Shown: positions 1-64,000 of the stretch, in pieces
How positions within the stretch are numbered: position 1 is the stretch's first letter
Layout: every line of letters begins with the position of its first letter
DNA from: Nonlabens spongiae
Lineage (GTDB): Bacteria; Bacteroidota; Bacteroidia; Flavobacteriales; Flavobacteriaceae
Direction: 5' to 3'
DNA: 64,000 bases
Assembly: GCF_002117125.1 (NCBI RefSeq)
Contig: NZ_CP019344.1
Coordinates: 62,001-126,000 of the forward strand
Translations under genes and position numbers: made by a program
Notes under the pieces: generated by a model
Told to the model about the DNA's origin: nothing
The model's input: the letters and a program-made list of their open reading frames with translations, nothing else
Databases searched by the model: none

Positions 1-23
1 TCTACCAACTGAGCTACCAGATC
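1..23 (-). tRNA. tRNA, 5' part only (cut by window edge)
   Basis: Read on the minus strand, this stretch begins with a 7-nt acceptor arm followed by TAGCTCAGTTGGTAGA, the standard D-arm of a bacterial tRNA. The anticodon, T-arm and 3' half lie outside the window, so the amino acid cannot be named. The position of the 5' end (base 23) is inferred by counting seven acceptor bases before U8. Confidence 0.75.
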
Positions 24-68
24 AGCATTGTTTTAATGCGGGTGCAAATATAAAACCTATATTTCTTA

Positions 69-97
69 TTGAGCCAATTTTTTGACCACTATTTTTG
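69..97 (+). promoter_or_regulatory. Promoter of aroK
   Basis: TTG at 69-71, an 18-bp spacer and TATTTTTG at 90-97 match the Bacteroidota vegetative sigma consensus (TTG-N18/20-TAnnTTTG). Because the -7 box overlaps the upstream in-frame TTG codon at 95, it supports the ATG at 131 as the true start of aroK. Confidence 0.6.
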
Positions 98-130
98 AAG
101 AAAATAAACTTTATTTCTGAGGTGTTGAAT

Positions 131-670
131 ATGAGTAATTTAGTAGTGTTAGTGGGCTATATGGGAAGTGGTAAATCCTCTGTCGGTAGAAAATTGGCTG
201 TGAAAATGGACTTACCATTTATAGATCTGGATGACTTGATCGAGCAAGTCGAGGGAAAATCCATATCAGAAATCTTTGAAAAACAAGGGGTTCTTCACTT
301 TCGAAAACTAGAACGAGAAGTTTTAGAAAATACTTTACGCGAAAATCTAAACGCTGTTATCGCTGTAGGAGGTGGTACTCCATGTTACTATAATAATATG
401 GATATGATTAACGAGCATGGGTTATCTATTTATTTGAGAGCAAACGTGCCTCAACTATCAAGAAGGCTTTTCCCAGAACGTATGCAGAGACCAATTATAG
501 AGAGTCAGCAAAGTTTAGAATCGTTGCAAGAATTTATCGGTAAACATCTTTTTGAACGCAGTCCATTTTATGAGCGTGCGCACGAGACCCTGGATGTTGG
601 TTTGATTGATTTAGATGAAGTGGTGCAACACTGCGAGCACATCATCAATCAGCGCAAAACGGCAGAGTAA
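131..670 (+). CDS. aroK: Shikimate kinase
   Basis: This 179-residue cytoplasmic enzyme phosphorylates shikimate at O3 with ATP, the fifth step of the chorismate (aromatic amino acid) pathway. Visible motifs are the P-loop GYMGSGKSS at residues 9-17, the shikimate-contacting DLDD around residues 32-35, FRKLE in the middle and the GGGTP substrate loop near residue 80. The length is normal for AroK. An in-frame TTG at 95 would add 12 residues but lies inside the -7 promoter box, so ATG 131 is preferred. The gene appears monocistronic. Its last 22 bases overlap the end of the convergent phosphoribosyltransferase gene. Identification is secure. Confidence 0.95.
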   Translation: MSNLVVLVGYMGSGKSSVGRKLAVKMDLPFIDLDDLIEQVEGKSISEIFEKQGVLHFRKLEREVLENTLRENLNAVIAVGGGTPCYYNNMDMINEHGLSIYLRANVPQLSRRLFPERMQRPIIESQQSLESLQEFIGKHLFERSPFYERAHETLDVGLIDLDEVVQHCEHIINQRKTAE

Positions 671-1143
671 GGCTCTGTCCTTAAGTTTACCTCAATGTGT
701 TCTTGCATGGTTGTGCTTAACGAGATACCTTTAAAATCAGCTTTTACAGGATATTTTTTATGATTACGGTTTACTAGCACAGCTGTTTTAAAAGCTCTCA
801 AAGGTATTTGTAAGAAATGCTGTACTGCGTAGATTAAGGTAGTTCCACTGTTCAAAACATCGTCGCAAAGAACTAGATTCCCGTCCCGAGCATCTTCTAG
901 ACTAAAGTCGGTTTTTGCGGCACTCAATGGATTGTTTTTGTCAAGTTCTATTTTTACCAGTCTTACATCGAGATCTGATATAGATTTCAAAAAGGTGCTT
1001 AAAATTTCAGCAAACTTGTATCCCTGACCACTTATCCCTGCGAGAAATAATTGATCTTGGTCAGAAAACACTTCTGCGATTTGATAGGCAATACGTCTGC
1101 TTTTATTTTCAATGTCTTGGTGGGTGAGTATGTTTGAAGCCAT
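649..1143 (-). CDS. Phosphoribosyltransferase domain protein
   Basis: A 164-residue type I phosphoribosyltransferase fold protein. The PRPP-binding loop is read as LVLCDDVLNSGTT (about residues 90-102): two acidic residues followed by the small-residue/Thr loop. The N-terminal half contains AGISGQGYKFA, where PyrR- and HPRT-like proteins carry their flexible region. The nucleobase specificity cannot be assigned; PyrR-like or purine PRTase are both possible. It is the last gene of a minus-strand operon with the TPMT-like methyltransferase (8-bp gap) and the S4 protein. Its 3' end overlaps aroK by 22 bp in convergent orientation, so the two genes share their terminal region. Confidence 0.8.
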   Translation of the reverse strand: MASNILTHQDIENKSRRIAYQIAEVFSDQDQLFLAGISGQGYKFAEILSTFLKSISDLDVRLVKIELDKNNPLSAAKTDFSLEDARDGNLVLCDDVLNSGTTLIYAVQHFLQIPLRAFKTAVLVNRNHKKYPVKADFKGISLSTTMQEHIEVNLRTEPYSAVLR

Positions 1144-1151
1144 TCTGTAGG

Positions 1152-1730
1152 TTATTTCTTTAGAAAATGAATGAGTAATTCCCTGCCTCGTCGATCTGGC
1201 TCAGAGATTTCACAGTTTTCCATTGATTTTATTTCAAAAAACGGACTGAAAAGTCGTCTGTATTCTTCTGCGTTTCCTCCATAAGGTGGTTCTGTGCGGT
1301 CGCTTTCAAACTGGAAAAGTACACCTTTAATTGCACCGTCTGATTTGAGGAGGTCGTGGCATTTTTTAGGATAGCTTTCGCGAAAGCGAGATTCCAAAGC
1401 ACAAAAAAAGGTCTGCTCTAATATAAAGTCATAAGATCCCTCGTGATCAAAAAAATCTTCTAAGTGAAGAGTAATCTCGTCTGATTCTATTTGTTGCTGG
1501 AGGCTCTCAAGTGCCGGTTCAGCAAAATCCAAAATATGGACATTAGTAAATCCTTGCTGTAGTAGATAGCTGGCATCTCTGGAATTGCCAGCTCCTGGTA
1601 TTAAAATAGAGCAGTTCTTATCTTCAATTTGACTTATTACGTGTTTCAAAGGTGCTGAGGCATGGGATAGCTGCCAGGGAGTATCGTCCTGCTGATAGCG
1701 TTGTGTCCAGTAATGCTTATCTAAGATCAT
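1152..1730 (-). CDS. TPMT-family SAM-dependent methyltransferase
   Basis: A 192-residue class I methyltransferase resembling the thiopurine S-methyltransferase family: N-terminal YWTQRYQQDDTPWQ, SAM motif I read as ILIPGAGNSRDA (about residues 41-52), an acidic residue following the next strand, and an EQTFFCAL segment typical of this family. The natural substrate in flavobacteria is unknown; detoxification of thiol, selenium or tellurium compounds is a family-level possibility only. Residues 115-119 (RFRES) are encoded by a copy of the iterated palindrome. It lies 2 bp downstream of the S4-domain gene and 8 bp upstream of the phosphoribosyltransferase gene, indicating one transcript. Confidence 0.85.
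   Translation of the reverse strand: MILDKHYWTQRYQQDDTPWQLSHASAPLKHVISQIEDKNCSILIPGAGNSRDASYLLQQGFTNVHILDFAEPALESLQQQIESDEITLHLEDFFDHEGSYDFILEQTFFCALESRFRESYPKKCHDLLKSDGAIKGVLFQFESDRTEPPYGGNAEEYRRLFSPFFEIKSMENCEISEPDRRGRELLIHFLKK
1374..1387. repeat. Iterated palindrome copy 1 (in TPMT-like gene)
   Basis: GCTTTCGCGAAAGC. The 16-bp form is broken by one base on the left (A instead of C). It is in frame RFRES of the minus-strand gene and is the only copy in this frame. Confidence 0.95.
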
Positions 1731-1732
1731 GC

Positions 1733-2107
1733 TTATTCTTCCTCTTGTGATAAAAGATCATCCAGTTCACGACGGTCTTTTTTTGTGGGACGGCCTTCTC
1801 CTTTTCTACGGTAGTAATCTTGATTGAGCGCGATCATTTTTTTGACTTCGAGACGTTCTTTAGGCGTGCGGTCCAACATATAGAGGTTCACAAGTTTTGC
1901 TCCTACACGATTAGGAGGAAGGTCTAGTACTTCGATTTTATAATCAATTTGATCTTTACGCACCTCTACGATATCTGTCGCGTACACCTCCCGAGAGGGT
2001 TTCACCACATCACTATTTACTTTCACCCTGCCTTTTTTTACAGCTGTGGTGGCTTTGCTTCTTGATTTAAAATATCTGATGGACCACAAATATTTATCTA
2101 CGCGCAT
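1733..2107 (-). CDS. S4-domain RNA-binding protein (Hsp15/HslR-like)
   Basis: A 124-residue protein with an S4 RNA-binding domain at residues 1-65 (MRVDKYLWSIRYFKSR, then VKKGRVKVNSDVVKPSREV) and a basic, charged tail. This is the architecture of heat-shock protein 15, which binds stalled 50S subunits carrying nascent peptide. An upstream in-frame ATG would add 20 residues, but it would cross the predicted -7 box at 2136-2143; the conserved S4 start at MRVDKYLW supports 2107. First gene of the operon with the methyltransferase and phosphoribosyltransferase. Confidence 0.85.
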   Translation of the reverse strand: MRVDKYLWSIRYFKSRSKATTAVKKGRVKVNSDVVKPSREVYATDIVEVRKDQIDYKIEVLDLPPNRVGAKLVNLYMLDRTPKERLEVKKMIALNQDYYRRKGEGRPTKKDRRELDDLLSQEEE

Positions 2108-2135
2108 AAGATTCTCCGTTCTGAGTCGTTTTCCA

Positions 2136-2162
2136 CAAAAATAGCCGAAAATACTATCTTTG
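2136..2162. promoter_or_regulatory. Divergent promoter pair
   Basis: On the minus strand TATTTTTG (2143 down to 2136) precedes the S4-protein operon; on the plus strand TATCTTTG (2155-2162) precedes the FKBP lipoprotein gene at 2180. Both match TAnnTTTG. Clear -33 TTG elements at ideal spacing were not found. Confidence 0.45.
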
Positions 2163-2179
2163 CCCACTCAAAAATTGCG

Positions 2180-3106
2180 ATGAAATATTTACTGTATACA
2201 ATATTAGCTGGTTTACTCTTAAGTTCTTGTGAGAGTGATGATGATTCAAACACGATACCTGTTAGAGATAGGCAGGAAGTCTTTGATGAAAATATCATTG
2301 ACCTTGAAACCTATCTAAGCACACACTTCTATAATTATGAGGATTTTGATCCAGCAAACCCCAGTGATTTTGAGATCGTCATCGATACCCTGGCAGGAGC
2401 AAACGCTGATAAGATTGCACTGATAGATCGTCCAGAATTAGAGCGATTGAGTATAACTAGAGACGAGGTAGATTATGAGTACTTTGTCTTGAAAGTGAGA
2501 GAAGGTGAAGGGGCATTGAGACCCACTTATGCTGATAGCACCCTGATTTCTTATCGTGGTTTCAATTTACAGAATGAAGTGTTTGATGAGGCTCAAAATC
2601 CCCTTTGGTTGGATTTACCTAACACGATAGCAGGTTTCTCCCTCGGACTAACTGAGTTTAAGGAATCAACTGATCGTGTGCAGAATCCAGATGGGACTTT
2701 CACTTTTGAAAATTCAGGTATGGGTGTCATCTTTATGCCTTCTGGCCTAGCTTACTTTAATAATCCACCTAACAATACTATAGGTCAATATAATCCTATC
2801 GCATTCTCTATCAAATTGAGAACAGTAGAAATTACTGATCACGATGGTGATGGTATCCTATCGATCTATGAGGACCTGAACAATGATAGAAATTTAAGGT
2901 CTGGCGATGCTGACGATACAGATGGAGACGGTATTTCAAATTTCCTAGATGCAGATGATGATGGAGATGGTATTTCTACGAGAGAAGAAATTTCTGATGA
3001 AGATGGAAATCTTCTTATTTTGAATGGAGATCCTTCAACTGCACCAGATTCAGATAATGATGGGATTCCTGATTATTTGGATAATCGTACTGAAGCTTCT
3101 TCATAA
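2180..3106 (+). CDS. FKBP-type peptidyl-prolyl isomerase lipoprotein with calcium-binding tail
   Basis: A 308-residue lipoprotein: signal peptide with lipobox LLSSC (Cys17), then an acidic linker. A central FKBP-like domain spans roughly residues 95-215 (LRPTYADSTLISYRGFNL, GMGVIFMPSGLAY, NPIAFSIKLRTVEI). The C-terminal ~90 residues are a run of aspartate-rich thrombospondin-type-3/EF-hand-like repeats (DHDGDGI, DTDGDGI, DADDDGDGI, DSDNDGIPD) expected to bind calcium. It should act as a periplasmic or surface folding catalyst. It stands alone, divergent from the S4 operon and followed by the T9SS cargo gene. Whether the FKBP active site is complete cannot be judged by eye. Confidence 0.8.
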   Translation: MKYLLYTILAGLLLSSCESDDDSNTIPVRDRQEVFDENIIDLETYLSTHFYNYEDFDPANPSDFEIVIDTLAGANADKIALIDRPELERLSITRDEVDYEYFVLKVREGEGALRPTYADSTLISYRGFNLQNEVFDEAQNPLWLDLPNTIAGFSLGLTEFKESTDRVQNPDGTFTFENSGMGVIFMPSGLAYFNNPPNNTIGQYNPIAFSIKLRTVEITDHDGDGILSIYEDLNNDRNLRSGDADDTDGDGISNFLDADDDGDGISTREEISDEDGNLLILNGDPSTAPDSDNDGIPDYLDNRTEASS

Positions 3107-3156
3107 TCTTAATAATTTGCTAACTTTCGACCGCTAAAGTAAGAGTCTCGACTCAT

Positions 3157-3164
3157 TAGTTTTG
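3157..3164 (+). promoter_or_regulatory. -7 box upstream of the T9SS cargo gene
   Basis: TAGTTTTG matches TAnnTTTG. It overlaps the TTG codon at 3162, arguing that translation starts further downstream (TTG 3180). Confidence 0.4.
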
Positions 3165-3179
3165 CGCAAATTTTTACGG

Positions 3180-6100
3180 TTGAGGTTTTTACAATTTATT
3201 TTATTCAGTTTATGTGGCTTTTTAGCCTCAGGTCAATCTGCCAATTCTGTTTATCTGTGCTTAGGTAACGATGATATTGTGCTTGCAGATCTAGATAATT
3301 GCTCTTCATCTTTAATCACGACTTTACCAGAGTCTTTATTTGATATTTCTCAGGGAGATACTGATGATACGCTTTATGGTATCAAAGATGAAAGATTGTA
3401 CAGGATCAATGTGTCTAATGGTTCGTTTGTACTTCTAGGTAATCTTACAGTTCTAGGTTTTAATGGCAACTTTAGGGTTACATCGCTGGTTAAGGAAAGA
3501 GATGGTTTTCTTCTAGGTGCCAATCAAAGCTCAAATGGCGAGTTATTTCGGATTGATGTAAATGCCATGACGGCTACAAATCTAGGAGCTACTGGTTTTG
3601 AAAGCGCTGGTGATCTAACTTTCTTAAATGGTGTATTGTACTTAAGTGCTGATAATAATGAACTAGTTCAAGTAAATATTAATACACCTTCCCAGTCAAG
3701 TTTAGTAGGCTCCATGAGTCTCAATGGAGGGCAAAACATATTTGGAGTAGTAAGTATTATAACAGCTAATCCATGCGCTTCCAATCCTACTGTTGATCTT
3801 ATCGCAACCGGTGGGAGATCCACGGGAGTTGTCAACCCTTCTAATGGTAATACAACAACCACTTGTATTAATTTGGTGAACTCCAGTATTTTCGGTGCTG
3901 CCGAAGTCACCTCAGACGTTATTTGCACCATCGATATAGAGATCTTAGGAGATGGTTTGCAAAACCCTGAATTTTGTGGAACGGCAAATCCCAATTTGAC
4001 TACAACAGTTGATCCTAACTCACCTATCGGTACCTACACTTATGAATGGAGAGAACAGGGAAGCTTAACAGTACTTTCAACTAATGAAGATTATTCTCCT
4101 ACGGTTACCACTACGACCACTTTTGAATGCACGGTAACTGACACAGGAAGAGCAGCACCAGATAACATTGCGGTAGACACGATTACAGTGACAATTAATG
4201 ACGAGCCGGTTTATAATAGTCTGGGCAATGTGATTGTACACTCATTCTACGATCTTCCATCCATCGATGGGACAAACATTCCTGCAAACGCGAGGTATTA
4301 TACTCAGCCTAACGGTAACGGTACTCCTATAAACATTGGCGATCAAGTTCGCGAATCTGATTTTTCATCAAATCCTGGAACTCTTTATGTTTTTGGAACT
4401 GATGCCAATAGTTGTGAACTCACTGGTCAGTTAACAATTGAATTCGTTACGACTCAAGTGACTGTTGAACCAGTACCTACTAACTCAAGCTTGAATATTT
4501 GTGAAGGTGACAGCATTACTCTAAGAGCTGATACGGTGCCTGGACCAGCCTATGGTACCTACACTTACAACTGGGATGATGGATTGGGAAGTGTGCTTCC
4601 AGATACTCGAGAGATTACAGTTACCCCTTCTCAAGACACAACCTATTCCGTTACTGTAAATGATTCAGGTGTAATTAACGGCACAGCAATGGGATTTGAT
4701 CAGATTCAAGTAACAGTAAACTTACGACCCAGCCTAGGAGTGATAACCAACACTACAAGAACTAATTCTTACGAGTTTCCAGTTATAAATGGTAACAATC
4801 TTACAGGTAATCAAGCTTTTTACACGGGACCTAACGGTACTGGCCAGTCTTACCAACCGGGAGATATCATTGACTTGAATGATTTCTCAAGCTTTCCAAT
4901 TACCATTTACATCTACGACAACAATAACGGTTGCGATGATCAGACTCAGTTTGAATTGACCATAGAGCCTATCAACCTAACTCTACAACTAGATCCCGAT
5001 TCTACAACCATTTGTCAAGGAGGTACAGTTACAATTACTGCCATTCCTGATCCTGTAAATCCCGTGGATCAATATACCTATGAATGGACTGTAAATGGAA
5101 GTCCTGATCCACAAACTGGAGATGTAGCAACTTTTACTCTTCAGCAATCCACAAGTACAATCACCTGTACTGTTACTGACTTGGGAATAGCCGGTGCACC
5201 ACAATCATTTACCCGAAATATTCAGATTGATGTGCTGCCTAGCATCCAAATTTCTAATCCTGGCGATCAATCTGTAAATAATAGCTTCACGTTTCCAGCA
5301 ATTACAGGGCCTAATGTTACTGCAAACGCTCTTTACTCCACGCAGTCAGGCGGTGCAGGCCAGCCCTTTCAATCTGGGGACGTAGTGACCAGAGCAGATT
5401 TTGCAACGCTACCGATTCAGATTTTTATCTATGATACAAACGGTACCTGCGATGATGAAGAATCATTTATTTTAGATATTATAGAGCCCCAACCTACATT
5501 GACAGTCACTTCTAGCGCGACTGAAATTTGTGAGGGAGAAGAAATCACTCTCTCTGCCACGGCTGATCCAGCTACTCCAACGGGTGATTATTCTTATGAA
5601 TGGACTGTTGTGGGCGATACAACTGTCATTGGGACAGAACGCAATCTCACTATTATTCCAGAAGCTTCTACTTCTTATCAATGTACTATTACCGATTCTG
5701 GTCTAACTGCTCCTAATGATCAGGCGAGTGATTCCATTTCTATTAATGTAAATGCCAGTCCCAGTCTGGACGTAGTTGAGAATATTGTAATTCAGGATCA
5801 GTTCGTTTTCCCGGATATCCGTGGAACAAATCTTTCAGGCAATGCAGCCTACTTCACAAATACGGGCGGGCAGGGAACAAGCTATGTACCGGGAGATGTG
5901 CTTGCCTTTAATGAAGACGCTACCTATCCTCTCACCATTTTCATTTATGATGAATCTGCTGGGTGCTTTGATGAGGAAAGTTTTCAGCTAACGATACTTG
6001 AGCCGCAGCCAGAATTGTTCTACATCCCGCAATTTGTCACGCCTAATGAAGATAATTATCACGACACTTGGAATGTTGAGATTCTGAACTCTGAGGTAAG

Positions 6101-6287
6101 TATTGAATTTATCTACATCTACGATCGTTATGGTAAGCTTGTTACGCAAATTGTGCCAGGAGGTATAGGCTGGGATGGAACATTGAATAACAACCCGCTG
6201 CCATCGAGTAGCTATTGGTATCAATTTGTTTATACCTTCCGTGGTACTGAAATAGAGGAGAAGGGCTATTTTGCACTCAAGCGATGA
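3180..6287 (+). CDS. T9SS type B sorting domain protein with four ~173-residue repeats
   Basis: A large secreted protein (about 1035 residues). The N-terminus is a Sec signal peptide ending near LASGQ; residues ~20-245 may form a propeller-like domain (repeated NGSFVLLGNL-type strands). Four tandem units of about 173 residues follow (roughly 252-425, 426-597, 598-770, 771-942). Each combines an Ig-like part (ICEG..ITL.A....Y.YEW) with a second part (FP.I.G.N..GNA.Y....G.G....GD) ending IFIYD...CDDE. The last ~90 residues (FVTPNEDNYHD, IYDRYGKLV, GWDGTLNN, YWYQFVY..GT, KGYFALKR) are the gliding-motility-associated C-terminal signal for T9SS export. Start codon is uncertain: TTG 3162 overlaps the -7 box, so TTG 3180 is chosen. 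A surface or adhesin role is inferred. Confidence 0.85.
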   Translation: MRFLQFILFSLCGFLASGQSANSVYLCLGNDDIVLADLDNCSSSLITTLPESLFDISQGDTDDTLYGIKDERLYRINVSNGSFVLLGNLTVLGFNGNFRVTSLVKERDGFLLGANQSSNGELFRIDVNAMTATNLGATGFESAGDLTFLNGVLYLSADNNELVQVNINTPSQSSLVGSMSLNGGQNIFGVVSIITANPCASNPTVDLIATGGRSTGVVNPSNGNTTTTCINLVNSSIFGAAEVTSDVICTIDIEILGDGLQNPEFCGTANPNLTTTVDPNSPIGTYTYEWREQGSLTVLSTNEDYSPTVTTTTTFECTVTDTGRAAPDNIAVDTITVTINDEPVYNSLGNVIVHSFYDLPSIDGTNIPANARYYTQPNGNGTPINIGDQVRESDFSSNPGTLYVFGTDANSCELTGQLTIEFVTTQVTVEPVPTNSSLNICEGDSITLRADTVPGPAYGTYTYNWDDGLGSVLPDTREITVTPSQDTTYSVTVNDSGVINGTAMGFDQIQVTVNLRPSLGVITNTTRTNSYEFPVINGNNLTGNQAFYTGPNGTGQSYQPGDIIDLNDFSSFPITIYIYDNNNGCDDQTQFELTIEPINLTLQLDPDSTTICQGGTVTITAIPDPVNPVDQYTYEWTVNGSPDPQTGDVATFTLQQSTSTITCTVTDLGIAGAPQSFTRNIQIDVLPSIQISNPGDQSVNNSFTFPAITGPNVTANALYSTQSGGAGQPFQSGDVVTRADFATLPIQIFIYDTNGTCDDEESFILDIIEPQPTLTVTSSATEICEGEEITLSATADPATPTGDYSYEWTVVGDTTVIGTERNLTIIPEASTSYQCTITDSGLTAPNDQASDSISINVNASPSLDVVENIVIQDQFVFPDIRGTNLSGNAAYFTNTGGQGTSYVPGDVLAFNEDATYPLTIFIYDESAGCFDEESFQLTILEPQPELFYIPQFVTPNEDNYHDTWNVEILNSEVSIEFIYIYDRYGKLVTQIVPGGIGWDGTLNNNPLPSSSYWYQFVYTFRGTEIEEKGYFALKR

Positions 6288-6337
6288 ATTGTCATTTAAA
6301 TTATTGATAATTAGTCGGTTAATTATTTTAGTTATTA

Positions 6338-6353
6338 CGCTTTCGCGAAAGCG
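6338..6353. repeat. Iterated palindrome copy 2 (intergenic)
   Basis: CGCTTTCGCGAAAGCG, 51 bp downstream of the T9SS cargo stop codon. No T-run follows, so it does not look like an intrinsic terminator. Confidence 0.95.
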
Positions 6354-6500
6354 AGAAAATATCATCACACCTGCTTAACACTTGCTAACGTTCTTACTAA
6401 CAAACAACTGCAAGTTTGGTCTGATCCTTGTAAAACACCAGCGTAATCATGGCGTTTTAGATGGGACTTCTTATCTTGCGCCACCTAAATTAAAATGTAG

Positions 6501-7004
6501 ATGAAAAAAGTAGTATTTCTATTGTTTCTAGTTGCCAGCACTGCGGTAATGGCTCAAACCGGTTATGTACGATCACAAGGTCTTATGCTTGCCATGCCAG
6601 AAACGGCAACAGCAAATAAAACCCTGAATGAGCTAGGTACAAAACTTGAAGCAGAAGTCGCTAAAGCAGAACAAAATGCTGCCACTAAAATGCGTAGTCT
6701 TCAATATAAGGCTCAAGATCCTGAACTGGGTGATGCTGTAAGGCAAGATCTTGCTTCTCAGGCGGCAACTCTTGAGCAAGAGCTTAATAAAGTGAAGCAA
6801 AACGCTCAGATGGAACTGCAAAAAAAGGAAGCAGAACTTATGGAGCCTATTACTACTAGATTAACTCAAGCCATTGAAAAAATTGCAAAAGCAAGAGGTT
6901 ATAAAATGGTAGTAGACATAAGTTCTGTGAGTTATGCTGATAAAGAACTCGATATCACTCTTGATGTAAGTAAAGAACTGGGTATTGCTCCTAAAGAGCA
7001 GTAA
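6501..7004 (+). CDS. OmpH/Skp-family periplasmic chaperone
   Basis: A 167-residue protein with a cleavable signal peptide (ending VMAQ at residue 19) and a long alanine-, lysine- and glutamate-rich coiled coil (residues ~45-125), followed by a small beta segment (GYKMVVDISSVSYAD). This matches the OmpH/Skp family, trimeric 'jellyfish' chaperones that carry outer-membrane proteins across the periplasm. In flavobacteria such genes are usually near bamA; here it stands alone between the T9SS cargo gene and a bidirectional terminator. A -7-like TATCTTG lies at 6472-6478. The family call is firm; the client proteins are unknown. Confidence 0.85.
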   Translation: MKKVVFLLFLVASTAVMAQTGYVRSQGLMLAMPETATANKTLNELGTKLEAEVAKAEQNAATKMRSLQYKAQDPELGDAVRQDLASQAATLEQELNKVKQNAQMELQKKEAELMEPITTRLTQAIEKIAKARGYKMVVDISSVSYADKELDITLDVSKELGIAPKEQ

Positions 7005-7025
7005 AAAATTTTGATTGTAATAAAT

Positions 7026-7060
7026 AAAAACCGCAACTCATTGAGCTGCGGTTTTTTTTT
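7026..7060. terminator. Bidirectional intrinsic terminator
   Basis: ACCGCA..CTC / GAG..TGCGGT hairpin flanked by an A-tract on the left and nine T on the right. It can serve both the OmpH gene (plus) and the convergent YgjV-like gene (minus). Confidence 0.8.
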
Positions 7061-7081
7061 ACATTCAATAATAGTCAGGAA

Positions 7082-7330
7082 TCAAGAAGGGTTCTCAACT
7101 TTGGCCTTAGATGAACGATCTTTAATAAATAGGTAGTAACTGTTAACCATTAGAATAGCTACGTTTGTTATTATAATAGGTATACTACCTAAGAAAATGC
7201 CATAAGCAACAAAAAGTGAGCACCCAAAACAGTTTACGGTTCTCAACATCTTGATATTCTTCATGAAGAATGAAAGCAACACCATCGCACTAGCAAAATA
7301 CCCTAGCAATTCCACTTGAAATACGCTCAT
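7082..7330 (-). CDS. YgjV-like small inner-membrane protein
   Basis: An 82-residue hydrophobic protein with three predicted membrane segments (residues ~5-22, ~30-48 and ~50-68) and a short charged cytoplasmic tail. The pattern LLGYFASAMVLLSFFMKNIKMLRTVN..GCSLFVAYGI resembles the YgjV/Imp family, which resembles SemiSWEET-like sugar transporters in topology. Function is unproven. It is transcribed alone, convergent with the OmpH gene. Confidence 0.6.
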   Translation of the reverse strand: MSVFQVELLGYFASAMVLLSFFMKNIKMLRTVNCFGCSLFVAYGIFLGSIPIIITNVAILMVNSYYLFIKDRSSKAKVENPS

Positions 7331-7478
7331 AGCCTAAACAGATTTGATTTCTTTAAAGGAGTGCGAAATTACCGATAAGTAAGCGATTTACCTATTGAGC
7401 CATACTATTTAGAAAAGAATATTGATCTAGGGTGAAATATCAGTTGTTTTAAATTTACCGCACACCGCACATTTTCAA

Positions 7479-8747
7479 CTACGGTATCGTAAATCCTTCT
7501 GGAATTACAGCATTTTTCTTGATCACGACCACACCAGATTTAATCACGTAGTCCTGTTCTTCTCTGTCTGCAAGGTGTTCTCCACCGTTGATGCGTACAT
7601 CATTGCCTATTCGGCAATTCTTGTCTATGATTGTGTTTTTAATAAAACAACGCTCTCCTATCCCCATGTTGGGAGTGGATTGATTTTGTTCTATTTCTTC
7701 AAGAGTTTCATAATAATCGCTACCCATCATATAGGTATTTATAACGGTAGATTCTTTTCCTATTTTGGCACGGATTCCTACGACAGATTGCTCGATTTTA
7801 GCAGCTTCTATGATACAACCATCAGCAAAAACGCTTTTGTTAATCATCGTTCCCAAAATTTTAGAGGTGGGCAGGAAACGAGGTCGGGTATAGATTTGTT
7901 TGAGGTTGTCGTATAGGTTGAATTCAGGCAAAGCATCAGTGAGTGCAATGTTAGCCTCAAAGAAAGAGTCAATGTTTCCTATGTCTGTCCAGTAACCTTC
8001 GTATTGGTAACTGAGAGTCTTATGCTTCTCGATATTCTGTGGGATGATTTCTTTCCCAAAATCCACGGTAGATTCATCTTCCATGAGCTCTACTAACAGA
8101 TCACGATTGAAAATATAGATTCCCATCGAGGCGAGATAGTGACGACCTTTCTCTTGCATTTCCTCACTTACTTCTGATTCCCAACCTGGTAATTTGTCTG
8201 AACTGGGCTTCTCTGTAAAAGATGTGATGAGATTGTTTTCATCAGATTTTAAAATACCAAACGAGGTAGCATCTTTTGCATTAACAGGTATGGTCGCCAC
8301 AGAGATTTCGGCACCACTTTTCTCATGGGCTTTGATCATCTTATTAAAATCCATCTGGTACAATTGATCACCTGAAAGTATCAAGACATATTCAAAATCT
8401 TGTCGCATAAAGTGATGCATACTTTGTCGCACCGCATCTGCCGTTCCTTGAAACCAGTTAGAATTTCCTGGAGTTTGCTCAGCAGCGAGTACATCCACAA
8501 AGGCGCTACTCATAAAACTGAAGTGATAGGTGTTTTTGATATGCCTATTCAAAGAAGCAGAATTGAATTGAGTCAAAACAAACATTCTTTTAATATCAGA
8601 ATTGATACAGTTGGAAATAGGAATGTCCACAAGCCTGTATTTTCCAGCAATGGGAACAGCAGGTTTTGATCTACTCTCTGTAAGAGGAAATAATCTTGAG
8701 CCTTGACCGCCGCCTAGGATAATGGAAATAACTTTGTTGTTGATCAT
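7479..8747 (-). CDS. glgC: Glucose-1-phosphate adenylyltransferase
   Basis: This 422-residue enzyme makes ADP-glucose from glucose-1-phosphate and ATP, the committed step of bacterial glycogen synthesis. The N-terminal nucleotidyltransferase domain shows GGGQGSRLFPLT (residues ~12-23), SKPAVPIAGKYRLVDIPISNC and a YVLILSGDQLYQMD metal-binding segment. The C-terminal third has left-handed beta-helix hexapeptides (residues ~300-410). Length and motifs are normal. It lies 3 bp downstream of glgA in the same orientation, so the two are co-transcribed; no glgB, glgP or glgX is present in the window. Confidence 0.95.
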   Translation of the reverse strand: MINNKVISIILGGGQGSRLFPLTESRSKPAVPIAGKYRLVDIPISNCINSDIKRMFVLTQFNSASLNRHIKNTYHFSFMSSAFVDVLAAEQTPGNSNWFQGTADAVRQSMHHFMRQDFEYVLILSGDQLYQMDFNKMIKAHEKSGAEISVATIPVNAKDATSFGILKSDENNLITSFTEKPSSDKLPGWESEVSEEMQEKGRHYLASMGIYIFNRDLLVELMEDESTVDFGKEIIPQNIEKHKTLSYQYEGYWTDIGNIDSFFEANIALTDALPEFNLYDNLKQIYTRPRFLPTSKILGTMINKSVFADGCIIEAAKIEQSVVGIRAKIGKESTVINTYMMGSDYYETLEEIEQNQSTPNMGIGERCFIKNTIIDKNCRIGNDVRINGGEHLADREEQDYVIKSGVVVIKKNAVIPEGFTIP

Positions 8748-8750
8748 GGT

Positions 8751-9956
8751 TTATTTTTTAGTTGCTTCGTAAAGTTCTTTGGTTTGTTTTGCGATGGCTC
8801 GCCAGTCAAAATATTCTTCCACTCGTTTTCTTCCAGCTTGTCCCATACGTTTTCTGAGCTCTGGATTGTTGATCAATTGATTTATTTTTTCGGCGAGATC
8901 TTCAGAGAATTTTTCTGGGCTTTTAGGCTCAAAAGGAGCCTTTTTCTGCTGGTCAATTTCTATAAGATGACCCGTCACGCCTTCAATAACCACTTCTTTA
9001 ATGCCTCCCACGGCACTGGCCACTACTGGGCATTCACAAGCCATTGCCTCCACATTTATGATTCCGAAGGGTTCATAGATAGAAGGGCAACAAAATACCG
9101 CAGCGTGAGAGTAAAGCTCTATAATACTGCGTTTATCCAGCATCTCAGCAATCCAGATGATGTTCTCTCTGTGCTTTCTAGCATCCTGAACCGCTCGTTC
9201 CATTTCCTTGCCTATTTCTGGGGTGTCTGGTGCGCCGGCGCAGAGTACGACTTGAGTATCTGGATCGATATGCCTGATCGCATTTACCAGATGAATAATC
9301 CCCTTTTGTTTAGTAATTCTACCTACAAATAATACAAAAGGTTTATATGGATCGATTCCATGCTTTATTAAAGCCGCAGTACTGGTTTTCTTCTGGTATT
9401 CCTGTAGATCAATCCCGTTATAGATTACTTTGATCTTGTTTTCTGCAATATCAAAATGCTCTAAGACATCTTGTTTTGTGCCTTCTGAGACTGCAATAAT
9501 GGCATCTGCCATTTCTATGGCCGTTTTTTCAACCCAAGATGAAGCGTCGTAACCACCGCCCAACTGATCGCGTTTCCAAGGACGCAAGGGCTCTACAGAA
9601 TGCGTGGTTACCACCAGTGCAGTTCCATAACAAAGTTTAGCAATAATTCCTGCAAAATGAGAATACCAGGTGTGACAATGTACAACATCAGCATCCATGG
9701 GTATCGCATTCATCTGCACACCTGTTTGAAGGGTTTGTAACAAGCCTTTAATTTTAGGATCAGCCTTATCAAAAAAAGAGTCTTTAAAATCGTACCCATG
9801 GACAGATAGCTGTTCACTGCTTATATCTTGATCACCAAAACATCTCACCTCCACTTCCATAAGTTCTGCTAAGAATTTAGCCAGATATTCTACGTGTACT
9901 CCGGCTCCGCCATAAACATGAGGTGGGAATTCTTTGGTAAGGAAAGTAACTTTCAT
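8751..9956 (-). CDS. glgA: Glycogen synthase, GT4 type
   Basis: A 401-residue retaining glycosyltransferase that extends glucan from ADP-glucose (or a related donor). The N-terminus FLTKEFPPHVYGGAGVHVEYL, the FVLFVGRITKQKG segment and the C-terminal ExxxxxxxE motif (YEPFGIINVEAMAC) place it in the GT4 branch usually named 'glycogen synthase, Corynebacterium family', shorter than the ~480-residue GT5 GlgA. In actinobacteria the GT4 enzyme (GlgM) makes maltose-1-phosphate, so the acceptor here (glycogen primer or glucose-1-phosphate) is not certain. First gene of the glgA-glgC operon. Confidence 0.88.
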   Translation of the reverse strand: MKVTFLTKEFPPHVYGGAGVHVEYLAKFLAELMEVEVRCFGDQDISSEQLSVHGYDFKDSFFDKADPKIKGLLQTLQTGVQMNAIPMDADVVHCHTWYSHFAGIIAKLCYGTALVVTTHSVEPLRPWKRDQLGGGYDASSWVEKTAIEMADAIIAVSEGTKQDVLEHFDIAENKIKVIYNGIDLQEYQKKTSTAALIKHGIDPYKPFVLFVGRITKQKGIIHLVNAIRHIDPDTQVVLCAGAPDTPEIGKEMERAVQDARKHRENIIWIAEMLDKRSIIELYSHAAVFCCPSIYEPFGIINVEAMACECPVVASAVGGIKEVVIEGVTGHLIEIDQQKKAPFEPKSPEKFSEDLAEKINQLINNPELRKRMGQAGRKRVEEYFDWRAIAKQTKELYEATKK

Positions 9957-9984
9957 AAGTTTTAAAAGGTGAGTTAATAATCAG

Positions 9985-10002
9985 TTGCTTAAAATTAAGC
10001 AA
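9985..10002. promoter_or_regulatory. Inverted repeat upstream of glgA (candidate operator)
   Basis: TTGCTTAAAATTAAGCAA: 8-bp arms with a 2-bp centre, 29 bp upstream of the glgA start. No T-run follows on either strand, so a terminator is unlikely. The binding protein is unknown. Confidence 0.35.
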
Positions 10003-10098
10003 GTAATTCCAGATTAAGGCTTTATTGAACCTAAGTATCCTATAAATTGACGATTTCTTAGCATGAGTAAGTTACAGATTGTAATTTTGAGTTCTAGA

Positions 10099-10641
10099 AT
10101 GACCTATCTATATATTAAGTCTCTGCACCTTATTTTTGTGATCACTTGGTTCGCAGGCTTATTCTATATCCCTAGATTATTGGTATATCAAATAGAAGCA
10201 CACAACAAGCCTGAACCTGATAAATCCATTCTACTCAACCAACTCAAATTGATGACTAAGAGACTCTGGACCATCATTACCTGGCCCAGCGCAATACTTG
10301 CTACTTTATTTGCCATTTGGTTGCTTATACTTCAGCCTGCATGGTTGCAGCAATCTTGGATGCATGTGAAGCTAGCCTTTGTAGTGCTATTGATAATCTA
10401 CCACTTAAAGACTGGTTTTATAATTAGCGAATTAGATCGTAATGTGGTTAAATGGACCTCAAACGGTATGCGGCTTTATAATGAGGGAGCAACGCTCATC
10501 TTATTTTCCGTAGTTTTCCTAGTCATTCTGAAAAGCGCTTTATCTTGGATTACAGGAGTTATAGGCCTAATTGTATTTGCGCTAATCTTGATGATTCTAT
10601 TTAAAATCTACAAACGTTATCGCTCGAGACAAAGTGAGTGA
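10099..10641 (+). CDS. hemJ: HemJ-like protoporphyrinogen IX oxidase (CopD/UPF0093 family)
   Basis: A 180-residue membrane protein with four to five hydrophobic segments. HemJ features are YIKSLHLIFVITWFAGLFYIPRL at the N-terminus (conserved His), a central WMHVKLAFVVLLIIYH with the conserved lysine, and a C-terminal EGATLILF helix. HemJ oxidises protoporphyrinogen IX to protoporphyrin IX in heme synthesis in bacteria lacking HemG/HemY. A TAATTTTG box at 10082-10089 lies inside the longer reading frame that begins at 10063, so the ATG at 10099, which also matches usual HemJ starts, is chosen. It is transcribed alone; a perfect palindrome copy sits just after the stop. Confidence 0.82.
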   Translation: MTYLYIKSLHLIFVITWFAGLFYIPRLLVYQIEAHNKPEPDKSILLNQLKLMTKRLWTIITWPSAILATLFAIWLLILQPAWLQQSWMHVKLAFVVLLIIYHLKTGFIISELDRNVVKWTSNGMRLYNEGATLILFSVVFLVILKSALSWITGVIGLIVFALILMILFKIYKRYRSRQSE

Positions 10642-10647
10642 TTATTA

Positions 10648-10663
10648 CGCTTTCGCGAAAGCG
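10648..10663. repeat. Iterated palindrome copy 3 (intergenic)
   Basis: CGCTTTCGCGAAAGCG, with symmetry extending three more bases on each side (TTA...TAA, 10645-10666). It lies between the convergent hemJ and LysR genes. Confidence 0.95.
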
Positions 10664-10681
10664 TAACTATTTACAATCACC

Positions 10682-11599
10682 TTACTTCACATAACCGTAG
10701 TAATTATCAATGATCTGTGTACGATGGTTTCTCACAAACTCGATGAAGGTTTTTGGGGCAATGGGCAAATTTTTAGATTTCATCCAGATGATATTCCAAT
10801 AGGTCTCCACCGGGAGACCCTTGGCAGGTATGATTTTAAGGTCACCGCTTTTTAAGGAATCTTGAATGCCTATAAGTGGCATAATAGATACACCCAGACC
10901 AGCAATCACTGCCTGTTTAACTGCCTCATTTGAGGTAAGCTCTATGGTTTTTTTTACTTTTAGTTGACGCTGGGCGATGTAGTTTTCCATCGCAAGTCGT
11001 GTAGCGCTTCCCTGTTCACGGTAGATCAGTCGGTATTGCTCAAGGTTCTTTTTGCTGATGCTCTTTTCCAGATCTGGCATCTCCTTACCGCCCACGAGAT
11101 AAAGTTGATTTTTCATAAGCGAGATGGAATGAGCCTTTATTTTTCTAGGGATGGTAGAAACCATAGCGATGTCGATCTCATTGTTCTCGAGACTTTTAAG
11201 AACTGAGGATTTATTGGTGACATCTACAGATAGATCCACGCTAGGGTATTTTTCTAGAAAATCGGTAATGAAAAAGGGCACGATGTACTTTGCTGTAGAA
11301 ACGGCACCTATTTTTAGCTTACCTGCGACCGCGCCCTGATAAGTTTTTGACTTGTAATTGATCGCTTCTATCTCATCTAAAATGCGTTGAGCAGTATCAG
11401 CAATTTCATGGCCAAATTCTGTTATGGAGATGCGCCTACCTACAGTTTCAAAAAGAGGAATTTCAAATTGATCCTGCAATTTTTTAAGCTGAACTGATAC
11501 TGCCGGCTGGGATAAAAACAGTTCTTCTGATGCTTTGGTAACACTACCTGTATCTCGCACCTTGAGTAAAACGCTCAGTTGATGAAGAGTGTAATTCAT
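10682..11599 (-). CDS. LysR-family transcriptional regulator
   Basis: A 305-residue LysR-type regulator. The N-terminal winged helix-turn-helix (residues ~3-60: LHQLSVLLKVRDTGSVTKASEELFLSQPAVS..LKKLQ) is followed by a periplasmic-binding-protein-like effector domain (from ~90, GKLKIGAVSTAKYIVP). The effector-domain profile resembles CbbR/CcmR-like regulators. It is divergent from the bicarbonate transporter gene with a 116-bp shared intergenic region, the usual arrangement in which a LysR protein controls its neighbour. Control of the transporter in response to inorganic carbon status is therefore inferred. Confidence 0.85.
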   Translation of the reverse strand: MNYTLHQLSVLLKVRDTGSVTKASEELFLSQPAVSVQLKKLQDQFEIPLFETVGRRISITEFGHEIADTAQRILDEIEAINYKSKTYQGAVAGKLKIGAVSTAKYIVPFFITDFLEKYPSVDLSVDVTNKSSVLKSLENNEIDIAMVSTIPRKIKAHSISLMKNQLYLVGGKEMPDLEKSISKKNLEQYRLIYREQGSATRLAMENYIAQRQLKVKKTIELTSNEAVKQAVIAGLGVSIMPLIGIQDSLKSGDLKIIPAKGLPVETYWNIIWMKSKNLPIAPKTFIEFVRNHRTQIIDNYYGYVK

Positions 11600-11715
11600 A
11601 AATGATGATTATAGAATTGATAATAAATATAAATTACAAATTATGAAAGATAGCCGCATCTTTGCGCAAAATTTAATGGGAATCTATATCCTGCATTCCT
11701 AATTTGAGATAGCAA
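11600..11715. promoter_or_regulatory. LysR/sbtA divergent control region
   Basis: This 116-bp AT-rich gap contains TAAT-N8-ATTA at 11621-11636, a T/A-type inverted repeat like LysR boxes, and AAAGAT-N6-ATCTTT at 11646-11663 overlapping a -7-like CATCTTTG. Both are candidate operator sites for the divergent LysR regulator. Confidence 0.4.
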
Positions 11716-12687
11716 ATGGACTTACATCTACTCGTAGACAACCTATCAAACCCTGCTTTACTATTCTTTTTCTTGGGGCTTATTGCTGTTCAGCTTAAAA
11801 GTGACCTGCGCATTCCAGAAAATTCTTCTAAGTTTATATCGCTTTACCTCTTGTTATCTATAGGTTTTAAGGGAGGGCAGGAATTGTCACACAGTACTAT
11901 AGATGGTGAGATTATCTGGTCCTTGTTCTTTGGGATTTTCCTTGCGCTTATTGTCCCCATTTATACCTATTATATACTCCGTATAAAATTCAGCATAGAA
12001 AACTCAGGTGCCATAGCATCTGCTTATGGTTCAGTAAGTGCTGTAACTTTTGTGACTACTATTTCCTTTTTAGAAATGGAAGGGATCCCTTTTGGCGGTC
12101 ACATGGTTGCTGTTATGGCTCTTATGGAAGCGCCCTCAATCATCATAGGGGTCTTGCTCATGGCGATCTATAAACGTAAAGCCGGAGGTGATGAAAATTT
12201 CTCTCTGGGAAGTATAGCTTATCATTCTATTACTAACGGGAGCGTACTCTTGATTCTAGGAAGTTTGGTAATAGGTTATGTAGCGAGCGATGCACAGGCA
12301 GAAGGTATCAAACCTTTTACCACCGACCTTTTCAAAGGTTTCTTAGCAGTTTTCCTACTCGATATGGGGATTACAAGCGGTAGAAAACTAGGCTCCTTCC
12401 TCAAAAAGGGTTGGTTTGCACTCAGTTTTGCCATTTTTATACCTGTATTGAATGGAGTATTAGTTGCAATCGCAACAACGTTTTTTATAGAAGAGCCAGG
12501 CAATAGATTGCTTTTTTCTATTCTAGGGGCGAGTGCGTCTTATATTGCAGTACCTGCAGCCATGAAACTGGCAGCTCCTAAAGCAAACCCCAGTCTTTAC
12601 ATACCCATGGCGCTGGCTATAACCTTTCCATTTAATATCACCTTTGGTATGCCGCTGTACCTCTATGTCATCAATTTGATGCCATAA
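11716..12687 (+). CDS. sbtA: SbtA-type sodium-dependent bicarbonate transporter
   Basis: A 323-residue inner-membrane protein with about ten hydrophobic segments, matching the SbtA family of Na+-dependent HCO3- symporters: NPALLFFFLGLIAVQLKSDLRIPE at the N-terminus, FKGGQEL, the GAIASAYGSVSAVTF segment, a central cytoplasmic loop and the LGASASYIAVPAAMKLA segment. In cyanobacteria SbtA concentrates inorganic carbon; in heterotrophic marine flavobacteria such transporters are thought to feed anaplerotic carboxylation. No SbtB-like PII protein or carbonic anhydrase is adjacent. It is monocistronic, divergent from a LysR gene, and ends at a bidirectional terminator. Confidence 0.85.
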   Translation: MDLHLLVDNLSNPALLFFFLGLIAVQLKSDLRIPENSSKFISLYLLLSIGFKGGQELSHSTIDGEIIWSLFFGIFLALIVPIYTYYILRIKFSIENSGAIASAYGSVSAVTFVTTISFLEMEGIPFGGHMVAVMALMEAPSIIIGVLLMAIYKRKAGGDENFSLGSIAYHSITNGSVLLILGSLVIGYVASDAQAEGIKPFTTDLFKGFLAVFLLDMGITSGRKLGSFLKKGWFALSFAIFIPVLNGVLVAIATTFFIEEPGNRLLFSILGASASYIAVPAAMKLAAPKANPSLYIPMALAITFPFNITFGMPLYLYVINLMP

Positions 12688-12724
12688 AAAAACCGCCTCA
12701 AAAATCTTGAGACGGCTTCTTTCC
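12685..12724. terminator. Bidirectional intrinsic terminator
   Basis: CCG.CTCAA / TTGAG.CGG hairpin (12693-12715) with seven A to the left and a T-rich tail to the right, between the convergent sbtA and yceI genes. Confidence 0.75.
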
Positions 12725-12741
12725 ATTAAACTAAAACAATC

Positions 12742-13407
12742 TTACTTTGTTGCAACCAGATCAACGGTTAGCTGTATATCGTCATCGATAGCTTTGTCCT
12801 TTACCACATCTGTAAAGTTGCTGCTACCGTACTTGATGCCCCAGTCCGTACGATCGATCTCAAAAGGCTCGCTCTTAAGCATCATTTTATTCCCCTCATA
12901 AGAAACCATCACTGGGAAAGCAACATTTTTAGTTACATCCTTAAGAGTAAGGTTACCCATAAGCATGGTTTTTCCTTCTTTGCTTTCCACACCAGTAACT
13001 ACAAATTTCGCAGTTGGATATTTTGGCGTATTGAAGAAATCTGTTTCTTTTCCTTCCACGGTACCTTCTAGGTGTGCTTTTAAGTTAGTTGCAGATTCCC
13101 CTTCTAAGTCAGTTACTTCAATACTTGTCATATCAACAGTAAACTCTCCGCTTTCCAGCTCCTCGCCGTTAACTTTTACCATACCGTCCTTTAGCATGAT
13201 GTTACCAGTATGTTCTCCAGCTACTTTAGATCCTACCCATGCAATTTTTGAGTTTTGGGTATCTACGTTATAAGTTACCGCTTCCATAGTTGCCTCAGCA
13301 ACTTCTGCTTCTTCTTTAGCTTCTACTTCATTTTCAGCATCCTTACATGCTGCAGTAAACGCGATCATTGCTGCAAGACCGGTTACTTTTAAAAAATTTT
13401 TGTTCAT
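12742..13407 (-). CDS. YceI-family lipoprotein
   Basis: A 221-residue lipoprotein: lipobox FTAAC, an acidic Glu/Ala linker (residues ~20-38), then a YceI lipocalin-like beta-barrel (VDTQNSKIAWVGSKVAGEHTG, GEFTVDMTSIEVTD, FFNTPKYPTAKFVV, MGNLTLKDVTKNVAFP, DRTDWGIKYG). YceI proteins bind isoprenoid or amphiphilic ligands in the periplasm. An upstream in-frame ATG adds 14 residues but would leave the signal peptide internal; ATG 13407 is chosen. A minus-strand -7 match TAAATTTG lies at 13436-13429. Monocistronic. Confidence 0.9.
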   Translation of the reverse strand: MNKNFLKVTGLAAMIAFTAACKDAENEVEAKEEAEVAEATMEAVTYNVDTQNSKIAWVGSKVAGEHTGNIMLKDGMVKVNGEELESGEFTVDMTSIEVTDLEGESATNLKAHLEGTVEGKETDFFNTPKYPTAKFVVTGVESKEGKTMLMGNLTLKDVTKNVAFPVMVSYEGNKMMLKSEPFEIDRTDWGIKYGSSNFTDVVKDKAIDDDIQLTVDLVATK

Positions 13408-13479
13408 GATTAAGTGATTTAATGAAGGCAAATTTAAATGTACATACAAATACCACGGTTAAAATTCTACTAAAAAAGT

Positions 13480-13522
13480 GTTGTGACATTTTGACACAAC
13501 TCTAATGCTGGCAGTACTTTTG
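13480..13522 (+). promoter_or_regulatory. Promoter and overlapping inverted repeat upstream of grpE-dnaJ
   Basis: TTG (13491-13493), a 21-bp spacer and TACTTTTG (13515-13522) form a plus-strand promoter. The -33 element lies inside the inverted repeat GTTGTG-N9-CACAAC (13480-13500), a candidate operator for the chaperone operon. The predicted leader is about 130 nt long and carries palindrome copy 4. Confidence 0.4.
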
Positions 13523-13594
13523 AAATATCGCGCGAGAACAATGGTGTAAGCTAGAGGTTAAGCTTTGAGTATGTTCAGACTTTTGAAAGGTTCT

Positions 13595-13610
13595 CGCTTT
13601 CGCGAAAGCG
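13595..13610. repeat. Iterated palindrome copy 4 (grpE leader)
   Basis: CGCTTTCGCGAAAGCG in the putative 5' untranslated region of grpE, 43 bp before the annotated start. Confidence 0.95.
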
Positions 13611-13653
13611 TAACCATCTAACATACCGCTACCATATAAGCAAGGCACCAGTT

Positions 13654-14277
13654 ATGAAATCATGGTTTAACAGATCAAGTCGTAAAATGGCAAAAAAAGA
13701 TAAGAACACAGAAGAAAAAGCAGCACAGAAGAGTGCTGAAAGCCTTGAAAATCAAAATACTGATGCTGCCGTAGCAGAAGAGCAGGCAGATACAGAGCAA
13801 GCGGAAAAATCTGAGAAACCTGAGCAAAGCGAGACAGAGATGCTCGAGCAACAGGTTAAAGCAGAGAAGGAAAAATTCCTAAGACTATTTGCTGAATTTG
13901 AAAATTATAAGCGACGCACTGCAAAAGAGCGTGTGGAATTTTTCAAGACAGCAGGAGAGGGAGTTCTTAAGGATATGCTTCCCGTTTTGGATGATTTTGA
14001 TCGTGCAATGGTAGAAATTAGCAAAAGTGAAGATGAGCAACTTGCTACTGGTGTAGGTTTTATCGCAAATAAACTGCGTGCGACACTTAAGAGTAAAGGG
14101 CTGGAAGAAGTAGAGGTAGCTGCAGGGGAAACCTTTGATGCAGATGTGCATGAAGCAGTGACTCAGATTCCAGCGCCTAGTGATGACCTCAAAGGTAAGA
14201 TCGTAGATGTTGTGGAAAAAGGATATAAACTGGGAGACAAGATCATTAGGTATCCCAAAGTAGTTATAGGACAATAA
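13654..14277 (+). CDS. grpE: GrpE nucleotide exchange factor
   Basis: A 207-residue protein (196 if ATG 13687, MAKKDK, is used) acting as the ADP/ATP exchange factor for DnaK. A low-complexity Glu/Ala/Gln N-terminal tail (to residue ~65) leads into the long paired helix (FLRLFAEFENYKRRTAKERVEFFKTAGE) and four-helix/beta-wing domain ending GDKIIRYPKVVIGQ. An AAGG sequence before 13654 weakly favours the longer start. dnaJ follows after 1 bp, so the two are translated from one transcript; dnaK is not in the window. Confidence 0.92.
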   Translation: MKSWFNRSSRKMAKKDKNTEEKAAQKSAESLENQNTDAAVAEEQADTEQAEKSEKPEQSETEMLEQQVKAEKEKFLRLFAEFENYKRRTAKERVEFFKTAGEGVLKDMLPVLDDFDRAMVEISKSEDEQLATGVGFIANKLRATLKSKGLEEVEVAAGETFDADVHEAVTQIPAPSDDLKGKIVDVVEKGYKLGDKIIRYPKVVIGQ

Positions 14278-14278
14278 T

Positions 14279-15403
14279 ATGGCAGATTTTTATGAAATAT
14301 TAGGCATTTCAAAAGGTGCCTCGGCAGCCGAAATCAAGAAAGCTTACCGTAAAAAGGCCATAGAGTTTCACCCAGATAAAAATCCTGGTGACAAGACTGC
14401 AGAAGATAACTTCAAGAAAGCAGCTGAGGCTTATGAGACCTTAAGCGATCCACAGAAAAAGGCGCGTTATGATCAACTGGGACATCAAGCCTACACCTCT
14501 GGTGGAGGAGGCGGCTTCGGTGGAGGCCGCGGTTTTGACATGGAGGACATCTTCAGTCAGTTCGGCGATATCTTCGGCGGCGGCGGTGGCGGCTTTTCAG
14601 GTTTTGGCGGTTTTGGCGGCGGCGGTGGCCGTAGGCGAGTCAAAGGAAAAGATTTGCGCATACGCGTTTCACTAACTCTGGAAGAAGCTGCAAAAGGAGT
14701 TGAGAAAAAGGTCAAAGTAAAACGCAAAAAACAAGCGCCTGGTGTAACTTACAAAACCTGTTCTACCTGTAATGGATCAGGTCAGGTAACCCGCATTCAA
14801 AATACGATTCTAGGACGCATGCAAACCAGCGCCCCTTGTGGTACGTGTGGTGGTTCAGGTCAGATCATGGATAAGAAACCAGCCGGAGCTGATGCTCAAG
14901 GAATGGTGGTTACAGAAGATCGAGTAAGCATACAGATCCCAGCTGGTGTCGAGAGTGAAATGCGTCTCAAGGTTGCCGGAAAAGGGAACGACGCTCCTGG
15001 GAACGGCGTGAGCGGAGACCTGCTAGTGGATATTGAGGTAAAACCTCATGAAAACCTGCAGCGGGAAGGGAATAATCTCCACTATGATTTGTATTTGAGT
15101 TTGCCTGAAGCAGTTCTGGGAACTTCAAAAGAAATACAGACGGTTACCGGTAAAGTGCGCATTCCTATTGAAGCTGGTATTCAAAGTGGTAAGATTTTGA
15201 GATTACGCGGTAAAGGTATGCCCAGCTTAAATGGTTATGGAACCGGCGATCTATTGGTTCATGTAAATGTTTGGACACCAAGAACTTTAACGAAAGAACA
15301 AAAGGATTTTTTCCAATCGATGATGACGGATTCTAACTTTGATCCAGCTCCAGAGAAAAGTGATAAATCATTTTTTGAAAAAGTAAAGGACATGTTTTCT
15401 TAA
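14279..15403 (+). CDS. dnaJ: Chaperone DnaJ with a reduced zinc-binding domain
   Basis: A 374-residue DnaK co-chaperone. The J domain (residues 1-68) has the HPD motif at ~31-33; two glycine/phenylalanine-rich runs follow (~72-115). The cysteine region holds only two CxxCxGxG-type motifs (CSTCNGSG near 160 and CGTCGGSG near 187), whereas canonical DnaJ has four. The substrate-binding beta domains (DRVSIQIPAGVESEMRLKVAGKG, GDLLVDIEVKPHE, VRIPIEAGIQSGKILRLRGKGMP) are intact. This half-zinc form appears usual in Flavobacteriia from family knowledge. Co-transcribed with grpE and closed by a strong terminator at 15495. Confidence 0.93.
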   Translation: MADFYEILGISKGASAAEIKKAYRKKAIEFHPDKNPGDKTAEDNFKKAAEAYETLSDPQKKARYDQLGHQAYTSGGGGGFGGGRGFDMEDIFSQFGDIFGGGGGGFSGFGGFGGGGGRRRVKGKDLRIRVSLTLEEAAKGVEKKVKVKRKKQAPGVTYKTCSTCNGSGQVTRIQNTILGRMQTSAPCGTCGGSGQIMDKKPAGADAQGMVVTEDRVSIQIPAGVESEMRLKVAGKGNDAPGNGVSGDLLVDIEVKPHENLQREGNNLHYDLYLSLPEAVLGTSKEIQTVTGKVRIPIEAGIQSGKILRLRGKGMPSLNGYGTGDLLVHVNVWTPRTLTKEQKDFFQSMMTDSNFDPAPEKSDKSFFEKVKDMFS

Positions 15404-15432
15404 TATAAACTTAATAGTTTCAAAAATTAGTA

Positions 15433-15527
15433 TATATTTGACATGCATTCAGTTTAATAGCTGATTGTAATTTTTCTTTTTCATAGCAATTTTTCCCACC
15501 TCTTCTAACCAAGAGGTGGGTTTTTTT
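15433..15527 (+). ncRNA. Candidate small RNA (promoter box to terminator)
   Basis: TATATTTG (15433-15440) matches the -7 consensus and lies 55 bp upstream of a strong terminator, with no open frame between. It could give an RNA of about 80 nt, or the terminator may simply end grpE-dnaJ. Speculative. Confidence 0.2.
15495..15527 (+). terminator. Intrinsic terminator after dnaJ
   Basis: CCCACCTCTT / AAGAGGTGGG, 10-bp perfect stem with a 6-nt loop followed by seven T. Confidence 0.9.
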
Positions 15528-15587
15528 ATGACTTTATTTTAGAGTTAAATATTGAACCTTTCAATCTTTATGACGGTCCTACCTTTT

Positions 15588-16026
15588 TCGCCCGAAACCA
15601 AGCTTTCAAATATTTTTCCCTTCGTCTGAAAGGAAACGCTTTGCTCTAGAAAAATCGTAGATAAATAAAACACCTTATTAATAGAAGCCTCTCCCTTCCC
15701 AAAAGGGAGACCGGTCGACGACGAACGGCGAAGCGGTGAGCGGCCAGAGGATTTTGCGGTTGAATTCCAGTCATAATCGTTGTCAAACCCTTCTCGCCCG
15801 AAAGCAAGCTTTCAAACATTTTTCCCTTTAGCTCAAGGGAGGATCCGTTTTTATATAAGAATATGTGGTTTGAAATGAAAGCTTTTGAAATGAGTAAAGA
15901 ACCTCTCCCTTTTTAAACGGGAGACTCGTCGATGATGGCAGTTCTTAATTTGTGGAAGTAACTCCCTCTCCTTTGGAGAGGGCTGGGGTGAGGTCTAGAG
16001 CGAGCGGTCAGAGGGTTTTGCGGTTG
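15588..16026. repeat. Two degenerate copies of a non-coding repeat unit
   Basis: The gene-free stretch 15528-16128 contains two diverged copies of one composite unit. TCGCCCGAAA.CAAGCTTTC occurs at 15588 and 15794; a CTCTCCC....GGGAGA hairpin-like element followed by CGTCGA at 15689 and 15903; and GAGCGG.CAGAGG.TTTTG at 15738 and 16002. GC content is higher than in its surroundings. A third CTCCCTCTCC..GGAGAGGG hairpin is at 15962-15982. No coding potential is seen; the in-frame extension of the next gene across it is rejected. Confidence 0.65.
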
Positions 16027-16100
16027 TCCATTAAATACTTGTGTTCATATCAGCATCTTGAAAGCATATTTCTTATACCCTTCCACGGCATATTAATTGT

Positions 16101-16108
16101 TATTTTTG
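16101..16108 (+). promoter_or_regulatory. -7 box of the TPR protein gene
   Basis: TATTTTTG, 20 bp before ATG 16129. It lies inside the longer frame, supporting the shorter start. Confidence 0.45.
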
Positions 16109-16128
16109 AAGTGCTAGCAAAAGCTTCT

Positions 16129-17907
16129 ATGCGCAGATTTTCATTTTTCTTCTTTTTGTTTTTGACTTGGTGCATTCAGGCTCAAGAATTACGCATTGCC
16201 GAAAATTATATGGATCAAGGTGAGTACACCAAGGCCTTGAAGATTTACGAAAAGATTTATGAAGCAAATAAGCGCAGTACTAACAGCTTATTCAATCTAG
16301 TTAAGGTGCATCAGCAGCTCGAGGCCTATGAAACGGTCGACTCGCTTCTTTCTGAAGGAGTTTCTTTGATGCCTAATAATAATCAGTTGCTGATCGAGCA
16401 AGGTTATAACAAAGCTTTGCAGGGAAAAGACAGTCTGGCAGATCAATATTATGAAAAAGCCCTAGCAACGATTGATTCCATTCCACAGCTTGCTTACCAG
16501 TTGGCTTCTCGTTTTGAACAAAGAAGTTTACTGGATCAGGCCGTTCGCGCTTATGAGAAAGGACTGGAACAACGCCCTAATGTAAATTTCTTGATGCAAC
16601 TAGCTCGTCTCTACGGTGAGCAGGCCGAAATCGAGAAAATGTTCCAAACTTACCTGGATATTATTCTTGAAAACGAGCAATACAGGTATAGAGCTCAAGC
16701 AGTTTTTTCTCAGTATATAGATGAAAATCCAGACAATGAAGCAAATCAAATGCTACGCAAGCTGCTGTTAGTCCAAATGCGCAATAATCCAGACGTGATC
16801 TATAACAAGCTGCTCTCATGGTTATTTGTCCAGCAAAAGGATTTTCAAAAAGCTTTCATCCAAGAAAAAGCAGCCTACCGTCGCAATCCTGAAAACGTGG
16901 GTACTTTCATGCCTCTGGTGATGGATGCGGTTGAAGAGGGTGACACTCAGGCAGCAACTGACATCTTGGATTTTATGATTGCAGAGGCTCAGTCTGATTA
17001 CGTGAAATACAATGCAAGTACCCAGCGCGTAAAAATCATGGCAGATCAAGCGATCGCAGATGATTATCCTGCTATCAAAGCGGAGTATGAACGACTGCTC
17101 AATGAATATACACGCGGCAATACTACTTATTCTCTACAGTTGAATTATGCCGATTTCTTAGCCTTCAAAAGTGATGAGGTGGATGCAGCGGTGGATATGT
17201 TGACCGAACTGGAGAAAGAAAACCTCAATCCCATTCAGAAAGCTCAGGTTAAGATGAAGCTGGCTGATATTTTGGTTTTGAAAGAACAGTTCAACCGCGC
17301 CTTGATTCTTTATACGCAGGTACAAAACGATGTTCCCAACAATGAATTGGCACAAGAATCACAATTCAAAGTAGCGCGTACCAGTTATTTTCAGGGTGAT
17401 TTCCCTTGGAGTTTGACCCAGTTGAAAGTCCTGAGGAGCGCAGCCAGTAAACTGATTGCAAACGATGCTATGGAATTGAGCCTCACGATTTCAGATCATT
17501 CTGTTGAGGATACGACTTTTGTTGCTTTGCACGCTTTCGCGAAAGCGGACCTACTACAATATCAAAACAAACGCAAAGAATCTATAGAGAGGTACAAGCT
17601 CTTGCTGGAGAACCATAAAGGTGACCCGATCGAAGACGAGGCCTTGCTCAACCTGGCGCGATTGTTTGAGTTAGAGGGCGATTTTAAGAGCGCCGAGAGC
17701 AGCTACCTGTCCATCGTTCAAAATTATGGAGATGGAATACTGGCAGACGATGCTCGATATTATTTAGCCAGATTATACGAAGAACGACTGGAGATGCCAG
17801 ACAAAGCTCAACCTTTATATGAAGCCATCATCTTTAATCACGCCGATTCCATCCACTTGGTAGACGCTCGACGTAGATTCAGGAGATTGAGGGGAGATGA
17901 GATATAG
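16129..17907 (+). CDS. Secreted tetratricopeptide-repeat protein
   Basis: A 592-residue protein with a Sec signal peptide (MRRFSFFFFLFLTWCIQAQ) followed almost entirely by TPR helices (for example NYMDQGEYTKALKIYEKIYEAN, QGYNKALQGKDSLADQYYEKAL, LLNLARLFELEGDFKSAESSYL). It is probably a periplasmic scaffold; flavobacterial homologues are annotated only as tetratricopeptide proteins. The open frame extends 59 codons upstream across the non-coding repeat region and the -7 box, so ATG 16129, directly before the signal peptide, is chosen. An iterated palindrome encodes AFAKA near residue 468. It is followed by a heptamer-repeat spacer. Confidence 0.8.
   Translation: MRRFSFFFFLFLTWCIQAQELRIAENYMDQGEYTKALKIYEKIYEANKRSTNSLFNLVKVHQQLEAYETVDSLLSEGVSLMPNNNQLLIEQGYNKALQGKDSLADQYYEKALATIDSIPQLAYQLASRFEQRSLLDQAVRAYEKGLEQRPNVNFLMQLARLYGEQAEIEKMFQTYLDIILENEQYRYRAQAVFSQYIDENPDNEANQMLRKLLLVQMRNNPDVIYNKLLSWLFVQQKDFQKAFIQEKAAYRRNPENVGTFMPLVMDAVEEGDTQAATDILDFMIAEAQSDYVKYNASTQRVKIMADQAIADDYPAIKAEYERLLNEYTRGNTTYSLQLNYADFLAFKSDEVDAAVDMLTELEKENLNPIQKAQVKMKLADILVLKEQFNRALILYTQVQNDVPNNELAQESQFKVARTSYFQGDFPWSLTQLKVLRSAASKLIANDAMELSLTISDHSVEDTTFVALHAFAKADLLQYQNKRKESIERYKLLLENHKGDPIEDEALLNLARLFELEGDFKSAESSYLSIVQNYGDGILADDARYYLARLYEERLEMPDKAQPLYEAIIFNHADSIHLVDARRRFRRLRGDEI
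17532..17547. repeat. Iterated palindrome copy 5 (in TPR gene)
   Basis: CGCTTTCGCGAAAGCG, read in frame as AFAKA within a TPR helix. Confidence 0.95.
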
Positions 17908-17911
17908 GTTT

Positions 17912-18063
17912 CAAAAACAAAAACAAAAACAAAATCAAAATCAAAGTAATAACCAAAACTATAGATCAAAGCTTCATAACTCAATTTCGAAACGCCTAAA
18001 GCCCTAAGCTAACAACTGACAACTAACAACCATTTAACCGTTAACAATTAACTATTAACCCAA
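17912..18063. repeat. Low-complexity spacer with degenerate 7-bp repeats
   Basis: After five or so CAAAAA-type 6-mers (17912-17946), the spacer is built of 7-bp units: GCCTAAA, GCCCTAA, GCTAACA, ACTGACA, ACTAACA, ACCATTT, AACCGTT, AACAATT, AACTATT, running without phase break from 17994 to about 18056. The array stops a few bases before the DUF4286 gene start. Confidence 0.7.
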
Positions 18064-18067
18064 ATCC

Positions 18068-18397
18068 ATGTCTTCCATAATATATAACGTCACTTGCAAC
18101 ATGAGCCCTTCGGTAGAAAAAGAATGGCTGGAATGGATGAATGAGCACATCCCAAAAGTGCTAAGTACCGGCTTGTTTCTTGAGGCGCGTTTGACTCGTG
18201 TGCTTATAAAAGAAAATGATGGCGCAAGTACGTTTTCCATTCAGTATAAGGCGATCGATAGAAAATCACTAGATAAGTACATTAATGAGCATTCTGATAC
18301 GTTGCGCCGTGAGGGTTTTGAGAAGTTTGGAGACTCAGTTTTGTCTTTTAGAACGGAACTTGAAGTAATTGATGAATATCGAGTGAATATCAATTGA
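18068..18397 (+). CDS. DUF4286 family protein
   Basis: A 109-residue cytoplasmic protein with the DUF4286 pattern: IIYNVTCNMSPSVEKEWLEWMNEHIPKVLSTGLF at the N-terminus and FSIQYKAIDRKSLDKYINEHSDTLRREGFEKFGD in the middle. The alternating strand/helix layout suggests a dimeric ferredoxin-like (ABM-type) fold; no function is known. The family is nearly confined to Bacteroidota. It lies immediately after a heptamer-repeat spacer and 31 bp before a lipoprotein gene. Confidence 0.85.
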   Translation: MSSIIYNVTCNMSPSVEKEWLEWMNEHIPKVLSTGLFLEARLTRVLIKENDGASTFSIQYKAIDRKSLDKYINEHSDTLRREGFEKFGDSVLSFRTELEVIDEYRVNIN

Positions 18398-18428
18398 ACA
18401 GCAATTCGAATTTATAGAATAGGAATAT

Positions 18429-18884
18429 ATGAATCAGAAAATTTCACGTGTGCTCCAGTCGCTTTTAATATTTCCATTTCTCATTTCCTGCGATGAATTT
18501 ATTGAAGGAACAGTAATTTACAATAAAGGCAATTTTGATACGGTAGAAATGCAATTTTACACTCGAATCAATCGCTCTGATCTAGAGAGCAGGGTCTATC
18601 GATTAGAAGAAACGGCTCTTTTAGACGAGTTTCAAGATAAATTTGAAAAAAATGAAAGTCGTCTAGGTTCTGGACAAGTAAGTGCCAATTTTGTGATAGA
18701 TTCTGATTCGGTCGTGATTATATTTAATAATGAGCGTCGCTTCTCTTTTCCAAATGGATCCGAACCCTTAAACTCTGCAGAGAATACCTTGTTTTTTCAA
18801 AACGAATATTATGAAATAAGTGGTTCAACAATTTACACAAAAACATTTACACAACAAGATTATGAAGATGCTGAGGAAATCTAG
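18429..18884 (+). CDS. Hypothetical lipoprotein
   Basis: A 151-residue protein with a signal peptide and lipobox LISC (Cys near residue 21), then mixed beta-strand sequence with no family I recognise. The stop codon lies 23 bases inside the next lipoprotein gene, so the pair is probably translationally coupled. Not similar by eye to its neighbour. Confidence 0.65.
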   Translation: MNQKISRVLQSLLIFPFLISCDEFIEGTVIYNKGNFDTVEMQFYTRINRSDLESRVYRLEETALLDEFQDKFEKNESRLGSGQVSANFVIDSDSVVIIFNNERRFSFPNGSEPLNSAENTLFFQNEYYEISGSTIYTKTFTQQDYEDAEEI

Positions 18885-19425
18885 AATTTTAAAATTTGTG
18901 CTATGTTTTTCAACGCTTTTCTTGATCGCTGGACAATGCGATGACGACGATGGCGGAATTCCACAAGCAGATGATGATGGAGGCGCTGTGATGGAAAATA
19001 AATTTAGCATAGGTGCTGACACTTACGATCTTGACGAAGGTTTTAAAGGTGTGGCGACAAATTTTGCTCCTGGAGGTTTCTCGACCTTTTTCACATTTAC
19101 TGCAGATGGTCTTACCGTAGAAAATGCAGACTATAGTGGCAGAGGTAATTTTGTGGCGCTAGAATTTTATACTTCTACGAGTGTGCTTGGAGATGGTACT
19201 TATCCTATTGATAACAGTGAAAACCCCAATACGGTTGAGGTTACGTATGCTTTAGATTTTGATGCAGCTAATCCTTTTTTTCCACCTCAAAACGTATTTA
19301 ATGGAACGGTCGACTTTGAGCGAGTGGATGATGAAAACTTCATCATCAATGTTACAGGAGTGGATAATGATAGCGGTCAAACCTTTCGGGCATCTTATTC
19401 TGGATTGGTCACTACTGTCCAATAA
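18862..19425 (+). CDS. Hypothetical lipoprotein, acidic linker
   Basis: A 187-residue protein with signal peptide and lipobox LIAGQC, then a strongly acidic linker (DDDDGG and DDDGG), and a beta-rich domain (FSTFFTFTADGLTVENADYSGRG, GDGTYPIDNSENPNTVE). A longer frame begins at 18820 but would place the signal peptide inside; ATG 18862 is used (ATG 18868 is also possible). It overlaps the preceding lipoprotein gene by 23 bp in another frame. No family recognised. Confidence 0.65.
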   Translation: MKMLRKSRILKFVLCFSTLFLIAGQCDDDDGGIPQADDDGGAVMENKFSIGADTYDLDEGFKGVATNFAPGGFSTFFTFTADGLTVENADYSGRGNFVALEFYTSTSVLGDGTYPIDNSENPNTVEVTYALDFDAANPFFPPQNVFNGTVDFERVDDENFIINVTGVDNDSGQTFRASYSGLVTTVQ

Positions 19426-19562
19426 GAATAATAGAACCTGCTAAATGATTTAATCAGGTTAGGTCGAACTGATGGTTTTTTTGATTCATGATTTTGTTAA
19501 AAACCTACTCATAAATCTTGATAATCACGGCTTGTTTTCAAGACTTTGCGGTGGCATTCTTT

Positions 19563-19570
19563 TATTTTTG
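19563..19570 (+). promoter_or_regulatory. -7 box of purH
   Basis: TATTTTTG, matching TAnnTTTG, 27 bp before the purH start codon. Confidence 0.4.
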
Positions 19571-19597
19571 TGTGCTTAATTTTTAAGCTCTCACAAT

Positions 19598-21145
19598 ATG
19601 TCTTCCATTCGCGCAAAATCTGCCCTTATTTCTGTTTTTCATAAAGACGGTCTAGAGCCTATCGTTCGTAAAATGAGCGATTTAGGAATCACCATTTATT
19701 CCACCGGTGGAACTGAAAAGTTCATCAAAGATCTTGGTATAGACGTGGTTCCGGTAGAAGATGTGACTTCTTATCCATCGATTTTGGGCGGTCGAGTAAA
19801 AACCTTGCACCCTAAAGTTTTTGGAGGAATATTAAACAGACGCGATAATGAGGGCGACGTGAGTCAATTAGCGGAATTTGATATTCCACAATTGGACATT
19901 GTGATCGTGGATCTGTATCCATTTGAGAAAACCGTTGCAAGCGGTGCGAGTGAGCAGGATAACATTGAAAAAATTGACATAGGTGGGATTTCCTTGATCC
20001 GTGCCGGTGCAAAAAATTATAAAGACACTCTTTGCGTAGGGACTATGGACGATTATGCAGAGTTGCTTGAGGTGCTTGAAAAAGGCGAGGGAGAAACTAC
20101 CTTAGCGCAACGTAAACGATTTGCCACCAGGTGTTTTGATGTCTCGTCAAACTATGACAGCGCGATCTATCAGTACTTTACTGGGGATGCTCAGGATCAA
20201 TCCTTGAAAGTGAGTGAGCAAATTGTGATGTCGTTGCGTTATGGTGAGAATCCGCATCAGCGTGGTTGGTTTTACGGAGATTTTGAAGCGATGTTCATAA
20301 AGCATCACGGTAAGGAGTTGTCATACAATAACTTACTCGATGTAGACGCAGCTGTAAATCTCATGAGCGAGTTTGAAAATGACGCGCCTACTTTTGCCAT
20401 ATTTAAACATAACAATGCTTGTGGTGTTGCACAAAGAGACACTATTCATCAAGCTTACGTAGATGCACTAGCGGGTGATCCGGTTTCTGCTTTTGGCGGG
20501 ATTTTAATCGCAAATACAGCAGTAGACCTGCAAACCGCTGAGGAAATACACAAACTTTTCTGTGAGGTGGTAATCGCACCATCATTTGATGCCGATGCGT
20601 TAGAACTGCTCAAAGGAAAGAAAAACAGAATTCTATTAACCTTGAAGGAGGGTGCGCTTTCGCGAAAGCGAGACAACAACCACAAAGAGGTACGAGCTTC
20701 ATTAAATGGATTTTTGGTGCAAGATGCCAACATTAAAACGGATCAAAAAGAAGACCTCAAAACCGCAACGGAACTTGCGCCTACTGATGAGCAAGTGGAG
20801 GATTTACTATTTGCCTCAAAGATTTGCAAACACACAAAATCAAACACTATCGTACTGGCTAAAGGCAAGCAATTGTGTGCGAGTGGTACGGGACAGACTT
20901 CACGAGTTGACGCATTGAATCAGGCGATTCACAAAGCAGGAAGTTTCAACTTTGACCTGAATGGTGCCGTGATGGCAAGTGATGCTTTCTTTCCATTTCC
21001 AGATTGTGTGGAGATTGCAGATAATGCAGGTATTACAGCTGTTATTCAGCCGGGTGGAAGCATCAAAGACCAGCTTTCCATTGATTATTGTAATGAGCAT
21101 AAAATTGCCATGGTTTTTACAGGAACGCGACACTTTAAACATTAG
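19598..21145 (+). CDS. purH: Bifunctional AICAR transformylase / IMP cyclohydrolase
   Basis: A 515-residue enzyme for the last two steps of de novo purine synthesis: formyl transfer from 10-formyl-THF to AICAR, then ring closure to IMP. The N-terminal MGS-like cyclohydrolase domain (residues 1-~140: STGGTEKFIKDLGI, GGRVKTLHPKVFGGIL) precedes the transformylase domain with RYGENPHQ, the KHNNACG motif near residue 270 and a C-terminal FPFPDCVEIAD...QPGGSIKD segment. Residues ~353-357 (LSRKR), in a loop between LLTLKEG and the NGFLVQD strand, are encoded by an iterated palindrome. mreB starts 53 bp downstream; purH-mreB linkage is common in Flavobacteriia. Confidence 0.97.
   Translation: MSSIRAKSALISVFHKDGLEPIVRKMSDLGITIYSTGGTEKFIKDLGIDVVPVEDVTSYPSILGGRVKTLHPKVFGGILNRRDNEGDVSQLAEFDIPQLDIVIVDLYPFEKTVASGASEQDNIEKIDIGGISLIRAGAKNYKDTLCVGTMDDYAELLEVLEKGEGETTLAQRKRFATRCFDVSSNYDSAIYQYFTGDAQDQSLKVSEQIVMSLRYGENPHQRGWFYGDFEAMFIKHHGKELSYNNLLDVDAAVNLMSEFENDAPTFAIFKHNNACGVAQRDTIHQAYVDALAGDPVSAFGGILIANTAVDLQTAEEIHKLFCEVVIAPSFDADALELLKGKKNRILLTLKEGALSRKRDNNHKEVRASLNGFLVQDANIKTDQKEDLKTATELAPTDEQVEDLLFASKICKHTKSNTIVLAKGKQLCASGTGQTSRVDALNQAIHKAGSFNFDLNGAVMASDAFFPFPDCVEIADNAGITAVIQPGGSIKDQLSIDYCNEHKIAMVFTGTRHFKH
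20655..20670. repeat. Iterated palindrome copy 6 (in purH)
   Basis: CGCTTTCGCGAAAGCG, read in frame as LSRKR in a loop of the transformylase domain. Confidence 0.95.
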
Positions 21146-21198
21146 AAAAGTAGTAGCTTTGCTGAACCCCTAATTCTAACAGTTTCCGATTATTACCC

Positions 21199-22233
21199 AT
21201 GGGATTTTTTGATTTTCTTACTGAAGATATTGCCATCGATCTTGGAACGGCAAATACACTCATTGTTCACAACGGTAAAGTTGTGGTGGACAGTCCGTCC
21301 ATTGTGGCAAGGGATAGAAGGTCTGGAAAGATCATCGCCGTAGGTAAGGAAGCTGCGATGATGCAGGGAAAAACGCATGAAAACATCAAAACGATCAGAC
21401 CACTCAAGGATGGTGTAATCGCAGATTTTGATGCCAGTGAAAAAATGATCTCCATGTTTATCAAGGAGATTCCAGCGCTTAAAAAGAAACTTTTTGCACC
21501 ATCATTAAGAATGGTGATCTGTATCCCATCTGGGATTACTGAGGTTGAAATGCGTGCGGTAAAGGATAGTGCAGAGCGTGTTAATGGTAAAGAAGTCTAT
21601 TTGATCCATGAGCCTATGGCTGCCGCTATAGGTATAGGTGTGGATATCATGCAGCCTAAAGGAAACATGATCGTCGATATAGGTGGTGGTACGACTGAGA
21701 TTGCGGTTATTGCTTTGGGAGGAATCGTCTGTGACCGGTCGGTAAAGATTGCGGGAGATGTTTTTACAAATGACATCGTTTACTACATGCGTACCCAGCA
21801 CAATCTATATGTGGGAGAACGCACAGCAGAAAAAATAAAAATTCAGATAGGTGCGGCAACTGAAGATCTAGAAACGCCTCCAGAGGAGATGAACGTTCAG
21901 GGGCGTGACCTTCTCACTGGGAAACCTAAAGAAGTAAAGATCAGCTATCGTGAGATTGCAAAGGCTCTCGATAAATCTATTTTGAGAGTAGAAGATGCCG
22001 TAATGGAAACTTTATCACAAACTCCTCCAGAACTTGCCGCTGATATCTATAATACGGGAATCTATCTCGCCGGTGGTGGCTCAATGCTTAGAGGGCTTGA
22101 TAAAAGGTTGTCCATGAAAACAGATCTACCTGTTTACATTGCAGAAGATCCTTTAAGAGCAGTTGTGCGAGGAACAGGTCTTACCTTGAAGAATCTGGAT
22201 AAATTTAAAAGTGTTTTGGCTAATAAATACTAG
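21199..22233 (+). CDS. mreB: Rod shape-determining actin homologue MreB
   Basis: A 344-residue actin-fold ATPase that forms short membrane-associated filaments steering the elongation machinery. Visible are the membrane-binding N-terminus (MGFFDFLTEDIAIDLGTANT with phosphate-1 motif DLGTANT), phosphate-2 (VDIGGGTTEIAVI) and the adenosine motif (GIYLAGGGSML). Length is normal. It is the first gene of a tight mreB-mreC-mreD-mrdA-rodA cluster and follows purH. Confidence 0.97.
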   Translation: MGFFDFLTEDIAIDLGTANTLIVHNGKVVVDSPSIVARDRRSGKIIAVGKEAAMMQGKTHENIKTIRPLKDGVIADFDASEKMISMFIKEIPALKKKLFAPSLRMVICIPSGITEVEMRAVKDSAERVNGKEVYLIHEPMAAAIGIGVDIMQPKGNMIVDIGGGTTEIAVIALGGIVCDRSVKIAGDVFTNDIVYYMRTQHNLYVGERTAEKIKIQIGAATEDLETPPEEMNVQGRDLLTGKPKEVKISYREIAKALDKSILRVEDAVMETLSQTPPELAADIYNTGIYLAGGGSMLRGLDKRLSMKTDLPVYIAEDPLRAVVRGTGLTLKNLDKFKSVLANKY

Positions 22234-22260
22234 CCGTAATCGATTACAGAGTGGGAGTTT

Positions 22261-23085
22261 ATGCAACAGATTGTCAACTTTCTGATCAAGCACAGAAATT
22301 TGTTGCTGTTTCTAGTTTTGTTTGGGATTTCTCTTTTTTTTACCATTCAGTCACACGATTACCATCGTAACGCCTTTATCAGTTCTTCTAACTCGATCTC
22401 TGGCGGCATTCTCAGCACTCGAGATGATATAACGAGTTATTTTGATCTGAAATCTGAAAATCAACGTTTACAAGAAGAAAATGCTCTGTTGAGGATGCGA
22501 CTTTCCAAAGCTGCTGATACTCTCCTAGGCCAGCCAGTGGACACCCTCATCAGCGATGCGCCATATACGATAATTCCCGCTCGAGTGGTTAAGAATAGCT
22601 TCTCCAAACGTGATAATTACCTCACGCTAGATGTAGGAACAGATCAAAAAATAGAGGAAGATCAAGGGGTATATAACAGCAACGGTGTGGTAGGCGTAAT
22701 TGACGAGACTGGCAACCGATTTTCTAGGGTAGTTTCTATTTTGAACACACAGTTGTCCATAAGTGCATCTATTAAAAATACTTCGACCATCGGTTCCTTG
22801 AAATGGGACGGAGAAGATCCTTATTATGTTAATCTAGAAGACGTCCCTAGACTTGCTCAGGTTAAAAATGGTGACTCTGTTGTTACTGGAAATTTGTCTA
22901 CTATTTTCCCTCCAGGGATTTTGATAGGCACTATAGAGAGCGCTGAGCTCTTGGGTAATTCAGGGCGTTATAATATAAGAGTACGCTTGAGTAACGACAT
23001 GACTGATTTAGGTCATGCTTATGTAGTGAGAAAAAGGGATCGGGATGCGATCCAAGTAATTGATACACTCGGTTTGAATGAATAA
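22261..23085 (+). CDS. mreC: Rod shape-determining protein MreC
   Basis: A 274-residue bitopic inner-membrane protein: short cytoplasmic N-terminus, one membrane helix (residues ~12-30), a coiled coil (~58-85) and the periplasmic double beta-barrel domain (TIIPARVVKNSFSKRDNYLTLDVG, VYNSNGVVGVIDETG, NGDSVVTGNLSTIFPPGILIGTI). MreC activates the PBP2-RodA synthase. Its last 8 bases overlap mreD. Confidence 0.95.
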   Translation: MQQIVNFLIKHRNLLLFLVLFGISLFFTIQSHDYHRNAFISSSNSISGGILSTRDDITSYFDLKSENQRLQEENALLRMRLSKAADTLLGQPVDTLISDAPYTIIPARVVKNSFSKRDNYLTLDVGTDQKIEEDQGVYNSNGVVGVIDETGNRFSRVVSILNTQLSISASIKNTSTIGSLKWDGEDPYYVNLEDVPRLAQVKNGDSVVTGNLSTIFPPGILIGTIESAELLGNSGRYNIRVRLSNDMTDLGHAYVVRKRDRDAIQVIDTLGLNE

Positions 23086-23587
23086 GTCCTGGTATCATAC
23101 AATAGCTCGGTTTTTTATACTGCTGCTGGTGCAAATTTTTGTATTAGATCAGATTCATTTTTTTGGATTCATCAGTCCTATGGTCTATTTCTTATTTGTA
23201 CTATTAGTTCCCATTCGTATAAAGCTAGCTCCATATTTACTATTGGCTTTCTTCTATGGCTGGATCTTAGACACATTTAATGATACTGGTGGGGCGCATG
23301 CAGCTGCCTGTTTGACACTGGCATTTTCACGGGATTTGCTACTGGGTCTAGTCTATGGAGAAAGCTATAAGTTACAGAACCTCAAGATTACTCGAAGCCC
23401 TTTAAATCGAATCATCTTACTACTGATCCTGTCTATTTTAATTCATCATTTAGTATATTATTTTCTGGTGATTTTTAACATTTTTCAGATAATAACCACT
23501 TTAAAAATGGTGTTTCTGGTAGGGGTTGCTTCGTTTATAATATCCCTAGGTATATTAATGCTCATAAAACCTAAAAAGAGGTCGTGA
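23078..23587 (+). CDS. mreD: Rod shape-determining protein MreD
   Basis: A 169-residue polytopic inner-membrane protein with about five membrane segments (residues ~8-28, 30-45, 50-66, 105-125, 140-160), the typical size and hydrophobic pattern of MreD. Sequence conservation in this family is low; identification rests largely on position between mreC and mrdA. Overlaps mreC by 8 bp and mrdA by 4 bp, indicating translational coupling. Confidence 0.92.
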   Translation: MNKSWYHTIARFFILLLVQIFVLDQIHFFGFISPMVYFLFVLLVPIRIKLAPYLLLAFFYGWILDTFNDTGGAHAAACLTLAFSRDLLLGLVYGESYKLQNLKITRSPLNRIILLLILSILIHHLVYYFLVIFNIFQIITTLKMVFLVGVASFIISLGILMLIKPKKRS

Positions 23588-25527
23588 AGAAACTTCTATT
23601 TCTTTTAGTAATCATCGTGACGGGAATAGTATTCTTGTCTAGGTTGTTCTATTTGCAAATAGTGGACGAAGACTTGAAAAGAAAGGCCGAAGCCAACTCG
23701 GTAAAAACTGTCTTCGATTACCCAGAACGTGGCTTTATCTATGATCGCAACGGTAAGCTTATGGTGGCCAACCAGGTCGCTTATGATGTAATGGTTATTC
23801 CGCGAGAGATCAGAAGTCTGGATACCTTGGAACTGTGCCGATTGTTAAAGATCGAGAAGTCTCGTTTGAATCAAGAACTTGAAAAGGCAAAGAACTGGAG
23901 TTACAGAAAAGGGAGTGTGATCATTCCACAGCTTACTCAAGAAGAATACGCTCCATTACAGGAAAAACTCAGAAAATTCCCAGGGTTTTATATTCAGCGT
24001 AGATCATTGCGCAGCTATCAGGTAAATCACAGTGCAAGTGTACTGGGTTACATACGTGAAGCCAGTAGGATCAAGGTAGAATCTGACCCATACTACAGTC
24101 TCGGTGATTTAGAGGGAAAGAGCGGTATTGAAAAGCAATATGAAGAGGTACTACGTGGACGCAAGGGTGTTAAAAAGTATCTGAAAGATCACTTCGGGCG
24201 CATCATAGAGCCGTACAAGAATGGATCAAACGACACTATTCCTGAAAACGGTTCTGACCTGACAGTTACCCTTGATGCTGAACTCCAGAAGTATGGAGAG
24301 ATGCTCATGACTAACAAGCGCGGTGGGATCGTTGCCATAGAACCTAAAACAGGTGAAATATTAAGTCTTGTTACAGCGCCCAACTATGACCCTAAGATTT
24401 TGATGGGACGCGATCGCAGCAAGAATATTAATGCGATCATCAGGGATACCATTAGAAAACCTACAGTCAATCGAGTCTTACAAGGTCAGTATGCGCCCGG
24501 ATCACCCTTTAAAGTAATCAACGCTTTGGTGGGCTTGCAAGAAGGTGTAGTGACACCGCAAGAGCGTTTCAGATGCAGTCATGGATATAATTATGGGGGG
24601 GCGAGAAAACTAGGCTGTCACGCTCATGCTTCACCTTTAGCTATGAATAAAGGTATAGCAGAAAGCTGTAACGCTTACTTCGCTCAAGTCTATAGACGCA
24701 TTATTGAAAAAGGAGCCACACCTGAAGAAGGAATGGATACCTGGCACGATCACGTAACCAGTTTTGGATTGGGCAATTATTTGGGTTACGACCTTCCCGT
24801 AGGTCAGCCAGGCTTGATTCCAGATGGAGATTATTACGATCGCAGCTACAAATACCAGTGGTATGCACCAGCAACCATTTCAAATGCGATCGGACAAGGA
24901 GAAGTTTATCTGACTCCCATCCAAATGGCAAACATGACGGCAGCTATTGCCAATCGTGGTTATTATTATACACCCCATATTATCAAAGAAATAGGAGATA
25001 GTCCTATCAATGATCCTACCTATACAGAAAAGAGGCATACCACCATCGATCCTAAATATTTTGAACCTGTTGTTGAGGGCATGAATGAGGTGTATAAAAG
25101 TGGTACTGCAAAACGGGTACAGGTACCAGATATAGAGATATGTGGTAAAACGGGTACGGTAGAGAACTTTGTCAAAATCGACGGTAAAAGAACTCAGCTA
25201 ACGGATCACTCCGTATTTGTCGCATTTGCTCCAAAGGATGATCCTAAAATTGCCTTGACCGTCTTTATAGAAAATGGGTATTGGGGATCGCGTTATGCGG
25301 CAAAAATTGCCAGTCTCATGATTGAGAAATACCTCAAAAATGAGATAACCCGTACAGATTTAGAAGATTATGTTCTGAACTACAGCTTAGAACATGAATA
25401 TGTTAAACCTTACAGTGGCAAGGAGTTTACCATTAATCCTGCCGTTGATCAAGGGAAGATAACTCCACAAGATACCTTGAGTGTACCACCATCAGAAATA
25501 AGACGTCGTTATGGCTACGGGCGATAA
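23584..25527 (+). CDS. mrdA: Penicillin-binding protein 2 (elongasome transpeptidase)
   Basis: A 647-residue class B transpeptidase. One N-terminal membrane helix (residues ~3-22), a pedestal domain (YPERGFIYDRNGKLMVAN) and the transpeptidase domain with the catalytic SPFK (Ser near 306), SCN (near 360) and KTGT (near 520) motifs. It cross-links peptidoglycan during lateral growth with RodA. GTG is the start codon, overlapping the mreD stop. The C-terminus extends ~60 residues beyond the catalytic core and overlaps rodA by 17 bp. Confidence 0.96.
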   Translation: MKKLLFLLVIIVTGIVFLSRLFYLQIVDEDLKRKAEANSVKTVFDYPERGFIYDRNGKLMVANQVAYDVMVIPREIRSLDTLELCRLLKIEKSRLNQELEKAKNWSYRKGSVIIPQLTQEEYAPLQEKLRKFPGFYIQRRSLRSYQVNHSASVLGYIREASRIKVESDPYYSLGDLEGKSGIEKQYEEVLRGRKGVKKYLKDHFGRIIEPYKNGSNDTIPENGSDLTVTLDAELQKYGEMLMTNKRGGIVAIEPKTGEILSLVTAPNYDPKILMGRDRSKNINAIIRDTIRKPTVNRVLQGQYAPGSPFKVINALVGLQEGVVTPQERFRCSHGYNYGGARKLGCHAHASPLAMNKGIAESCNAYFAQVYRRIIEKGATPEEGMDTWHDHVTSFGLGNYLGYDLPVGQPGLIPDGDYYDRSYKYQWYAPATISNAIGQGEVYLTPIQMANMTAAIANRGYYYTPHIIKEIGDSPINDPTYTEKRHTTIDPKYFEPVVEGMNEVYKSGTAKRVQVPDIEICGKTGTVENFVKIDGKRTQLTDHSVFVAFAPKDDPKIALTVFIENGYWGSRYAAKIASLMIEKYLKNEITRTDLEDYVLNYSLEHEYVKPYSGKEFTINPAVDQGKITPQDTLSVPPSEIRRRYGYGR

Positions 25528-26788
25528 AGCTTATTATGACTTTGTTTCAATTTTCCTTTATCTAGCGCTTGTTATAGTTGGCTGGGTAGCCATATACAGC
25601 GCGACGCCTACTTTAGAATATTCCAGTCTTATGGATTTGTCAGAACTGTATGGCAAGCAGTTGATATTCATTCTAGCTTCCCTATTCATCGCTGTCATAC
25701 TTTTAGCGGTAGAACCTAAATTCTATGAAAGGTTTGCCGGTGTGATATATCTAGTCTCGATACTCAGCTTATTGGGACTATTCATTTTTGGCAAAGAGGT
25801 AAACGGAGCAAAAAGTTGGTATGCCATCGGGTCATTTACGTTACAGCCCAGTGAGTTTGCAAAAATGGCTACCTCACTAGCAGTAGCCAAATACTTGAGC
25901 CAGCTAGAAGTTAACCTCAAAAACCTTAGGGACTTACTCATTGTGGGAGGTATCATCTTGCTACCAGCCATCATCATAGTACCGCAACCAGACCCTGGGA
26001 GTGCCTTAGTTTATGGTGCGTTTTTTTTCGCCCTTTATCGTGAGGGACTGTCGCTTTGGTACCTGAGTTTAATCGTTGTTGCACTTGGAATCTTTCTCAT
26101 GGCTTTATTACTGCCCATCGCTGTGGTGTGTGTTGTAATTCTTGCAGCAGTAGTCTTGATGTTTACGCTTTCGCGAAAGCGTAGACACAAAAAGCGCCTT
26201 CCTAAGCCTAGGCCTGTCCTGTATGTAATTGTCGCCATGATTACTATGGGGTTTGCTCTTTCTATTAATCCCATATTTGAGAATGTGCTGGAAGAACGGC
26301 ATAGAAACCGCATTAATATAGTACTTGGAAAAGTAGAGGACGATGCGGGAATAGGTTATAACATTGCTCAAAGCAAAGTCGCTATAGGGAATGGTGGCTG
26401 GACTGGTAAAGGGTGGCTTCAAGGGACGCAAACTCAAGGCGGATTTGTGCCTGAGCAAGAAACCGATTTTATTTTCAGCGCGATAGGTGAGGAGTGGGGA
26501 TTTATGGGAACAAGTATAGTTTTACTCTTGTTTCTCGGTTTGATCGTAAGAGTGCTCGTCATGGCAGAACGGCAGCGCAACCAGTTTGCCCGTATTTATG
26601 GTTACTGTGTTGCCGGGATCTTTTTCTTGCATGTATTTGTTAATATAGGAATGGTAATCGGGTTGCTGCCTACCGTGGGAATACCATTACCTTTTATGAG
26701 TTATGGAGGTAGTGGTTTGCTGGGCTTTACCGCATTATTGTTCATATTCATAAAGCTTGATGCGCACAGAATGAGTTATGAACATTAA
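25511..26788 (+). CDS. rodA: Peptidoglycan glycosyltransferase RodA (SEDS family)
   Basis: A 425-residue polytopic SEDS protein, the glycan polymerase partner of PBP2. Recognisable segments are FGKEVNGAKSWYAIGSFTLQPSEFAKM, PDPGSALVY, the large periplasmic loop with GNGGWTGKGWLQGTQTQGGFVPEQETDFIFSAIGEEWGF, and GIPLPFMSYGGSGLL near the C-terminus. Residues ~219-225 (LSRKRRHKK) form a basic cytoplasmic loop partly encoded by an iterated palindrome. Last gene of the elongation cluster; a hairpin with T-run follows at 26845. Confidence 0.96.
   Translation: MATGDKAYYDFVSIFLYLALVIVGWVAIYSATPTLEYSSLMDLSELYGKQLIFILASLFIAVILLAVEPKFYERFAGVIYLVSILSLLGLFIFGKEVNGAKSWYAIGSFTLQPSEFAKMATSLAVAKYLSQLEVNLKNLRDLLIVGGIILLPAIIIVPQPDPGSALVYGAFFFALYREGLSLWYLSLIVVALGIFLMALLLPIAVVCVVILAAVVLMFTLSRKRRHKKRLPKPRPVLYVIVAMITMGFALSINPIFENVLEERHRNRINIVLGKVEDDAGIGYNIAQSKVAIGNGGWTGKGWLQGTQTQGGFVPEQETDFIFSAIGEEWGFMGTSIVLLLFLGLIVRVLVMAERQRNQFARIYGYCVAGIFFLHVFVNIGMVIGLLPTVGIPLPFMSYGGSGLLGFTALLFIFIKLDAHRMSYEH
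26166..26181. repeat. Iterated palindrome copy 7 (in rodA)
   Basis: CGCTTTCGCGAAAGCG; symmetry extends to TA on both sides (26164-26183). Read as LSRKR at the start of a basic cytoplasmic loop. Confidence 0.95.
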
Positions 26789-26830
26789 CAAGCTTAGCAT
26801 ATCACTTAACTACACAAGCTTTTGAATCCT

Positions 26831-26865
26831 TAGATTTGCCGTCTGCTCTTTTAAGAGCTTTTTTT
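26831..26865 (+). terminator. Terminator after rodA, preceded by a -7 box
   Basis: GCTCTT-TT-AAGAGC followed by seven T (26845-26865). Unusually, a perfect TAGATTTG promoter box (26831-26838) lies just upstream of the hairpin and the exonuclease gene starts 9 bp after it, so the hairpin could also act as an attenuator. Confidence 0.5.
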
Positions 26866-26873
26866 AACCTAGA

Positions 26874-27656
26874 ATGAAATTACCTAAAATGAAACTGAAC
26901 CTTAGACGACCTATATGCTTCTTTGACCTTGAAACTACTGGAACTAATATTTCAAAAGATCGCATTGTAGAAATTTCCATTCACAAGGTACATCCTGATG
27001 GATCTGAAAAGACGTATACGTTTAAAGTAAATCCTACAGTTCCCATACCTGCTGAAACAACGGCAGTACACGGGATTACTGATGAGATGGTTAATGATGA
27101 ACCCACGTTTAAGGAACTGGCCCATCGTATCAATGAAATAATTAAAGATTCAGATCTTGCTGGTTTCAATTCAAACCGCTTTGACATTCCTCTATTGGCA
27201 GAAGAGATGCTTCGTGCTGGGGTGGATTTTGAGATGGGCAATCGCCATGCTATTGATGTGCAAAATATCTTTCATAAAATGGAGCAGCGCACGCTAGTAG
27301 CGGCCTACAAATTTTATTGTGATAAAGAGCTTACTGATGCGCATAGTGCCGAGGCCGATACAGTTGCCACTTATGAAGTTTTGAAAGGACAGCTAGAGCG
27401 TTATCCCGAGCTCGAGAACGACATGAAAACACTCGCTGAATTTTCCGCTAGAAGAAAACCTGTAGATTTTGCTGGAATGCTGGCTTTTAATGATAAAGGC
27501 GAGGAATGTTTCAACTTCGGTAAGCATAAAGGAAAGCGTGTTGTAGATGTCCTTGAGAGTGAACCAGGCTACTACAACTGGATTCAAAATGCTGATTTCC
27601 CACTATACACAAAAAAAGTACTGACTGGAATTAAGCTGAGATCATTTAACCAATGA
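26874..27656 (+). CDS. DEDDh 3'-5' exonuclease (DNA polymerase III epsilon-like)
   Basis: A 260-residue exonuclease. The DEDDh core is visible: FDLETTG near residue 18, HGITDEM, NSNRFDIPLLAEE near residue 100 and HSAEADT near residue 160 (catalytic His and Asp). After residue ~200 there is an extra domain (FNFGKHKGKRVVDVLESEPGYYNWI) like the small C-terminal module of exonuclease X-type proteins. Such stand-alone proteins act in repair or proofreading rather than as the replicative epsilon subunit; which applies here is not known. A second start at residue 6 (MKLNLR) is possible. Confidence 0.88.
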   Translation: MKLPKMKLNLRRPICFFDLETTGTNISKDRIVEISIHKVHPDGSEKTYTFKVNPTVPIPAETTAVHGITDEMVNDEPTFKELAHRINEIIKDSDLAGFNSNRFDIPLLAEEMLRAGVDFEMGNRHAIDVQNIFHKMEQRTLVAAYKFYCDKELTDAHSAEADTVATYEVLKGQLERYPELENDMKTLAEFSARRKPVDFAGMLAFNDKGEECFNFGKHKGKRVVDVLESEPGYYNWIQNADFPLYTKKVLTGIKLRSFNQ

Positions 27657-27741
27657 TGTTGAGTCAATCTTAAATCAGTGGTTTTTTTAAATAATTAATT
27701 TACAGTAGTTTATATCTTGACGCTGGTTGAATTGTATGATT

Positions 27742-27770
27742 TTGTAGAGTGATAATTTATCTTAAATTTG
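27742..27770 (+). promoter_or_regulatory. Promoter of the glucan-locus regulator gene
   Basis: TTTG (TTG 27742-27744), an 18-bp spacer and TAAATTTG (27763-27770). This is one of the best matches to the Bacteroidota promoter in the window; it overlaps the TTG codon at 27768 and so supports ATG 27786. Confidence 0.65.
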
Positions 27771-27785
27771 ATAAATTCCTTTACC

Positions 27786-30563
27786 ATGCGATCTCAACTA
27801 CATCGTTTGATCATCTGTTTATTGATTTTTTCTCAAGGCTTCTCTCAAGAATTACCTCCGTTTGAGAATTTTGATTCTACGGTTTATTCTGCTGGAAATC
27901 AGAATTGGGCTATTTCCCAAGATGAAAACGGCAACCTTTATTTTGCCAATGAGCAAGGGCTGTTGAGGTTTAATGGAGCGCAATGGGAACTCTATCCTAT
28001 GCCTAACGGTAGTATAGCCCGATCTGTATACTGTCATGATGGTCGCATCTACACCGGTTGTTATATGGATATAGGCTATTGGGAGAACAACAATAGCGGT
28101 AGTCTAGTATATACTTCATTAAAGCCCAAAATTGAAAGTCTCTTACAAGAAGATGAGCAATTCTGGAAAATCCTATCCATTGATGAATTCATACTTTTTC
28201 AGTCTCTGTCTGGAATCTATTCATTTAATCTTGAGACTGAAAACATTGAATTAATTACCAGAGAGAGTAACATTTGGAAGCTTTTTAAGGTCGAGGATAA
28301 TTTCTATTATCAGGTCCTAGGTGAAGGGCTTTTTCAAATCTCAAACAAAAAAGGAGCTCTTGTCTCTGATTCAGAATTGTTGAAGAGTAAAAGCGTAGTT
28401 CACATCTTCAATAAGTCAGATAAAATCTACCTCCTCTTCAAAGACGGTCAGCTAGGTATTTTGAATAATCAGGAAATCTTAGACTCTGTTCAAATCATTC
28501 CTAACAAAGAATTCCAAGTTTATAGCGCTACCTATATAGAGACTCTCGATATGATTGCCTTAGGAACTATACAAAACGGGCTTATACTTAAAGATCTGGA
28601 AGGAGACCACAATATTCAAATTAACAAGAAAAATGGTCTCGATAACAATACGTTACTATCAGTATTTTATGCAAAGGATGGCAATTTGTGGCTAGGTCTA
28701 GATAACGGTATTAGCTATATAGATTTAGATTCAAGCGTAACTCAATTTGTAGATCAAGAGGGTGTACTAGGTACGGTATACGCATCCATAGTTTACGATG
28801 ATCAATTATACTTGGGTACGAATCAAGGACTATTTGTACGGACGCAGGGAGATGATGCTTACTTCAGTCTAGTACCTGATATTTCAGGTCAAGTCTGGTC
28901 ATTATCTGTGATAGGCAATACTTTATATTGTCACCATGACGCTGGAATGTTTGCAATTAGTAAAGGTAAGGTTGCAAATGTTTTCAATCAAACTGGGGTT
29001 TGGGAATCTTGGGTTGATCATGATTCTAAAACAGTTTATATAGGCTGTTATGATGGTGTATATAGGTCAACAGATCTCTCCATGACTGCATTTGAAAAGC
29101 TTGAGGGATTTAACATTAGTGCTAAGGATTTTGTTGTAATGGATAACCAAATCTTTGTAAGTCACGAGTATAAGGGCCTGTACCAGATGGATTTCGATCA
29201 GCATTTAAATACAGTAGACAACATTAGCTTAATTGATGATGTAAGGATTGATAAAACCTCAGATCTTAAACGTTTTGGAGATGTTTTATTTCTTACCAAT
29301 AGAGATGGTATCTTTAGATATGATGCTAAGAGCAAGCAATTTTCAAAAGATGAGAAACTGAGTCAGGAATTTTTGAGTGGAGGCTTTGAAAGCGGCAAGA
29401 TGAATGTGACCAGCGACGATGCGCTCTGGTTTTTCTCGCAAAAAGAGCTTTTAAAAGTAACTAGAGGAAATATTGATGATAATTTAAATGTGTCATCATT
29501 TAATATAGACAGTCGAGCAAGGGATGACATGTCTGGTTATGAAAACGTAAGTTTACTAGAGCAGGATAAATATCTTATAGGAACCACATTTGGTTACATC
29601 ACGCTTGATACAAAGTATCAAAATACCACAGAGCCATCAATCAAAATTAATCAAGTCAAAAAATTTTATAATAACGGTGTCGAGAATCTTGATGTATCTC
29701 AAGCAGGGATTTTACCTCACGATCAAAACAATATCTATATAGAATACAGTTCTGATAGTTACAATCCTTTGAGACCAGTACTTTATCAATATAGGCTCAA
29801 TCAAGAAACGTGGAGTAAGTGGGATAGCAAGCCCCAGGTAACATTTAATAAATTGAATCATGGAGATTATGAGTTTGAGGTGAGGTCTATGGTGGACTCA
29901 CAAATTTCATCTGAGCCAGCTATTTACACTTTTGAAATTCTACGACCATTTTATCTATCCTACACGGCCCAGATCATCTATGTATTATTGTTGATTGCGA
30001 CAGGGTATGCTATCCACCTTACTTATAAGTGGTATTACAGAAGGCAAAAAGATCGTGAGGCAAAACGTCATCAAAAAGAGCTGGAAGTTTTAAGCCTCCA
30101 AAACGAAAATGAACTTATTCAAATGCGTAACGAGAAATTACGGTCAGAAAATGAGTTTAGAAGCAAGGAGCTTGCTGTGGCTACAATGGGGACGATACGT
30201 AAAAATGAATTGCTCAACGAGGTTCAATCCATTGCTCAAAAGTTACCTGACTCTCCACCTGCAAGAGAATTGCGTAAAATGGTTAAGAAAAATCTCACCA
30301 GTAAAAAAGATTGGATCTCATTTGAAGAGGCTTTTAATAATGCTGATAAAGATTTCTTCAAGAAAATCAAAGCAAAACATCCCTCACTTACTCCTGGAGA
30401 CTTAAGGCTTTGTGTATACCTGAGATTGAACCTGAGTTCTAAAGAAATAGCTCCCTTGCTTCATATTTCTCCACGTAGTGTCGAGATCAAAAGATACAGA
30501 TTGCGCAAAAAAATGGAACTTGATAAAGAAACTAACCTCAGCGACTACATAATTAGTATGTAA
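27786..30563 (+). CDS. Membrane-spanning propeller/Y_Y_Y sensor with LuxR-type HTH
   Basis: A 925-residue sensor-regulator. A signal peptide (to ~GFSQ) is followed by a periplasmic beta-propeller of Reg_prop type (about residues 30-630, with blades such as DNNTLLSVFYAKDGNLWLGLDNGI). A Y_Y_Y beta-sandwich follows (~640-715, YQYRLNQETWSKWDS), then one membrane helix near 725-745, a long cytoplasmic coiled coil (~750-820) and a LuxR-type helix-turn-helix at the C-terminus (LTPGDLRLCVYLRLNLSSKEIAPLLHISPRSVEIKRYRLRKK). It lacks histidine kinase and receiver domains, so sensing and DNA binding are in one polypeptide. It sits directly upstream of the glucan genes, which it probably controls in response to oligosaccharides. 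Confidence 0.85.
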   Translation: MRSQLHRLIICLLIFSQGFSQELPPFENFDSTVYSAGNQNWAISQDENGNLYFANEQGLLRFNGAQWELYPMPNGSIARSVYCHDGRIYTGCYMDIGYWENNNSGSLVYTSLKPKIESLLQEDEQFWKILSIDEFILFQSLSGIYSFNLETENIELITRESNIWKLFKVEDNFYYQVLGEGLFQISNKKGALVSDSELLKSKSVVHIFNKSDKIYLLFKDGQLGILNNQEILDSVQIIPNKEFQVYSATYIETLDMIALGTIQNGLILKDLEGDHNIQINKKNGLDNNTLLSVFYAKDGNLWLGLDNGISYIDLDSSVTQFVDQEGVLGTVYASIVYDDQLYLGTNQGLFVRTQGDDAYFSLVPDISGQVWSLSVIGNTLYCHHDAGMFAISKGKVANVFNQTGVWESWVDHDSKTVYIGCYDGVYRSTDLSMTAFEKLEGFNISAKDFVVMDNQIFVSHEYKGLYQMDFDQHLNTVDNISLIDDVRIDKTSDLKRFGDVLFLTNRDGIFRYDAKSKQFSKDEKLSQEFLSGGFESGKMNVTSDDALWFFSQKELLKVTRGNIDDNLNVSSFNIDSRARDDMSGYENVSLLEQDKYLIGTTFGYITLDTKYQNTTEPSIKINQVKKFYNNGVENLDVSQAGILPHDQNNIYIEYSSDSYNPLRPVLYQYRLNQETWSKWDSKPQVTFNKLNHGDYEFEVRSMVDSQISSEPAIYTFEILRPFYLSYTAQIIYVLLLIATGYAIHLTYKWYYRRQKDREAKRHQKELEVLSLQNENELIQMRNEKLRSENEFRSKELAVATMGTIRKNELLNEVQSIAQKLPDSPPARELRKMVKKNLTSKKDWISFEEAFNNADKDFFKKIKAKHPSLTPGDLRLCVYLRLNLSSKEIAPLLHISPRSVEIKRYRLRKKMELDKETNLSDYIISM

Positions 30564-30879
30564 AGGTTCAAACTTTAAATTATTCTACTCATCAACACCT
30601 CAACAAACCATGATTTAGGAGTTGTTTTCTTTGAGATTTTGCCATTCTGATCTATTTTTAAAAGATGTTAAATATTTGAAAATTAGAGAGTTTGATTACT
30701 GTTTGTTAACAAACAGCATCATATTAATTTCAATGTTGCAAATATGATAGGTATAAATTATCAAATTGACACTTTAGTATTCGTAACATTGAAAGTGTAG
30801 AGTAATGTTATTGGATAATCCGCTTTCGCGAAAGCGTAAACCCTATTTACTACATCGTAATAGTTCAAAATTCTATCTT
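30564..30879 (+). promoter_or_regulatory. Control region of the glucan utilisation genes
   Basis: A 316-bp gene-free, AT-rich region. It contains the perfect 18-bp palindrome CTGTTTGTTAACAAACAG at 30699-30716, a TTGACA-like element at 30766 with TAACATTG at 30784-30791 (imperfect -7 box, spacer short), and palindrome copy 8. No terminator hairpin with T-run is seen for the upstream regulator gene. Confidence 0.5.
30821..30836. repeat. Iterated palindrome copy 8 (leader of glucan locus)
   Basis: CGCTTTCGCGAAAGCG, 44 bp upstream of ATG 30880. An in-frame extension through it (from 30805) is rejected because the signal peptide begins at 30880. Confidence 0.95.
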
Positions 30880-33800
30880 ATGAAGAAATTCTTTACCCTG
30901 ATTATTTTCTTGATTACGGCACTAGTGGTCGGACAGGCAAATCGTGTTGTAATTAACGAGGACAGTGATGGTTTTCGATTAAAAGTCGACGGTGTTGATT
31001 TTATGATCAATGGTATGAATTGGGATTACGTGCCCATTGGTACAAACTACAGCTACAGTCTGTGGGAACAACCTGATGATTTGATAAAAGCAGCCCTGGA
31101 TTCAGAAATGGGGCTGCTTAAAAATATGGGTGTAAATACCATACGTGTATACGCAGGGATGCAGCCTAAGTGGATTACCTATATATATGAGAATTATGGT
31201 ATCTATACGATGCTCAATGATAGTTTTGGTAGATATGGACTCACTATAAACGGTGTTTGGTATGCAAATACGGAATACAGTGATCCTAGAGTAGAGAAGT
31301 ATTTGATGAAAGTTGCAGAAGATATGGTGAACGACTACAAGGATACACCAGGTCTTCTCATGTACATGTTAGGTAACGAAAATAATTACGGACTATCCTG
31401 GGGAGGTGCAGAAACTGAGGATATTCCTATAGATAGTGAAAGCTCTACCATTAGGAGGAGAGCCCGAGCGATGTACAAGCTCATGAATAATGCTGTGCTG
31501 AAGATGAAGTCCTTAGACGCTAATCACCCTATAGCTATTTGTAATGGAGATCTTCTTTATCTGGATCTGGTCAAGGAAGAAGCTCCAGATATCGACATCT
31601 ATGCTACTAACATGTACCGCGGTGTATCATTTGGCGATGCTTTTTCTAGAGTAAAAGAAGAATTGGGGAAACCGATTATGTTCTCAGAATTTGGTGCTGA
31701 TGCTTTTAATGCAATTGAACTTCAAGAAGATCAATACTCACAAGCTTACTACATGTTTGGAAACTGGAAAGAGATTTATATGAATTCGGCAGGTCTTGGC
31801 TTATCGGGTAATTCAATAGGAGGTTTTACTTTTCAGTTCAGTGATGGCTGGTGGAAGCGTGGTCAGACTGAGGATTTGTTTATACATAATACAGAAGCAT
31901 CTTGGTCAAGTGGGGGTTATTCCCGAGATCTCGCTCCAGGTGAAAATAATATGAATGAAGAGTGGTTTGGGATCTGTGCTAAAGGTCCTACCAATGCACG
32001 TGGACTTTACACCTTGTATCCTAGAGCTGCGTACTACGCTCTAAAAAATGTACATAACATCAATCCATATGGCGATAATGCCAGCGCTGTAACAGTACTA
32101 GAAGATCTCAATGATATCCAGATTATGGATGCTGTTTTGAGAGCACGCGGTGACAAAGCTCTAGCCACCGGTGGAAGTGCGAGTGGAACAGGCATTAAAT
32201 TAAGTACGCTCCGTGCAGAATTTGATCTGATTCAAACTGGTGGTTCTTTAATCACTACGCCTGATGATCCAGTACCTAACAACGATACTTTTCCGGATGA
32301 ATTGGGTTTTGATCACATGCAGTCCTATTATGTAGGTGTAGAAGGTAAGCCGGCTAGTAATGTAAGACTTGAAGTAACTGCTAACATTATCGGTAGGGTT
32401 GCTGAAAATCCTATCAATGAAATTTTCTATGAGAACAGAGGTCGACAGGTTAGAGCTCTGGATGAGAACAATGGTGTTCAAGTATTTGATGACATTAACC
32501 GTTTGAATATTTACCAAGGAGAATTTGACTGGAATGCAAAGGACTTTGACATAAGGGGGTTCTACAGGACAGGTCATTATCATTGGGGATATGAAGGAGA
32601 TTTTTTCAATCTATATCCTGAGGCAAACTATGGTCCTAATCTAGATATCTACGGAGGTGAAACATTCGGTTTTGAATTTGATGGGAAAAAGTCTCTTGAT
32701 GGTCTCAAAATTGCCGTAGGTCCTCAACTGTGGTGGGGTGCAAATCCGACCATGTTATTTAAATACAGTCGAGATTTCTCTGGCTGGAATGTTACAGGTA
32801 TTTATCACAGGGATTTTGAACAGGATATTGAAATTAACGATGATGGATCCCGTTTTATCGATCCAGAAAGAGCACGTAGTGGTATCATACCACCATGGCC
32901 TATAGAAAGAGCAACGCTGGCGGTGGAGCGCAGTCTCGGTGAGCTCACATTTATGGTAGGAGGAATATGGGGAGGAAGTCCTCTTAATGGAATCGGGTAC
33001 CAGGATATTCTAGAAACTGAAGCAGGCGATGTAGTTGTCGTGGACCGCATAAAGTCTTCTGATAACTGGGGAGCTAAGGGAAAGATCATGTATCAAGGCG
33101 GTCGTTTCAACTCTTATGTTCAGGGTTCTTACATGGGGCTCGTTGCAAATGGTGGCGCAGATCAGACACAAACTTTTACTGGATGGAGGTTAAAAGATTC
33201 TGGAAGTGGAAATATGACTAACCTACTTGCTGGTTTTACTTATAGCGTAGGACAGTTTCAAGTCGCACCTAATTTTATGTATCAAAAGCCACTTGTAGAT
33301 CCCATACCTAATAATGTCAATGCTCCTGGAAGACTACGCAATTTTATAGACGATCCCTTTGCAGTGAGGGAAGGTAGTAGAGAAACAACAGCTGGAGAAT
33401 TACTAATCACTTTTGACCCAACTCCAGGTACATGGATGTACGATTGGGATAATGATCGCAAGGAAGACGCAAAGTTTGCCGCAAGTTTGGGTTTTGTATA
33501 CAGATACCTGCCTACTACTATGGATGGACATATAGGTTTTCAAGCAAATCGAACTTTCTTGAAATTTGCTCAATCGGTTCCTGCTCAAGACTTGTATGAA
33601 GCTAATCTGAGAATGGTTTCCAAACTCACACCCGAGTGGGGAATTATAGGTAATTTTTATTATGGTAACGGTCAGGCAAATGGTGATAGCGAGCGCGTCA
33701 TCAATCGATTTGGTGCTGATCTACGTATGATCTATAAAAAAATCAAAGTAAGCTCTCATGTAAAAATCAATGATTGGGGACCATACGATTATCATCGTGA

Positions 33801-34053
33801 CTTCAACCTAACATTCCCTACTCAGTTGATGCTTGATGTTTCTACTACCTTAGGAAAACCAGATTGGTATATCTTACCTGATACTCAAATAGGAATTAGA
33901 GGTCTTTGGAGATCTTTAAATGAATTCTCACCTAGGTATGCACCTAATGAAACTACTGATTTTTCAAACACTCCCATCGTGAGTCCCATAGGCTTTCCTA
34001 ATGGCTCTGAGTGGGAAATAAGAACGTACATCCACTTCAATATTGGAAATTAA
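30880..34053 (+). CDS. Clan-A glycoside hydrolase fused to a predicted outer-membrane beta-barrel
   Basis: A 1057-residue two-part protein. After a signal peptide (MKKFFTLIIFLITALVVGQ), residues ~20-430 form a TIM-barrel hydrolase of the GH2/GH5/GH72-like type: FMINGMNWDYVPIG, MGVNTIRVYAG, the acid/base motif MLGNENNYG (Glu near 166) and the nucleophile motif MFSEFGADA (Glu near 269). From ~450 to the end the sequence is alternating polar/hydrophobic beta strands with Tyr/Trp/Phe girdles and short turns, ending EIRTYIHFNIGN, as in outer-membrane barrels. No SusC-type TonB plug is seen. It heads the glucan gene set and the next gene follows after about 9 bp. A beta-glucan-active hydrolase or transglycosylase attached to its own porin is inferred; the exact GH family is uncertain. 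Confidence 0.75.
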   Translation: MKKFFTLIIFLITALVVGQANRVVINEDSDGFRLKVDGVDFMINGMNWDYVPIGTNYSYSLWEQPDDLIKAALDSEMGLLKNMGVNTIRVYAGMQPKWITYIYENYGIYTMLNDSFGRYGLTINGVWYANTEYSDPRVEKYLMKVAEDMVNDYKDTPGLLMYMLGNENNYGLSWGGAETEDIPIDSESSTIRRRARAMYKLMNNAVLKMKSLDANHPIAICNGDLLYLDLVKEEAPDIDIYATNMYRGVSFGDAFSRVKEELGKPIMFSEFGADAFNAIELQEDQYSQAYYMFGNWKEIYMNSAGLGLSGNSIGGFTFQFSDGWWKRGQTEDLFIHNTEASWSSGGYSRDLAPGENNMNEEWFGICAKGPTNARGLYTLYPRAAYYALKNVHNINPYGDNASAVTVLEDLNDIQIMDAVLRARGDKALATGGSASGTGIKLSTLRAEFDLIQTGGSLITTPDDPVPNNDTFPDELGFDHMQSYYVGVEGKPASNVRLEVTANIIGRVAENPINEIFYENRGRQVRALDENNGVQVFDDINRLNIYQGEFDWNAKDFDIRGFYRTGHYHWGYEGDFFNLYPEANYGPNLDIYGGETFGFEFDGKKSLDGLKIAVGPQLWWGANPTMLFKYSRDFSGWNVTGIYHRDFEQDIEINDDGSRFIDPERARSGIIPPWPIERATLAVERSLGELTFMVGGIWGGSPLNGIGYQDILETEAGDVVVVDRIKSSDNWGAKGKIMYQGGRFNSYVQGSYMGLVANGGADQTQTFTGWRLKDSGSGNMTNLLAGFTYSVGQFQVAPNFMYQKPLVDPIPNNVNAPGRLRNFIDDPFAVREGSRETTAGELLITFDPTPGTWMYDWDNDRKEDAKFAASLGFVYRYLPTTMDGHIGFQANRTFLKFAQSVPAQDLYEANLRMVSKLTPEWGIIGNFYYGNGQANGDSERVINRFGADLRMIYKKIKVSSHVKINDWGPYDYHRDFNLTFPTQLMLDVSTTLGKPDWYILPDTQIGIRGLWRSLNEFSPRYAPNETTDFSNTPIVSPIGFPNGSEWEIRTYIHFNIGN

Positions 34054-34062
34054 AAAAGCTTG

Positions 34063-36024
34063 ATGATGAAAAACTATAATATAAAATACAGCTGGTTTGC
34101 TGTGATAGCCATTCTATTTGCAGTTGCTGCATGTGAAAGAGATATTTCTGACGATGCTGTCGAGGCCTTGTTCCCAAATACTGCTGAAGTATATTCTGAT
34201 GGTCCAGTAGGGTTGACAGATGAATTTTTTGAATCTTTTGGGCCTGCTGATGGGGCAAACCCGTTTGGATTTAATACCAGTACTACAGATGTGTATGAGG
34301 GAAGCGAGGCCTTAAAAATATCTGTACCCGCGCCTGATGATCCAGACGGTGGTTTCATCGGTGGTATATTCAGAGATAGAGGTGCCGGTCGCAATCTTAC
34401 AGGTTATGATGTGCTCACCTTCTGGGCAAAAGGTTCAACCACAGCTACAGTAGGTGAAGTAGGCTTTGGCGATGATTTTGAAGGTTCTCAGTATAGAGTA
34501 GTGAGAACAGGTTTACGCTTGAGTACTAACTGGAGAAAGTACATTATCCCTATCCCAGATCCAGAGTTACTGGTTCAAGAGCGAGGGTTGTTTGTATTTG
34601 CAGCAGGTTCTGAAAGCACTGGAGGTTTTGGATACGATCTTTCTATTGATGAAATTAAATTTGAGAATCTTGGCACCATTGCCCAGCCTAGACCATCCAT
34701 TTTTAATGGTGTTGATGAAAGTCGCCAGGGCTTTATAGGCTCAAGATTTCAGATTACTGGTTTGCAACAAACTTGGAACACCGCAACAAATGGAGATGTA
34801 ACAGTTAGCCCAGCACCTGCATATTTTACCTTTACCAGCAGTAATCCTGGCGTGGTAACGGTAGATGAAAATGGATTTGCAGAAATAATTGCGTCCAGTC
34901 CTATCGATGGAAATGGCGATCCTATTCCCACGATTATAACCGCTAGTCTCAACGGTGTAGAGGCTTCAGGATCACTTTCTATTATTTCCCAAGGTGATTT
35001 CAATGCCGCTCCCATTCCAGATAGAGCGCCAGAGAACGTGATCTCGATTTTTAGCGATGCTTATAACAATGTTCCCGTAGATTACTTCAACGGATTTTTT
35101 GAACCTTTCCAAACCACTCAGGGAGGAACTCCACCTCTCAATATTAATGGAGATCAGGTAATCAACTATACAGATTTCAATTTTGTAGGCGTGGGAACAT
35201 TTCTTAACGTGCCATCTGTAGATATTACCGGGATGACTCATTTTCACGTAGATCTAAATGTTCAAGAATCAGTTGATCCGGGTGATTTCATAAGAGTGGA
35301 ATTGATCAATGATGTAGGTGATAATGAAACTTCTGGTACGTTTACGATAAGTTCTTCTGATCTGGTTTCAAACGGTTGGGGTAGCTACGATATACCGCTA
35401 AGTAACTTTAATGGACTGGGAGAAAGAGACCAGCTAGGATTAATCATTTTTGTCTCTGACGCTACGGTCAGTAACGTTCTAGTAGATAATATCTATTACT
35501 ATCAAGAAGTTGTGGACCCTACACCTATTGTAGATGACTCGGCAAATACTCAAGTGATGCTGCCTATAGGCTTTGAGTCGACTACACTTAATTACAATAT
35601 TACCACATTTGAGGGTGCTCAGAGCAACATTATAACTAATCCAGATCAGTCGGGAATCAATACATCTTCAAGAGTAATTGAAACTTTGAAACCTGCTGGA
35701 TCACAGTTTTTTGCGGGAACTTTTATAGATCTTGATGCGCCTGTAGATTTTTCAAATTCTCAGATTATGCGCATGAAAGTATGGTCGCCCAAAGCAAATA
35801 TCCCCATACGCCTAGCACTGGAGACAGCGGGTGGAGGTAATCAAATCGCAGTTGATGCAAACGTCACAGTTGCAAACGAGTGGACTGAACTAGAATTTGA
35901 TTTTTCAGCAGTAAGGAATCCAGGTTTGAATTATCAGCGTGTCGTGTTCATCAATGAATTTATCGTGAATCTTCCTGGTGATGGCAGCACGTACTATGCA
36001 GATGACATACGAGTTCTTGATTGA
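34063..36024 (+). CDS. Surface glycan-binding lipoprotein
   Basis: A 653-residue lipoprotein: signal peptide with lipobox VAAC, then three beta-sandwich modules. Module 1 (~45-215) and modules 2-3 (~320-480, ~500-650) look like carbohydrate-binding jelly rolls (LTGYDVLTFWAKGS, ITGMTHFHVDLNV, FSNSQIMRMKVWSPKANIPIRLALE). A bacterial Ig-like domain lies between modules 1 and 2 (SNPGVVTVDENGFAEIIA). No catalytic motif is visible. By position it should hold beta-glucan at the cell surface for the neighbouring GH16 and hydrolase-barrel proteins, the role SusD/SusE-like proteins play elsewhere. Start could be TTG 34060 or ATG 34063/34066. Confidence 0.7.
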   Translation: MMKNYNIKYSWFAVIAILFAVAACERDISDDAVEALFPNTAEVYSDGPVGLTDEFFESFGPADGANPFGFNTSTTDVYEGSEALKISVPAPDDPDGGFIGGIFRDRGAGRNLTGYDVLTFWAKGSTTATVGEVGFGDDFEGSQYRVVRTGLRLSTNWRKYIIPIPDPELLVQERGLFVFAAGSESTGGFGYDLSIDEIKFENLGTIAQPRPSIFNGVDESRQGFIGSRFQITGLQQTWNTATNGDVTVSPAPAYFTFTSSNPGVVTVDENGFAEIIASSPIDGNGDPIPTIITASLNGVEASGSLSIISQGDFNAAPIPDRAPENVISIFSDAYNNVPVDYFNGFFEPFQTTQGGTPPLNINGDQVINYTDFNFVGVGTFLNVPSVDITGMTHFHVDLNVQESVDPGDFIRVELINDVGDNETSGTFTISSSDLVSNGWGSYDIPLSNFNGLGERDQLGLIIFVSDATVSNVLVDNIYYYQEVVDPTPIVDDSANTQVMLPIGFESTTLNYNITTFEGAQSNIITNPDQSGINTSSRVIETLKPAGSQFFAGTFIDLDAPVDFSNSQIMRMKVWSPKANIPIRLALETAGGGNQIAVDANVTVANEWTELEFDFSAVRNPGLNYQRVVFINEFIVNLPGDGSTYYADDIRVLD

Positions 36025-36047
36025 CCTTTCAAGAGCAGTTTAGTGTA

Positions 36048-36063
36048 CGCTTTCGCGAAAGCG
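36048..36063. repeat. Iterated palindrome copy 9 (intergenic)
   Basis: CGCTTTCGCGAAAGCG, symmetric out to GTA...TAC (36045-36066), in the 109-bp gap between the glycan-binding lipoprotein and the GH16 gene. Confidence 0.95.
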
Positions 36064-36133
36064 TACTTATCAAAAAGTAAAGAGCATGATATGTGCTTCC
36101 TAAAGTATTTCAGGCAATCATAAAATTCTAAAA

Positions 36134-36949
36134 ATGAAAAACTATAAAATTTTAATTCTCGGAGCAGTTCTCACTTTTGTGGGAGTTTCTTGTCATAGTG
36201 ATGAAGATCAACAGGTTACAACGCTTAACGATCTTGTATTTGCTGATGAGTTTGATGTGAATGGAGCTCCAGATCCCTCAAAATGGACTTATGATATAGG
36301 TACTGGAATGGGCGGCTGGGGAAATAACGAGCTTCAGTATTATACAGATCGCCCTGAAAATGTTGTTGTTGAAGATGGCATTTTAAAAATCACCGCGAGA
36401 GAAGAAAGTTTTCAAGGTTCTAGATTCACTTCGGCTCGTATTTTAACTAAAGGATTGTTTCAGAAACAATATGGTAGATATGAAGCCAGAATCAAATTGC
36501 CCTGGGGTCGTGGGATCTGGCCAGCGTTCTGGTTGCTAGGTGAAGATTCAGATGGGGCTATTTGGCCACAAATCGGAGAAATAGACATTATGGAATATCG
36601 CGGTCAGGAGCCTACCATTGTTCATGGAACTGCCCACATGCCCGGTAACTTTGCTGGTAATCCCATCACAAACACATATGAACTGCAGAATGAGCGCTTT
36701 GATACCGGTTTTCACATCTTTGGAATTGAATGGAGCCCTAACCGAATCAATTTTTACGTAGACGATGTGTTGTACCAATCTATCACTCCAGCTGATATGG
36801 ATGAGGGTTCTGAATGGGTATTTAACGATGGTCGTGAGATGTTTATCATCTTAAACGTCGCCGTAGGAGGAAGTTTCGTAGGACCTCCAGGACCAGACAC
36901 GGTTTATCCACAAACTATGGAAGTAGATTATGTGAGAGTCTACGAGTAA
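36134..36949 (+). CDS. GH16 endo-beta-1,3-glucanase (laminarinase) lipoprotein
   Basis: A 271-residue lipoprotein (lipobox VGVSC) consisting of a single GH16 domain. FADEFDVNGAPDPSKWTYDIGTG, GWGNNELQYYTDRPENV, ARILTKGLFQKQYGRYEARIKLP and WPAFWLLG precede the catalytic motif GEIDIMEYRG (nucleophile and acid/base Glu near 149 and 154), followed by HTTA-equivalent HGTAHMPG and FHIFGIEWSPNRINFYVDD. These are hallmarks of laminarinases, which cut internal beta-1,3 bonds. The lipid anchor suggests the outer-membrane surface. It anchors the substrate assignment of the locus. Confidence 0.92.
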   Translation: MKNYKILILGAVLTFVGVSCHSDEDQQVTTLNDLVFADEFDVNGAPDPSKWTYDIGTGMGGWGNNELQYYTDRPENVVVEDGILKITAREESFQGSRFTSARILTKGLFQKQYGRYEARIKLPWGRGIWPAFWLLGEDSDGAIWPQIGEIDIMEYRGQEPTIVHGTAHMPGNFAGNPITNTYELQNERFDTGFHIFGIEWSPNRINFYVDDVLYQSITPADMDEGSEWVFNDGREMFIILNVAVGGSFVGPPGPDTVYPQTMEVDYVRVYE

Positions 36950-36994
36950 GGGAAGTCCACAGGACTTAATACCTGTTATACCTCTATATAATTT

Positions 36995-38542
36995 ATGTCT
37001 AAGAAGCTCATACTCATTGCATTTGTGGTATCCCTCGGTGGGTTCCTATTTGGTTTTGATGCAGGGATTATCTCAGGGGTGATGAATTATGCAAATCCTG
37101 AGTTCAATCTCACAGAAACCCAATCGGGTTGGGTGGTGAGTTCACCTTCGTTTGCTGCCATGTTTGCCATGTTGTTTGCGGGTCGATTGAGCGATGCCAT
37201 TGGGAGGAAGAGGGTTTTAATAGGCGTTGCGGCATTTTATGCTGTTTCTGCAATTTTCAGTGCACTGGCAGAGAGTTATCACATGCTATATATCGCGAGA
37301 ATGATAGGTGGGGTCGCTTTTGGCGCAGCTCTCGTGCTGGCTCCCGTCTATATAGCTGAAGTTTCTACCACAAAGGATCGAGGTAAGTTAGTAGCTATTC
37401 AGCAACTAAATATAGTGCTCGGTTTTTTTGCAGCCTTTTTGAGTAATTACTTTTTTAACGAGGCGCTTAATTCATTGACCTCATTTTTAACTGATGGCAA
37501 CGTTTGGAGATATATGTTAGGAATAGAAACAATTCCAGCCATTATTTATCTCGCTGCTCTTTTTTTAGTACCACGTAGTCCCAGGTGGTTATTTCTCAAG
37601 GAACGTGAAAATGAGGCAGCAACCGTTATGAAATTCATCCATGGTGAAGTAATTGGCTTGCAAGAAATGAACTCTATAAGTCAGCAAAGCGATAATTCCG
37701 CTCAAGGCGAAAACGAGGTATCCTATAAAGTCCTCTTTAAAAAATCACTTCGATTCATCATAATTGTAGGCTTGATAGTAGCGATTCTTCAGCAAATTAC
37801 CGGTATAAACGCGGTCTATTTTTACGCTACTTCAATCTTTGAGCAAACTGGCATAGGTACCGATGCTTCTTTTACGAGCAGTGTACTCTTAAGTTGTGTA
37901 ACGGTTTTGTTTACCATACTAGCGATGCTGCTTATTGATAAAATGGGCAGGAGGCCGTTACTGCTTTTTGGTACCGCTGGAATTGCAATCAGTTTGCTTT
38001 TATGTGCCTATGGCTTCAATAGTGCTAAATATCAATTAACCACTCAATCAATAGATCAACTAAAATTTGCAGAAAAGGAGCTTTTACGACCTATCCAGAA
38101 TCAAGTTTTCCTATCTGACGTAGAATTCAAGAATGAGCTGAAACAAAGATTAGATAACCAGGTCTACCTTGCTAATGACGGCGACCTACTACAGGCAGCT
38201 ATTACAATGAATGCTACCCTGGTCTTTGTAGGAATTTTAGGATTTATTGCCTGTTTTGCCTTCAGTTTGGGCCCAGTGATGTGGGTATTACTTTCTGAGT
38301 TGTATCCACTCAAAGTACGCGGGATCATTATAGGAACTATAGCCTTTGTGAATTCTTTAATCAGTTCATTAGTTCAACTTGTATTTCCATGGGAACTGGC
38401 AAACCTCGGGAATGCACTGACCTTCTTCATTTTTGGAGCCATCGCTTTAGTGGGCCTCTTCATCATGATCAAGATATTACCAGAAACTAAAGGAAGATCG
38501 CTGGAAGAGTTGGAACTGGAGCTGGTGGGGGAGAAGGTTTGA
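36995..38542 (+). CDS. Sugar-porter MFS transporter
   Basis: A 515-residue inner-membrane transporter with twelve predicted helices. Sugar-porter signatures include GGFLFGFDAGIISGV, the RLSDAIGRKRVL loop, VPRSPRWLFLKERE, QQITGINAVYFYAT and the C-terminal PETKGRSLEELE. A periplasmic insert of about 65 residues (~350-410) separates helices 9 and 10, as in other Bacteroidota sugar porters. It probably imports glucose released by the periplasmic GH3 enzyme. 45 bp downstream of the GH16 gene; a low-complexity spacer follows. Confidence 0.9.
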   Translation: MSKKLILIAFVVSLGGFLFGFDAGIISGVMNYANPEFNLTETQSGWVVSSPSFAAMFAMLFAGRLSDAIGRKRVLIGVAAFYAVSAIFSALAESYHMLYIARMIGGVAFGAALVLAPVYIAEVSTTKDRGKLVAIQQLNIVLGFFAAFLSNYFFNEALNSLTSFLTDGNVWRYMLGIETIPAIIYLAALFLVPRSPRWLFLKERENEAATVMKFIHGEVIGLQEMNSISQQSDNSAQGENEVSYKVLFKKSLRFIIIVGLIVAILQQITGINAVYFYATSIFEQTGIGTDASFTSSVLLSCVTVLFTILAMLLIDKMGRRPLLLFGTAGIAISLLLCAYGFNSAKYQLTTQSIDQLKFAEKELLRPIQNQVFLSDVEFKNELKQRLDNQVYLANDGDLLQAAITMNATLVFVGILGFIACFAFSLGPVMWVLLSELYPLKVRGIIIGTIAFVNSLISSLVQLVFPWELANLGNALTFFIFGAIALVGLFIMIKILPETKGRSLEELELELVGEKV

Positions 38543-38889
38543 GAGGCGAGAAGTTAGAAATGAGAGATGAAATGCTATACGATAGGAAAAATAGGAAAGA
38601 TTAGGTATGAAGTACTAAGTACAAAGTATAAAGTACGATGACTCTGAAGACGAGTAATACTCTGAATAGAGAACATAGGTTGCGCGCTGTTTGTCACCCT
38701 GAGCCTGTCGAAGGGCTGTCGAGATGCCTAAAGTGCTATTTATAAGGTAGAACGTATTAAACTAACGATATCAAACAAGGAATAAAGAATAAGGAATACC
38801 GAATAACGAATAGCAAAAAGCCAATAGCAAACCGCAAAGCGCCAAGAGCCAACTGCTAACTGCAAAGTGCTAAGCGCCAAAAAAGAAAA
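38543..38889. repeat. Low-complexity spacer with 7-bp repeat arrays
   Basis: A 347-bp gene-free stretch inside the glucan locus. It contains AGTACTA, AGTACAA, AGTATAA, AGTACGA (38611-38638), a TTCGACAGG-type repeat (CCTGAGCCTGTCGAAGG, 38698-38714), and an unbroken array of fifteen heptamers at 38779-38883. That array drifts from GGAATAA, AGAATAA, CGAATAG to CCAATAG, CAAAGCG, CCAAGAG, CTAACTG, CAAAGTG, CTAAGCG. It ends 6 bp before the phosphorylase start codon. Confidence 0.75.
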
Positions 38890-41800
38890 ATGAATAAAGA
38901 TATATATATAGGAAATACACCACTAGCCCGAAAAGACACAAACGTCCAGGGAGCCCTAGTGGAGTTTGAAAACGAGAAATATTATAAGATTTCAAACAGC
39001 GACGCGATGCGACCTTTTTTTATGAGCATCGTGAGTGAATCAGACCACTGGATGTTTATTTCCAGCAATGGAGGGCTCACTGCTGGCCGTAGAAATGCTG
39101 AATCTTCCCTATTTCCATATTACACAGATGATAAAATCACAGAGTCAGTTGATGTTACGGGAAGTAAAACTATAATGCAAGTTTCCCGTGAAGGTAAAAC
39201 TTACCTATGGGAGCCTTTCAGCCTACGCATGGAGGGTGTGTATAAAACGCAGCGCAACCTTTATAAAAATCAGCTGGGAAATAAGATCGTTTTTGAAGAA
39301 GTAAATCATGATTTAAAACTTGTTTTCCAATATGCCTGGAACACGAGCGAGCAATATGGATTTATAAGAAAATCTAAGATAATAAATACTGGCGATGAGA
39401 ATGTAGAGATTGCTGTTTTGGACGGTATCCAGAATATCGTTCCCTATGGTGTAGGTTCAGAATTGCAAAATCGCAGTTCTAATTTAGTAGACGCCTACAA
39501 AAAATGTGAGCTTGAAAAGGAGAGTGGAATTGGGATTTTTGCCTTGAGCGCAATTATTGTAGACCGTGCAGAGCCTAGTGAATCATTACAGACTACAACG
39601 GTGTGGAGTGACCGGTCAGGAACCAAAAAATTGTTGTCCTCTCAACAGTTAGACACGTTCCGTGCCGGCGGCGCTGTAGAAGAGGAAGTAGATGTGAGGG
39701 CTGAGAAAGGTGCTTATTTTTTAAATCTTGATTTAAAGCTGAAGCCCCAACAAAGCGACTCGTGGATAATCGTGGCTGAAGTCAATCAATCTATGGTCGA
39801 TGTCGCTCAGATCAAAAACTGGATAGCGCATGAAGATGACTTGAGTCAGTCGGTTCAAGCTAGTATTGATGAGGGGTCAGAGGAGTTACTGAAACTCAAC
39901 TGCGCCTCAGACGGGAGGCAGCTCACCGCAGATAAGATGAGGAATACCAGACATTTCTCAAATACCCTCTTTAATATTATGAGAGGTGGAATTTTTGATG
40001 ATAACTATACCATTGAGAAAAAAGACTTTTCAGACTACCTTAAAAGCGCGAGTAAACCAGTTTATAAAGCTAAGTCTGGAGTACTAGAGAACCTACCAGA
40101 AACTTTTACGGTGGAGCGTCTTCAGGAATTGGCAAACGAGGACAGCGATGCAGATTTCAACCGCCTCGCCATGGAATATTTACCGCTTAAGTTCAGTCGT
40201 AGACATGGTGACCCTAGTAGACCTTGGAATAAATTCAGTATCAACTTGACCAGCGATAGGGATGGATCAAAAATCTTGGATTACGAAGGAAACTGGCGTG
40301 ATATTTTCCAGAATTGGGAAGCGCTGGCTTATTCCTATCCTGAATTCATCGATGGGATGATCTTCAAGTTTTTGAACGCCACAACTTTTGATGGATATAA
40401 TCCTTATAGAGTGACAAAAGGTGGATTTGACTGGGAGACTGTTGAGCCAGACGATCCATGGTCCTACATAGGTTACTGGGGCGACCACCAGATCATATAT
40501 CTACTCAAGTTTTTAGAGATCATTGAAAAGCACGATCCTAGCAAACTTGCTAGTTATTTTGATCAGGACCTCTTTGTCTATGCAAATGTTCCCTATCGTA
40601 TTAAATCATATAAAGAGATCGTTGAGGATCCCAAGGACACGATCCTCTTTAATGAAGAACTAGATGATAAGATACGCCGTGAGCGGGAACAAATGGGAGC
40701 TGATGGTGCCCTGCTCAAAACCACTCAGGAAGAGCTATATCACGTGAATTTTACAGAAAAGATTCTAGCGACATTACTTGCCAAAATCTCTAACTTCATA
40801 CCTGACGCTGGAATCTGGATGAATACCCAGCGCCCTGAGTGGAATGACGCAAATAACGCACTTGTGGGGAACGGTGTCTCTATGGTGACCCTATATTATC
40901 TACGTCGATTTATTGCATTCTATTCAAATATTCTTGAAAAAGCAGATGTTTCAGATTTTGTGGTGTCTGAGGAGATGGTGGAACTGTTCAGTTCCATTAT
41001 GTCAACACTTGCGTCTTTTGAGGGTACGCTTTCGCGAAAGCGAGACAATAAAGAGCGCAAGCAAATAATAGACCAGTTAGGTCAGGCAGCCAGTGACTAT
41101 CGCAACAAGATTTATGACCGTGGTTTTACAGGTAAGAAAGAAGGTCTTACCAAGAGCGAAATCTCGAAAATGCTAGAGGTCGTTCAGTCTCATCTAGAGC
41201 AAACGATAAAGACTAATGAGCGTGAGGACGGGATGTACCATGCCTACAATTTGATCACCTTCAAAAATGATGGTGTAGAGGTGAGCTATTTACCAGAGAT
41301 GCTAGAAGGTCAGGTAGCAGTGCTGTCCAGCGGGTTCATTAATGCAAAACAATCTCTAAGGGTACTGGATGGAATGAAGGCGAGTGCACTCTTCCGCCCG
41401 GATCAGTACAGCTATACCCTTTATCCAGATAGAGAATTACCACGATTTACGGACAAGAACAACCTCGATAGGGAGAAAGTTCAGAACTCTTTATTGCTAC
41501 AACAGCTAGAAGCAGCAGGAAATACCCAGATCGTCGAGAAGGATCTTCAAGGTAATTATCACTACAACGGTACCTTTAATAATGCAGACAGTCTCGAGCA
41601 GGCGTTAAACGACCTGCCAGAGAAATATGGTGAACTAGTTGAGCGGCAAAAGGAACAACTTCTTGCAGATTTTGAGGAGCACTTCAACCATAAGGCATTT
41701 ACCGGTAGGTCTGGAACTTTCTACGGTTATGAAGGATTAGGCTCTATTTACTGGCATATGGTCAGTAAATTGCTTCTTGCAGTTCAAGAAACTTGTTGGT

Positions 41801-42345
41801 CAGCAATTAATGATGCAGAAAGCGATGAAACAATAGGCAGGTTGCTGGAACATTATTACGAGATTAATGAAGGAATAGGCGTCCATAAATCACCAGAACT
41901 CTATGGTGCATTCCCAACTGATCCTTATTCCCATACACCGGGTGGTAGAGGTGCACAACAACCTGGAATGACGGGACAGGTTAAAGAAGATATTTTATGT
42001 CGTTTCGGTGAGCTAGGGGTGATCGTAGAAGATGCAAAAATCAAATTCAATACCCGTCTGCTCAGACATGATGAATTTCTCAAATCACAAAACAGTTTTG
42101 AATTCTATGATCTTCAAGATCAGAAACAAGAGATAACGATAGATCAGGGCTGTCTCGCATTTACTTACTGCCAGGTTCCTATCATCTACGAGCTGACTGA
42201 TAATAAAGGTAGTGGAATAGTGATTTTTAAAGATGGAAGCCAGGAAAAACTCTCCAGTGATCTGGAAGTAACTAGAGAAACGAGCAGGAGTATTTTTAAA
42301 AGAGAAAATAAAATAGACCGGATCCTGGTAAAAGTAAATAGATAA
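38890..42345 (+). CDS. Cytoplasmic beta-1,3-glucan phosphorylase, GH94/GH149-like
   Basis: A 1151-residue protein without a signal peptide. It has the N-terminal beta-sandwich and large (alpha/alpha)6 domain of disaccharide/oligosaccharide phosphorylases: SYIGYWGDHQIIYLL, the putative catalytic region RPEWNDANNALVG (Asp near 652), SYLPEMLEGQVAVLSSG and the C-terminal PTDPYSHTPGGRGAQQPGMTGQVKE, close to the end motif of GH94. Length over 1100 residues and beta-glucan context point to GH149, whose known members phosphorolyse beta-1,3-glucan to alpha-glucose-1-phosphate. An iterated palindrome encodes LSRKR near residue 714. Overlaps the GH3 gene start by one base. The family number is inferred, not proven. 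Confidence 0.72.
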   Translation: MNKDIYIGNTPLARKDTNVQGALVEFENEKYYKISNSDAMRPFFMSIVSESDHWMFISSNGGLTAGRRNAESSLFPYYTDDKITESVDVTGSKTIMQVSREGKTYLWEPFSLRMEGVYKTQRNLYKNQLGNKIVFEEVNHDLKLVFQYAWNTSEQYGFIRKSKIINTGDENVEIAVLDGIQNIVPYGVGSELQNRSSNLVDAYKKCELEKESGIGIFALSAIIVDRAEPSESLQTTTVWSDRSGTKKLLSSQQLDTFRAGGAVEEEVDVRAEKGAYFLNLDLKLKPQQSDSWIIVAEVNQSMVDVAQIKNWIAHEDDLSQSVQASIDEGSEELLKLNCASDGRQLTADKMRNTRHFSNTLFNIMRGGIFDDNYTIEKKDFSDYLKSASKPVYKAKSGVLENLPETFTVERLQELANEDSDADFNRLAMEYLPLKFSRRHGDPSRPWNKFSINLTSDRDGSKILDYEGNWRDIFQNWEALAYSYPEFIDGMIFKFLNATTFDGYNPYRVTKGGFDWETVEPDDPWSYIGYWGDHQIIYLLKFLEIIEKHDPSKLASYFDQDLFVYANVPYRIKSYKEIVEDPKDTILFNEELDDKIRREREQMGADGALLKTTQEELYHVNFTEKILATLLAKISNFIPDAGIWMNTQRPEWNDANNALVGNGVSMVTLYYLRRFIAFYSNILEKADVSDFVVSEEMVELFSSIMSTLASFEGTLSRKRDNKERKQIIDQLGQAASDYRNKIYDRGFTGKKEGLTKSEISKMLEVVQSHLEQTIKTNEREDGMYHAYNLITFKNDGVEVSYLPEMLEGQVAVLSSGFINAKQSLRVLDGMKASALFRPDQYSYTLYPDRELPRFTDKNNLDREKVQNSLLLQQLEAAGNTQIVEKDLQGNYHYNGTFNNADSLEQALNDLPEKYGELVERQKEQLLADFEEHFNHKAFTGRSGTFYGYEGLGSIYWHMVSKLLLAVQETCWSAINDAESDETIGRLLEHYYEINEGIGVHKSPELYGAFPTDPYSHTPGGRGAQQPGMTGQVKEDILCRFGELGVIVEDAKIKFNTRLLRHDEFLKSQNSFEFYDLQDQKQEITIDQGCLAFTYCQVPIIYELTDNKGSGIVIFKDGSQEKLSSDLEVTRETSRSIFKRENKIDRILVKVNR
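41027..41042. repeat. Iterated palindrome copy 10 (in phosphorylase gene)
   Basis: CGCTTTCGCGAAAGCG, read in frame as LSRKR in a highly charged, probably exposed segment (EGTLSRKRDNKERK). Confidence 0.95.
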
Positions 42346-44195
42346 TGACACTGCTCCCTCAAATTAAGATCCGAGGATTCTGGCAGGTAGGAATTTTTAC
42401 ATTTCTGTTAGCCTCGTGTGAAGATAAAAAAGAGACTCAAGTAGACATGAAACCCACAGACGCCGAAATCATTGAGAACCGGGTAGATTCATTACTAGCC
42501 ATCATGACCCTCGATGAGAAGATCGGGCAAATGACTCAGGTGAGGCATTTCTGGGATTTAGAGTCAGATAGTCTGGTAACATCAAAATTCATCGGTTCCA
42601 TTATTCACACTCAAGGGGGAGATCCTGGTAAAACGGTTAAGGACTGGCAAAATCGCTTTATAGAACTGCAGAAGAGGGCGTTACAGACCAGACTGGGAAT
42701 TCCCCTTTTGCTGGGTGTCGATGCAGTGCATGGACAGAACACGTTTGATGGTGCTACCATTTTTCCTCACAATATCGGAATGGGAGCTACAAGAAATCCT
42801 GATTTAGTAAAAAAAGCTGCAGAAGTTACCGCTATAGAAAGTCAGGCGACAGGTTTTAATTGGGTGTTTTCACCCTGCGTGGCAATTCCCTTTAATGAGA
42901 AATGGGGAAGAACTTATGAAGCTTTTTCTGAAAGTACGGAGCTCACGAGTGAGTTGACCAAAGCATCTATCCAGGGACATCAGGGAGAAAGCTTGAAAGA
43001 TCGCCATACCGTTATGGCAACCGCAAAGCATTTTATGGGAGATGGTGCCACGGTTAACGGAGCAGAAGGCGGTGAAACCATTCTGACAGATCAAGAAATT
43101 TCTAACCTATTGATGCCACCCTATCAGGCAGCAGTTGATGAAGGCGTGGGAGCGGTAATGGCTTCATTCAATACGCTTAACGGTAAATCCATGCATACCA
43201 ACAAAGCCATGATTACCGATACGCTCAAGGGTAAGATGGGTTTTGATGGGATTGTTTTGACGGATTGGAAGGGATATTCCCGTTTCGGCGGGAACGATGT
43301 GGTTAACGCAGGTGTGGATATGTTTATGGCGGTAGATGGAGACATGCCTAAGTTTCACGAGGGAATAAAAAGAGGTATTAGAAAAGATTCCGTAAGTATG
43401 GACCGCATAAACGATGCAGTACGCAGAATTTTGAGGCAGAAATTCAGACTGGGACTTTTTGAGAACCCTTTTCCCGATACCTCATTAGTGAAAAAAGTAG
43501 GTTCAAAATCGCATCGGAACATTGCTCGTCAAGCAGTGCGAGAGTCGCTAGTACTCCTCAAAAACAAAGGTGTTCTTCCTTTAAATAAGGATCTAGAGAA
43601 AATCGTCGTCGTAGGTGAACATGCTGATAATAGCGGTTTGCAAAGTGGAGGCTGGAGTGTAAACTGGCAAGGTACTTTGGAAAGCTACAACGGCTCCACG
43701 ACTATCTTGGACGGTATAAAAAGAATCGCGACCGGTCAGGTGGTTTATGATCAGATAGGTACACAAACGCATCCTGATGCTGAGGTGGCGATTATTGCAG
43801 TAGGAGAGACGCCCTACGCAGAATTTATGGGAGATGTGGGTAATGGAAGAGGTGTGTATAGGATGACGCTTTCGCGAAAGCATAAAGATTACATAGCCCA
43901 TTACAAAAAACAGGGAATTCCCGTGGTCATCTTGCTTGTTTCAGGGAGGCCTATGGTGGTAACTCCAGAAATCAATAAGTCAGATGCATTTATTGCGGCT
44001 TGGTTGCCAGGTTCTGAAGGTGATGGAGTCGCAGAGGTGTTGTTTGGTGAGTATGATTTTTCAGGAAAATTACCTCATTCCTGGCCCAAGTATGTTAAAG
44101 ATTTCGACGGTGAATTTGGTCCTAATTTATGGGATGAAAGTATTGAGCCATTATTTCAGTTTGGGTACGGTTTGAACTATAAAGAAAAGCCATGA
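42345..44195 (+). CDS. GH3 beta-glucosidase lipoprotein
   Basis: A 616-residue exo-acting GH3 enzyme with lipobox LLASC. The (beta/alpha)8 domain shows MTLDEKIGQMTQ, LLLGVDAVHGQN, TAKHFMGDG, and the nucleophile motif IVLTDWKG (Asp near 306). The alpha/beta sandwich domain follows (ESLVLLKNKGVLPLN, AIIAVGETPYAEFMGD with the likely acid/base Glu). There is no fibronectin-III-like third domain, as in ExoP/barley ExoI-type enzymes. It should release glucose from short beta-glucans in the periplasm. Palindrome copy 11 encodes LSRKH near residue 509. Start ATG overlaps the phosphorylase stop; its own stop overlaps the GH17 start by 4 bp. Confidence 0.92.
   Translation: MTLLPQIKIRGFWQVGIFTFLLASCEDKKETQVDMKPTDAEIIENRVDSLLAIMTLDEKIGQMTQVRHFWDLESDSLVTSKFIGSIIHTQGGDPGKTVKDWQNRFIELQKRALQTRLGIPLLLGVDAVHGQNTFDGATIFPHNIGMGATRNPDLVKKAAEVTAIESQATGFNWVFSPCVAIPFNEKWGRTYEAFSESTELTSELTKASIQGHQGESLKDRHTVMATAKHFMGDGATVNGAEGGETILTDQEISNLLMPPYQAAVDEGVGAVMASFNTLNGKSMHTNKAMITDTLKGKMGFDGIVLTDWKGYSRFGGNDVVNAGVDMFMAVDGDMPKFHEGIKRGIRKDSVSMDRINDAVRRILRQKFRLGLFENPFPDTSLVKKVGSKSHRNIARQAVRESLVLLKNKGVLPLNKDLEKIVVVGEHADNSGLQSGGWSVNWQGTLESYNGSTTILDGIKRIATGQVVYDQIGTQTHPDAEVAIIAVGETPYAEFMGDVGNGRGVYRMTLSRKHKDYIAHYKKQGIPVVILLVSGRPMVVTPEINKSDAFIAAWLPGSEGDGVAEVLFGEYDFSGKLPHSWPKYVKDFDGEFGPNLWDESIEPLFQFGYGLNYKEKP
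43868..43881. repeat. Iterated palindrome copy 11 (in GH3 gene)
   Basis: GCTTTCGCGAAAGC; the 16-bp form has one mismatch on the right (CA instead of CG), turning LSRKR into LSRKH. Confidence 0.95.
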
Positions 44196-45481
44196 AAAAC
44201 CTGAAAGCTCTGGTGGTATTTGCTTTAATCGTGGGTTTAACTTCTTGCGTTCAAAAAGAGGACAAGGGGGCTGATCAAAATGAAGAGATTGAATTGATGA
44301 CTAAGGATACAAAAAACTCAAGTGCTTCAGATATTTTGGGGAATAAGGAATATCACGCGATTTCCTATGGAGGTTATCGACAAACGAGCAGGACTAAGCA
44401 ACCTAAAATAAAACAGCTCAAGGAAGATTTATTAATCATGCATGCGATGGGAATACGCATTCTGCGCACCTATAACGTACAATTAGCTCATGCCTCAAAT
44501 GTTTTAGAAGCCATCAAGCAACTCAAAGAAGAGGATCCGAATTTTGAGATGTATGTGATGCTGGGAGCTTGGATCGATTGCTTGAATGCCTGGACAGAAC
44601 TCACTCCAGATCACAATCAAGAAAGTCCAAATAATGCAGATGAGATCAAGAGAGCAGTAGCGCTGACAAATAAATATCCCGACATCGTCAAAGTGATCGC
44701 AGTGGGTAATGAAGCTATGGTTAAATGGGCAGCGAGCTACTATGTCCAGCCTGATGTGATTCTGAAATGGGTGAATCATTTACAGAGCCTGAAGAAAGAA
44801 GGCACTTTGCCAGCAGATTTATGGATCACCAGTTCTGATAATTTTGCCTCTTGGGGTGGAGGTGACCGAGTGTACCATGTAAAAGCTTTGAACGATTTGA
44901 TCAAAGCCGTAGATTTTTTATCGGTGCATACCTATCCCATGCACGATACCCACTATAATCCCGTGTTCTGGAAAGTCATGCCTTCAGAGACCTCATTGAC
45001 CAAAAAAGAACAAGTTAAAGCAGCCTTGCTTCGCGCAAAAGGTTATGCGATAAGCCAGACTGATAGTGTCAGAGCATACATGAAAAGCCTGGGGATCTAT
45101 AAACCCATTCACATAGGAGAAACGGGATGGGCGAGTTATTCAAAAGGTTTTTATGGACCTAACGGTTCCAGAGCAAATGACGAGTATAAACAAGCCTTGT
45201 ACTATGACCACATGCGCGACTGGACTGATGCTCAAAACATGTCTTGCTTCTTTTTTGAAGCTTTTGACGAGCCGTGGAAAGATGCTGGCAATCCAGATGG
45301 TAGCGAAAATTACTTTGGACTGTTTACCGTAGATGGAAAAGCAAAATATGCGCTTTGGGATCAAGTGGAGGATGGAGTTTTTGAAGGCTTGGGCCGCAAT
45401 GGAAAACCCATCACTAAAACCTTCAACGGAAATAGCGATAAAATGATGCAGACCGTAAAAATCCCTGCGGTCAAACAATAA
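44192..45481 (+). CDS. GH17-family beta-glucanase lipoprotein
   Basis: A 429-residue lipoprotein (lipobox LTSC) with a GH17-like TIM barrel: YHAISYGGYR at strand 1, ILRTYNVQLAH, VIAVGNEAMVKW (acid/base Glu near 173), FLSVHTYPMH and PIHIGETGWAS (nucleophile Glu near 310), ending in FFFEAFDEPWK. GH17 enzymes hydrolyse or transglycosylate beta-1,3-glucans such as laminarin. The lipid anchor places it in the periplasm or at the surface. Overlaps the GH3 gene by 4 bp; the GPH transporter starts 11 bp downstream. Confidence 0.87.
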   Translation: MKNLKALVVFALIVGLTSCVQKEDKGADQNEEIELMTKDTKNSSASDILGNKEYHAISYGGYRQTSRTKQPKIKQLKEDLLIMHAMGIRILRTYNVQLAHASNVLEAIKQLKEEDPNFEMYVMLGAWIDCLNAWTELTPDHNQESPNNADEIKRAVALTNKYPDIVKVIAVGNEAMVKWAASYYVQPDVILKWVNHLQSLKKEGTLPADLWITSSDNFASWGGGDRVYHVKALNDLIKAVDFLSVHTYPMHDTHYNPVFWKVMPSETSLTKKEQVKAALLRAKGYAISQTDSVRAYMKSLGIYKPIHIGETGWASYSKGFYGPNGSRANDEYKQALYYDHMRDWTDAQNMSCFFFEAFDEPWKDAGNPDGSENYFGLFTVDGKAKYALWDQVEDGVFEGLGRNGKPITKTFNGNSDKMMQTVKIPAVKQ

Positions 45482-45492
45482 ACTTTTGAAAT

Positions 45493-46929
45493 ATGGCAAC
45501 ATTAGTCAAATCAAGGAAAGGAAAAGTGCCTTTGGGTCAGAAAGCCGCTTTTGGTGCTGGTCATTTAGTTAATAACCTCATACCTGGAATTTTAGGGGTT
45601 TTTGTGGTAATTCTCAAATCTGCAGATGGGTTCGGAATGGATACGGTGCTTGCGGGTTTAATAGTTGGTATACCTCGTTTATTTGATGCATTAACAGATC
45701 CAGTAATGGGATATATCTCTGATAATACAAGCTCTAGATTTGGCCGACGTCGCCCTTATATTTTGACTGGAGCTATTTTGTCGGGTATCATCTTTACCAT
45801 TCTCTGGCAAGTCCACGGTGATGCTGATCATATGTTCAATTTTTGGTATTTGCTGATTTTCTCAATTCTGTTAGTTTTTGGAAATACGATATTTTCTACT
45901 CCATTAATAGCTCTCGGTTATGAGATGACTTCGGACTATAAAGAGCGCACTCGCTTAATGAGTTTTGCAAATACTATAGGGCAGGTAGCTTGGATGTTAG
46001 TACCATTTCTATATGTACTGATTCCTGATACGAACTTTTTTGAAAACCAACCGGAAGGAGTTCGCACTATCGCAATTATATCTGGTTTGGTAATTATTTT
46101 ATTAGGTGTCATGCCAGCAATTTTTTGTAGAGGTATAGACGCGAGTAAAATGGAAGGTAGGGAAGATGTTTCTTTCAAAGGAGTTCTCAACAGTTTTGGT
46201 AAAATTTTCAGCGGTATTAAGGTAGTTCTAAAGAATAAACCATTTGTAAAACTGTGTATTGCTACTTTCCTAGTGTTTAACGGCTTTCAAATTGTAGCTG
46301 AGTTCGGAGTCTTTATTATCAATTTCTACATGTTTGATGGAGATTGGGGTGCTTCAAAATGGTGGGTTGCATTATTTCCCGCAGTGACCGCAGCGTATAC
46401 CGCATTTATTGCTATACCAATTATTAACTGGATGGCAAATAAGTACGGTAAAAGAAAAGCATTCATTATCGCTACTTTCATTTCAGTCATAGGTTATGTG
46501 TTGAAATGGTGGGGATTTGATCCTGAGAATTACTACATGATATTCCTTCCCATTCCCCTTATGGCATTTGGGATGGGATGTCTATTCACTCTTATGATGT
46601 CCATGACCGCTGATGTGTGTGATCTAGACGAACTCAACAACGGTATGCCTAGAAAAGAAGGGACATTTGGAGCAATTTATTGGTGGATGATTAAAGTAGG
46701 ACAAGGTATTGCCCTGGTCTTTTCAGGTGTTATCCTGAAGGTTTTAGGTTATGATCCAGAAAGCACCACTCAAACTGCAGAATCCTTGACTGGAATGAGA
46801 ATCACAGATATTGCATTACCGGTTATAACTGCACTTCTAGCAATATGGGTAATGAAAACTTATAGTCTAGATGAAAAGCGTGCACAAGAAATTAAAGAAG
46901 AACTTGTCAGAAGGCGAGGAGAACTCTAA
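45493..46929 (+). CDS. GPH-family (glycoside-cation symporter) MFS transporter
   Basis: A 478-residue twelve-helix transporter of the glycoside-pentoside-hexuronide:cation symporter family: FGAGHLVNNLIPGILGVFVV, PRLFDALTDPVMGYISDNT followed by FGRRRPYIL, GYEMTSDYKERTRLM and LDELNNGMPRKEGTFGAIYWWMIKVGQG are all characteristic. It probably brings beta-glucan oligosaccharides into the cytoplasm, where the phosphorylase and cytoplasmic GH17 protein are located. Sits between the two GH17 genes with gaps of 11 bp on each side. Confidence 0.9.
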   Translation: MATLVKSRKGKVPLGQKAAFGAGHLVNNLIPGILGVFVVILKSADGFGMDTVLAGLIVGIPRLFDALTDPVMGYISDNTSSRFGRRRPYILTGAILSGIIFTILWQVHGDADHMFNFWYLLIFSILLVFGNTIFSTPLIALGYEMTSDYKERTRLMSFANTIGQVAWMLVPFLYVLIPDTNFFENQPEGVRTIAIISGLVIILLGVMPAIFCRGIDASKMEGREDVSFKGVLNSFGKIFSGIKVVLKNKPFVKLCIATFLVFNGFQIVAEFGVFIINFYMFDGDWGASKWWVALFPAVTAAYTAFIAIPIINWMANKYGKRKAFIIATFISVIGYVLKWWGFDPENYYMIFLPIPLMAFGMGCLFTLMMSMTADVCDLDELNNGMPRKEGTFGAIYWWMIKVGQGIALVFSGVILKVLGYDPESTTQTAESLTGMRITDIALPVITALLAIWVMKTYSLDEKRAQEIKEELVRRRGEL

Positions 46930-46940
46930 ATAATAAATTT

Positions 46941-47852
46941 ATGTCATACAGATCAGGACACTTTTATACCAGTGATGATACAAAAGGTTTTGAAGAGAAA
47001 GGAATCAACCTTACCAAATACAAGTCAGACGATCTGAGCAAATTGTGGCGCAAAACCTTAGAAAACGGTATGCACGGCATCTGTTTTAGTATGTATGAAG
47101 ACGGTCAGGAACCGGGAGATAACATTACAGAAGCTCAAGTAGAAAGGCGCATCAATATCCTGAAACCTTACTCAAAATGGATCAGGTCCTTCTCGTGTAT
47201 AGAAGGTAATGAGTATGTCCCAAGAGTTGCCAAACGACATGGTTTGAAAAATTTGGTCGGAGCGTGGCTCAGCGATGACCTTGAAAAAAATGAGGAAGAA
47301 ATTGAGGCACTTATAGGTCTTGCCAAAGAAGGTTGCGTAGATATCGCCGCAGTAGGAAACGAGGTTTTGTATCGCAAGGAGCTAACTCTAGAACAGCTGC
47401 TCGATTACATGAAACGCGTAAAATATGCGGTAGGTCCAGAAATTCCTGTTGGCTATGTGGATGCTTATTATGAATTTACTGATCACCCAGAGTTGGTTGA
47501 TGCCAGCGACGTAATTTTGAGTAATTGCTACCCGTACTGGGAAGGTTGTCCCATTGAGCATTCTCTCAATCACATGAAGGCTATGCATGGTCAGGCGAGT
47601 CATGCCGCGGCAGGTAAACCCGTGATCATTACCGAATGTGGCTGGCCCAGCGAGGGTGGTGGATTAAAAGGAGCTAAAGCTTCAAAGGAAAACGCCATGA
47701 AATACTTTATCGATGCCCAAAAATGGTCTCGTGAGGAAAACATCCCTATGTTCTATTTTTCAAGTTTTGATGAGAGTTGGAAAACGGGCGCAGAAGGCGA
47801 CGTGGGCGCCTACTGGGGACTTTGGGATAAGCATGAAAAGTTGAAATTTTAG
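46941..47852 (+). CDS. Cytoplasmic GH17-family glycosidase
   Basis: A 303-residue GH17-type barrel lacking any signal peptide: GICFSMYEDGQEPGD at strand 1, DIAAVGNEVLYR (acid/base Glu near 140), ILSNCYPYWEG, PVIITECGWPSEG (nucleophile Glu near 231) and MFYFSSFDESWK. It is clearly related to, but diverged from, the lipid-anchored GH17 protein upstream. A cytoplasmic location next to the GPH symporter suggests it trims imported laminarin oligosaccharides. Last gene of the glucan set; low-complexity DNA follows directly. Confidence 0.85.
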   Translation: MSYRSGHFYTSDDTKGFEEKGINLTKYKSDDLSKLWRKTLENGMHGICFSMYEDGQEPGDNITEAQVERRINILKPYSKWIRSFSCIEGNEYVPRVAKRHGLKNLVGAWLSDDLEKNEEEIEALIGLAKEGCVDIAAVGNEVLYRKELTLEQLLDYMKRVKYAVGPEIPVGYVDAYYEFTDHPELVDASDVILSNCYPYWEGCPIEHSLNHMKAMHGQASHAAAGKPVIITECGWPSEGGGLKGAKASKENAMKYFIDAQKWSREENIPMFYFSSFDESWKTGAEGDVGAYWGLWDKHEKLKF

Positions 47853-48249
47853 TTTGTGAGTTATGAGTTGTGAGTTGTTAGCTGTTGGCTTCAGGCGTCT
47901 GTCTATCAGTTTCTAGCTTGTTATTATTCGGGATTCAATATTCTTTGACTTATGCTCAAATTCTTTTTTAGTTTGTAGTTGGACATCGGGTGGCCTTCGA
48001 CTCCGTGGTCATTGAGCGGAGTCGAAATGCTCAGGAACCGCCTCAGCCCCTGTTTTATAAAAAGGGATACGATCGTTGCCGTTTTCAAAGGCAACTTACC
48101 TTTCTAATTCTTAACTCATAACTCATAACTCATAACTCCATAACTTATCCCACATTCTGAATTCAACTTCCTGAATTCAAACTTCTCTTAACACCACGTT
48201 CAGAACTCGCTCTTCCCTGTGTTGTAATTTAGCTATCCAAACAAGAATA
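47853..48249. repeat. Low-complexity spacer with inverted 7-bp arrays and a hairpin
   Basis: A 397-bp gene-free stretch. TGAGTTA, TGAGTTG, TGAGTTG, TTAGCTG, TTGGCTT run from 47857 to 47891. Near the other end TAACTCA repeats three times and then TAACTCC (48112-48139), the reverse complement of the first block. Between them TTCGACTCCG / CGGAGTCGAA (47996-48005, 48017-48026) forms a 10-bp stem. A 14-bp direct repeat CTGAATTCAA.TTC lies near 48157-48185. Confidence 0.7.
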
Positions 48250-48759
48250 GTGGAGCAAGTCATACTGGTAAACGAGAACGACGAGAAGGTCGGTCTCATG
48301 GAGAAAATTGAGGCGCATGAAAAAGCATTATTGCATCGTGCGTTTTCGGTTTTTGTGATAAATGATAACAACGAGATCATGTTGCAGCAACGAGCGCATG
48401 ATAAATACCACAGTCCAGGTTTGTGGACTAATACCTGTTGCAGCCACCAGCGTGACGGAGAGTCTAACATCGCTGCCGGCCGTCGTCGATTGCAGGAAGA
48501 GATGGGATTCACAACCGACTTGAAAGAACTTTTCAATTTCATCTACATAGCACCTTTTGACAATGGCTTGACGGAACATGAGCTGGATCACGTCATGGTG
48601 GGAAGTTTCAACGGTGAGCCACAATTGAATCCAGATGAGGCTGCAGACTATAAATGGATGACTGCAGATGATATCAAGAAAGATATTGCCCAGAATCCTG
48701 ACATTTATACAGAATGGTTTAAAATCATTTTTGATAAATACTACAATCACATCTCATGA
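48250..48759 (+). CDS. idi: Isopentenyl-diphosphate delta-isomerase, type 1
   Basis: A 169-residue Nudix-fold isomerase interconverting IPP and DMAPP. Motifs: FVINDNNEIMLQQRAHDKYHSPGLWTNTCCSHQ (catalytic Cys in TNTCCSH with metal-binding His residues), the Nudix-like AAGRRRLQEEMGF and EHELDHVMVG (second catalytic Glu and metal ligands). GTG is the apparent start. The stop overlaps the next start codon by 4 bp, so it is coupled with the pterin synthase gene. Confidence 0.93.
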   Translation: MEQVILVNENDEKVGLMEKIEAHEKALLHRAFSVFVINDNNEIMLQQRAHDKYHSPGLWTNTCCSHQRDGESNIAAGRRRLQEEMGFTTDLKELFNFIYIAPFDNGLTEHELDHVMVGSFNGEPQLNPDEAADYKWMTADDIKKDIAQNPDIYTEWFKIIFDKYYNHIS

Positions 48760-49166
48760 GACTCACTGCCTACAGAAAAGCCCACTTTAATGCCGCTCAC
48801 CGCTTGTACCGCAAGAACTGGAGCGATGAGAAAAATGAAGAGGTTTTTGGTAAGTGTAGTAACCCACATTTTCATGGGCATAATTATGACCTTGAGGTAG
48901 GAGTGACCGGTGAAGTAGATCCTGAGACCGGTTATCTGATTGATCTCAAAATCCTCAAGGACATTATCAGAGATGAGGTAGAAGACTACATGGATCATAA
49001 AAACCTGAACGAGGAAGTTCCTGAATTTGCGACCATGATACCCACCGCAGAGCATATTGCCTATGTGATTTACAACCGCATCAAAGCCAAGCTTGAAGAT
49101 CGGTTTGAGCTTGAGATCAAACTTTATGAGACGCCACGCAATTTTGTGGTGTATAAGGGTGGTTGA
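48756..49166 (+). CDS. queD: 6-pyruvoyl-tetrahydropterin synthase / QueD family
   Basis: A 136-residue T-fold enzyme. Zinc ligands and catalytic residues are visible: AHFNAAHRLYR (His), GKCSNPHFHGHNYDLEV (Cys plus two His) and the acid at ETPRNFVVY. Members convert dihydroneopterin triphosphate to 6-carboxytetrahydropterin (queuosine route) or 6-pyruvoyl-tetrahydropterin. The exact product cannot be settled from sequence alone. Co-transcribed with idi (4-bp overlap). Confidence 0.88.
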   Translation: MRLTAYRKAHFNAAHRLYRKNWSDEKNEEVFGKCSNPHFHGHNYDLEVGVTGEVDPETGYLIDLKILKDIIRDEVEDYMDHKNLNEEVPEFATMIPTAEHIAYVIYNRIKAKLEDRFELEIKLYETPRNFVVYKGG

Positions 49167-49171
49167 TATGA

Positions 49172-49187
49172 CGCTTTCGCGAAAGCG
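49172..49187. repeat. Iterated palindrome copy 12 (intergenic)
   Basis: CGCTTTCGCGAAAGCG, only 5 bp after the queD stop codon. Confidence 0.95.
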
Positions 49188-49247
49188 TACTAACCACAAC
49201 CCACTCGATACTTACAAACACAACGTTTCTATCTAGCCTACAAAGCG

Positions 49248-49255
49248 TATTTTTG
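49248..49255 (+). promoter_or_regulatory. -7 box of the 88-residue protein gene
   Basis: TATTTTTG, 15 bp upstream of ATG 49271. It overlaps the alternative TTG start at 49253, which is therefore rejected. Confidence 0.5.
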
Positions 49256-49270
49256 CAGAAATTTACAGTT

Positions 49271-49537
49271 ATGGCTAGTATTAGAGATTTAAAACAAGAT
49301 ATCAACTACGTGTTAGGAGATATCATAGAGGCTGCGATGATTCATCAAGCGGCACATCCCAAAGAAGATCACCAAAAATCTGAAAAAATTATAGACGACG
49401 CGATTGACACTTTTGATGAATTGATCGCAAAGGTTAACGATCGCAAAGTTGAAAACCGTAGTGCTCACTTGAAGTCAGTGCGTGTAGAGCTGGAGCAGAA
49501 AGGTAGAGAACTGATTGAAAGAATCAACAGTCTATAA
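49271..49537 (+). CDS. Small conserved helical protein
   Basis: An 88-residue, highly charged, all-helical cytoplasmic protein (MASIRDLKQDINYVLGDIIEAA, HPKEDHQKSEKIIDDAIDTFDELIAKVN). I recognise the sequence type from flavobacterial genomes as a conserved hypothetical but no function is known. It has its own -7 box and very short leader. Its end overlaps the convergent DUF4369 gene by 6 bp. Confidence 0.8.
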   Translation: MASIRDLKQDINYVLGDIIEAAMIHQAAHPKEDHQKSEKIIDDAIDTFDELIAKVNDRKVENRSAHLKSVRVELEQKGRELIERINSL

Positions 49538-50251
49538 ATTTTCCTTAGAACTTTTTATTAATTCAGACAGCTGTTTTCCATAACGGCTCGTCTGAATTTT
49601 TTTTGGCATCTTTTGATAGGCACTGTCCAGCAAGATAGGATTGGCGTCAAATGCTTCAGAAACTAAAAGGTAGGGCGCTACCTCTTTGTCTTTAAAACGC
49701 TGCGCAAAGTTGATCGCGTAGAGCACTCTCTTTCTAAGATATTTATTGTAATCCTCGTCAAGTTTATCGAGTTCTGCTGGGTCTACTGGACTCTCTTGAT
49801 TATCAAGTGCTATACTGCGCTTCACAAGCTCTGTGTAAAGTTCGTCGAGACGCTTTTTATTCACGTTGAATTCCATTAAAATATTGTGATTTTCTGATCC
49901 CTCTAGAGTGTAATCTTTTTCAAAGTCCTCTAGCGTGGATGAGAAGGTAAGTACAGTGTCTTCAGCAAAGAATGCAATACGGTCATCATATTTGGCACCA
50001 TCTTTAACATCAAGATGTAGATACATTAATTCTGGTTCTTCCAGAGCTCCAGAAAGCTTGAATTCTGACGAGCCGTCCAGTGCTACTGAATCGAGTGTAA
50101 TCAAGCTCGTATCAGCTACTTTTTGCAATAAGACATTGCCTACTTTAAGGCCTTCTATATTTCCTTTTATGGTTACCGTTCCCACTTCTGCAGACTCATC
50201 TCCACAAGAGATTACGATTAAGGCTGCGAGTATATAAATAAGATTTCTCAT
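49532..50251 (-). CDS. DUF4369-domain lipoprotein
   Basis: A 239-residue lipoprotein (lipobox VISC). Residues ~25-125 match the DUF4369 beta domain (VTIKGNIEGLKVGNVLLQKV, FKLSGALEEPELMYLHLD), normally found in front of a thioredoxin/peroxiredoxin domain. Here the C-terminal half is instead a charged helical region (~130-239) with no CxxC motif, so it is a stand-alone relative without a redox centre. Role unknown. Confidence 0.8.
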   Translation of the reverse strand: MRNLIYILAALIVISCGDESAEVGTVTIKGNIEGLKVGNVLLQKVADTSLITLDSVALDGSSEFKLSGALEEPELMYLHLDVKDGAKYDDRIAFFAEDTVLTFSSTLEDFEKDYTLEGSENHNILMEFNVNKKRLDELYTELVKRSIALDNQESPVDPAELDKLDEDYNKYLRKRVLYAINFAQRFKDKEVAPYLLVSEAFDANPILLDSAYQKMPKKIQTSRYGKQLSELIKSSKENL

Positions 50252-50352
50252 AATGCATTTAAGGGGTGCAAATATGCTGTAAAACAGTTGAAGATTCTAT
50301 AACGGATTCGGAGATTTTTCCACCGTAGAATGAAGTCTAACAAGATTAAGTT

Positions 50353-51693
50353 TTATCCAGCTGCAACAGCTTGCATCATGATAGTACAAGCAATCGCACC
50401 TACAGTTCCAACGACGTAACCAAAAACCGCGAGTAAAACCCCTACCGTAGTCAGTGACGGGTGGAATTCTGCCGCTACAACGGGAGCACTGGTTGCACCT
50501 CCTACATTGGCCTGGCTTCCCACGGCAAGGAAAAAGTAGGGAGCTTTGATCATCTTTGCTATGAGAATCAACAAGCCAGCATGAATTGCCATCCAGACCA
50601 AACCTAATACGATCAACATGGGTTTTTCAGTGACTTGTCTTAAATCCATCCCCATTCCTATGGCCGCGACTAAAATATAAATGAATATGCTACCAATGCG
50701 ACTGGCACCTGCACCCTCATAATTCTTAATTGGAGTATAAGACAATATGATTCCAATAACCGTAGAGATAAAAATCAGCCAAAAAAATGAATTGACTAGA
50801 AAACTTAGATATCTATTATTATTAATAACTGACATTTCGGAAAATTTTTGAGCTAAAAAATCTCCGCAGAAGTGACCAAAGGCGACAGTTCCGAAAGCTA
50901 CTCCTAGCATAACCATGATATCTGTTAATGTAGCCTCTCTTTTAACGCTTGTCGAAAAATTTGAAACTTTTGCTTTTAGACTCTCGATTGCAGTGTTGTC
51001 AGCGCCTAGCCAGCGGTCTATTTTAGCAGATTTACCTATTCCTAAAAGTAATATTGCCATCCAAACATTGGCTACTACAACATCTACAAGCAACATCGCT
51101 CCATATTCCGACCTGTTGAATTTGTACACTTCAAGCATGGCAGCTTGATTAGCACCACCGCCTATCCAGCTGCCCGCCAAGGTAGAAAGGCCGCGCCAAA
51201 CAGCATCGTATCCTTCACCACCTACGGTTTCAGGTGAGAAAGTTCCAATAATCAAAATCGCTAACGGACCACCGATTACAATGCCTACGGTTCCCGTTAG
51301 GAACATGATTAAAGCTTTTGGGCCAAGGTTAAACACAGCTTTCAAGTCAATGGATAAGGTCATCAAAACGAGTGCAGCCGGTAACAAATACCTTGAAGCC
51401 ATGAAGTATAGACTGGATTTATTCTCAACAATATTACCAGCATCATTAAATTCGTTCCACTCTTCACCACTTACGACACCCAGCGAACTCAAAATACTGG
51501 GTAGGAGATAGCACATTAATAAAGCCGGGACATATTTATAAAATTTTGACCAAAAACCATCTTTGATAGAAGAAGTGTAAAACACCAGCGCGAGACATAC
51601 TGCAAGCATTCCAAATACAATGGTATCTTGAGTAATTAGAGGTGGTTCTATAAATTTTTCGGTTTCTTGAATAAGCGATAGGAGTGCAACCAT
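50353..51693 (-). CDS. DUF819 family membrane protein
   Basis: A 446-residue polytopic inner-membrane protein with roughly twelve hydrophobic segments, matching DUF819 (YjcL-like): LSTLAGSWIGGGANQAAMLEVYK in the middle and VGSQANVGGATSAPVVAAEFHPSLTTVGVLLAVFGYVVGT near the end, a repeated Gly-rich pair resembling CPA/AT-superfamily transporter cores. The two related glycine-rich segments suggest an internal repeat. Substrate unknown. Transcribed alone. Confidence 0.87.
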   Translation of the reverse strand: MVALLSLIQETEKFIEPPLITQDTIVFGMLAVCLALVFYTSSIKDGFWSKFYKYVPALLMCYLLPSILSSLGVVSGEEWNEFNDAGNIVENKSSLYFMASRYLLPAALVLMTLSIDLKAVFNLGPKALIMFLTGTVGIVIGGPLAILIIGTFSPETVGGEGYDAVWRGLSTLAGSWIGGGANQAAMLEVYKFNRSEYGAMLLVDVVVANVWMAILLLGIGKSAKIDRWLGADNTAIESLKAKVSNFSTSVKREATLTDIMVMLGVAFGTVAFGHFCGDFLAQKFSEMSVINNNRYLSFLVNSFFWLIFISTVIGIILSYTPIKNYEGAGASRIGSIFIYILVAAIGMGMDLRQVTEKPMLIVLGLVWMAIHAGLLILIAKMIKAPYFFLAVGSQANVGGATSAPVVAAEFHPSLTTVGVLLAVFGYVVGTVGAIACTIMMQAVAAG

Positions 51694-51796
51694 TTTCAGA
51701 TATTAGAGAACTTCGGCCGCAAAATACGATAAAGATTCAGCAAAGGAATTTTTAGCACGAGAAGGGAAAGAATATGCTTTTTCGAGAAGATGCGTT

Positions 51797-52753
51797 TTAC
51801 ATATCGATAAACTGAATCACAGTCTCAATAAAAGAGTCACTCAATTCATAATCCGGATCCACATAACTTTTAGATGCCAAAATCTCATCATCACCTACAC
51901 GTTTCATGATATGATTCATGCCATTAATCACTTTAACTTCAGCAGAATCTGAGGAATCAGCCAGTAGCTGAGCATTTACAACATCAATCTGACGATCTTT
52001 TGAACCGTGAATGATCAGAATGGGAAATGAGAGTTCAGCGATAACCTTTTTAGGATCGTATTTCATCCATGATTTGATAAAGGGTTGCACGCTGGGATGC
52101 AAAATACTTTGTAGCGCTGGCTGTATATCTTCAACATTTCCCTCTTGCGCTCGCATTTTATCAAAAGTCTTTTTAGCTACTTTATCCAGACCTGGTTGCT
52201 GCTGGGCGATTTGTCCAACTATAATTTGGTCTATGGGGTCTGCCGCACCCGCTACACTTATGAATTTATCCACGTTTTCTATTGCAGCCAGCATTCCCAC
52301 AAGCGATCCTTGCCCGTGGCCAAGAACCACGATTTTAGAAAAACGACGGTCGTTAGAAAATGCGGCAATCACCTTTCTGGCATCGGCGACAAAGTCCTCA
52401 AGGGTCGTATTGTTATCGACTCTCCTGTTTTTTACTTGGGTGAACGTGCGCTTGTCGTATCGGTAAGTGGCGATTTGATTAGTAAGAAGTGAGTCAGCGA
52501 GTTGTTTGTAGGCAAAATGCTTGGAGCGCATATCATTACCATTGCGATCTACGACACCTTGATCAGGAATGAAGATGACTAAGGGAACGGCGCGGTCAGT
52601 ATCGGGAACCATGAGGATTCCTTTAACCTGACTGGTAATGTTTACCTCTTGATTTTTGGTGTTAGGTTTCTGTAAAGTTTCTCTTCCAAATAAATCCTGA
52701 GCAAAAGATAAATGAATGGAAAAAAATAGGATGATAAAGTATAATGCCCTCAT
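51797..52753 (-). CDS. Secreted alpha/beta-hydrolase-fold protein lacking the nucleophile serine
   Basis: A 318-residue protein with a signal peptide (MRALYFIILFFSIHLSFAQ) and an alpha/beta-hydrolase domain: PLVIFIPDQGVVDRNG near the oxyanion region, LADSLLTNQIATYRYDKR, the elbow VVLGHGQGSLVG, ILIIHGSKDRQID (acid Asp) and NGMNHIMK (His). The elbow should read GxSxG, but the nucleophile position (residue ~147, codon at 52313-52315) is glycine. The acid and histidine remain. It may be a binding protein or have altered chemistry, or the base may be a sequencing error. ATG 52753 is preferred over ATG 52777 because the signal peptide starts there. Confidence 0.8.
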   Translation of the reverse strand: MRALYFIILFFSIHLSFAQDLFGRETLQKPNTKNQEVNITSQVKGILMVPDTDRAVPLVIFIPDQGVVDRNGNDMRSKHFAYKQLADSLLTNQIATYRYDKRTFTQVKNRRVDNNTTLEDFVADARKVIAAFSNDRRFSKIVVLGHGQGSLVGMLAAIENVDKFISVAGAADPIDQIIVGQIAQQQPGLDKVAKKTFDKMRAQEGNVEDIQPALQSILHPSVQPFIKSWMKYDPKKVIAELSFPILIIHGSKDRQIDVVNAQLLADSSDSAEVKVINGMNHIMKRVGDDEILASKSYVDPDYELSDSFIETVIQFIDM

Positions 52754-52822
52754 CTGCTTAAAGTGGTTTTGCTGCAAGATAGCAACGCTTGTGCCAATTC
52801 TTTATTATTCTAGGCATGTACA

Positions 52823-53076
52823 GCATTAGGCATTAGACATTAGGCATTAGGGTTAAGATTGCCTTTGGGTACTGTTTGTTAATTTTCTTAGCTCTTAGCT
52901 CTTAGCTCTTAGCTCTTGGCTCTTGGCTCTTGGCTCTTGGCTCTTGGCTCTTGGCTCTTGGCTCTTGGCTCTTGGCTCTTGGCTCTTGGCTCTTGGCTCT
53001 TGGCTCTTGGCTCTTAGCTCTTAGCTCTTAGCTCTTAGCTCTTAGCTCTTAGCTCTTAGCTCTTGGCTCTTGACTC
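52823..53076. repeat. Heptamer tandem array, 27 units of TTRGCTC
   Basis: Four units of RCATTAG (52823-52850) precede a perfectly phased array of 27 heptamers from 52888 to 53076: 4 TTAGCTC, 14 TTGGCTC, 7 TTAGCTC, 1 TTGGCTC, 1 TTGACTC. Looser ACTC-containing units continue to about 53110. The gene-free region runs from 52754 to 53121. No open frame or promoter is seen within the array. Confidence 0.95.
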
Positions 53077-53121
53077 CAAAACTCACGACTCACAAACTCA
53101 CCTACTCAACAACTAAAAAAC

Positions 53122-53418
53122 CTACCTCTTACTAATCTTGTTGTGTGTAATATGGCGCTGCCTGCTGCATTTAAATCGGTCTAATTCTGGGTCTCGTTTT
53201 GCTCTATGTTTGGTATTTCTACCTTGTACGCGCTCACGCCACATTCTGAAACTGCTCGCCTTCATCTGGTCGCGCATGATTTTGATTACTTCGGCTTCTG
53301 ACACGCCAAATTGAAATTCAATAGCACCAAAAGGCGTACGGTCTTCCCAAGCCATTTCTATGATACGATCGATCGACCGCTGGTCCAGATCTTCTAAAAG
53401 TTCTTTTGCTTTTGCCAT
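53122..53418 (-). CDS. TIGR03643 / DUF2805 family protein
   Basis: A 98-residue basic protein: DQRSIDRIIEMAWEDRTPFGAIEFQFGVSEAEVIKIMRDQMKASSFRMWRERVQGRNTKHRAK is the full family signature. The first half looks like a helix-turn-helix, and the basic C-terminus suggests nucleic acid binding, but no function has been assigned. Family common in marine Bacteroidota and Proteobacteria. It lies next to the heptamer array. Confidence 0.88.
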   Translation of the reverse strand: MAKAKELLEDLDQRSIDRIIEMAWEDRTPFGAIEFQFGVSEAEVIKIMRDQMKASSFRMWRERVQGRNTKHRAKRDPELDRFKCSRQRHITHNKISKR

Positions 53419-53528
53419 GCCTTAAAAGTCGGAATATTACTGCAAGCTTACCGTTAGTTAAATGTAAAAATTAAGCCTCCCTCGATCCCTCCAGTGGAGG
53501 GAAGAATAGACGCAGCCACTCAGGTGTA

Positions 53529-54122
53529 TCACATCACCACCTTCCTAAACGTCAGATTAATCCTCGGCTCGATCTTCCGGGCGGTTTTTGCGATTTGATG
53601 TTTGTAGGTATGCTGGGTCTGACCCGCCATGATCAGTAAACTGCCGTGATGCAGCTGGAATTTGAACCGCCATTCCTTATTGTGGTTATGTCGTAAATGA
53701 AAAAATCGCTCCTGGCCTAAGCTGACCGAGGCAATCACAGGATTTTCTCCCAGTTCCTTTTCATTGTCTGCGTGCCAGCCATTACTGTCTTTGCCGTCAC
53801 GGTACAAATTCACTAGGCAGATATTAAAGGTCATTTTTGCGACTTTTTCTACATCTATTTTAATACTTTTCATCGTCTCAGACCAGGGCAGAGCTGCGAA
53901 GTCTATGCCGCTGTAGCCGTAACTGATACCCTCATCTCCATATAATTGAGTAAGTCTTGGTTCATCGTATTCCTTCCCAAATATCTTAATCTTATTCTGT
54001 CGCCAGGGGACTTCTTCAAGCAGGGTGTTTTTGAGGTGTTCCGCTTTCGCGAAAGCGTAAAAATCTTCATGATATTCTACCCGTGCATCTGGAATTTTGG
54101 GAAAAAGGTTAGGGAAGAACAT
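53529..54122 (-). CDS. alkB: AlkB-like Fe(II)/2-oxoglutarate dioxygenase
   Basis: A 197-residue dioxygenase predicted to remove alkyl groups from nucleobases oxidatively. The iron ligands appear as WHADNE (HxD near 120) and HTYKHQI (distal His near 175); RINLTFR carries the 2-oxoglutarate-binding arginines. Size fits the AlkB/ALKBH2-3 class. A longer frame starts at 54200 but its first 26 residues lack family similarity, so ATG 54122 is used. Palindrome copy 13 encodes AFAKA at residues ~22-27. Divergent from fabH. Confidence 0.88.
   Translation of the reverse strand: MFFPNLFPKIPDARVEYHEDFYAFAKAEHLKNTLLEEVPWRQNKIKIFGKEYDEPRLTQLYGDEGISYGYSGIDFAALPWSETMKSIKIDVEKVAKMTFNICLVNLYRDGKDSNGWHADNEKELGENPVIASVSLGQERFFHLRHNHNKEWRFKFQLHHGSLLIMAGQTQHTYKHQIAKTARKIEPRINLTFRKVVM
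54042..54057. repeat. Iterated palindrome copy 13 (in alkB)
   Basis: CGCTTTCGCGAAAGCG, read on the minus strand as AFAKA near the protein N-terminus. Confidence 0.95.
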
Positions 54123-54209
54123 ATTATGCGTGCATACTAAAAGTGAGGTGGAACTCGCAAAAAACCTAGTGCTGAAAGTTATATTGCGGGAATGTACCAA
54201 AATTAAATT

Positions 54210-55217
54210 ATGTACCGTTCAAAAATTGCAGGAGTAGGAAAATATGTGCCAGAAAATGTCGTGACTAATGACGATCTGAGCAAGGTGATGGATACAAATG
54301 ACGCGTGGATCCAAGAGCGCACGGGTATCAAGGAGCGCAGGCACATTGATAAAAGTACGGACGACACTACAGCGACTATGGGCGTTAAAGCTGCCGAAAT
54401 GGCGCTGGAACGTGCCAAAATCTCAAAAGATGACATAGACCTGATCGTTTTTGCAACGCTCTCTCCAGATTACTATTTTCCTGGCTGTGGCGTTCAGGTA
54501 CAGGATTTAATGGGAATTCACACCTGTCCAGCGCTGGATGTACGCAACCAGTGTAGCGGTTTTATCTACGGTCTAAGCGTTGCTGACCAGTTTATTAAAA
54601 CCGGTATGTATAAAAATGTATTGGTTATAGGTTCTGAGAATCATAGTGGTGGTCTGGATTTTTCCACAAGAGGTCGTGGCGTGACGGTAATCTTTGGTGA
54701 TGGAGCGGGAGCAGCAGTACTCACCAGATCAGATAAAGACGAGCAGGGAATTCTCTCTACGCATTTGCACAGTGAGGGAAAACATGCGCTGGAACTTTCA
54801 CTTAAGGGACCATCAACTAACCACTGGGTTCCTGAAATCATTGAGGAGAATCCGCAAGAGGATATTCCTTATTATCCTTATATGAACGGTCAATTTGTTT
54901 TTAAGAATGCGGTAGTGCGTTTTTCTGAAGTGATCATGGAAGGTTTGAAAACCAATAATCTTCAAGTCAGCGACATCGATATGTTGATCCCACATCAAGC
55001 CAATTTGCGTATTTCCCAATTCATTCAGAAAAAATTCCAACTCTCTGACGATAAGGTGTATAACAATATTCAACGCTACGGAAACACCACGGCAGCCAGC
55101 ATACCTATTGCGCTTTGTGAAGCATGGGAAGATGGTAAGATCAAAGAAGGCGACACGGTGGTTCTTGCGGCTTTTGGTAGTGGATTTACTTGGGGTAGCG
55201 CGGTCTTGAAGTGGTAA
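54210..55217 (+). CDS. fabH: Beta-ketoacyl-ACP synthase III
   Basis: A 335-residue thiolase-fold enzyme that starts fatty acid synthesis by condensing acetyl-CoA (or branched acyl-CoA) with malonyl-ACP. The catalytic triad is visible: DVRNQCSGF (Cys near 115), LIPHQANLRI (His) and RYGNTTAASIP (Asn). DDTTATMG and FGSGFTWGSAVLKW at the C-terminus are typical. It does not sit beside plsX/rpmF here, so it may be a second FabH-like enzyme (for example for polyketide or 2-alkyl products); this cannot be decided from the window. Confidence 0.9.
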   Translation: MYRSKIAGVGKYVPENVVTNDDLSKVMDTNDAWIQERTGIKERRHIDKSTDDTTATMGVKAAEMALERAKISKDDIDLIVFATLSPDYYFPGCGVQVQDLMGIHTCPALDVRNQCSGFIYGLSVADQFIKTGMYKNVLVIGSENHSGGLDFSTRGRGVTVIFGDGAGAAVLTRSDKDEQGILSTHLHSEGKHALELSLKGPSTNHWVPEIIEENPQEDIPYYPYMNGQFVFKNAVVRFSEVIMEGLKTNNLQVSDIDMLIPHQANLRISQFIQKKFQLSDDKVYNNIQRYGNTTAASIPIALCEAWEDGKIKEGDTVVLAAFGSGFTWGSAVLKW

Positions 55218-55400
55218 TATGATTAATAATTCAATATTGGATATTTTATATTTTGAACCTAAAATTTACCAATGATGCATTTTCTTTAATAGATTAGATT
55301 ATTAGAAGAAGGATAAATATTTAATGGTTTATAAAACATTTCAAAAATGATTAGGTAAATAACTCATTTTTAGTTAGTTTACGAACTCTAAATTGTCATT

Positions 55401-55991
55401 ATGAAATACCTATCCATCTTTTTGCTCATCTTTATCACAATTTCATGCTCCGAGCATAAACCAAGTATTGAGGAAAATCAAAATGAAAAAACAACTTTAG
55501 GGGATGCGATAACATCATCCAAGCAAGTAGACTTGAAACATAGAATTCAATTCATCAATCAAGTTCAAACTAATATTTCTAATCCTGACGCTCTTATTTC
55601 GATACTCAAGGAATTGAAGTCAAATTATCAATCGTCTGATTTTTACAATAATCATTTTGAAATGGGTGTTGCTGAAATTTTTAGGTCAAATGTTTATTTG
55701 GACTTCGATCAGGAGCAACTAAGCTTTCTACTTTCTGAATTTGACGAGGTAGATTCTGCTTTGCTAAATCTTAAGAATATTCAAACGATAGTAAAAATTT
55801 TAAAAGTAAAATATCCTGAGAACTATGACGATAGTAAATCCTTAGCTTTAAGAATCGTTAAAAAGAACAAACTCATGATCGAAAGTATGGAATGGGACAA
55901 TTCGGATATTAAAGCTCAGAAGATCAAAGAAGTCAATCAAATTGAATTAAATCTCAATTATTATCGAGCCCAGATTTACCAGAATATTTGA
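55401..55991 (+). CDS. Hypothetical lipoprotein in an AT-rich segment
   Basis: A 196-residue lipoprotein (lipobox TISC) with a Lys/Glu/Asn-rich helical sequence and no recognised family. It and its 183-bp upstream gap are visibly richer in A and T than neighbouring genes, which may mean recent acquisition or weak constraint. The DUF1684 gene starts 22 bp downstream. Confidence 0.65.
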   Translation: MKYLSIFLLIFITISCSEHKPSIEENQNEKTTLGDAITSSKQVDLKHRIQFINQVQTNISNPDALISILKELKSNYQSSDFYNNHFEMGVAEIFRSNVYLDFDQEQLSFLLSEFDEVDSALLNLKNIQTIVKILKVKYPENYDDSKSLALRIVKKNKLMIESMEWDNSDIKAQKIKEVNQIELNLNYYRAQIYQNI

Positions 55992-56013
55992 TGTTCAAGC
56001 AATTCTTAATATT

Positions 56014-56616
56014 TTGAAATTGAATCCCCATTTCTCCTTCTTATTTTTATTGTTCGTCGGTCTTTCAAACGCTCAAAACGACAAGGCTGCTTTTGAACAT
56101 TTTAAAGACAGTTTGAATCAAAATTTCCACGGCGTGCAACTGTCGCCTTTGAGTCCAGCACAAAAGACCATTTTCAATCAGCTGAATTTTTATGAATTCA
56201 ATCCTGATTTTGTAGTGGAAGCGAGATTTGAGCGAAATTTAAAAGATGATACTGTAGCCTTAAAAACAACCACTGCACGTATTCCAGTTTATGAGGTTTA
56301 CGGTTACCTGCATTTTGAGCTGAATGGTAAAAAGCAAAAGCTAGCCGTTTTAAAAAGTTCAAATACCGCTCCTGATGATGAATATGCAGACTACCTAAGC
56401 GTGATGTTTACTGATGAGACTTCGGGTAAGGGTAGCTATTCTGTAGGGAGGTACATGGGGCTTCATGCGCCGCTTCCCGAAAAACTGGTTCTCAACTTCA
56501 ACCATACCTATAATCCGTACTGTGCTTACAGCAACAGGTATTCCTGTCCCATACCACCCGCAGAAAATCATATCAATGTAGCGGTAGAGGCAGGAGTAAA
56601 ACCCGGGTTTGAGTAA
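56014..56616 (+). CDS. DUF1684 domain protein
   Basis: A 200-residue secreted protein with an N-terminal signal peptide (ending SNAQ) and a DUF1684 domain: FNQLNFYEFNPDFVVEARFERN, YEVYGYLHFELNGKKQKLAV, and the signature GRYMGLHAPLPEKLVLNFNHTYNPYCAYSNRYSCPIPPAENHI. Conserved Cys, His and Asn in this last segment suggest an enzyme or ligand pocket, but the activity is unknown. The start codon is TTG. Confidence 0.85.
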   Translation: MKLNPHFSFLFLLFVGLSNAQNDKAAFEHFKDSLNQNFHGVQLSPLSPAQKTIFNQLNFYEFNPDFVVEARFERNLKDDTVALKTTTARIPVYEVYGYLHFELNGKKQKLAVLKSSNTAPDDEYADYLSVMFTDETSGKGSYSVGRYMGLHAPLPEKLVLNFNHTYNPYCAYSNRYSCPIPPAENHINVAVEAGVKPGFE

Positions 56617-56706
56617 TTGAAGATTTTATGTCTTTACTGACTTCTTACCACATTATTAACTACTCTTTGGCTTGTATGAAATTACTTTAGTCTCAAAATT
56701 CCAAGC

Positions 56707-58224
56707 ATGGCATTACTGGGACCACTCGTCAAGACCGCACTCAATATTCACGACCGATTCACCACTACCACAGATCACGTTCAAGCGCAAGAAAAGGTGT
56801 TGAAACATCTGTTGGAACGCGCAAAGGATACCAGTTTTGGTCTGTATTACGGTTTTGATTCCGTTTTGAAAAGTGATGATATAGAGTCCGCTTTCGCGAA
56901 AGCGGTACCTTTTCACGATTATCACAAGATGAACGAGGAATGGTGGGAGCAAATGAAAACGGGAAAACCAGACATTACCTGGCCCGGACTGCCAAACTTT
57001 CTCGCTCGTTCCAGCGGTACGACCGGCAAAAAGTCCAAGACCATTCCCGTTACTGACGAGATGATCGACGCGATCAAGTCGGCTGGGACCAGACAAGTTA
57101 GTGCCTTGACACATTTTGATCTGCCTGATGAGGTTTTTGAGAGTGAGGTTTTAGCTTTGGGAAGTTCTACAGATCTGGATGAAAAAGATGGATTCACGAT
57201 AGGGGAGATCAGTGGGATTTCTGCCAGTAACATTCCAGAATTTCTAGACTCGTTTTACCGACCGGGTAAGGAGATATCCTCCATTGAAGACTGGGATGAG
57301 CGCGTACAGCGCATTGCAGAAGAAGCTAAGAACTGGGATATAGGCATGCTCAGTGGGATCCCATCTTGGCTCGAGTTGATGCTGAAAAAGGTGATCGAAT
57401 ACAACGATCTGGAATCCATTCACGATATCTGGCCTAATCTGATGGTTTATACATCGGGAGGCGTGGCCTTTGAGCCGTACCGATCCAGTTTTGAAAAATT
57501 GTTCTCAAAAAAAGTACACGTGGTAGACACTTATCTCGCCAGTGAAGGTTTTCTCGCAGCGCAGCAACGACCAGAGACTGACGCTATGCAATTGCTTACA
57601 GATGGTGGTATTTATTTTGAGTTTGTCCCCTTTGAACCAAACTTCGTAAATCAAGATGGAAGCATTGCAGATGGTGCACCTGTATTGACCCTTAACGATG
57701 TTGAAGAAGAAAAAGACTACGCTCTGATTATCTCTACGGTAGCGGGTGCCTGGCGTTATCTAATAGGAGACACCATAAAGTTTACCGATAAAGAACGTGC
57801 GGAAATCAAGATTACCGGCCGCACAAAATTCTTTCTCAACGTAGTTGGGAGCCAGCTTTCCGTTTTAAAGATGGAGACGGCCATTACAGAGCTACAGCAA
57901 AAATTTGACACGACGATTAAGGAATTTACGGTCTGTGCCAAGAAGATCGACGGTGATTTCCATCACGTCTGGTATCTAGGTACAGATACAAACACTAGTG
58001 AAGAAGAACTTGCTGATGCACTTGATCAATCTCTGAAAGATGCCAATAAAAATTATTCAGTCGCAAGATCAAAGGCTCTGAAAGGTGTCCAGGTCCACAA
58101 AATAGATCCGTCTCGCTTTTCAGACTGGAACGATCACCAAAAGAAAAAAGGAGGTCAGGTAAAAATGGAAAAAGTGATGGACGAGGAGAAATTTAAAGAA
58201 TGGGAAGATTTTCTTGCTAGCTAG
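56707..58224 (+). CDS. GH3 auxin-responsive promoter-family acyl-adenylate enzyme
   Basis: A 505-residue member of the plant GH3/JAR1-like family within the adenylate-forming (firefly luciferase-like) superfamily; unrelated to glycosidase family GH3. The ATP loop reads ARSSGTTGKKSKTIP (near residue 100), followed by MVYTSGGVAFEPY and the YRLIGD-type motif WRYLIGDTIKF, with FLNVVGSQLS at the hinge. Bacterial members are assumed to conjugate small acids, but no substrate is known. Palindrome copy 14 encodes AFAKA at residues ~61-66. Confidence 0.87.
   Translation: MALLGPLVKTALNIHDRFTTTTDHVQAQEKVLKHLLERAKDTSFGLYYGFDSVLKSDDIESAFAKAVPFHDYHKMNEEWWEQMKTGKPDITWPGLPNFLARSSGTTGKKSKTIPVTDEMIDAIKSAGTRQVSALTHFDLPDEVFESEVLALGSSTDLDEKDGFTIGEISGISASNIPEFLDSFYRPGKEISSIEDWDERVQRIAEEAKNWDIGMLSGIPSWLELMLKKVIEYNDLESIHDIWPNLMVYTSGGVAFEPYRSSFEKLFSKKVHVVDTYLASEGFLAAQQRPETDAMQLLTDGGIYFEFVPFEPNFVNQDGSIADGAPVLTLNDVEEEKDYALIISTVAGAWRYLIGDTIKFTDKERAEIKITGRTKFFLNVVGSQLSVLKMETAITELQQKFDTTIKEFTVCAKKIDGDFHHVWYLGTDTNTSEEELADALDQSLKDANKNYSVARSKALKGVQVHKIDPSRFSDWNDHQKKKGGQVKMEKVMDEEKFKEWEDFLAS
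56889..56904. repeat. Iterated palindrome copy 14 (in GH3-like acyl-adenylate gene)
   Basis: CGCTTTCGCGAAAGCG, read in frame as AFAKA. Confidence 0.95.
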
Positions 58225-58300
58225 ATTAGAAAAGATTTCTCTAGAACCACTATTGACATTTCCGTAAGAAGATCGGTTCTTAATAGCGGCTGGAATTGCT

Positions 58301-58308
58301 TATTTTTG
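58301..58308 (+). promoter_or_regulatory. -7 box of ruvX
   Basis: TATTTTTG ending only 8 bp before ATG 58317; it implies an almost leaderless transcript and excludes the longer start at 58296. Confidence 0.5.
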
Positions 58309-58316
58309 CGCACTTT

Positions 58317-58733
58317 ATGGCGCGCATCCTTTCTATAGATTACGGCAAGAAAAGAACCGGCATAGCCGTGACTGACGAGCTGCAAATGATTGCATCCGGT
58401 CTCACCACGGTGTCCACTCGCGATCTTCAGAAGTTTTTGGAAGATTACCTGCAAAAGGAAAATGTCGAGACCATCGTTATAGGAGAACCTAAACAGATGG
58501 ATTATACCGCAAGTGAGTTGGGAAGTGTGATTGACGCTTTCGCGAAAGCGTTACAACTCAAATACCCCAACCTTGTGATTGAGAGAGTCGATGAACGTTT
58601 TACCTCTAAAATGGCGTTCCAAACCATGATCGATAGCGGGTTGAAGAAAAAGCAACGCCGCAACAAGGCACTGGTTGATGAGATTGCCGCAACCATAATT
58701 TTACAGAGTTATCTAGACCGAAAAAGAATTTGA
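58317..58733 (+). CDS. ruvX: RuvX/YqgF-family Holliday junction resolvase-like nuclease
   Basis: A 138-residue RNase H-fold protein. LSIDYGKKRTGIAVTD (first acidic residue), VIGEPKQMDY, VIERVDERFTS and the C-terminal NKALVDEIAATIILQSYL (acidic residue) are the family pattern. YqgF proteins process the 5' end of 16S rRNA and resemble RuvC. Palindrome copy 15 encodes AFAKA within a helix at residues ~73-78. Just upstream of def, as in many flavobacteria. Confidence 0.9.
   Translation: MARILSIDYGKKRTGIAVTDELQMIASGLTTVSTRDLQKFLEDYLQKENVETIVIGEPKQMDYTASELGSVIDAFAKALQLKYPNLVIERVDERFTSKMAFQTMIDSGLKKKQRRNKALVDEIAATIILQSYLDRKRI
58535..58550. repeat. Iterated palindrome copy 15 (in ruvX)
   Basis: CGCTTTCGCGAAAGCG, read in frame as AFAKA in a helix; the closest spacing in the window (1646 bp from copy 14). 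Confidence 0.95.
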
Positions 58734-58744
58734 ATAAACCCCCA

Positions 58745-59335
58745 ATGATTCTACCTATAGTCGCATACGGTGATCCCGTTTTGAGAAAAAAAGCCACTGA
58801 AATCCCTCAAGATTACCCCAATCTGGATGAGTTGATTGAAAATATGTGGGAAACCATGGAAGATGCCTCTGGTGTAGGTCTTGCCGCGCCACAAATAGGT
58901 CTTCCCATAAGGTTGTTTCTTGTTGATACAACACCATTCTCACAAGATGATGAGCTCTCTGAAAAGGAGCAAAAAGAATTGGACGGATTTAAAAAGGTTT
59001 TCATAAACGCTATCATCTTAGAAGAAGAAGGCGATGAGTGGGCATTTAACGAGGGCTGTTTAAGTATTCCTAATGTGAGGGAAGACGTTTTTAGAAATGA
59101 AAAGATCACCATTAAATATTACGATGCCGATTTTAATGAGTACACCGAAACCTATGACGGATTACAAGCTCGCGTAATTCAACACGAGTACGATCATATC
59201 GAGGGCATTTTATTTACAGATCACCTCACCAGTTTAAAAAAACGCTTGATCAAAAGCCGCTTGAACAATATCTCCAAGGGCAAGGTTAAAGTAGATTACC
59301 GCATGAAATTCCCAGAATTAAAAGGTCGCAGATAG
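58745..59335 (+). CDS. def: Peptide deformylase
   Basis: A 196-residue metalloenzyme that removes the N-formyl group from new proteins. All three motifs are intact: GVGLAAPQIG (near 45), EGCLSIP (Cys metal ligand near 105) and QHEYDHIEG (two His ligands and catalytic Glu near 150). An in-frame TTG at 58730 overlaps the ruvX stop; ATG 58745 (MILPIVAYGDPVLR) matches family starts. Probably co-transcribed with ruvX. Confidence 0.95.
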   Translation: MILPIVAYGDPVLRKKATEIPQDYPNLDELIENMWETMEDASGVGLAAPQIGLPIRLFLVDTTPFSQDDELSEKEQKELDGFKKVFINAIILEEEGDEWAFNEGCLSIPNVREDVFRNEKITIKYYDADFNEYTETYDGLQARVIQHEYDHIEGILFTDHLTSLKKRLIKSRLNNISKGKVKVDYRMKFPELKGRR

Positions 59336-59360
59336 ATTCTTTAACTTATCGGTCTTACCT

Positions 59361-59368
59361 TATATTTG
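59361..59368 (+). promoter_or_regulatory. -7 box of the DUF5606 gene
   Basis: TATATTTG, 21 bp before ATG 59390; no clear -33 element. Confidence 0.45.
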
Positions 59369-59389
59369 GCCACGCTTAAAAAGAAAAAT

Positions 59390-59788
59390 ATGAGTTTGGG
59401 AAACATTCTTTCCATCACCGGCAAACCCGGTCTTTACGTTCTAAAAACCAAAGCCAAAAGCGGTTTTGTTGTTAAATCTTTACTTGACGATCGCACTTCT
59501 ATCGTAGGTATGAATCACAATGTGAGTGTCTTGAAGGATATTTCCATCTATACCATGACGGGTGAGGTGCCTTTGAAACAGGTTTTTCAAAATATCGCCA
59601 AAAAAGAAGACAACGGTGCTTCCATAAATCATAAATCGAGTAAAGAAGAGCTTCAGAATTACTTTGAGGAAGTCCTCCCTGAATACGATCGCGACCGCGT
59701 TTATGCCAGTGACATTAAGAAAATCGTTCAGTGGTATAACATTATTCATAAAAATGATATGCTGGATAGCATTAGCGAAGAAGAATAG
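59390..59788 (+). CDS. DUF5606 family protein
   Basis: A 132-residue cytoplasmic protein beginning MSLGNILSITGKPGLYVLKTKAKSGFVVKSLLDDR, the start of the DUF5606 family, with a C-terminal helical part (EELQNYFEEVLPEYDRDRVYASDIKKIVQWYN). The N-terminal half resembles a small SH3-like barrel. The function is unknown; the family is common in Bacteroidota next to def. A longer frame from 59366 crosses the -7 box and is rejected. Ends at a strong terminator. Confidence 0.88.
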   Translation: MSLGNILSITGKPGLYVLKTKAKSGFVVKSLLDDRTSIVGMNHNVSVLKDISIYTMTGEVPLKQVFQNIAKKEDNGASINHKSSKEELQNYFEEVLPEYDRDRVYASDIKKIVQWYNIIHKNDMLDSISEEE

Positions 59789-59810
59789 TCTTGTTTAGAG
59801 TAGATATCAA

Positions 59811-59837
59811 AGGGCTGGTGAAAACCAGCCCTTTTTT
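59811..59837 (+). terminator. Intrinsic terminator
   Basis: GGGCTGGT-GAAA-ACCAGCCC followed by six T, a textbook hairpin with a GNRA-type loop, ending the ruvX-def-DUF5606 group. Confidence 0.92.
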
Positions 59838-59857
59838 GTTGCAATATTTTGAATTAT

Positions 59858-60253
59858 CTAAGTTATAAAAGGAATAGTTAATGGATAATGATACAGCCTC
59901 CCTTCAGAAGCTCTAACCGCTCCAATTACCGAAAAAATAACGCTGCAAATCACCACAGCGAGTATAATAAAATATCCTACAAGGAAACACGCCGTTATAA
60001 TACCTATGAGGCAATATATAAAGCTGGAAATCATGAAGTTGATTACCATTTTACCATGAGCATCTATTTTAGAACTCATGTCTCTCTGAGTCAACCACAT
60101 TACCAAGGGGAGAACAATTCCACCAAAGGGGATTATATATCCAGCAAACACTGAAAGGTGAAGAAACATACAGAATTGATCTTCACCGGTTCCCCAGGGT
60201 CTGTATTCACCTTGATTAAACGGATTATTGTTTGAGTAGTTTTGTTGTTCCAT
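59858..60253 (-). CDS. DUF4870 domain membrane protein
   Basis: A 131-residue protein with an Asn/Gln-rich cytoplasmic N-terminus (residues 1-20) and three membrane segments (~28-55, ~72-92, ~95-112). The segment FLHLSVFAGYIIPFGGIVLPLVMWLTQRDMSSKIDAHGKMVINFMISSFIY is the DUF4870 (Tic20-like) signature. Function unknown. Minus-strand group with the DUF6048/DUF6452 genes may extend here (12-bp gap). Confidence 0.87.
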   Translation of the reverse strand: MEQQNYSNNNPFNQGEYRPWGTGEDQFCMFLHLSVFAGYIIPFGGIVLPLVMWLTQRDMSSKIDAHGKMVINFMISSFIYCLIGIITACFLVGYFIILAVVICSVIFSVIGAVRASEGRLYHYPLTIPFIT

Positions 60254-60265
60254 AAATTGATCGAT

Positions 60266-60970
60266 TTACTTTTTATAAAGTGGAATGCGGTACAAGATTC
60301 CGTAAGAGTAACCCGAACCCACATTTCCATTGTCATAAGTCCTACCAAAACCGGGAACGTAGAGGTTGTCGAAGCCGTCTGGAATGGTTTCCGTAATCAT
60401 TCTGCGCAACTGTATGTTTGCCACGAGATAGAGGTTATTTAATACCTCTACTTTAATCCCGGCATGTAATTCAAACCATACCGCACTCAACCCGGTAGTT
60501 TCTTGGTTGGTAAAGACATCTCTTGATGGCAGGTAAGTATTATCTGTGTTGTAGCTGTATCGTTTCAGAGTCTGGCTCATGTTTGCATAACCTAGTCTTG
60601 CTCCCGCATAGATCATGTTATCCATTTCCAGCCAATTATCGTAAAAATTATAATCGATACCCGCTTTTAGAAAACTACCATTGGTTTCAAAATCAACGCG
60701 CTCGTAACTTTCATCAAAAGTTTCATTACCTAGTTCTGCTGCAAAATAGATGTCATCAGTAAAGCGATAATCACCCATGATTTGAAATCCGGTATAACGA
60801 TCATCCAGCACGGTGCGGGCTAGGCTTGCTGCATCTATACCCACGCGCAAACCGTATTTTTTCTGAGTGCGTAAGCTGTCTACGGGTTGCTCTACTTCTT
60901 GTTGCGCACTACAGAGACTCATTCCCGATAAGATTAAAAGACTAGTGAAAAATCTCAACATGCACTTCAT
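60266..60970 (-). CDS. DUF6048 family outer-membrane-like protein
   Basis: A 234-residue protein with a signal peptide (ending CSAQ) and a beta-barrel-like sequence of amphipathic strands ending with an aromatic-rich strand (YSYGILYRIPLYKK). It matches the DUF6048 type that in flavobacteria lies next to DUF6452 and rlmD. It overlaps the DUF6452 gene by 29 bp, so the two are translationally coupled. Function unknown; a small outer-membrane protein is inferred. Confidence 0.8.
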   Translation of the reverse strand: MKCMLRFFTSLLILSGMSLCSAQQEVEQPVDSLRTQKKYGLRVGIDAASLARTVLDDRYTGFQIMGDYRFTDDIYFAAELGNETFDESYERVDFETNGSFLKAGIDYNFYDNWLEMDNMIYAGARLGYANMSQTLKRYSYNTDNTYLPSRDVFTNQETTGLSAVWFELHAGIKVEVLNNLYLVANIQLRRMITETIPDGFDNLYVPGFGRTYDNGNVGSGYSYGILYRIPLYKK

Positions 60971-61454
60971 TTCTATTGTTAACGGTACTGTCTATAACCT
61001 CTGTTTCAATAATCCAAGGTTGATTAGGAATTTCTTGTTGACGACTTGCTTGTAGGTCATTATAATTCACTTTGAAACCGCAGGCTCTGCTTACAAATTC
61101 ATCTTGTCTCGTGTAGGAAAAATTGAGCCGGTCTATATTGAAGCCGTCTTCCTCATTATCGGTTTCGAAATCGTAAATGGTCTGGTCATCAAAATTTCGT
61201 AGTGGAATGTAAACAGTATCGGCCATTTCAAGTGAAGTGCTGCCCTCAAAATCCAGTGGTGCATATTCCGAAGCTCCTAAAACCCTCACTCTTAAATTTT
61301 CAACCGGTTTTACCGTATCAGGGTTCAAAAAATCTTTGAACACAACAACCATTCTGGATGAGGTTTCTTGATCTGGTGTACAAAGATCATCGCGCTCGCA
61401 ACCGCTGGAAGCGAGGAGAAAAACAAAAAGAGTAAAAAACAGTAATTTATTCAT
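60942..61454 (-). CDS. DUF6452 family lipoprotein
   Basis: A 170-residue lipoprotein (lipobox LASSGC) with a beta-rich domain containing CTPDQETSSRMVVVFKDFLNPDTVKPVENLRV and IPLRNFDDQTIYDFE. A conserved cysteine pair (CERDDLC and RACGF) could form a disulfide. A longer frame from 61514 would place the signal peptide internally. Sits between rlmD and DUF6048, an order repeated in many flavobacterial genomes; a role together with DUF6048 in the outer membrane is inferred. Confidence 0.8.
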   Translation of the reverse strand: MNKLLFFTLFVFLLASSGCERDDLCTPDQETSSRMVVVFKDFLNPDTVKPVENLRVRVLGASEYAPLDFEGSTSLEMADTVYIPLRNFDDQTIYDFETDNEEDGFNIDRLNFSYTRQDEFVSRACGFKVNYNDLQASRQQEIPNQPWIIETEVIDSTVNNRNEVHVEIFH

Positions 61455-61485
61455 CGGAACGGGTGAAGGCAACTTGGACACAAAT

Positions 61486-62904
61486 CTAATTTTTAAGTTG
61501 CAGTAAAACCACATTTTCTACGTGATGTGTTTGCGGGAACATATCTACTGGTTGCACTTTTTGTATCTCGTATTTTTCTGCCAAAATCTCTAGATCACGG
61601 GCTTGTGTCGCACTGTTACAACTCACATAAACTATGCGTGGTGTCTCTAGTCGCAAGATTTCTGCAACGACATCTTTGTGCATACCATCGCGAGGAGGAT
61701 CTGTGATGATTATATCAGGAGCGCCATGTTGATTGATAAAATCAGCGGTGAAAACATTTTTCATGTCTCCATCCACAAACGCGCAATTGTCTATTTTGTT
61801 ATGTTTTGCGTTGCTGATCGCATCTTCTATGGCTACTGGAATGGCTTCTATTCCTACGACTTTCTTAGCTTTTTTAGCTACAAACTGAGCGATGGTTCCT
61901 GTTCCTGTATATAAATCGTAAACGAGCTCTTCTCCTGTCAACCCTGCAAAATCTCTCGTGATTTTATAAAGCTCATAGGCTTGTAAACTGTTGGTTTGAT
62001 AAAAACTTTTTGCGCTGATTTTGAATTGGAGTCCTTCCATTTCTTCAAAAATGTGATCCCTGCCGTGATAGAGTACGACATCTTGATCGTAAATGGTGTC
62101 GTTTGCTTTCTCGTTAATGATGTACTGCAAAGAGGTAATTTCAGGAAACTCATTCTTTAGATGTTCCAGCAGTTTTTCTCGATCCTCTGGGCGGTCTTCA
62201 AAAAATTGAATCACCACCATGTTTTCGCCTGTCGAACTCATGCGCAACATCAAGGTACGTAGCATGCCCTCTTTGGTTCTAGGGTTAAAGTAGGGTAGGT
62301 TTTCCGCTTTCGCGAAAGCGTGAACTCCCAGCCTAATACGCTCTCCAATTTCAGGGTGAAGGTGACACTCATCCAGATGAAGGATCTTGTCCCACATTCC
62401 CGGAATATGAAAACCCAGCGCGTTTTTGTTCTCAATTTCACGATCGCTTTGAATCTCTTCCAGCGTGAGCCATCTGTTAGCCGAAAAGCTGAACTCCATC
62501 TTATTGCGATAATGGTACGTGTTTTCAGAACCAGCGATAGGAGTGATTTCTGGAAGGTCTAGATGGCCTATACGTCTCAGATTTTCAGAGACTTCCTTCT
62601 GTTTGAAATGCAGTTGATGTTCATAAGCCATGTGCTGCCACTTGCAGCCACCGCAAACGCCAAAGTGTTTACATACAGGCTCTGTTCTGCGCTCTGACTT
62701 CTTAATGTAATTGGTAACCTTGCCCTCGTAAAAAGATTTCTTCTTTTTGAAAGTCTGTATATCCACCACATCACCGGGTACCGCATCAGTCAGAAAGATG
62801 ACTTCGCCGTTCTCGGTTTTTGCGACACTCTTTCCTCTAGAACCAGCATCTACTACTGGGACGTTTAGAAATGTTTTTTGGGCTCTTCTCCTACGTTTTG
62901 ACAT
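61486..62904 (-). CDS. rlmD: 23S rRNA (uracil-C5)-methyltransferase RlmD/RumA
   Basis: A 472-residue enzyme that methylates a uracil (U1939 in E. coli) of 23S rRNA using SAM. It has an N-terminal TRAM domain (residues ~15-65), an iron-sulfur cluster motif CKHFGVCGGCKWQHM near 78-90, the methyltransferase motif VYDLYTGTGTIAQF, ITDPPRDGMH and the catalytic cysteine in VYVSCNSATQARD. Palindrome copy 16 encodes AFAKA at residues ~195-200. First gene of the minus-strand group with DUF6452 and DUF6048. Confidence 0.94.
   Translation of the reverse strand: MSKRRRRAQKTFLNVPVVDAGSRGKSVAKTENGEVIFLTDAVPGDVVDIQTFKKKKSFYEGKVTNYIKKSERRTEPVCKHFGVCGGCKWQHMAYEHQLHFKQKEVSENLRRIGHLDLPEITPIAGSENTYHYRNKMEFSFSANRWLTLEEIQSDREIENKNALGFHIPGMWDKILHLDECHLHPEIGERIRLGVHAFAKAENLPYFNPRTKEGMLRTLMLRMSSTGENMVVIQFFEDRPEDREKLLEHLKNEFPEITSLQYIINEKANDTIYDQDVVLYHGRDHIFEEMEGLQFKISAKSFYQTNSLQAYELYKITRDFAGLTGEELVYDLYTGTGTIAQFVAKKAKKVVGIEAIPVAIEDAISNAKHNKIDNCAFVDGDMKNVFTADFINQHGAPDIIITDPPRDGMHKDVVAEILRLETPRIVYVSCNSATQARDLEILAEKYEIQKVQPVDMFPQTHHVENVVLLQLKN
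62305..62320. repeat. Iterated palindrome copy 16 (in rlmD)
   Basis: CGCTTTCGCGAAAGCG, read on the minus strand as AFAKA (HAFAKAENLPY). Confidence 0.95.
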
Positions 62905-63213
62905 GCTGCAAAATTAAGCAAACCATACTCGCTGTCGCGACTTTTGAAATGGGATCAATTCTACTGTAGATGCAATTGAATTTATAATCATTTTGTAGTC
63001 CGTAAATGAACCTTTTGCAAAACAAAATCCCAAGCCTGCAAGCCTGGGATTTCTAAATCGTATCATAACACTAACCATTAATTATGAAAATACGATTGTG
63101 GTAAGGTTTTTCTTTTTCATAAAAACTTAGATCAATCAAATAAATCATGAGAACTTACCTCTCTCTATTAAAAAGACGATACCTTTATCAAATTGTTACA
63201 GTAAAAATGCTAA
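62905..63213. other. Gene-free region with one hairpin
   Basis: A 309-bp AT-rich divergent spacer between rlmD and the CoA-binding protein gene. The only structure seen is AAATCCCA / TGGGATTT (63025-63052) enclosing the direct repeat AAGCCTG; it lacks a T-run. No reading frame is convincing. Confidence 0.5.
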
Positions 63214-63576
63214 ATGTCTAAGAAAACCCTCGTTTTAGGAGCGTCGTTAAAAGAAGTAAGATATTCTAATATGGCAATCAGGCGGTTGCGACAGAATAAT
63301 GTTGAAACCGTAGCGGTAGGATTGCGAGAAGGCAGCGTTCTGGATGTTGAAATCGATACAGAAAATGTTCCTTATAAAAACATTCATACCGTAACGCTCT
63401 ATCTCAATCCCACGAGACAAGAACCGTTTTACGATTACATACTTTCCTTGAATCCTTCACGAGTTATTTTTAATCCGGGAACGGAGAATCCTGAGTTTTA
63501 CAAAATATTGGGTGATGCAGGAATCGAGGTTGATGTTGCGTGTACGTTGATTTTATTGAGCTCAAATCAATATTAA
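63214..63576 (+). CDS. CoA-binding (Rossmann) domain protein
   Basis: A 120-residue protein of the YccU/CoA-binding family: KKTLVLGASLKEVRYSNMAIRRLRQNNVETVAVG (GxS nucleotide loop and helix), NIHTVTLYLNPTRQEPFYDYIL and VIFNPGTENPEFYKILGDAGIEVDVACTLILL with the conserved NPGxEN motif. Usually a stand-alone single-domain protein of unknown role. It ends one base before the stop of the convergent gene. Confidence 0.87.
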   Translation: MSKKTLVLGASLKEVRYSNMAIRRLRQNNVETVAVGLREGSVLDVEIDTENVPYKNIHTVTLYLNPTRQEPFYDYILSLNPSRVIFNPGTENPEFYKILGDAGIEVDVACTLILLSSNQY

Positions 63577-63990
63577 TCAATCAAGTAGCACGGTAAGCTC
63601 ATTCAGTTTAAGTTCAGGTTGATTTAAAGTTAGATTGAGATAGGTTTTTCCGTCTTGTTTTTTGATGCTCACCAGTACATCATCTTTAACGTGGTACAAA
63701 TCCTGACCGCGATAGTTACCTATTCTCCCGTATAACAAATTAATCTTAAAAGTGCTTTTTTGAGCCGTGATTTGGTTTTCTATCACCGTTAGAGGCAAGA
63801 AATATTCCTCACGGTAGGGAGAATCAGCGATGGATGGGTCTTGGTTTTGGTCAAAAAGTATTTTCAGCTGGCGAGCACCTTCTTGCTGTTGAAGTTCTAC
63901 ATAACTTTTACTGAATTGATCCCTCTTTAATATGTATCGCTCATTTTCTAACACCTCTGTTTTACAGATTCCAGAGCTAGGACAATTCAT
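63577..63990 (-). CDS. Hypothetical protein, possibly extending past window edge
   Basis: A 137-residue, beta-rich protein with no family I recognise. It begins MNCPSSGICKTEVLE and contains repeated strand/turn segments (YVELQQQEGARQLKILFDQ, FKINLLYGRIGNYRGQDLYHVKDDVLVSIKKQ). The frame remains open to the right edge, so the true start may lie outside the window. Convergent with, and directly abutting, the CoA-binding protein gene. Confidence 0.6.
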   Translation of the reverse strand: MNCPSSGICKTEVLENERYILKRDQFSKSYVELQQQEGARQLKILFDQNQDPSIADSPYREEYFLPLTVIENQITAQKSTFKINLLYGRIGNYRGQDLYHVKDDVLVSIKKQDGKTYLNLTLNQPELKLNELTVLLD

Positions 63991-64000
63991 GACCTGGGGC

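What the first reader, a model, noticed from the sequence alone, without database searches (positions are those of the whole stretch)
1374..62320. A 14-16 bp palindrome (GCTTTCGCGAAAGC) iterated 16 times across the window
The 14-mer occurs at 1374, 6339, 10649, 13596, 17533, 20656, 26167, 30822, 36049, 41028, 43868, 49173, 54043, 56890, 58536 and 62306. Fourteen copies carry the full 16-mer CGCTTTCGCGAAAGCG; copies 1 and 11 differ at an outer base. A random 14-mer is expected far less than once in 64 kb. I saw no decayed copies of the core, so it appears to be held constant at the DNA level. The centre TCGCGA is a self-complementary hexamer. I know no published description of this element in this group; the closest parallels are the HIP1 octamer of cyanobacteria and DNA uptake sequences. 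Possible roles: a binding site for a nucleoid or segregation protein, a methylation target, or an uptake/recombination tag.
Basis: partly seen in the sequence, partly recalled or inferred. Interest (0 to 1): 0.92.

Follow-up and report, generated by a model that had tools for sequence, protein, structure and literature searches.

The report
Evenly spaced palindromic DNA self-mark
Marine bacteria of the genera Nonlabens and Dokdonia carry the same 14-16-letter palindrome hundreds of times, evenly spaced and kept letter-perfect inside a special sequence frame, which looks like a DNA self-recognition tag, possibly for taking up DNA of their own kind.

Summary
Confirmed, and larger than claimed. 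This Nonlabens (Flavobacteriaceae) genome holds 779 exact copies of GCTTTCGCGAAAGC; 22 of 22 other Nonlabens genomes hold 288-857. Dokdonia (740-878) and one unnamed genus (408) share it; elsewhere copies are sporadic. New facts: (1) spacing is regular: 3 of 209 gaps under 1 kb, 48 expected; (2) each copy sits in a symmetric frame, the 20-30 nt 5' of it on either strand being C-poor and G/T-rich, in coding and intergenic copies, in Dokdonia, islands and phage contigs, and on 87 held-out sites; (3) copies keep exact sequence and position while neighbours diverge; (4) low-GC stretches nearly lack them. Terminator, mobile relic, parS and short methylation site fit poorly. E. coli Chi, measured alike, shows neither even spacing nor C-poor flanks. 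The profile best matches uptake sequences (USS/DUS), but palindromic, sparser and framed. Best reading: a DNA self-recognition/uptake mark (0.40); main rival a nucleoid site (0.27). No reader protein was found and competence is untested.

The parts
1374..1387 (.). 14-mer copy 1 (left outer base A instead of C), inside ORF 1152-1730 (-)
6339..6352 (.). 14-mer copy 2, full 16-mer, between ORFs 3162-6287 (+) and 6501-7004 (+)
10649..10662 (.). 14-mer copy 3, full 16-mer, between convergent ORFs 10063-10641 (+) and 10682-11599 (-)
13596..13609 (.). 14-mer copy 4, full 16-mer, between divergent ORFs 12742-13449 (-) and 13654-14277 (+)
17533..17546 (.). 14-mer copy 5, full 16-mer, inside ORF 15952-17907 (+)
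20656..20669 (.). 14-mer copy 6, full 16-mer, inside purH (19598-21145, +); same position in 20 of 21 full-length Nonlabens purH genes; within a 6-residue stretch missing from 78 of 78 purH genes of other genera
26167..26180 (.). 14-mer copy 7, full 16-mer, inside ORF 25511-26788 (+), RodA-like by recall of the gene order only; a copy at a matching distance from purH is printed for 19 of 20 other Nonlabens stretches, and L301 has a one-base change there
30822..30835 (.). 14-mer copy 8, full 16-mer, near the 5' end of ORF 30805-34053 (+)
36049..36062 (.). 14-mer copy 9, full 16-mer, between ORFs 34060-36024 (+) and 36134-36949 (+)
41028..41041 (.). 14-mer copy 10, full 16-mer, inside the GH149 phosphorylase gene 38890-42345 (+); no length change at this place against PDB 6hq6
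43868..43881 (.). 14-mer copy 11 (right outer base A instead of G), inside ORF 42345-44195 (+)
49173..49186 (.). 14-mer copy 12, full 16-mer, just after ORF 48756-49166 (+); a small ORF 48747-49199 (-) also overlaps it
54043..54056 (.). 14-mer copy 13, full 16-mer, inside ORF 53529-54200 (-)
56890..56903 (.). 14-mer copy 14, full 16-mer, inside ORF 56707-58224 (+)
58536..58549 (.). 14-mer copy 15, full 16-mer, inside ORF 58296-58733 (+)
62306..62319 (.). 14-mer copy 16, full 16-mer, inside ORF 61486-62904 (-)
20626..20699 (.). example of the symmetric frame: about 30 nt on each side of a copy, C-poor and G/T-rich 5' of the palindrome on the strand read, so A/C-rich 3' of it; defined as an average over copies, not as a fixed sequence

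Best explanation
The 16-bp palindrome with its symmetric frame of about 60-75 bp is a clade-specific DNA self-mark that works like the uptake sequences of Pasteurellaceae and Neisseriaceae. A receptor or DNA-processing protein of Nonlabens, Dokdonia and one further genus recognises the palindrome from either side, helped by the C-poor flanks. DNA that carries it is preferentially taken in (or preferentially kept once inside) and recombined into the chromosome, so marks spread and are held exact by a mix of drive and purifying selection. One mark per about 4 kb is enough for nearly every fragment of several kb to carry one; a second mark within about 1 kb adds little and is not maintained, hence the even spacing. 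Shown here: number, spacing, exactness, positional conservation, frame, two-way symmetry, clade distribution, scarcity in low-GC stretches. Inferred: the reader protein, the uptake or recombination step, and the drive.
For: Clade-wide abundance and absence from neighbours. Even spacing. 114 of 179 sampled copies in ORFs while ORFs cover 89% by proxy, so an intergenic excess. No replichore, gene-strand or origin-distance trend. 0.05 sites per kb in 5 low-GC stretches against 0.24 in 34 others. Exact positional conservation within the genus, with losses mostly by substitution, and sites in variable loops. For USS/DUS the literature reports the same list: even spacing, 65% in ORFs and a non-coding excess in H. 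influenzae, no orientation bias (PMC1939737, passages); core-genome excess, absence from recently acquired genes, conservation in permissive places (PMC2397512, passages); contributing flanks (PMC7811141, passages). Natural transformation occurs in the family, and Riemerella columbina prefers its own DNA with no mark identified (PMC7965970, section 16). A YifB/ComM-type gene is present in L311.
Against: USS/DUS are not palindromes (PMC1939737) and are denser (about 1 per kb for USS, PMC7811141). Temperate-phage-like contigs and islands carry framed copies, which an uptake tag does not predict. PMC1939737 holds that uptake sequences are less evenly spaced than a compaction signal would be, so strong evenness also fits an architectural role. 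ComEC and DprA were not found in the 37% of the genome read, with E. coli queries of unknown sensitivity. PMC7965970 reports that competence is not universal in the family; I know of no test in Nonlabens or Dokdonia. No reader protein was found. AddAB comparisons gave nothing.
Confidence: 0.4

Rival explanations
1. Nucleoid-architecture or segregation site: a dimeric DNA-binding protein sits on each 16-mer, wraps or bends the C-poor flanks, and anchors the chromosome roughly every 4 kb.
For: Strong evenness; two-fold symmetric site and frame; no orientation trend; framed copies also in a 14-kb contig, islands and temperate-phage-like contigs, as expected if any resident DNA is selected to fit the nucleoid.
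Against: No origin-terminus trend. No candidate protein. Low-GC stretches lack sites and persist. The frame is a composition that tolerates A/G/T exchange, unlike a usual protein footprint.
Confidence: 0.27
2. Bidirectional Chi-like repair site: AddAB meets the palindrome from either side, stops degrading, and RecA loads on the G/T-rich strand 5' of it.
For: The frame is G/T-rich on exactly the strand that would be loaded, on both sides. T peaks near every third base would suit RecA triplets. Density (1 per 4.36 kb) is near that of Chi in E. coli (75 per 300 kb). Framed copies occur on phage-like contigs. An AddAB-type nuclease is present. RecA's taste for G/T-rich DNA is recalled, from no call.
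Against: E. coli Chi, measured the same way, has no even spacing (14 gaps under 1 kb, 15.4 expected) and no C-poor 5' flank (0.268 against 0.258), and its flanks show a 3.0 period too, presumably from codons, so that period is weak evidence. Known Chi sites are short and not palindromic (recalled). RecC was found in 0 of 54 genomes; PF12705 nucleases occur in 30 of 30 genomes with and without the motif; AddB of Nonlabens does not group with that of Dokdonia; no residues are exclusive to motif genomes in AddB (26 genomes) or in the AddA that I recovered (13 of 26). No replichore asymmetry.
Confidence: 0.13
3. Methylation or restriction-linked palindrome (HIP1-like): an orphan methyltransferase acts on it and selection keeps its target frequent.
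For: Palindrome; HIP1 and alternative HIPs go with cognate methyltransferases (PMC4390886, passages). One phage-like contig with sites encodes a DNA methyltransferase (L225).
Against: TCGCGA alone is not enriched and CGCG is below expectation. A 14-16-bp unit with C-poor flanks to about -30 is longer than methyltransferase sites that I know of (recalled). The even spacing is unexplained.
Confidence: 0.06
4. Relic of a miniature mobile element, or a terminator or regulatory hairpin.
For: In purH the site lies in a 6-residue stretch that other genera lack; intergenic copies are enriched.
Against: Absences within the genus are mostly equal-length (72 of 93 comparisons) and none is 14-18 bp shorter. 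The GH149 site shows no length change. 114 of 179 copies are in ORFs. The 3' side is A/C-rich on both strands, not T-rich as a terminator needs. Intergenic copies occur in all four gene-orientation classes in about the proportions of intergenic DNA. Spacing is even.
Confidence: 0.03

Closest known systems
Uptake signal sequences (USS, Pasteurellaceae) and DNA uptake sequences (DUS, Neisseriaceae)
   Same: Hundreds of exact copies, clade-specific, even spacing, mostly in ORFs with an intergenic excess, no orientation bias, scarce in foreign-looking DNA, conserved core with contributing flanks (literature from passages; ours)
   Different: Perfect palindrome; about four times sparser than USS; symmetric C-poor frame on both sides; framed copies on temperate-phage-like contigs; few near-matches; no uptake shown
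HIP1 and alternative HIPs (cyanobacteria)
   Same: Highly iterated palindrome across genera
   Different: 14-16 bp instead of about 8; does not contain GATC or CGATCG; even spacing; C-poor frame; no cognate methyltransferase known (HIP1 facts from PMC4390886 passages)
Chi sites
   Same: About one per 4 kb genome-wide
   Different: Palindromic, evenly spaced and C-poor in the flanks; E. coli Chi measured here is none of the last two
parS and Noc-type sites
   Same: Palindrome of 14-16 bp with TTTC/GAAA half-sites (recalled)
   Different: Hundreds of sites instead of a few; parS is present as a separate sequence near the skew minimum

Membership tests
USS/DUS uptake sequences | over-represented exact core, clade-specific | tested here: met
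USS/DUS uptake sequences | even spacing without orientation bias | tested here: met
   spacing; no bias of the flanks; the core itself is symmetric
USS/DUS uptake sequences | scarce in recently acquired DNA | tested here: met
   0.05 against 0.24 sites per kb in low-GC and other stretches; low GC is only a proxy for acquisition, and phage-like and island contigs do carry framed copies
USS/DUS uptake sequences | not palindromic | tested here: not met
   perfect palindrome; the statement that such sequences are not palindromes is from PMC1939737 passages; it describes the known cases and is not the functional definition
USS/DUS uptake sequences | raises DNA uptake or transformation in a competent host | not testable with these tools
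   needs an experiment; this is the functional definition, so it is not filed as a member
HIP1/HIP palindromes | cognate methyltransferase acting on the palindrome or its core | not testable with these tools
   no base-modification data; the core hexamer alone is not enriched
HIP1/HIP palindromes | HIP1 sequence GCGATCGC or a similarly short GC-rich palindrome | tested here: not met
   the unit is 14-16 bp and lacks GATC
Chi sites | recognised by RecBCD or AddAB, changing its nuclease activity | not testable with these tools
   RecC 0 of 54 genomes; PF12705 nuclease in 30 of 30, with and without the motif
Chi sites | spacing and flanks like E. coli Chi | tested here: not met
parS/ParB sites | few sites near the origin, bound by ParB | tested here: not met
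   779 sites genome-wide without origin trend; parS separate
miniature mobile repeats | insertion polymorphism of a fixed-length element | tested here: not met
   93 absent comparisons in 21 Nonlabens purH neighbourhoods: 72 equal length, none 14-18 bp shorter; purH against other genera is a possible exception

The most novel reading that the evidence does not exclude
A new design of genomic self-mark: a perfect palindrome set in a strand-asymmetric, C-poor frame on both sides and read in both directions by an unknown protein of Nonlabens, Dokdonia and one further genus. It would be the first identified DNA self-recognition code in Bacteroidota, shared by chromosome, phages and mobile islands, and possibly read on single strands in 3-nt steps by a recombinase filament.
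Probability: 0.35. Interest if true: 0.88.

Novelty: new variant of a known kind. Interest (0 to 1): 0.77.

Why it matters
Own-DNA preference has been reported in one member of this family with no mark identified (PMC7965970, section 16). A letter-perfect candidate mark in Nonlabens and Dokdonia makes the question directly testable with one synthetic framed 16-mer. If the mark instead organises the chromosome or steers repair, it would be an evenly spaced genome-wide code that my literature searches did not turn up (open-licence papers only).

Tried and rejected
Terminator: the 3' flank is A/C-rich on both strands. Mobile relic: absences within the genus are mostly substitutions. ParB/parS. 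RecBCD-Chi: RecC in 0 of 54 genomes. AddAB as a clade-specific reader: the AddB tree (30 genomes, partial proteins) does not group Nonlabens with Dokdonia, and no alignment columns are exclusive to motif genomes (AddA recovered for 13 of 26 genomes). Replichore or gene-strand asymmetry of the flanks: none. Another iterated palindrome in other genera: none of similar abundance in about 1.5 Mb pooled over many genera at purH loci; pooling could hide a genus-specific one. Insertion as the general origin: purH suggests it, GH149 does not, the RodA-like gene is ambiguous.

The 3-nt T pattern: in 130 intergenic flanks T is 0.56 in the -7/-10/-13/-16 class against 0.38 and 0.41, but the permutation test there would reject for any position-specific pattern. 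On 87 held-out sites the class is still highest but weaker, 0.44 against 0.35 and 0.38. G234 peaks at period 11, not 3, and E. coli Chi flanks also peak at 3.0. I treat it as suggestive only. The plasmid search with MreB is not used. Model building, structure prediction and RNA searches were not used.
Full report
OBSERVATION. The window holds exactly the 16 copies listed and no copy with one or two mismatches; dinucleotide shuffles give 0.17 hits on average. Fourteen have the full 16-mer. The genome, 3.39 Mb in two contigs, holds 779 exact copies, one per 4.36 kb, and none of the reversed control. Allowing one mismatch gives 845.

ORGANISM AND DISTRIBUTION. A T9SS sorting domain and the closest named purH loci, Nonlabens xylanidelens and N. 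xiamenensis at 84%, place the window in Nonlabens, Flavobacteriaceae; the genome itself is unnamed. One search covered 59 genomes, the own one included: 22 of 22 others of the genus hold 288-857 copies; of 36 outside the genus one holds 6 and 35 hold none. In a family-wide draw of 397 genomes, 80 have a match: four Nonlabens, G234 (408) and G250 (857) have hundreds, the other 74 have 1-19. G250 is Dokdonia: its listed site positions equal those of the D. sinensis genome G442; two Dokdonia MAGs have 878 and 740, and of the 10 other named genomes in that call nine have none and one has 1. Of 392 genomes drawn across the phylum 24 have a match, none above 6 apart from the own genome. Several sporadic copies in other genera cluster in islands: L117 and L130, from two genera, are 94.7% identical over 2 kb, and G204 and G259 show the same inter-site distances of 933, 10754 and 3991 bp (positions).

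SPACING. In the first 99 gaps of the own genome the coefficient of variation is 0.60 and 1 gap is under 1 kb against 21 expected; in Dokdonia 2 of 99 against 20.5; in G004 4 of 60 against 14.7. In the pooled sample of about 1.2 Mb, 3 of 209 gaps are under 1 kb against 48 for uniform placement (lowest of 500 runs 36). E. coli Chi on 300 kb shows 14 of 69 against 15.4, and a coefficient of variation of 1.27.

THE FRAME. On 356 symmetrised flanks of the own genome C falls to 0.01-0.15 at positions -21 to -4 before the palindrome (background 0.20), T peaks at -4 (0.75), -7 (0.55), -10 (0.59) and -13 (0.56), G is raised at -15, -16 and -18, and C stays at 0.10-0.16 out to about -30. Dokdonia (50 flanks) looks much the same; G234, at 46% GC, shows a weaker form. 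The frame is strongest in 41 copies with no ORF within 30 bp (T 0.91 at -4) and present in 114 coding copies. Left and right strengths are uncorrelated, and no copy of 179 has both flanks below the control median. A model trained on the earlier stretches and tested on 87 new sites puts their flanks at the 93rd percentile of random positions on average, 82% of them above the 90th. Between species the frame is kept as composition: A-C and C-G substitutions are rare in it, while identity in it is no higher than outside (251 site pairs in 14 groups). Mean percentiles elsewhere: Dokdonia 0.91 (33 sites), the 14-kb contig 0.95 (2), island copies 0.95 (6, some of them the same site in two genera), viral contigs with two or more sites 0.89 (11, not all independent), the prophage-like L195 0.83 (3), sporadic copies 0.76 (23), G234 0.75 (25), and viral contigs with one listed site 0.54 (71), which serves as a negative control.

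CONSTRAINT. The purH site is in the same place in 20 of 21 full-length Nonlabens purH genes; G006 lost it by one substitution. A 6-residue stretch that holds it is missing from 78 of 78 purH genes of other genera, three Dokdonia among them. For 94 sites in 21 Nonlabens purH neighbourhoods, 815 of 908 placeable comparisons keep the 14-mer; these comparisons are not independent. Absent cases are mostly equal-length substitutions (72 of 93). Dokdonia purH loci have their sites at other places. Of 179 copies 114 are in ORFs; on an earlier 108 copies, 68 coding ones used all three frames, read as AFAKA (38), RFRES (11) or LSRKR (19). Five low-GC stretches have 0.05 sites per kb, 34 others 0.24.

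WHAT IT IS NOT. Canonical parS lies at 2,387,193, beside the GC-skew minimum of the sampled stretches, and ParB-domain proteins do not follow the motif over 30 genomes. RecC was found in 0 of 54 genomes; AddAB-type nucleases occur with and without the motif and show no motif-linked residues. TCGCGA by itself is not enriched, though TTCGCGAA is. The 3' sides are A/C-rich, unlike terminators.

PHAGES. Thirteen viral records carry 42 sites in 309 kb; four of them share a 4480-bp interval. Of ten proteins scanned from six of these records, hits include an integrase, two tape-measure proteins, a primase and a methyltransferase, and three had no hit; L195 has a head maturation protease.

INTERPRETATION. 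The profile is that of uptake sequences: PMC1939737 (passages), PMC2397512 (passages) and PMC7811141 (passages) describe even spacing, a non-coding excess, no orientation bias, absence from recently acquired genes, conservation in permissive places and contributing flanks. Natural transformation exists in the family (PMC7965970, passages and section 16; PMC8459023, passages), and own-DNA preference is reported there without an identified mark. Against it stand the palindrome, the lower density, the phage-like copies, the remark in PMC1939737 that uptake sequences are less even than compaction signals would be, and the failure to find ComEC or DprA in the 37% of the genome read, with E. coli queries; a YifB/ComM-type gene was found. 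Hence confidence 0.40, with a nucleoid site at 0.27 and a Chi-like role at 0.13; about 0.1 is left for functions not listed.

NOVELTY. Searches for the 14-mer (0 papers), TTTCGCGAAA (10 papers, none on these bacteria by title), Nonlabens with palindromes, Dokdonia with repeats, uptake sequences in Bacteroidetes and competence in Flavobacteriaceae (12 of 100 listed) showed no description of this element; only open-licence papers are held, and I saw listings apart from the papers named. HIP1 was checked in PMC4390886 (passages), which does not mention Bacteroidetes or Flavobacteria; PMC5217627 (passages) does not mention these genera.

Noticed in passing
L311:16709, L312:2828, L325:710, L420:14374, L431:2253 (own genome): A second palindrome, TCCCGATAGCTATCGGGA, recurs in this genome (11 exact cores in 838 kb; 12 more in 400 kb) but not in 396 kb of 20 other Nonlabens stretches, 144 kb of Dokdonia or 200 kb of G234. 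In these five places it sits at the centre of the main motif with one half lost (at L431 the remaining half has one change); half of it alone is at chance.
   Followed up: partly
L109:19168 and L109:19720: The same second palindrome lies in the anticodon-loop region of two partial tRNA-Met copies that flank an intact tRNA-Met (L109:19528-19602).
   Followed up: partly
L432:13370-13912: Five copies of the second palindrome about 132 bp apart, in what looks like a tandem repeat.
   Followed up: no
L320, half-motif place printed: A different hairpin (CCTGCCTG...CAGGCAGG) also abuts a half copy of the main motif.
   Followed up: no
L113 (G000 C1:2970001-2990000), L326 (C1:2887001-2907000), L315 (C1:1072001-1092000): Low-GC stretches with 0, 1 and 0 sites; L113 has a transposase-like and an ATPase-like PHROG match, and an extra 616-aa ParB-domain protein lies at C1:2891885.
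   Followed up: partly
G145, G204, G245, G259, G033, G188 (other genera): An extra ParB-domain protein of about 600-616 aa occurs in these genomes, in several on the same contig as clustered motif copies, suggesting a shared integrative element.
   Followed up: partly
L396, L397, L400 (Nonlabens AddB loci): In G010, G000 and G002 no long AddA gene lies next to AddB, unlike G020 and G016.
   Followed up: no
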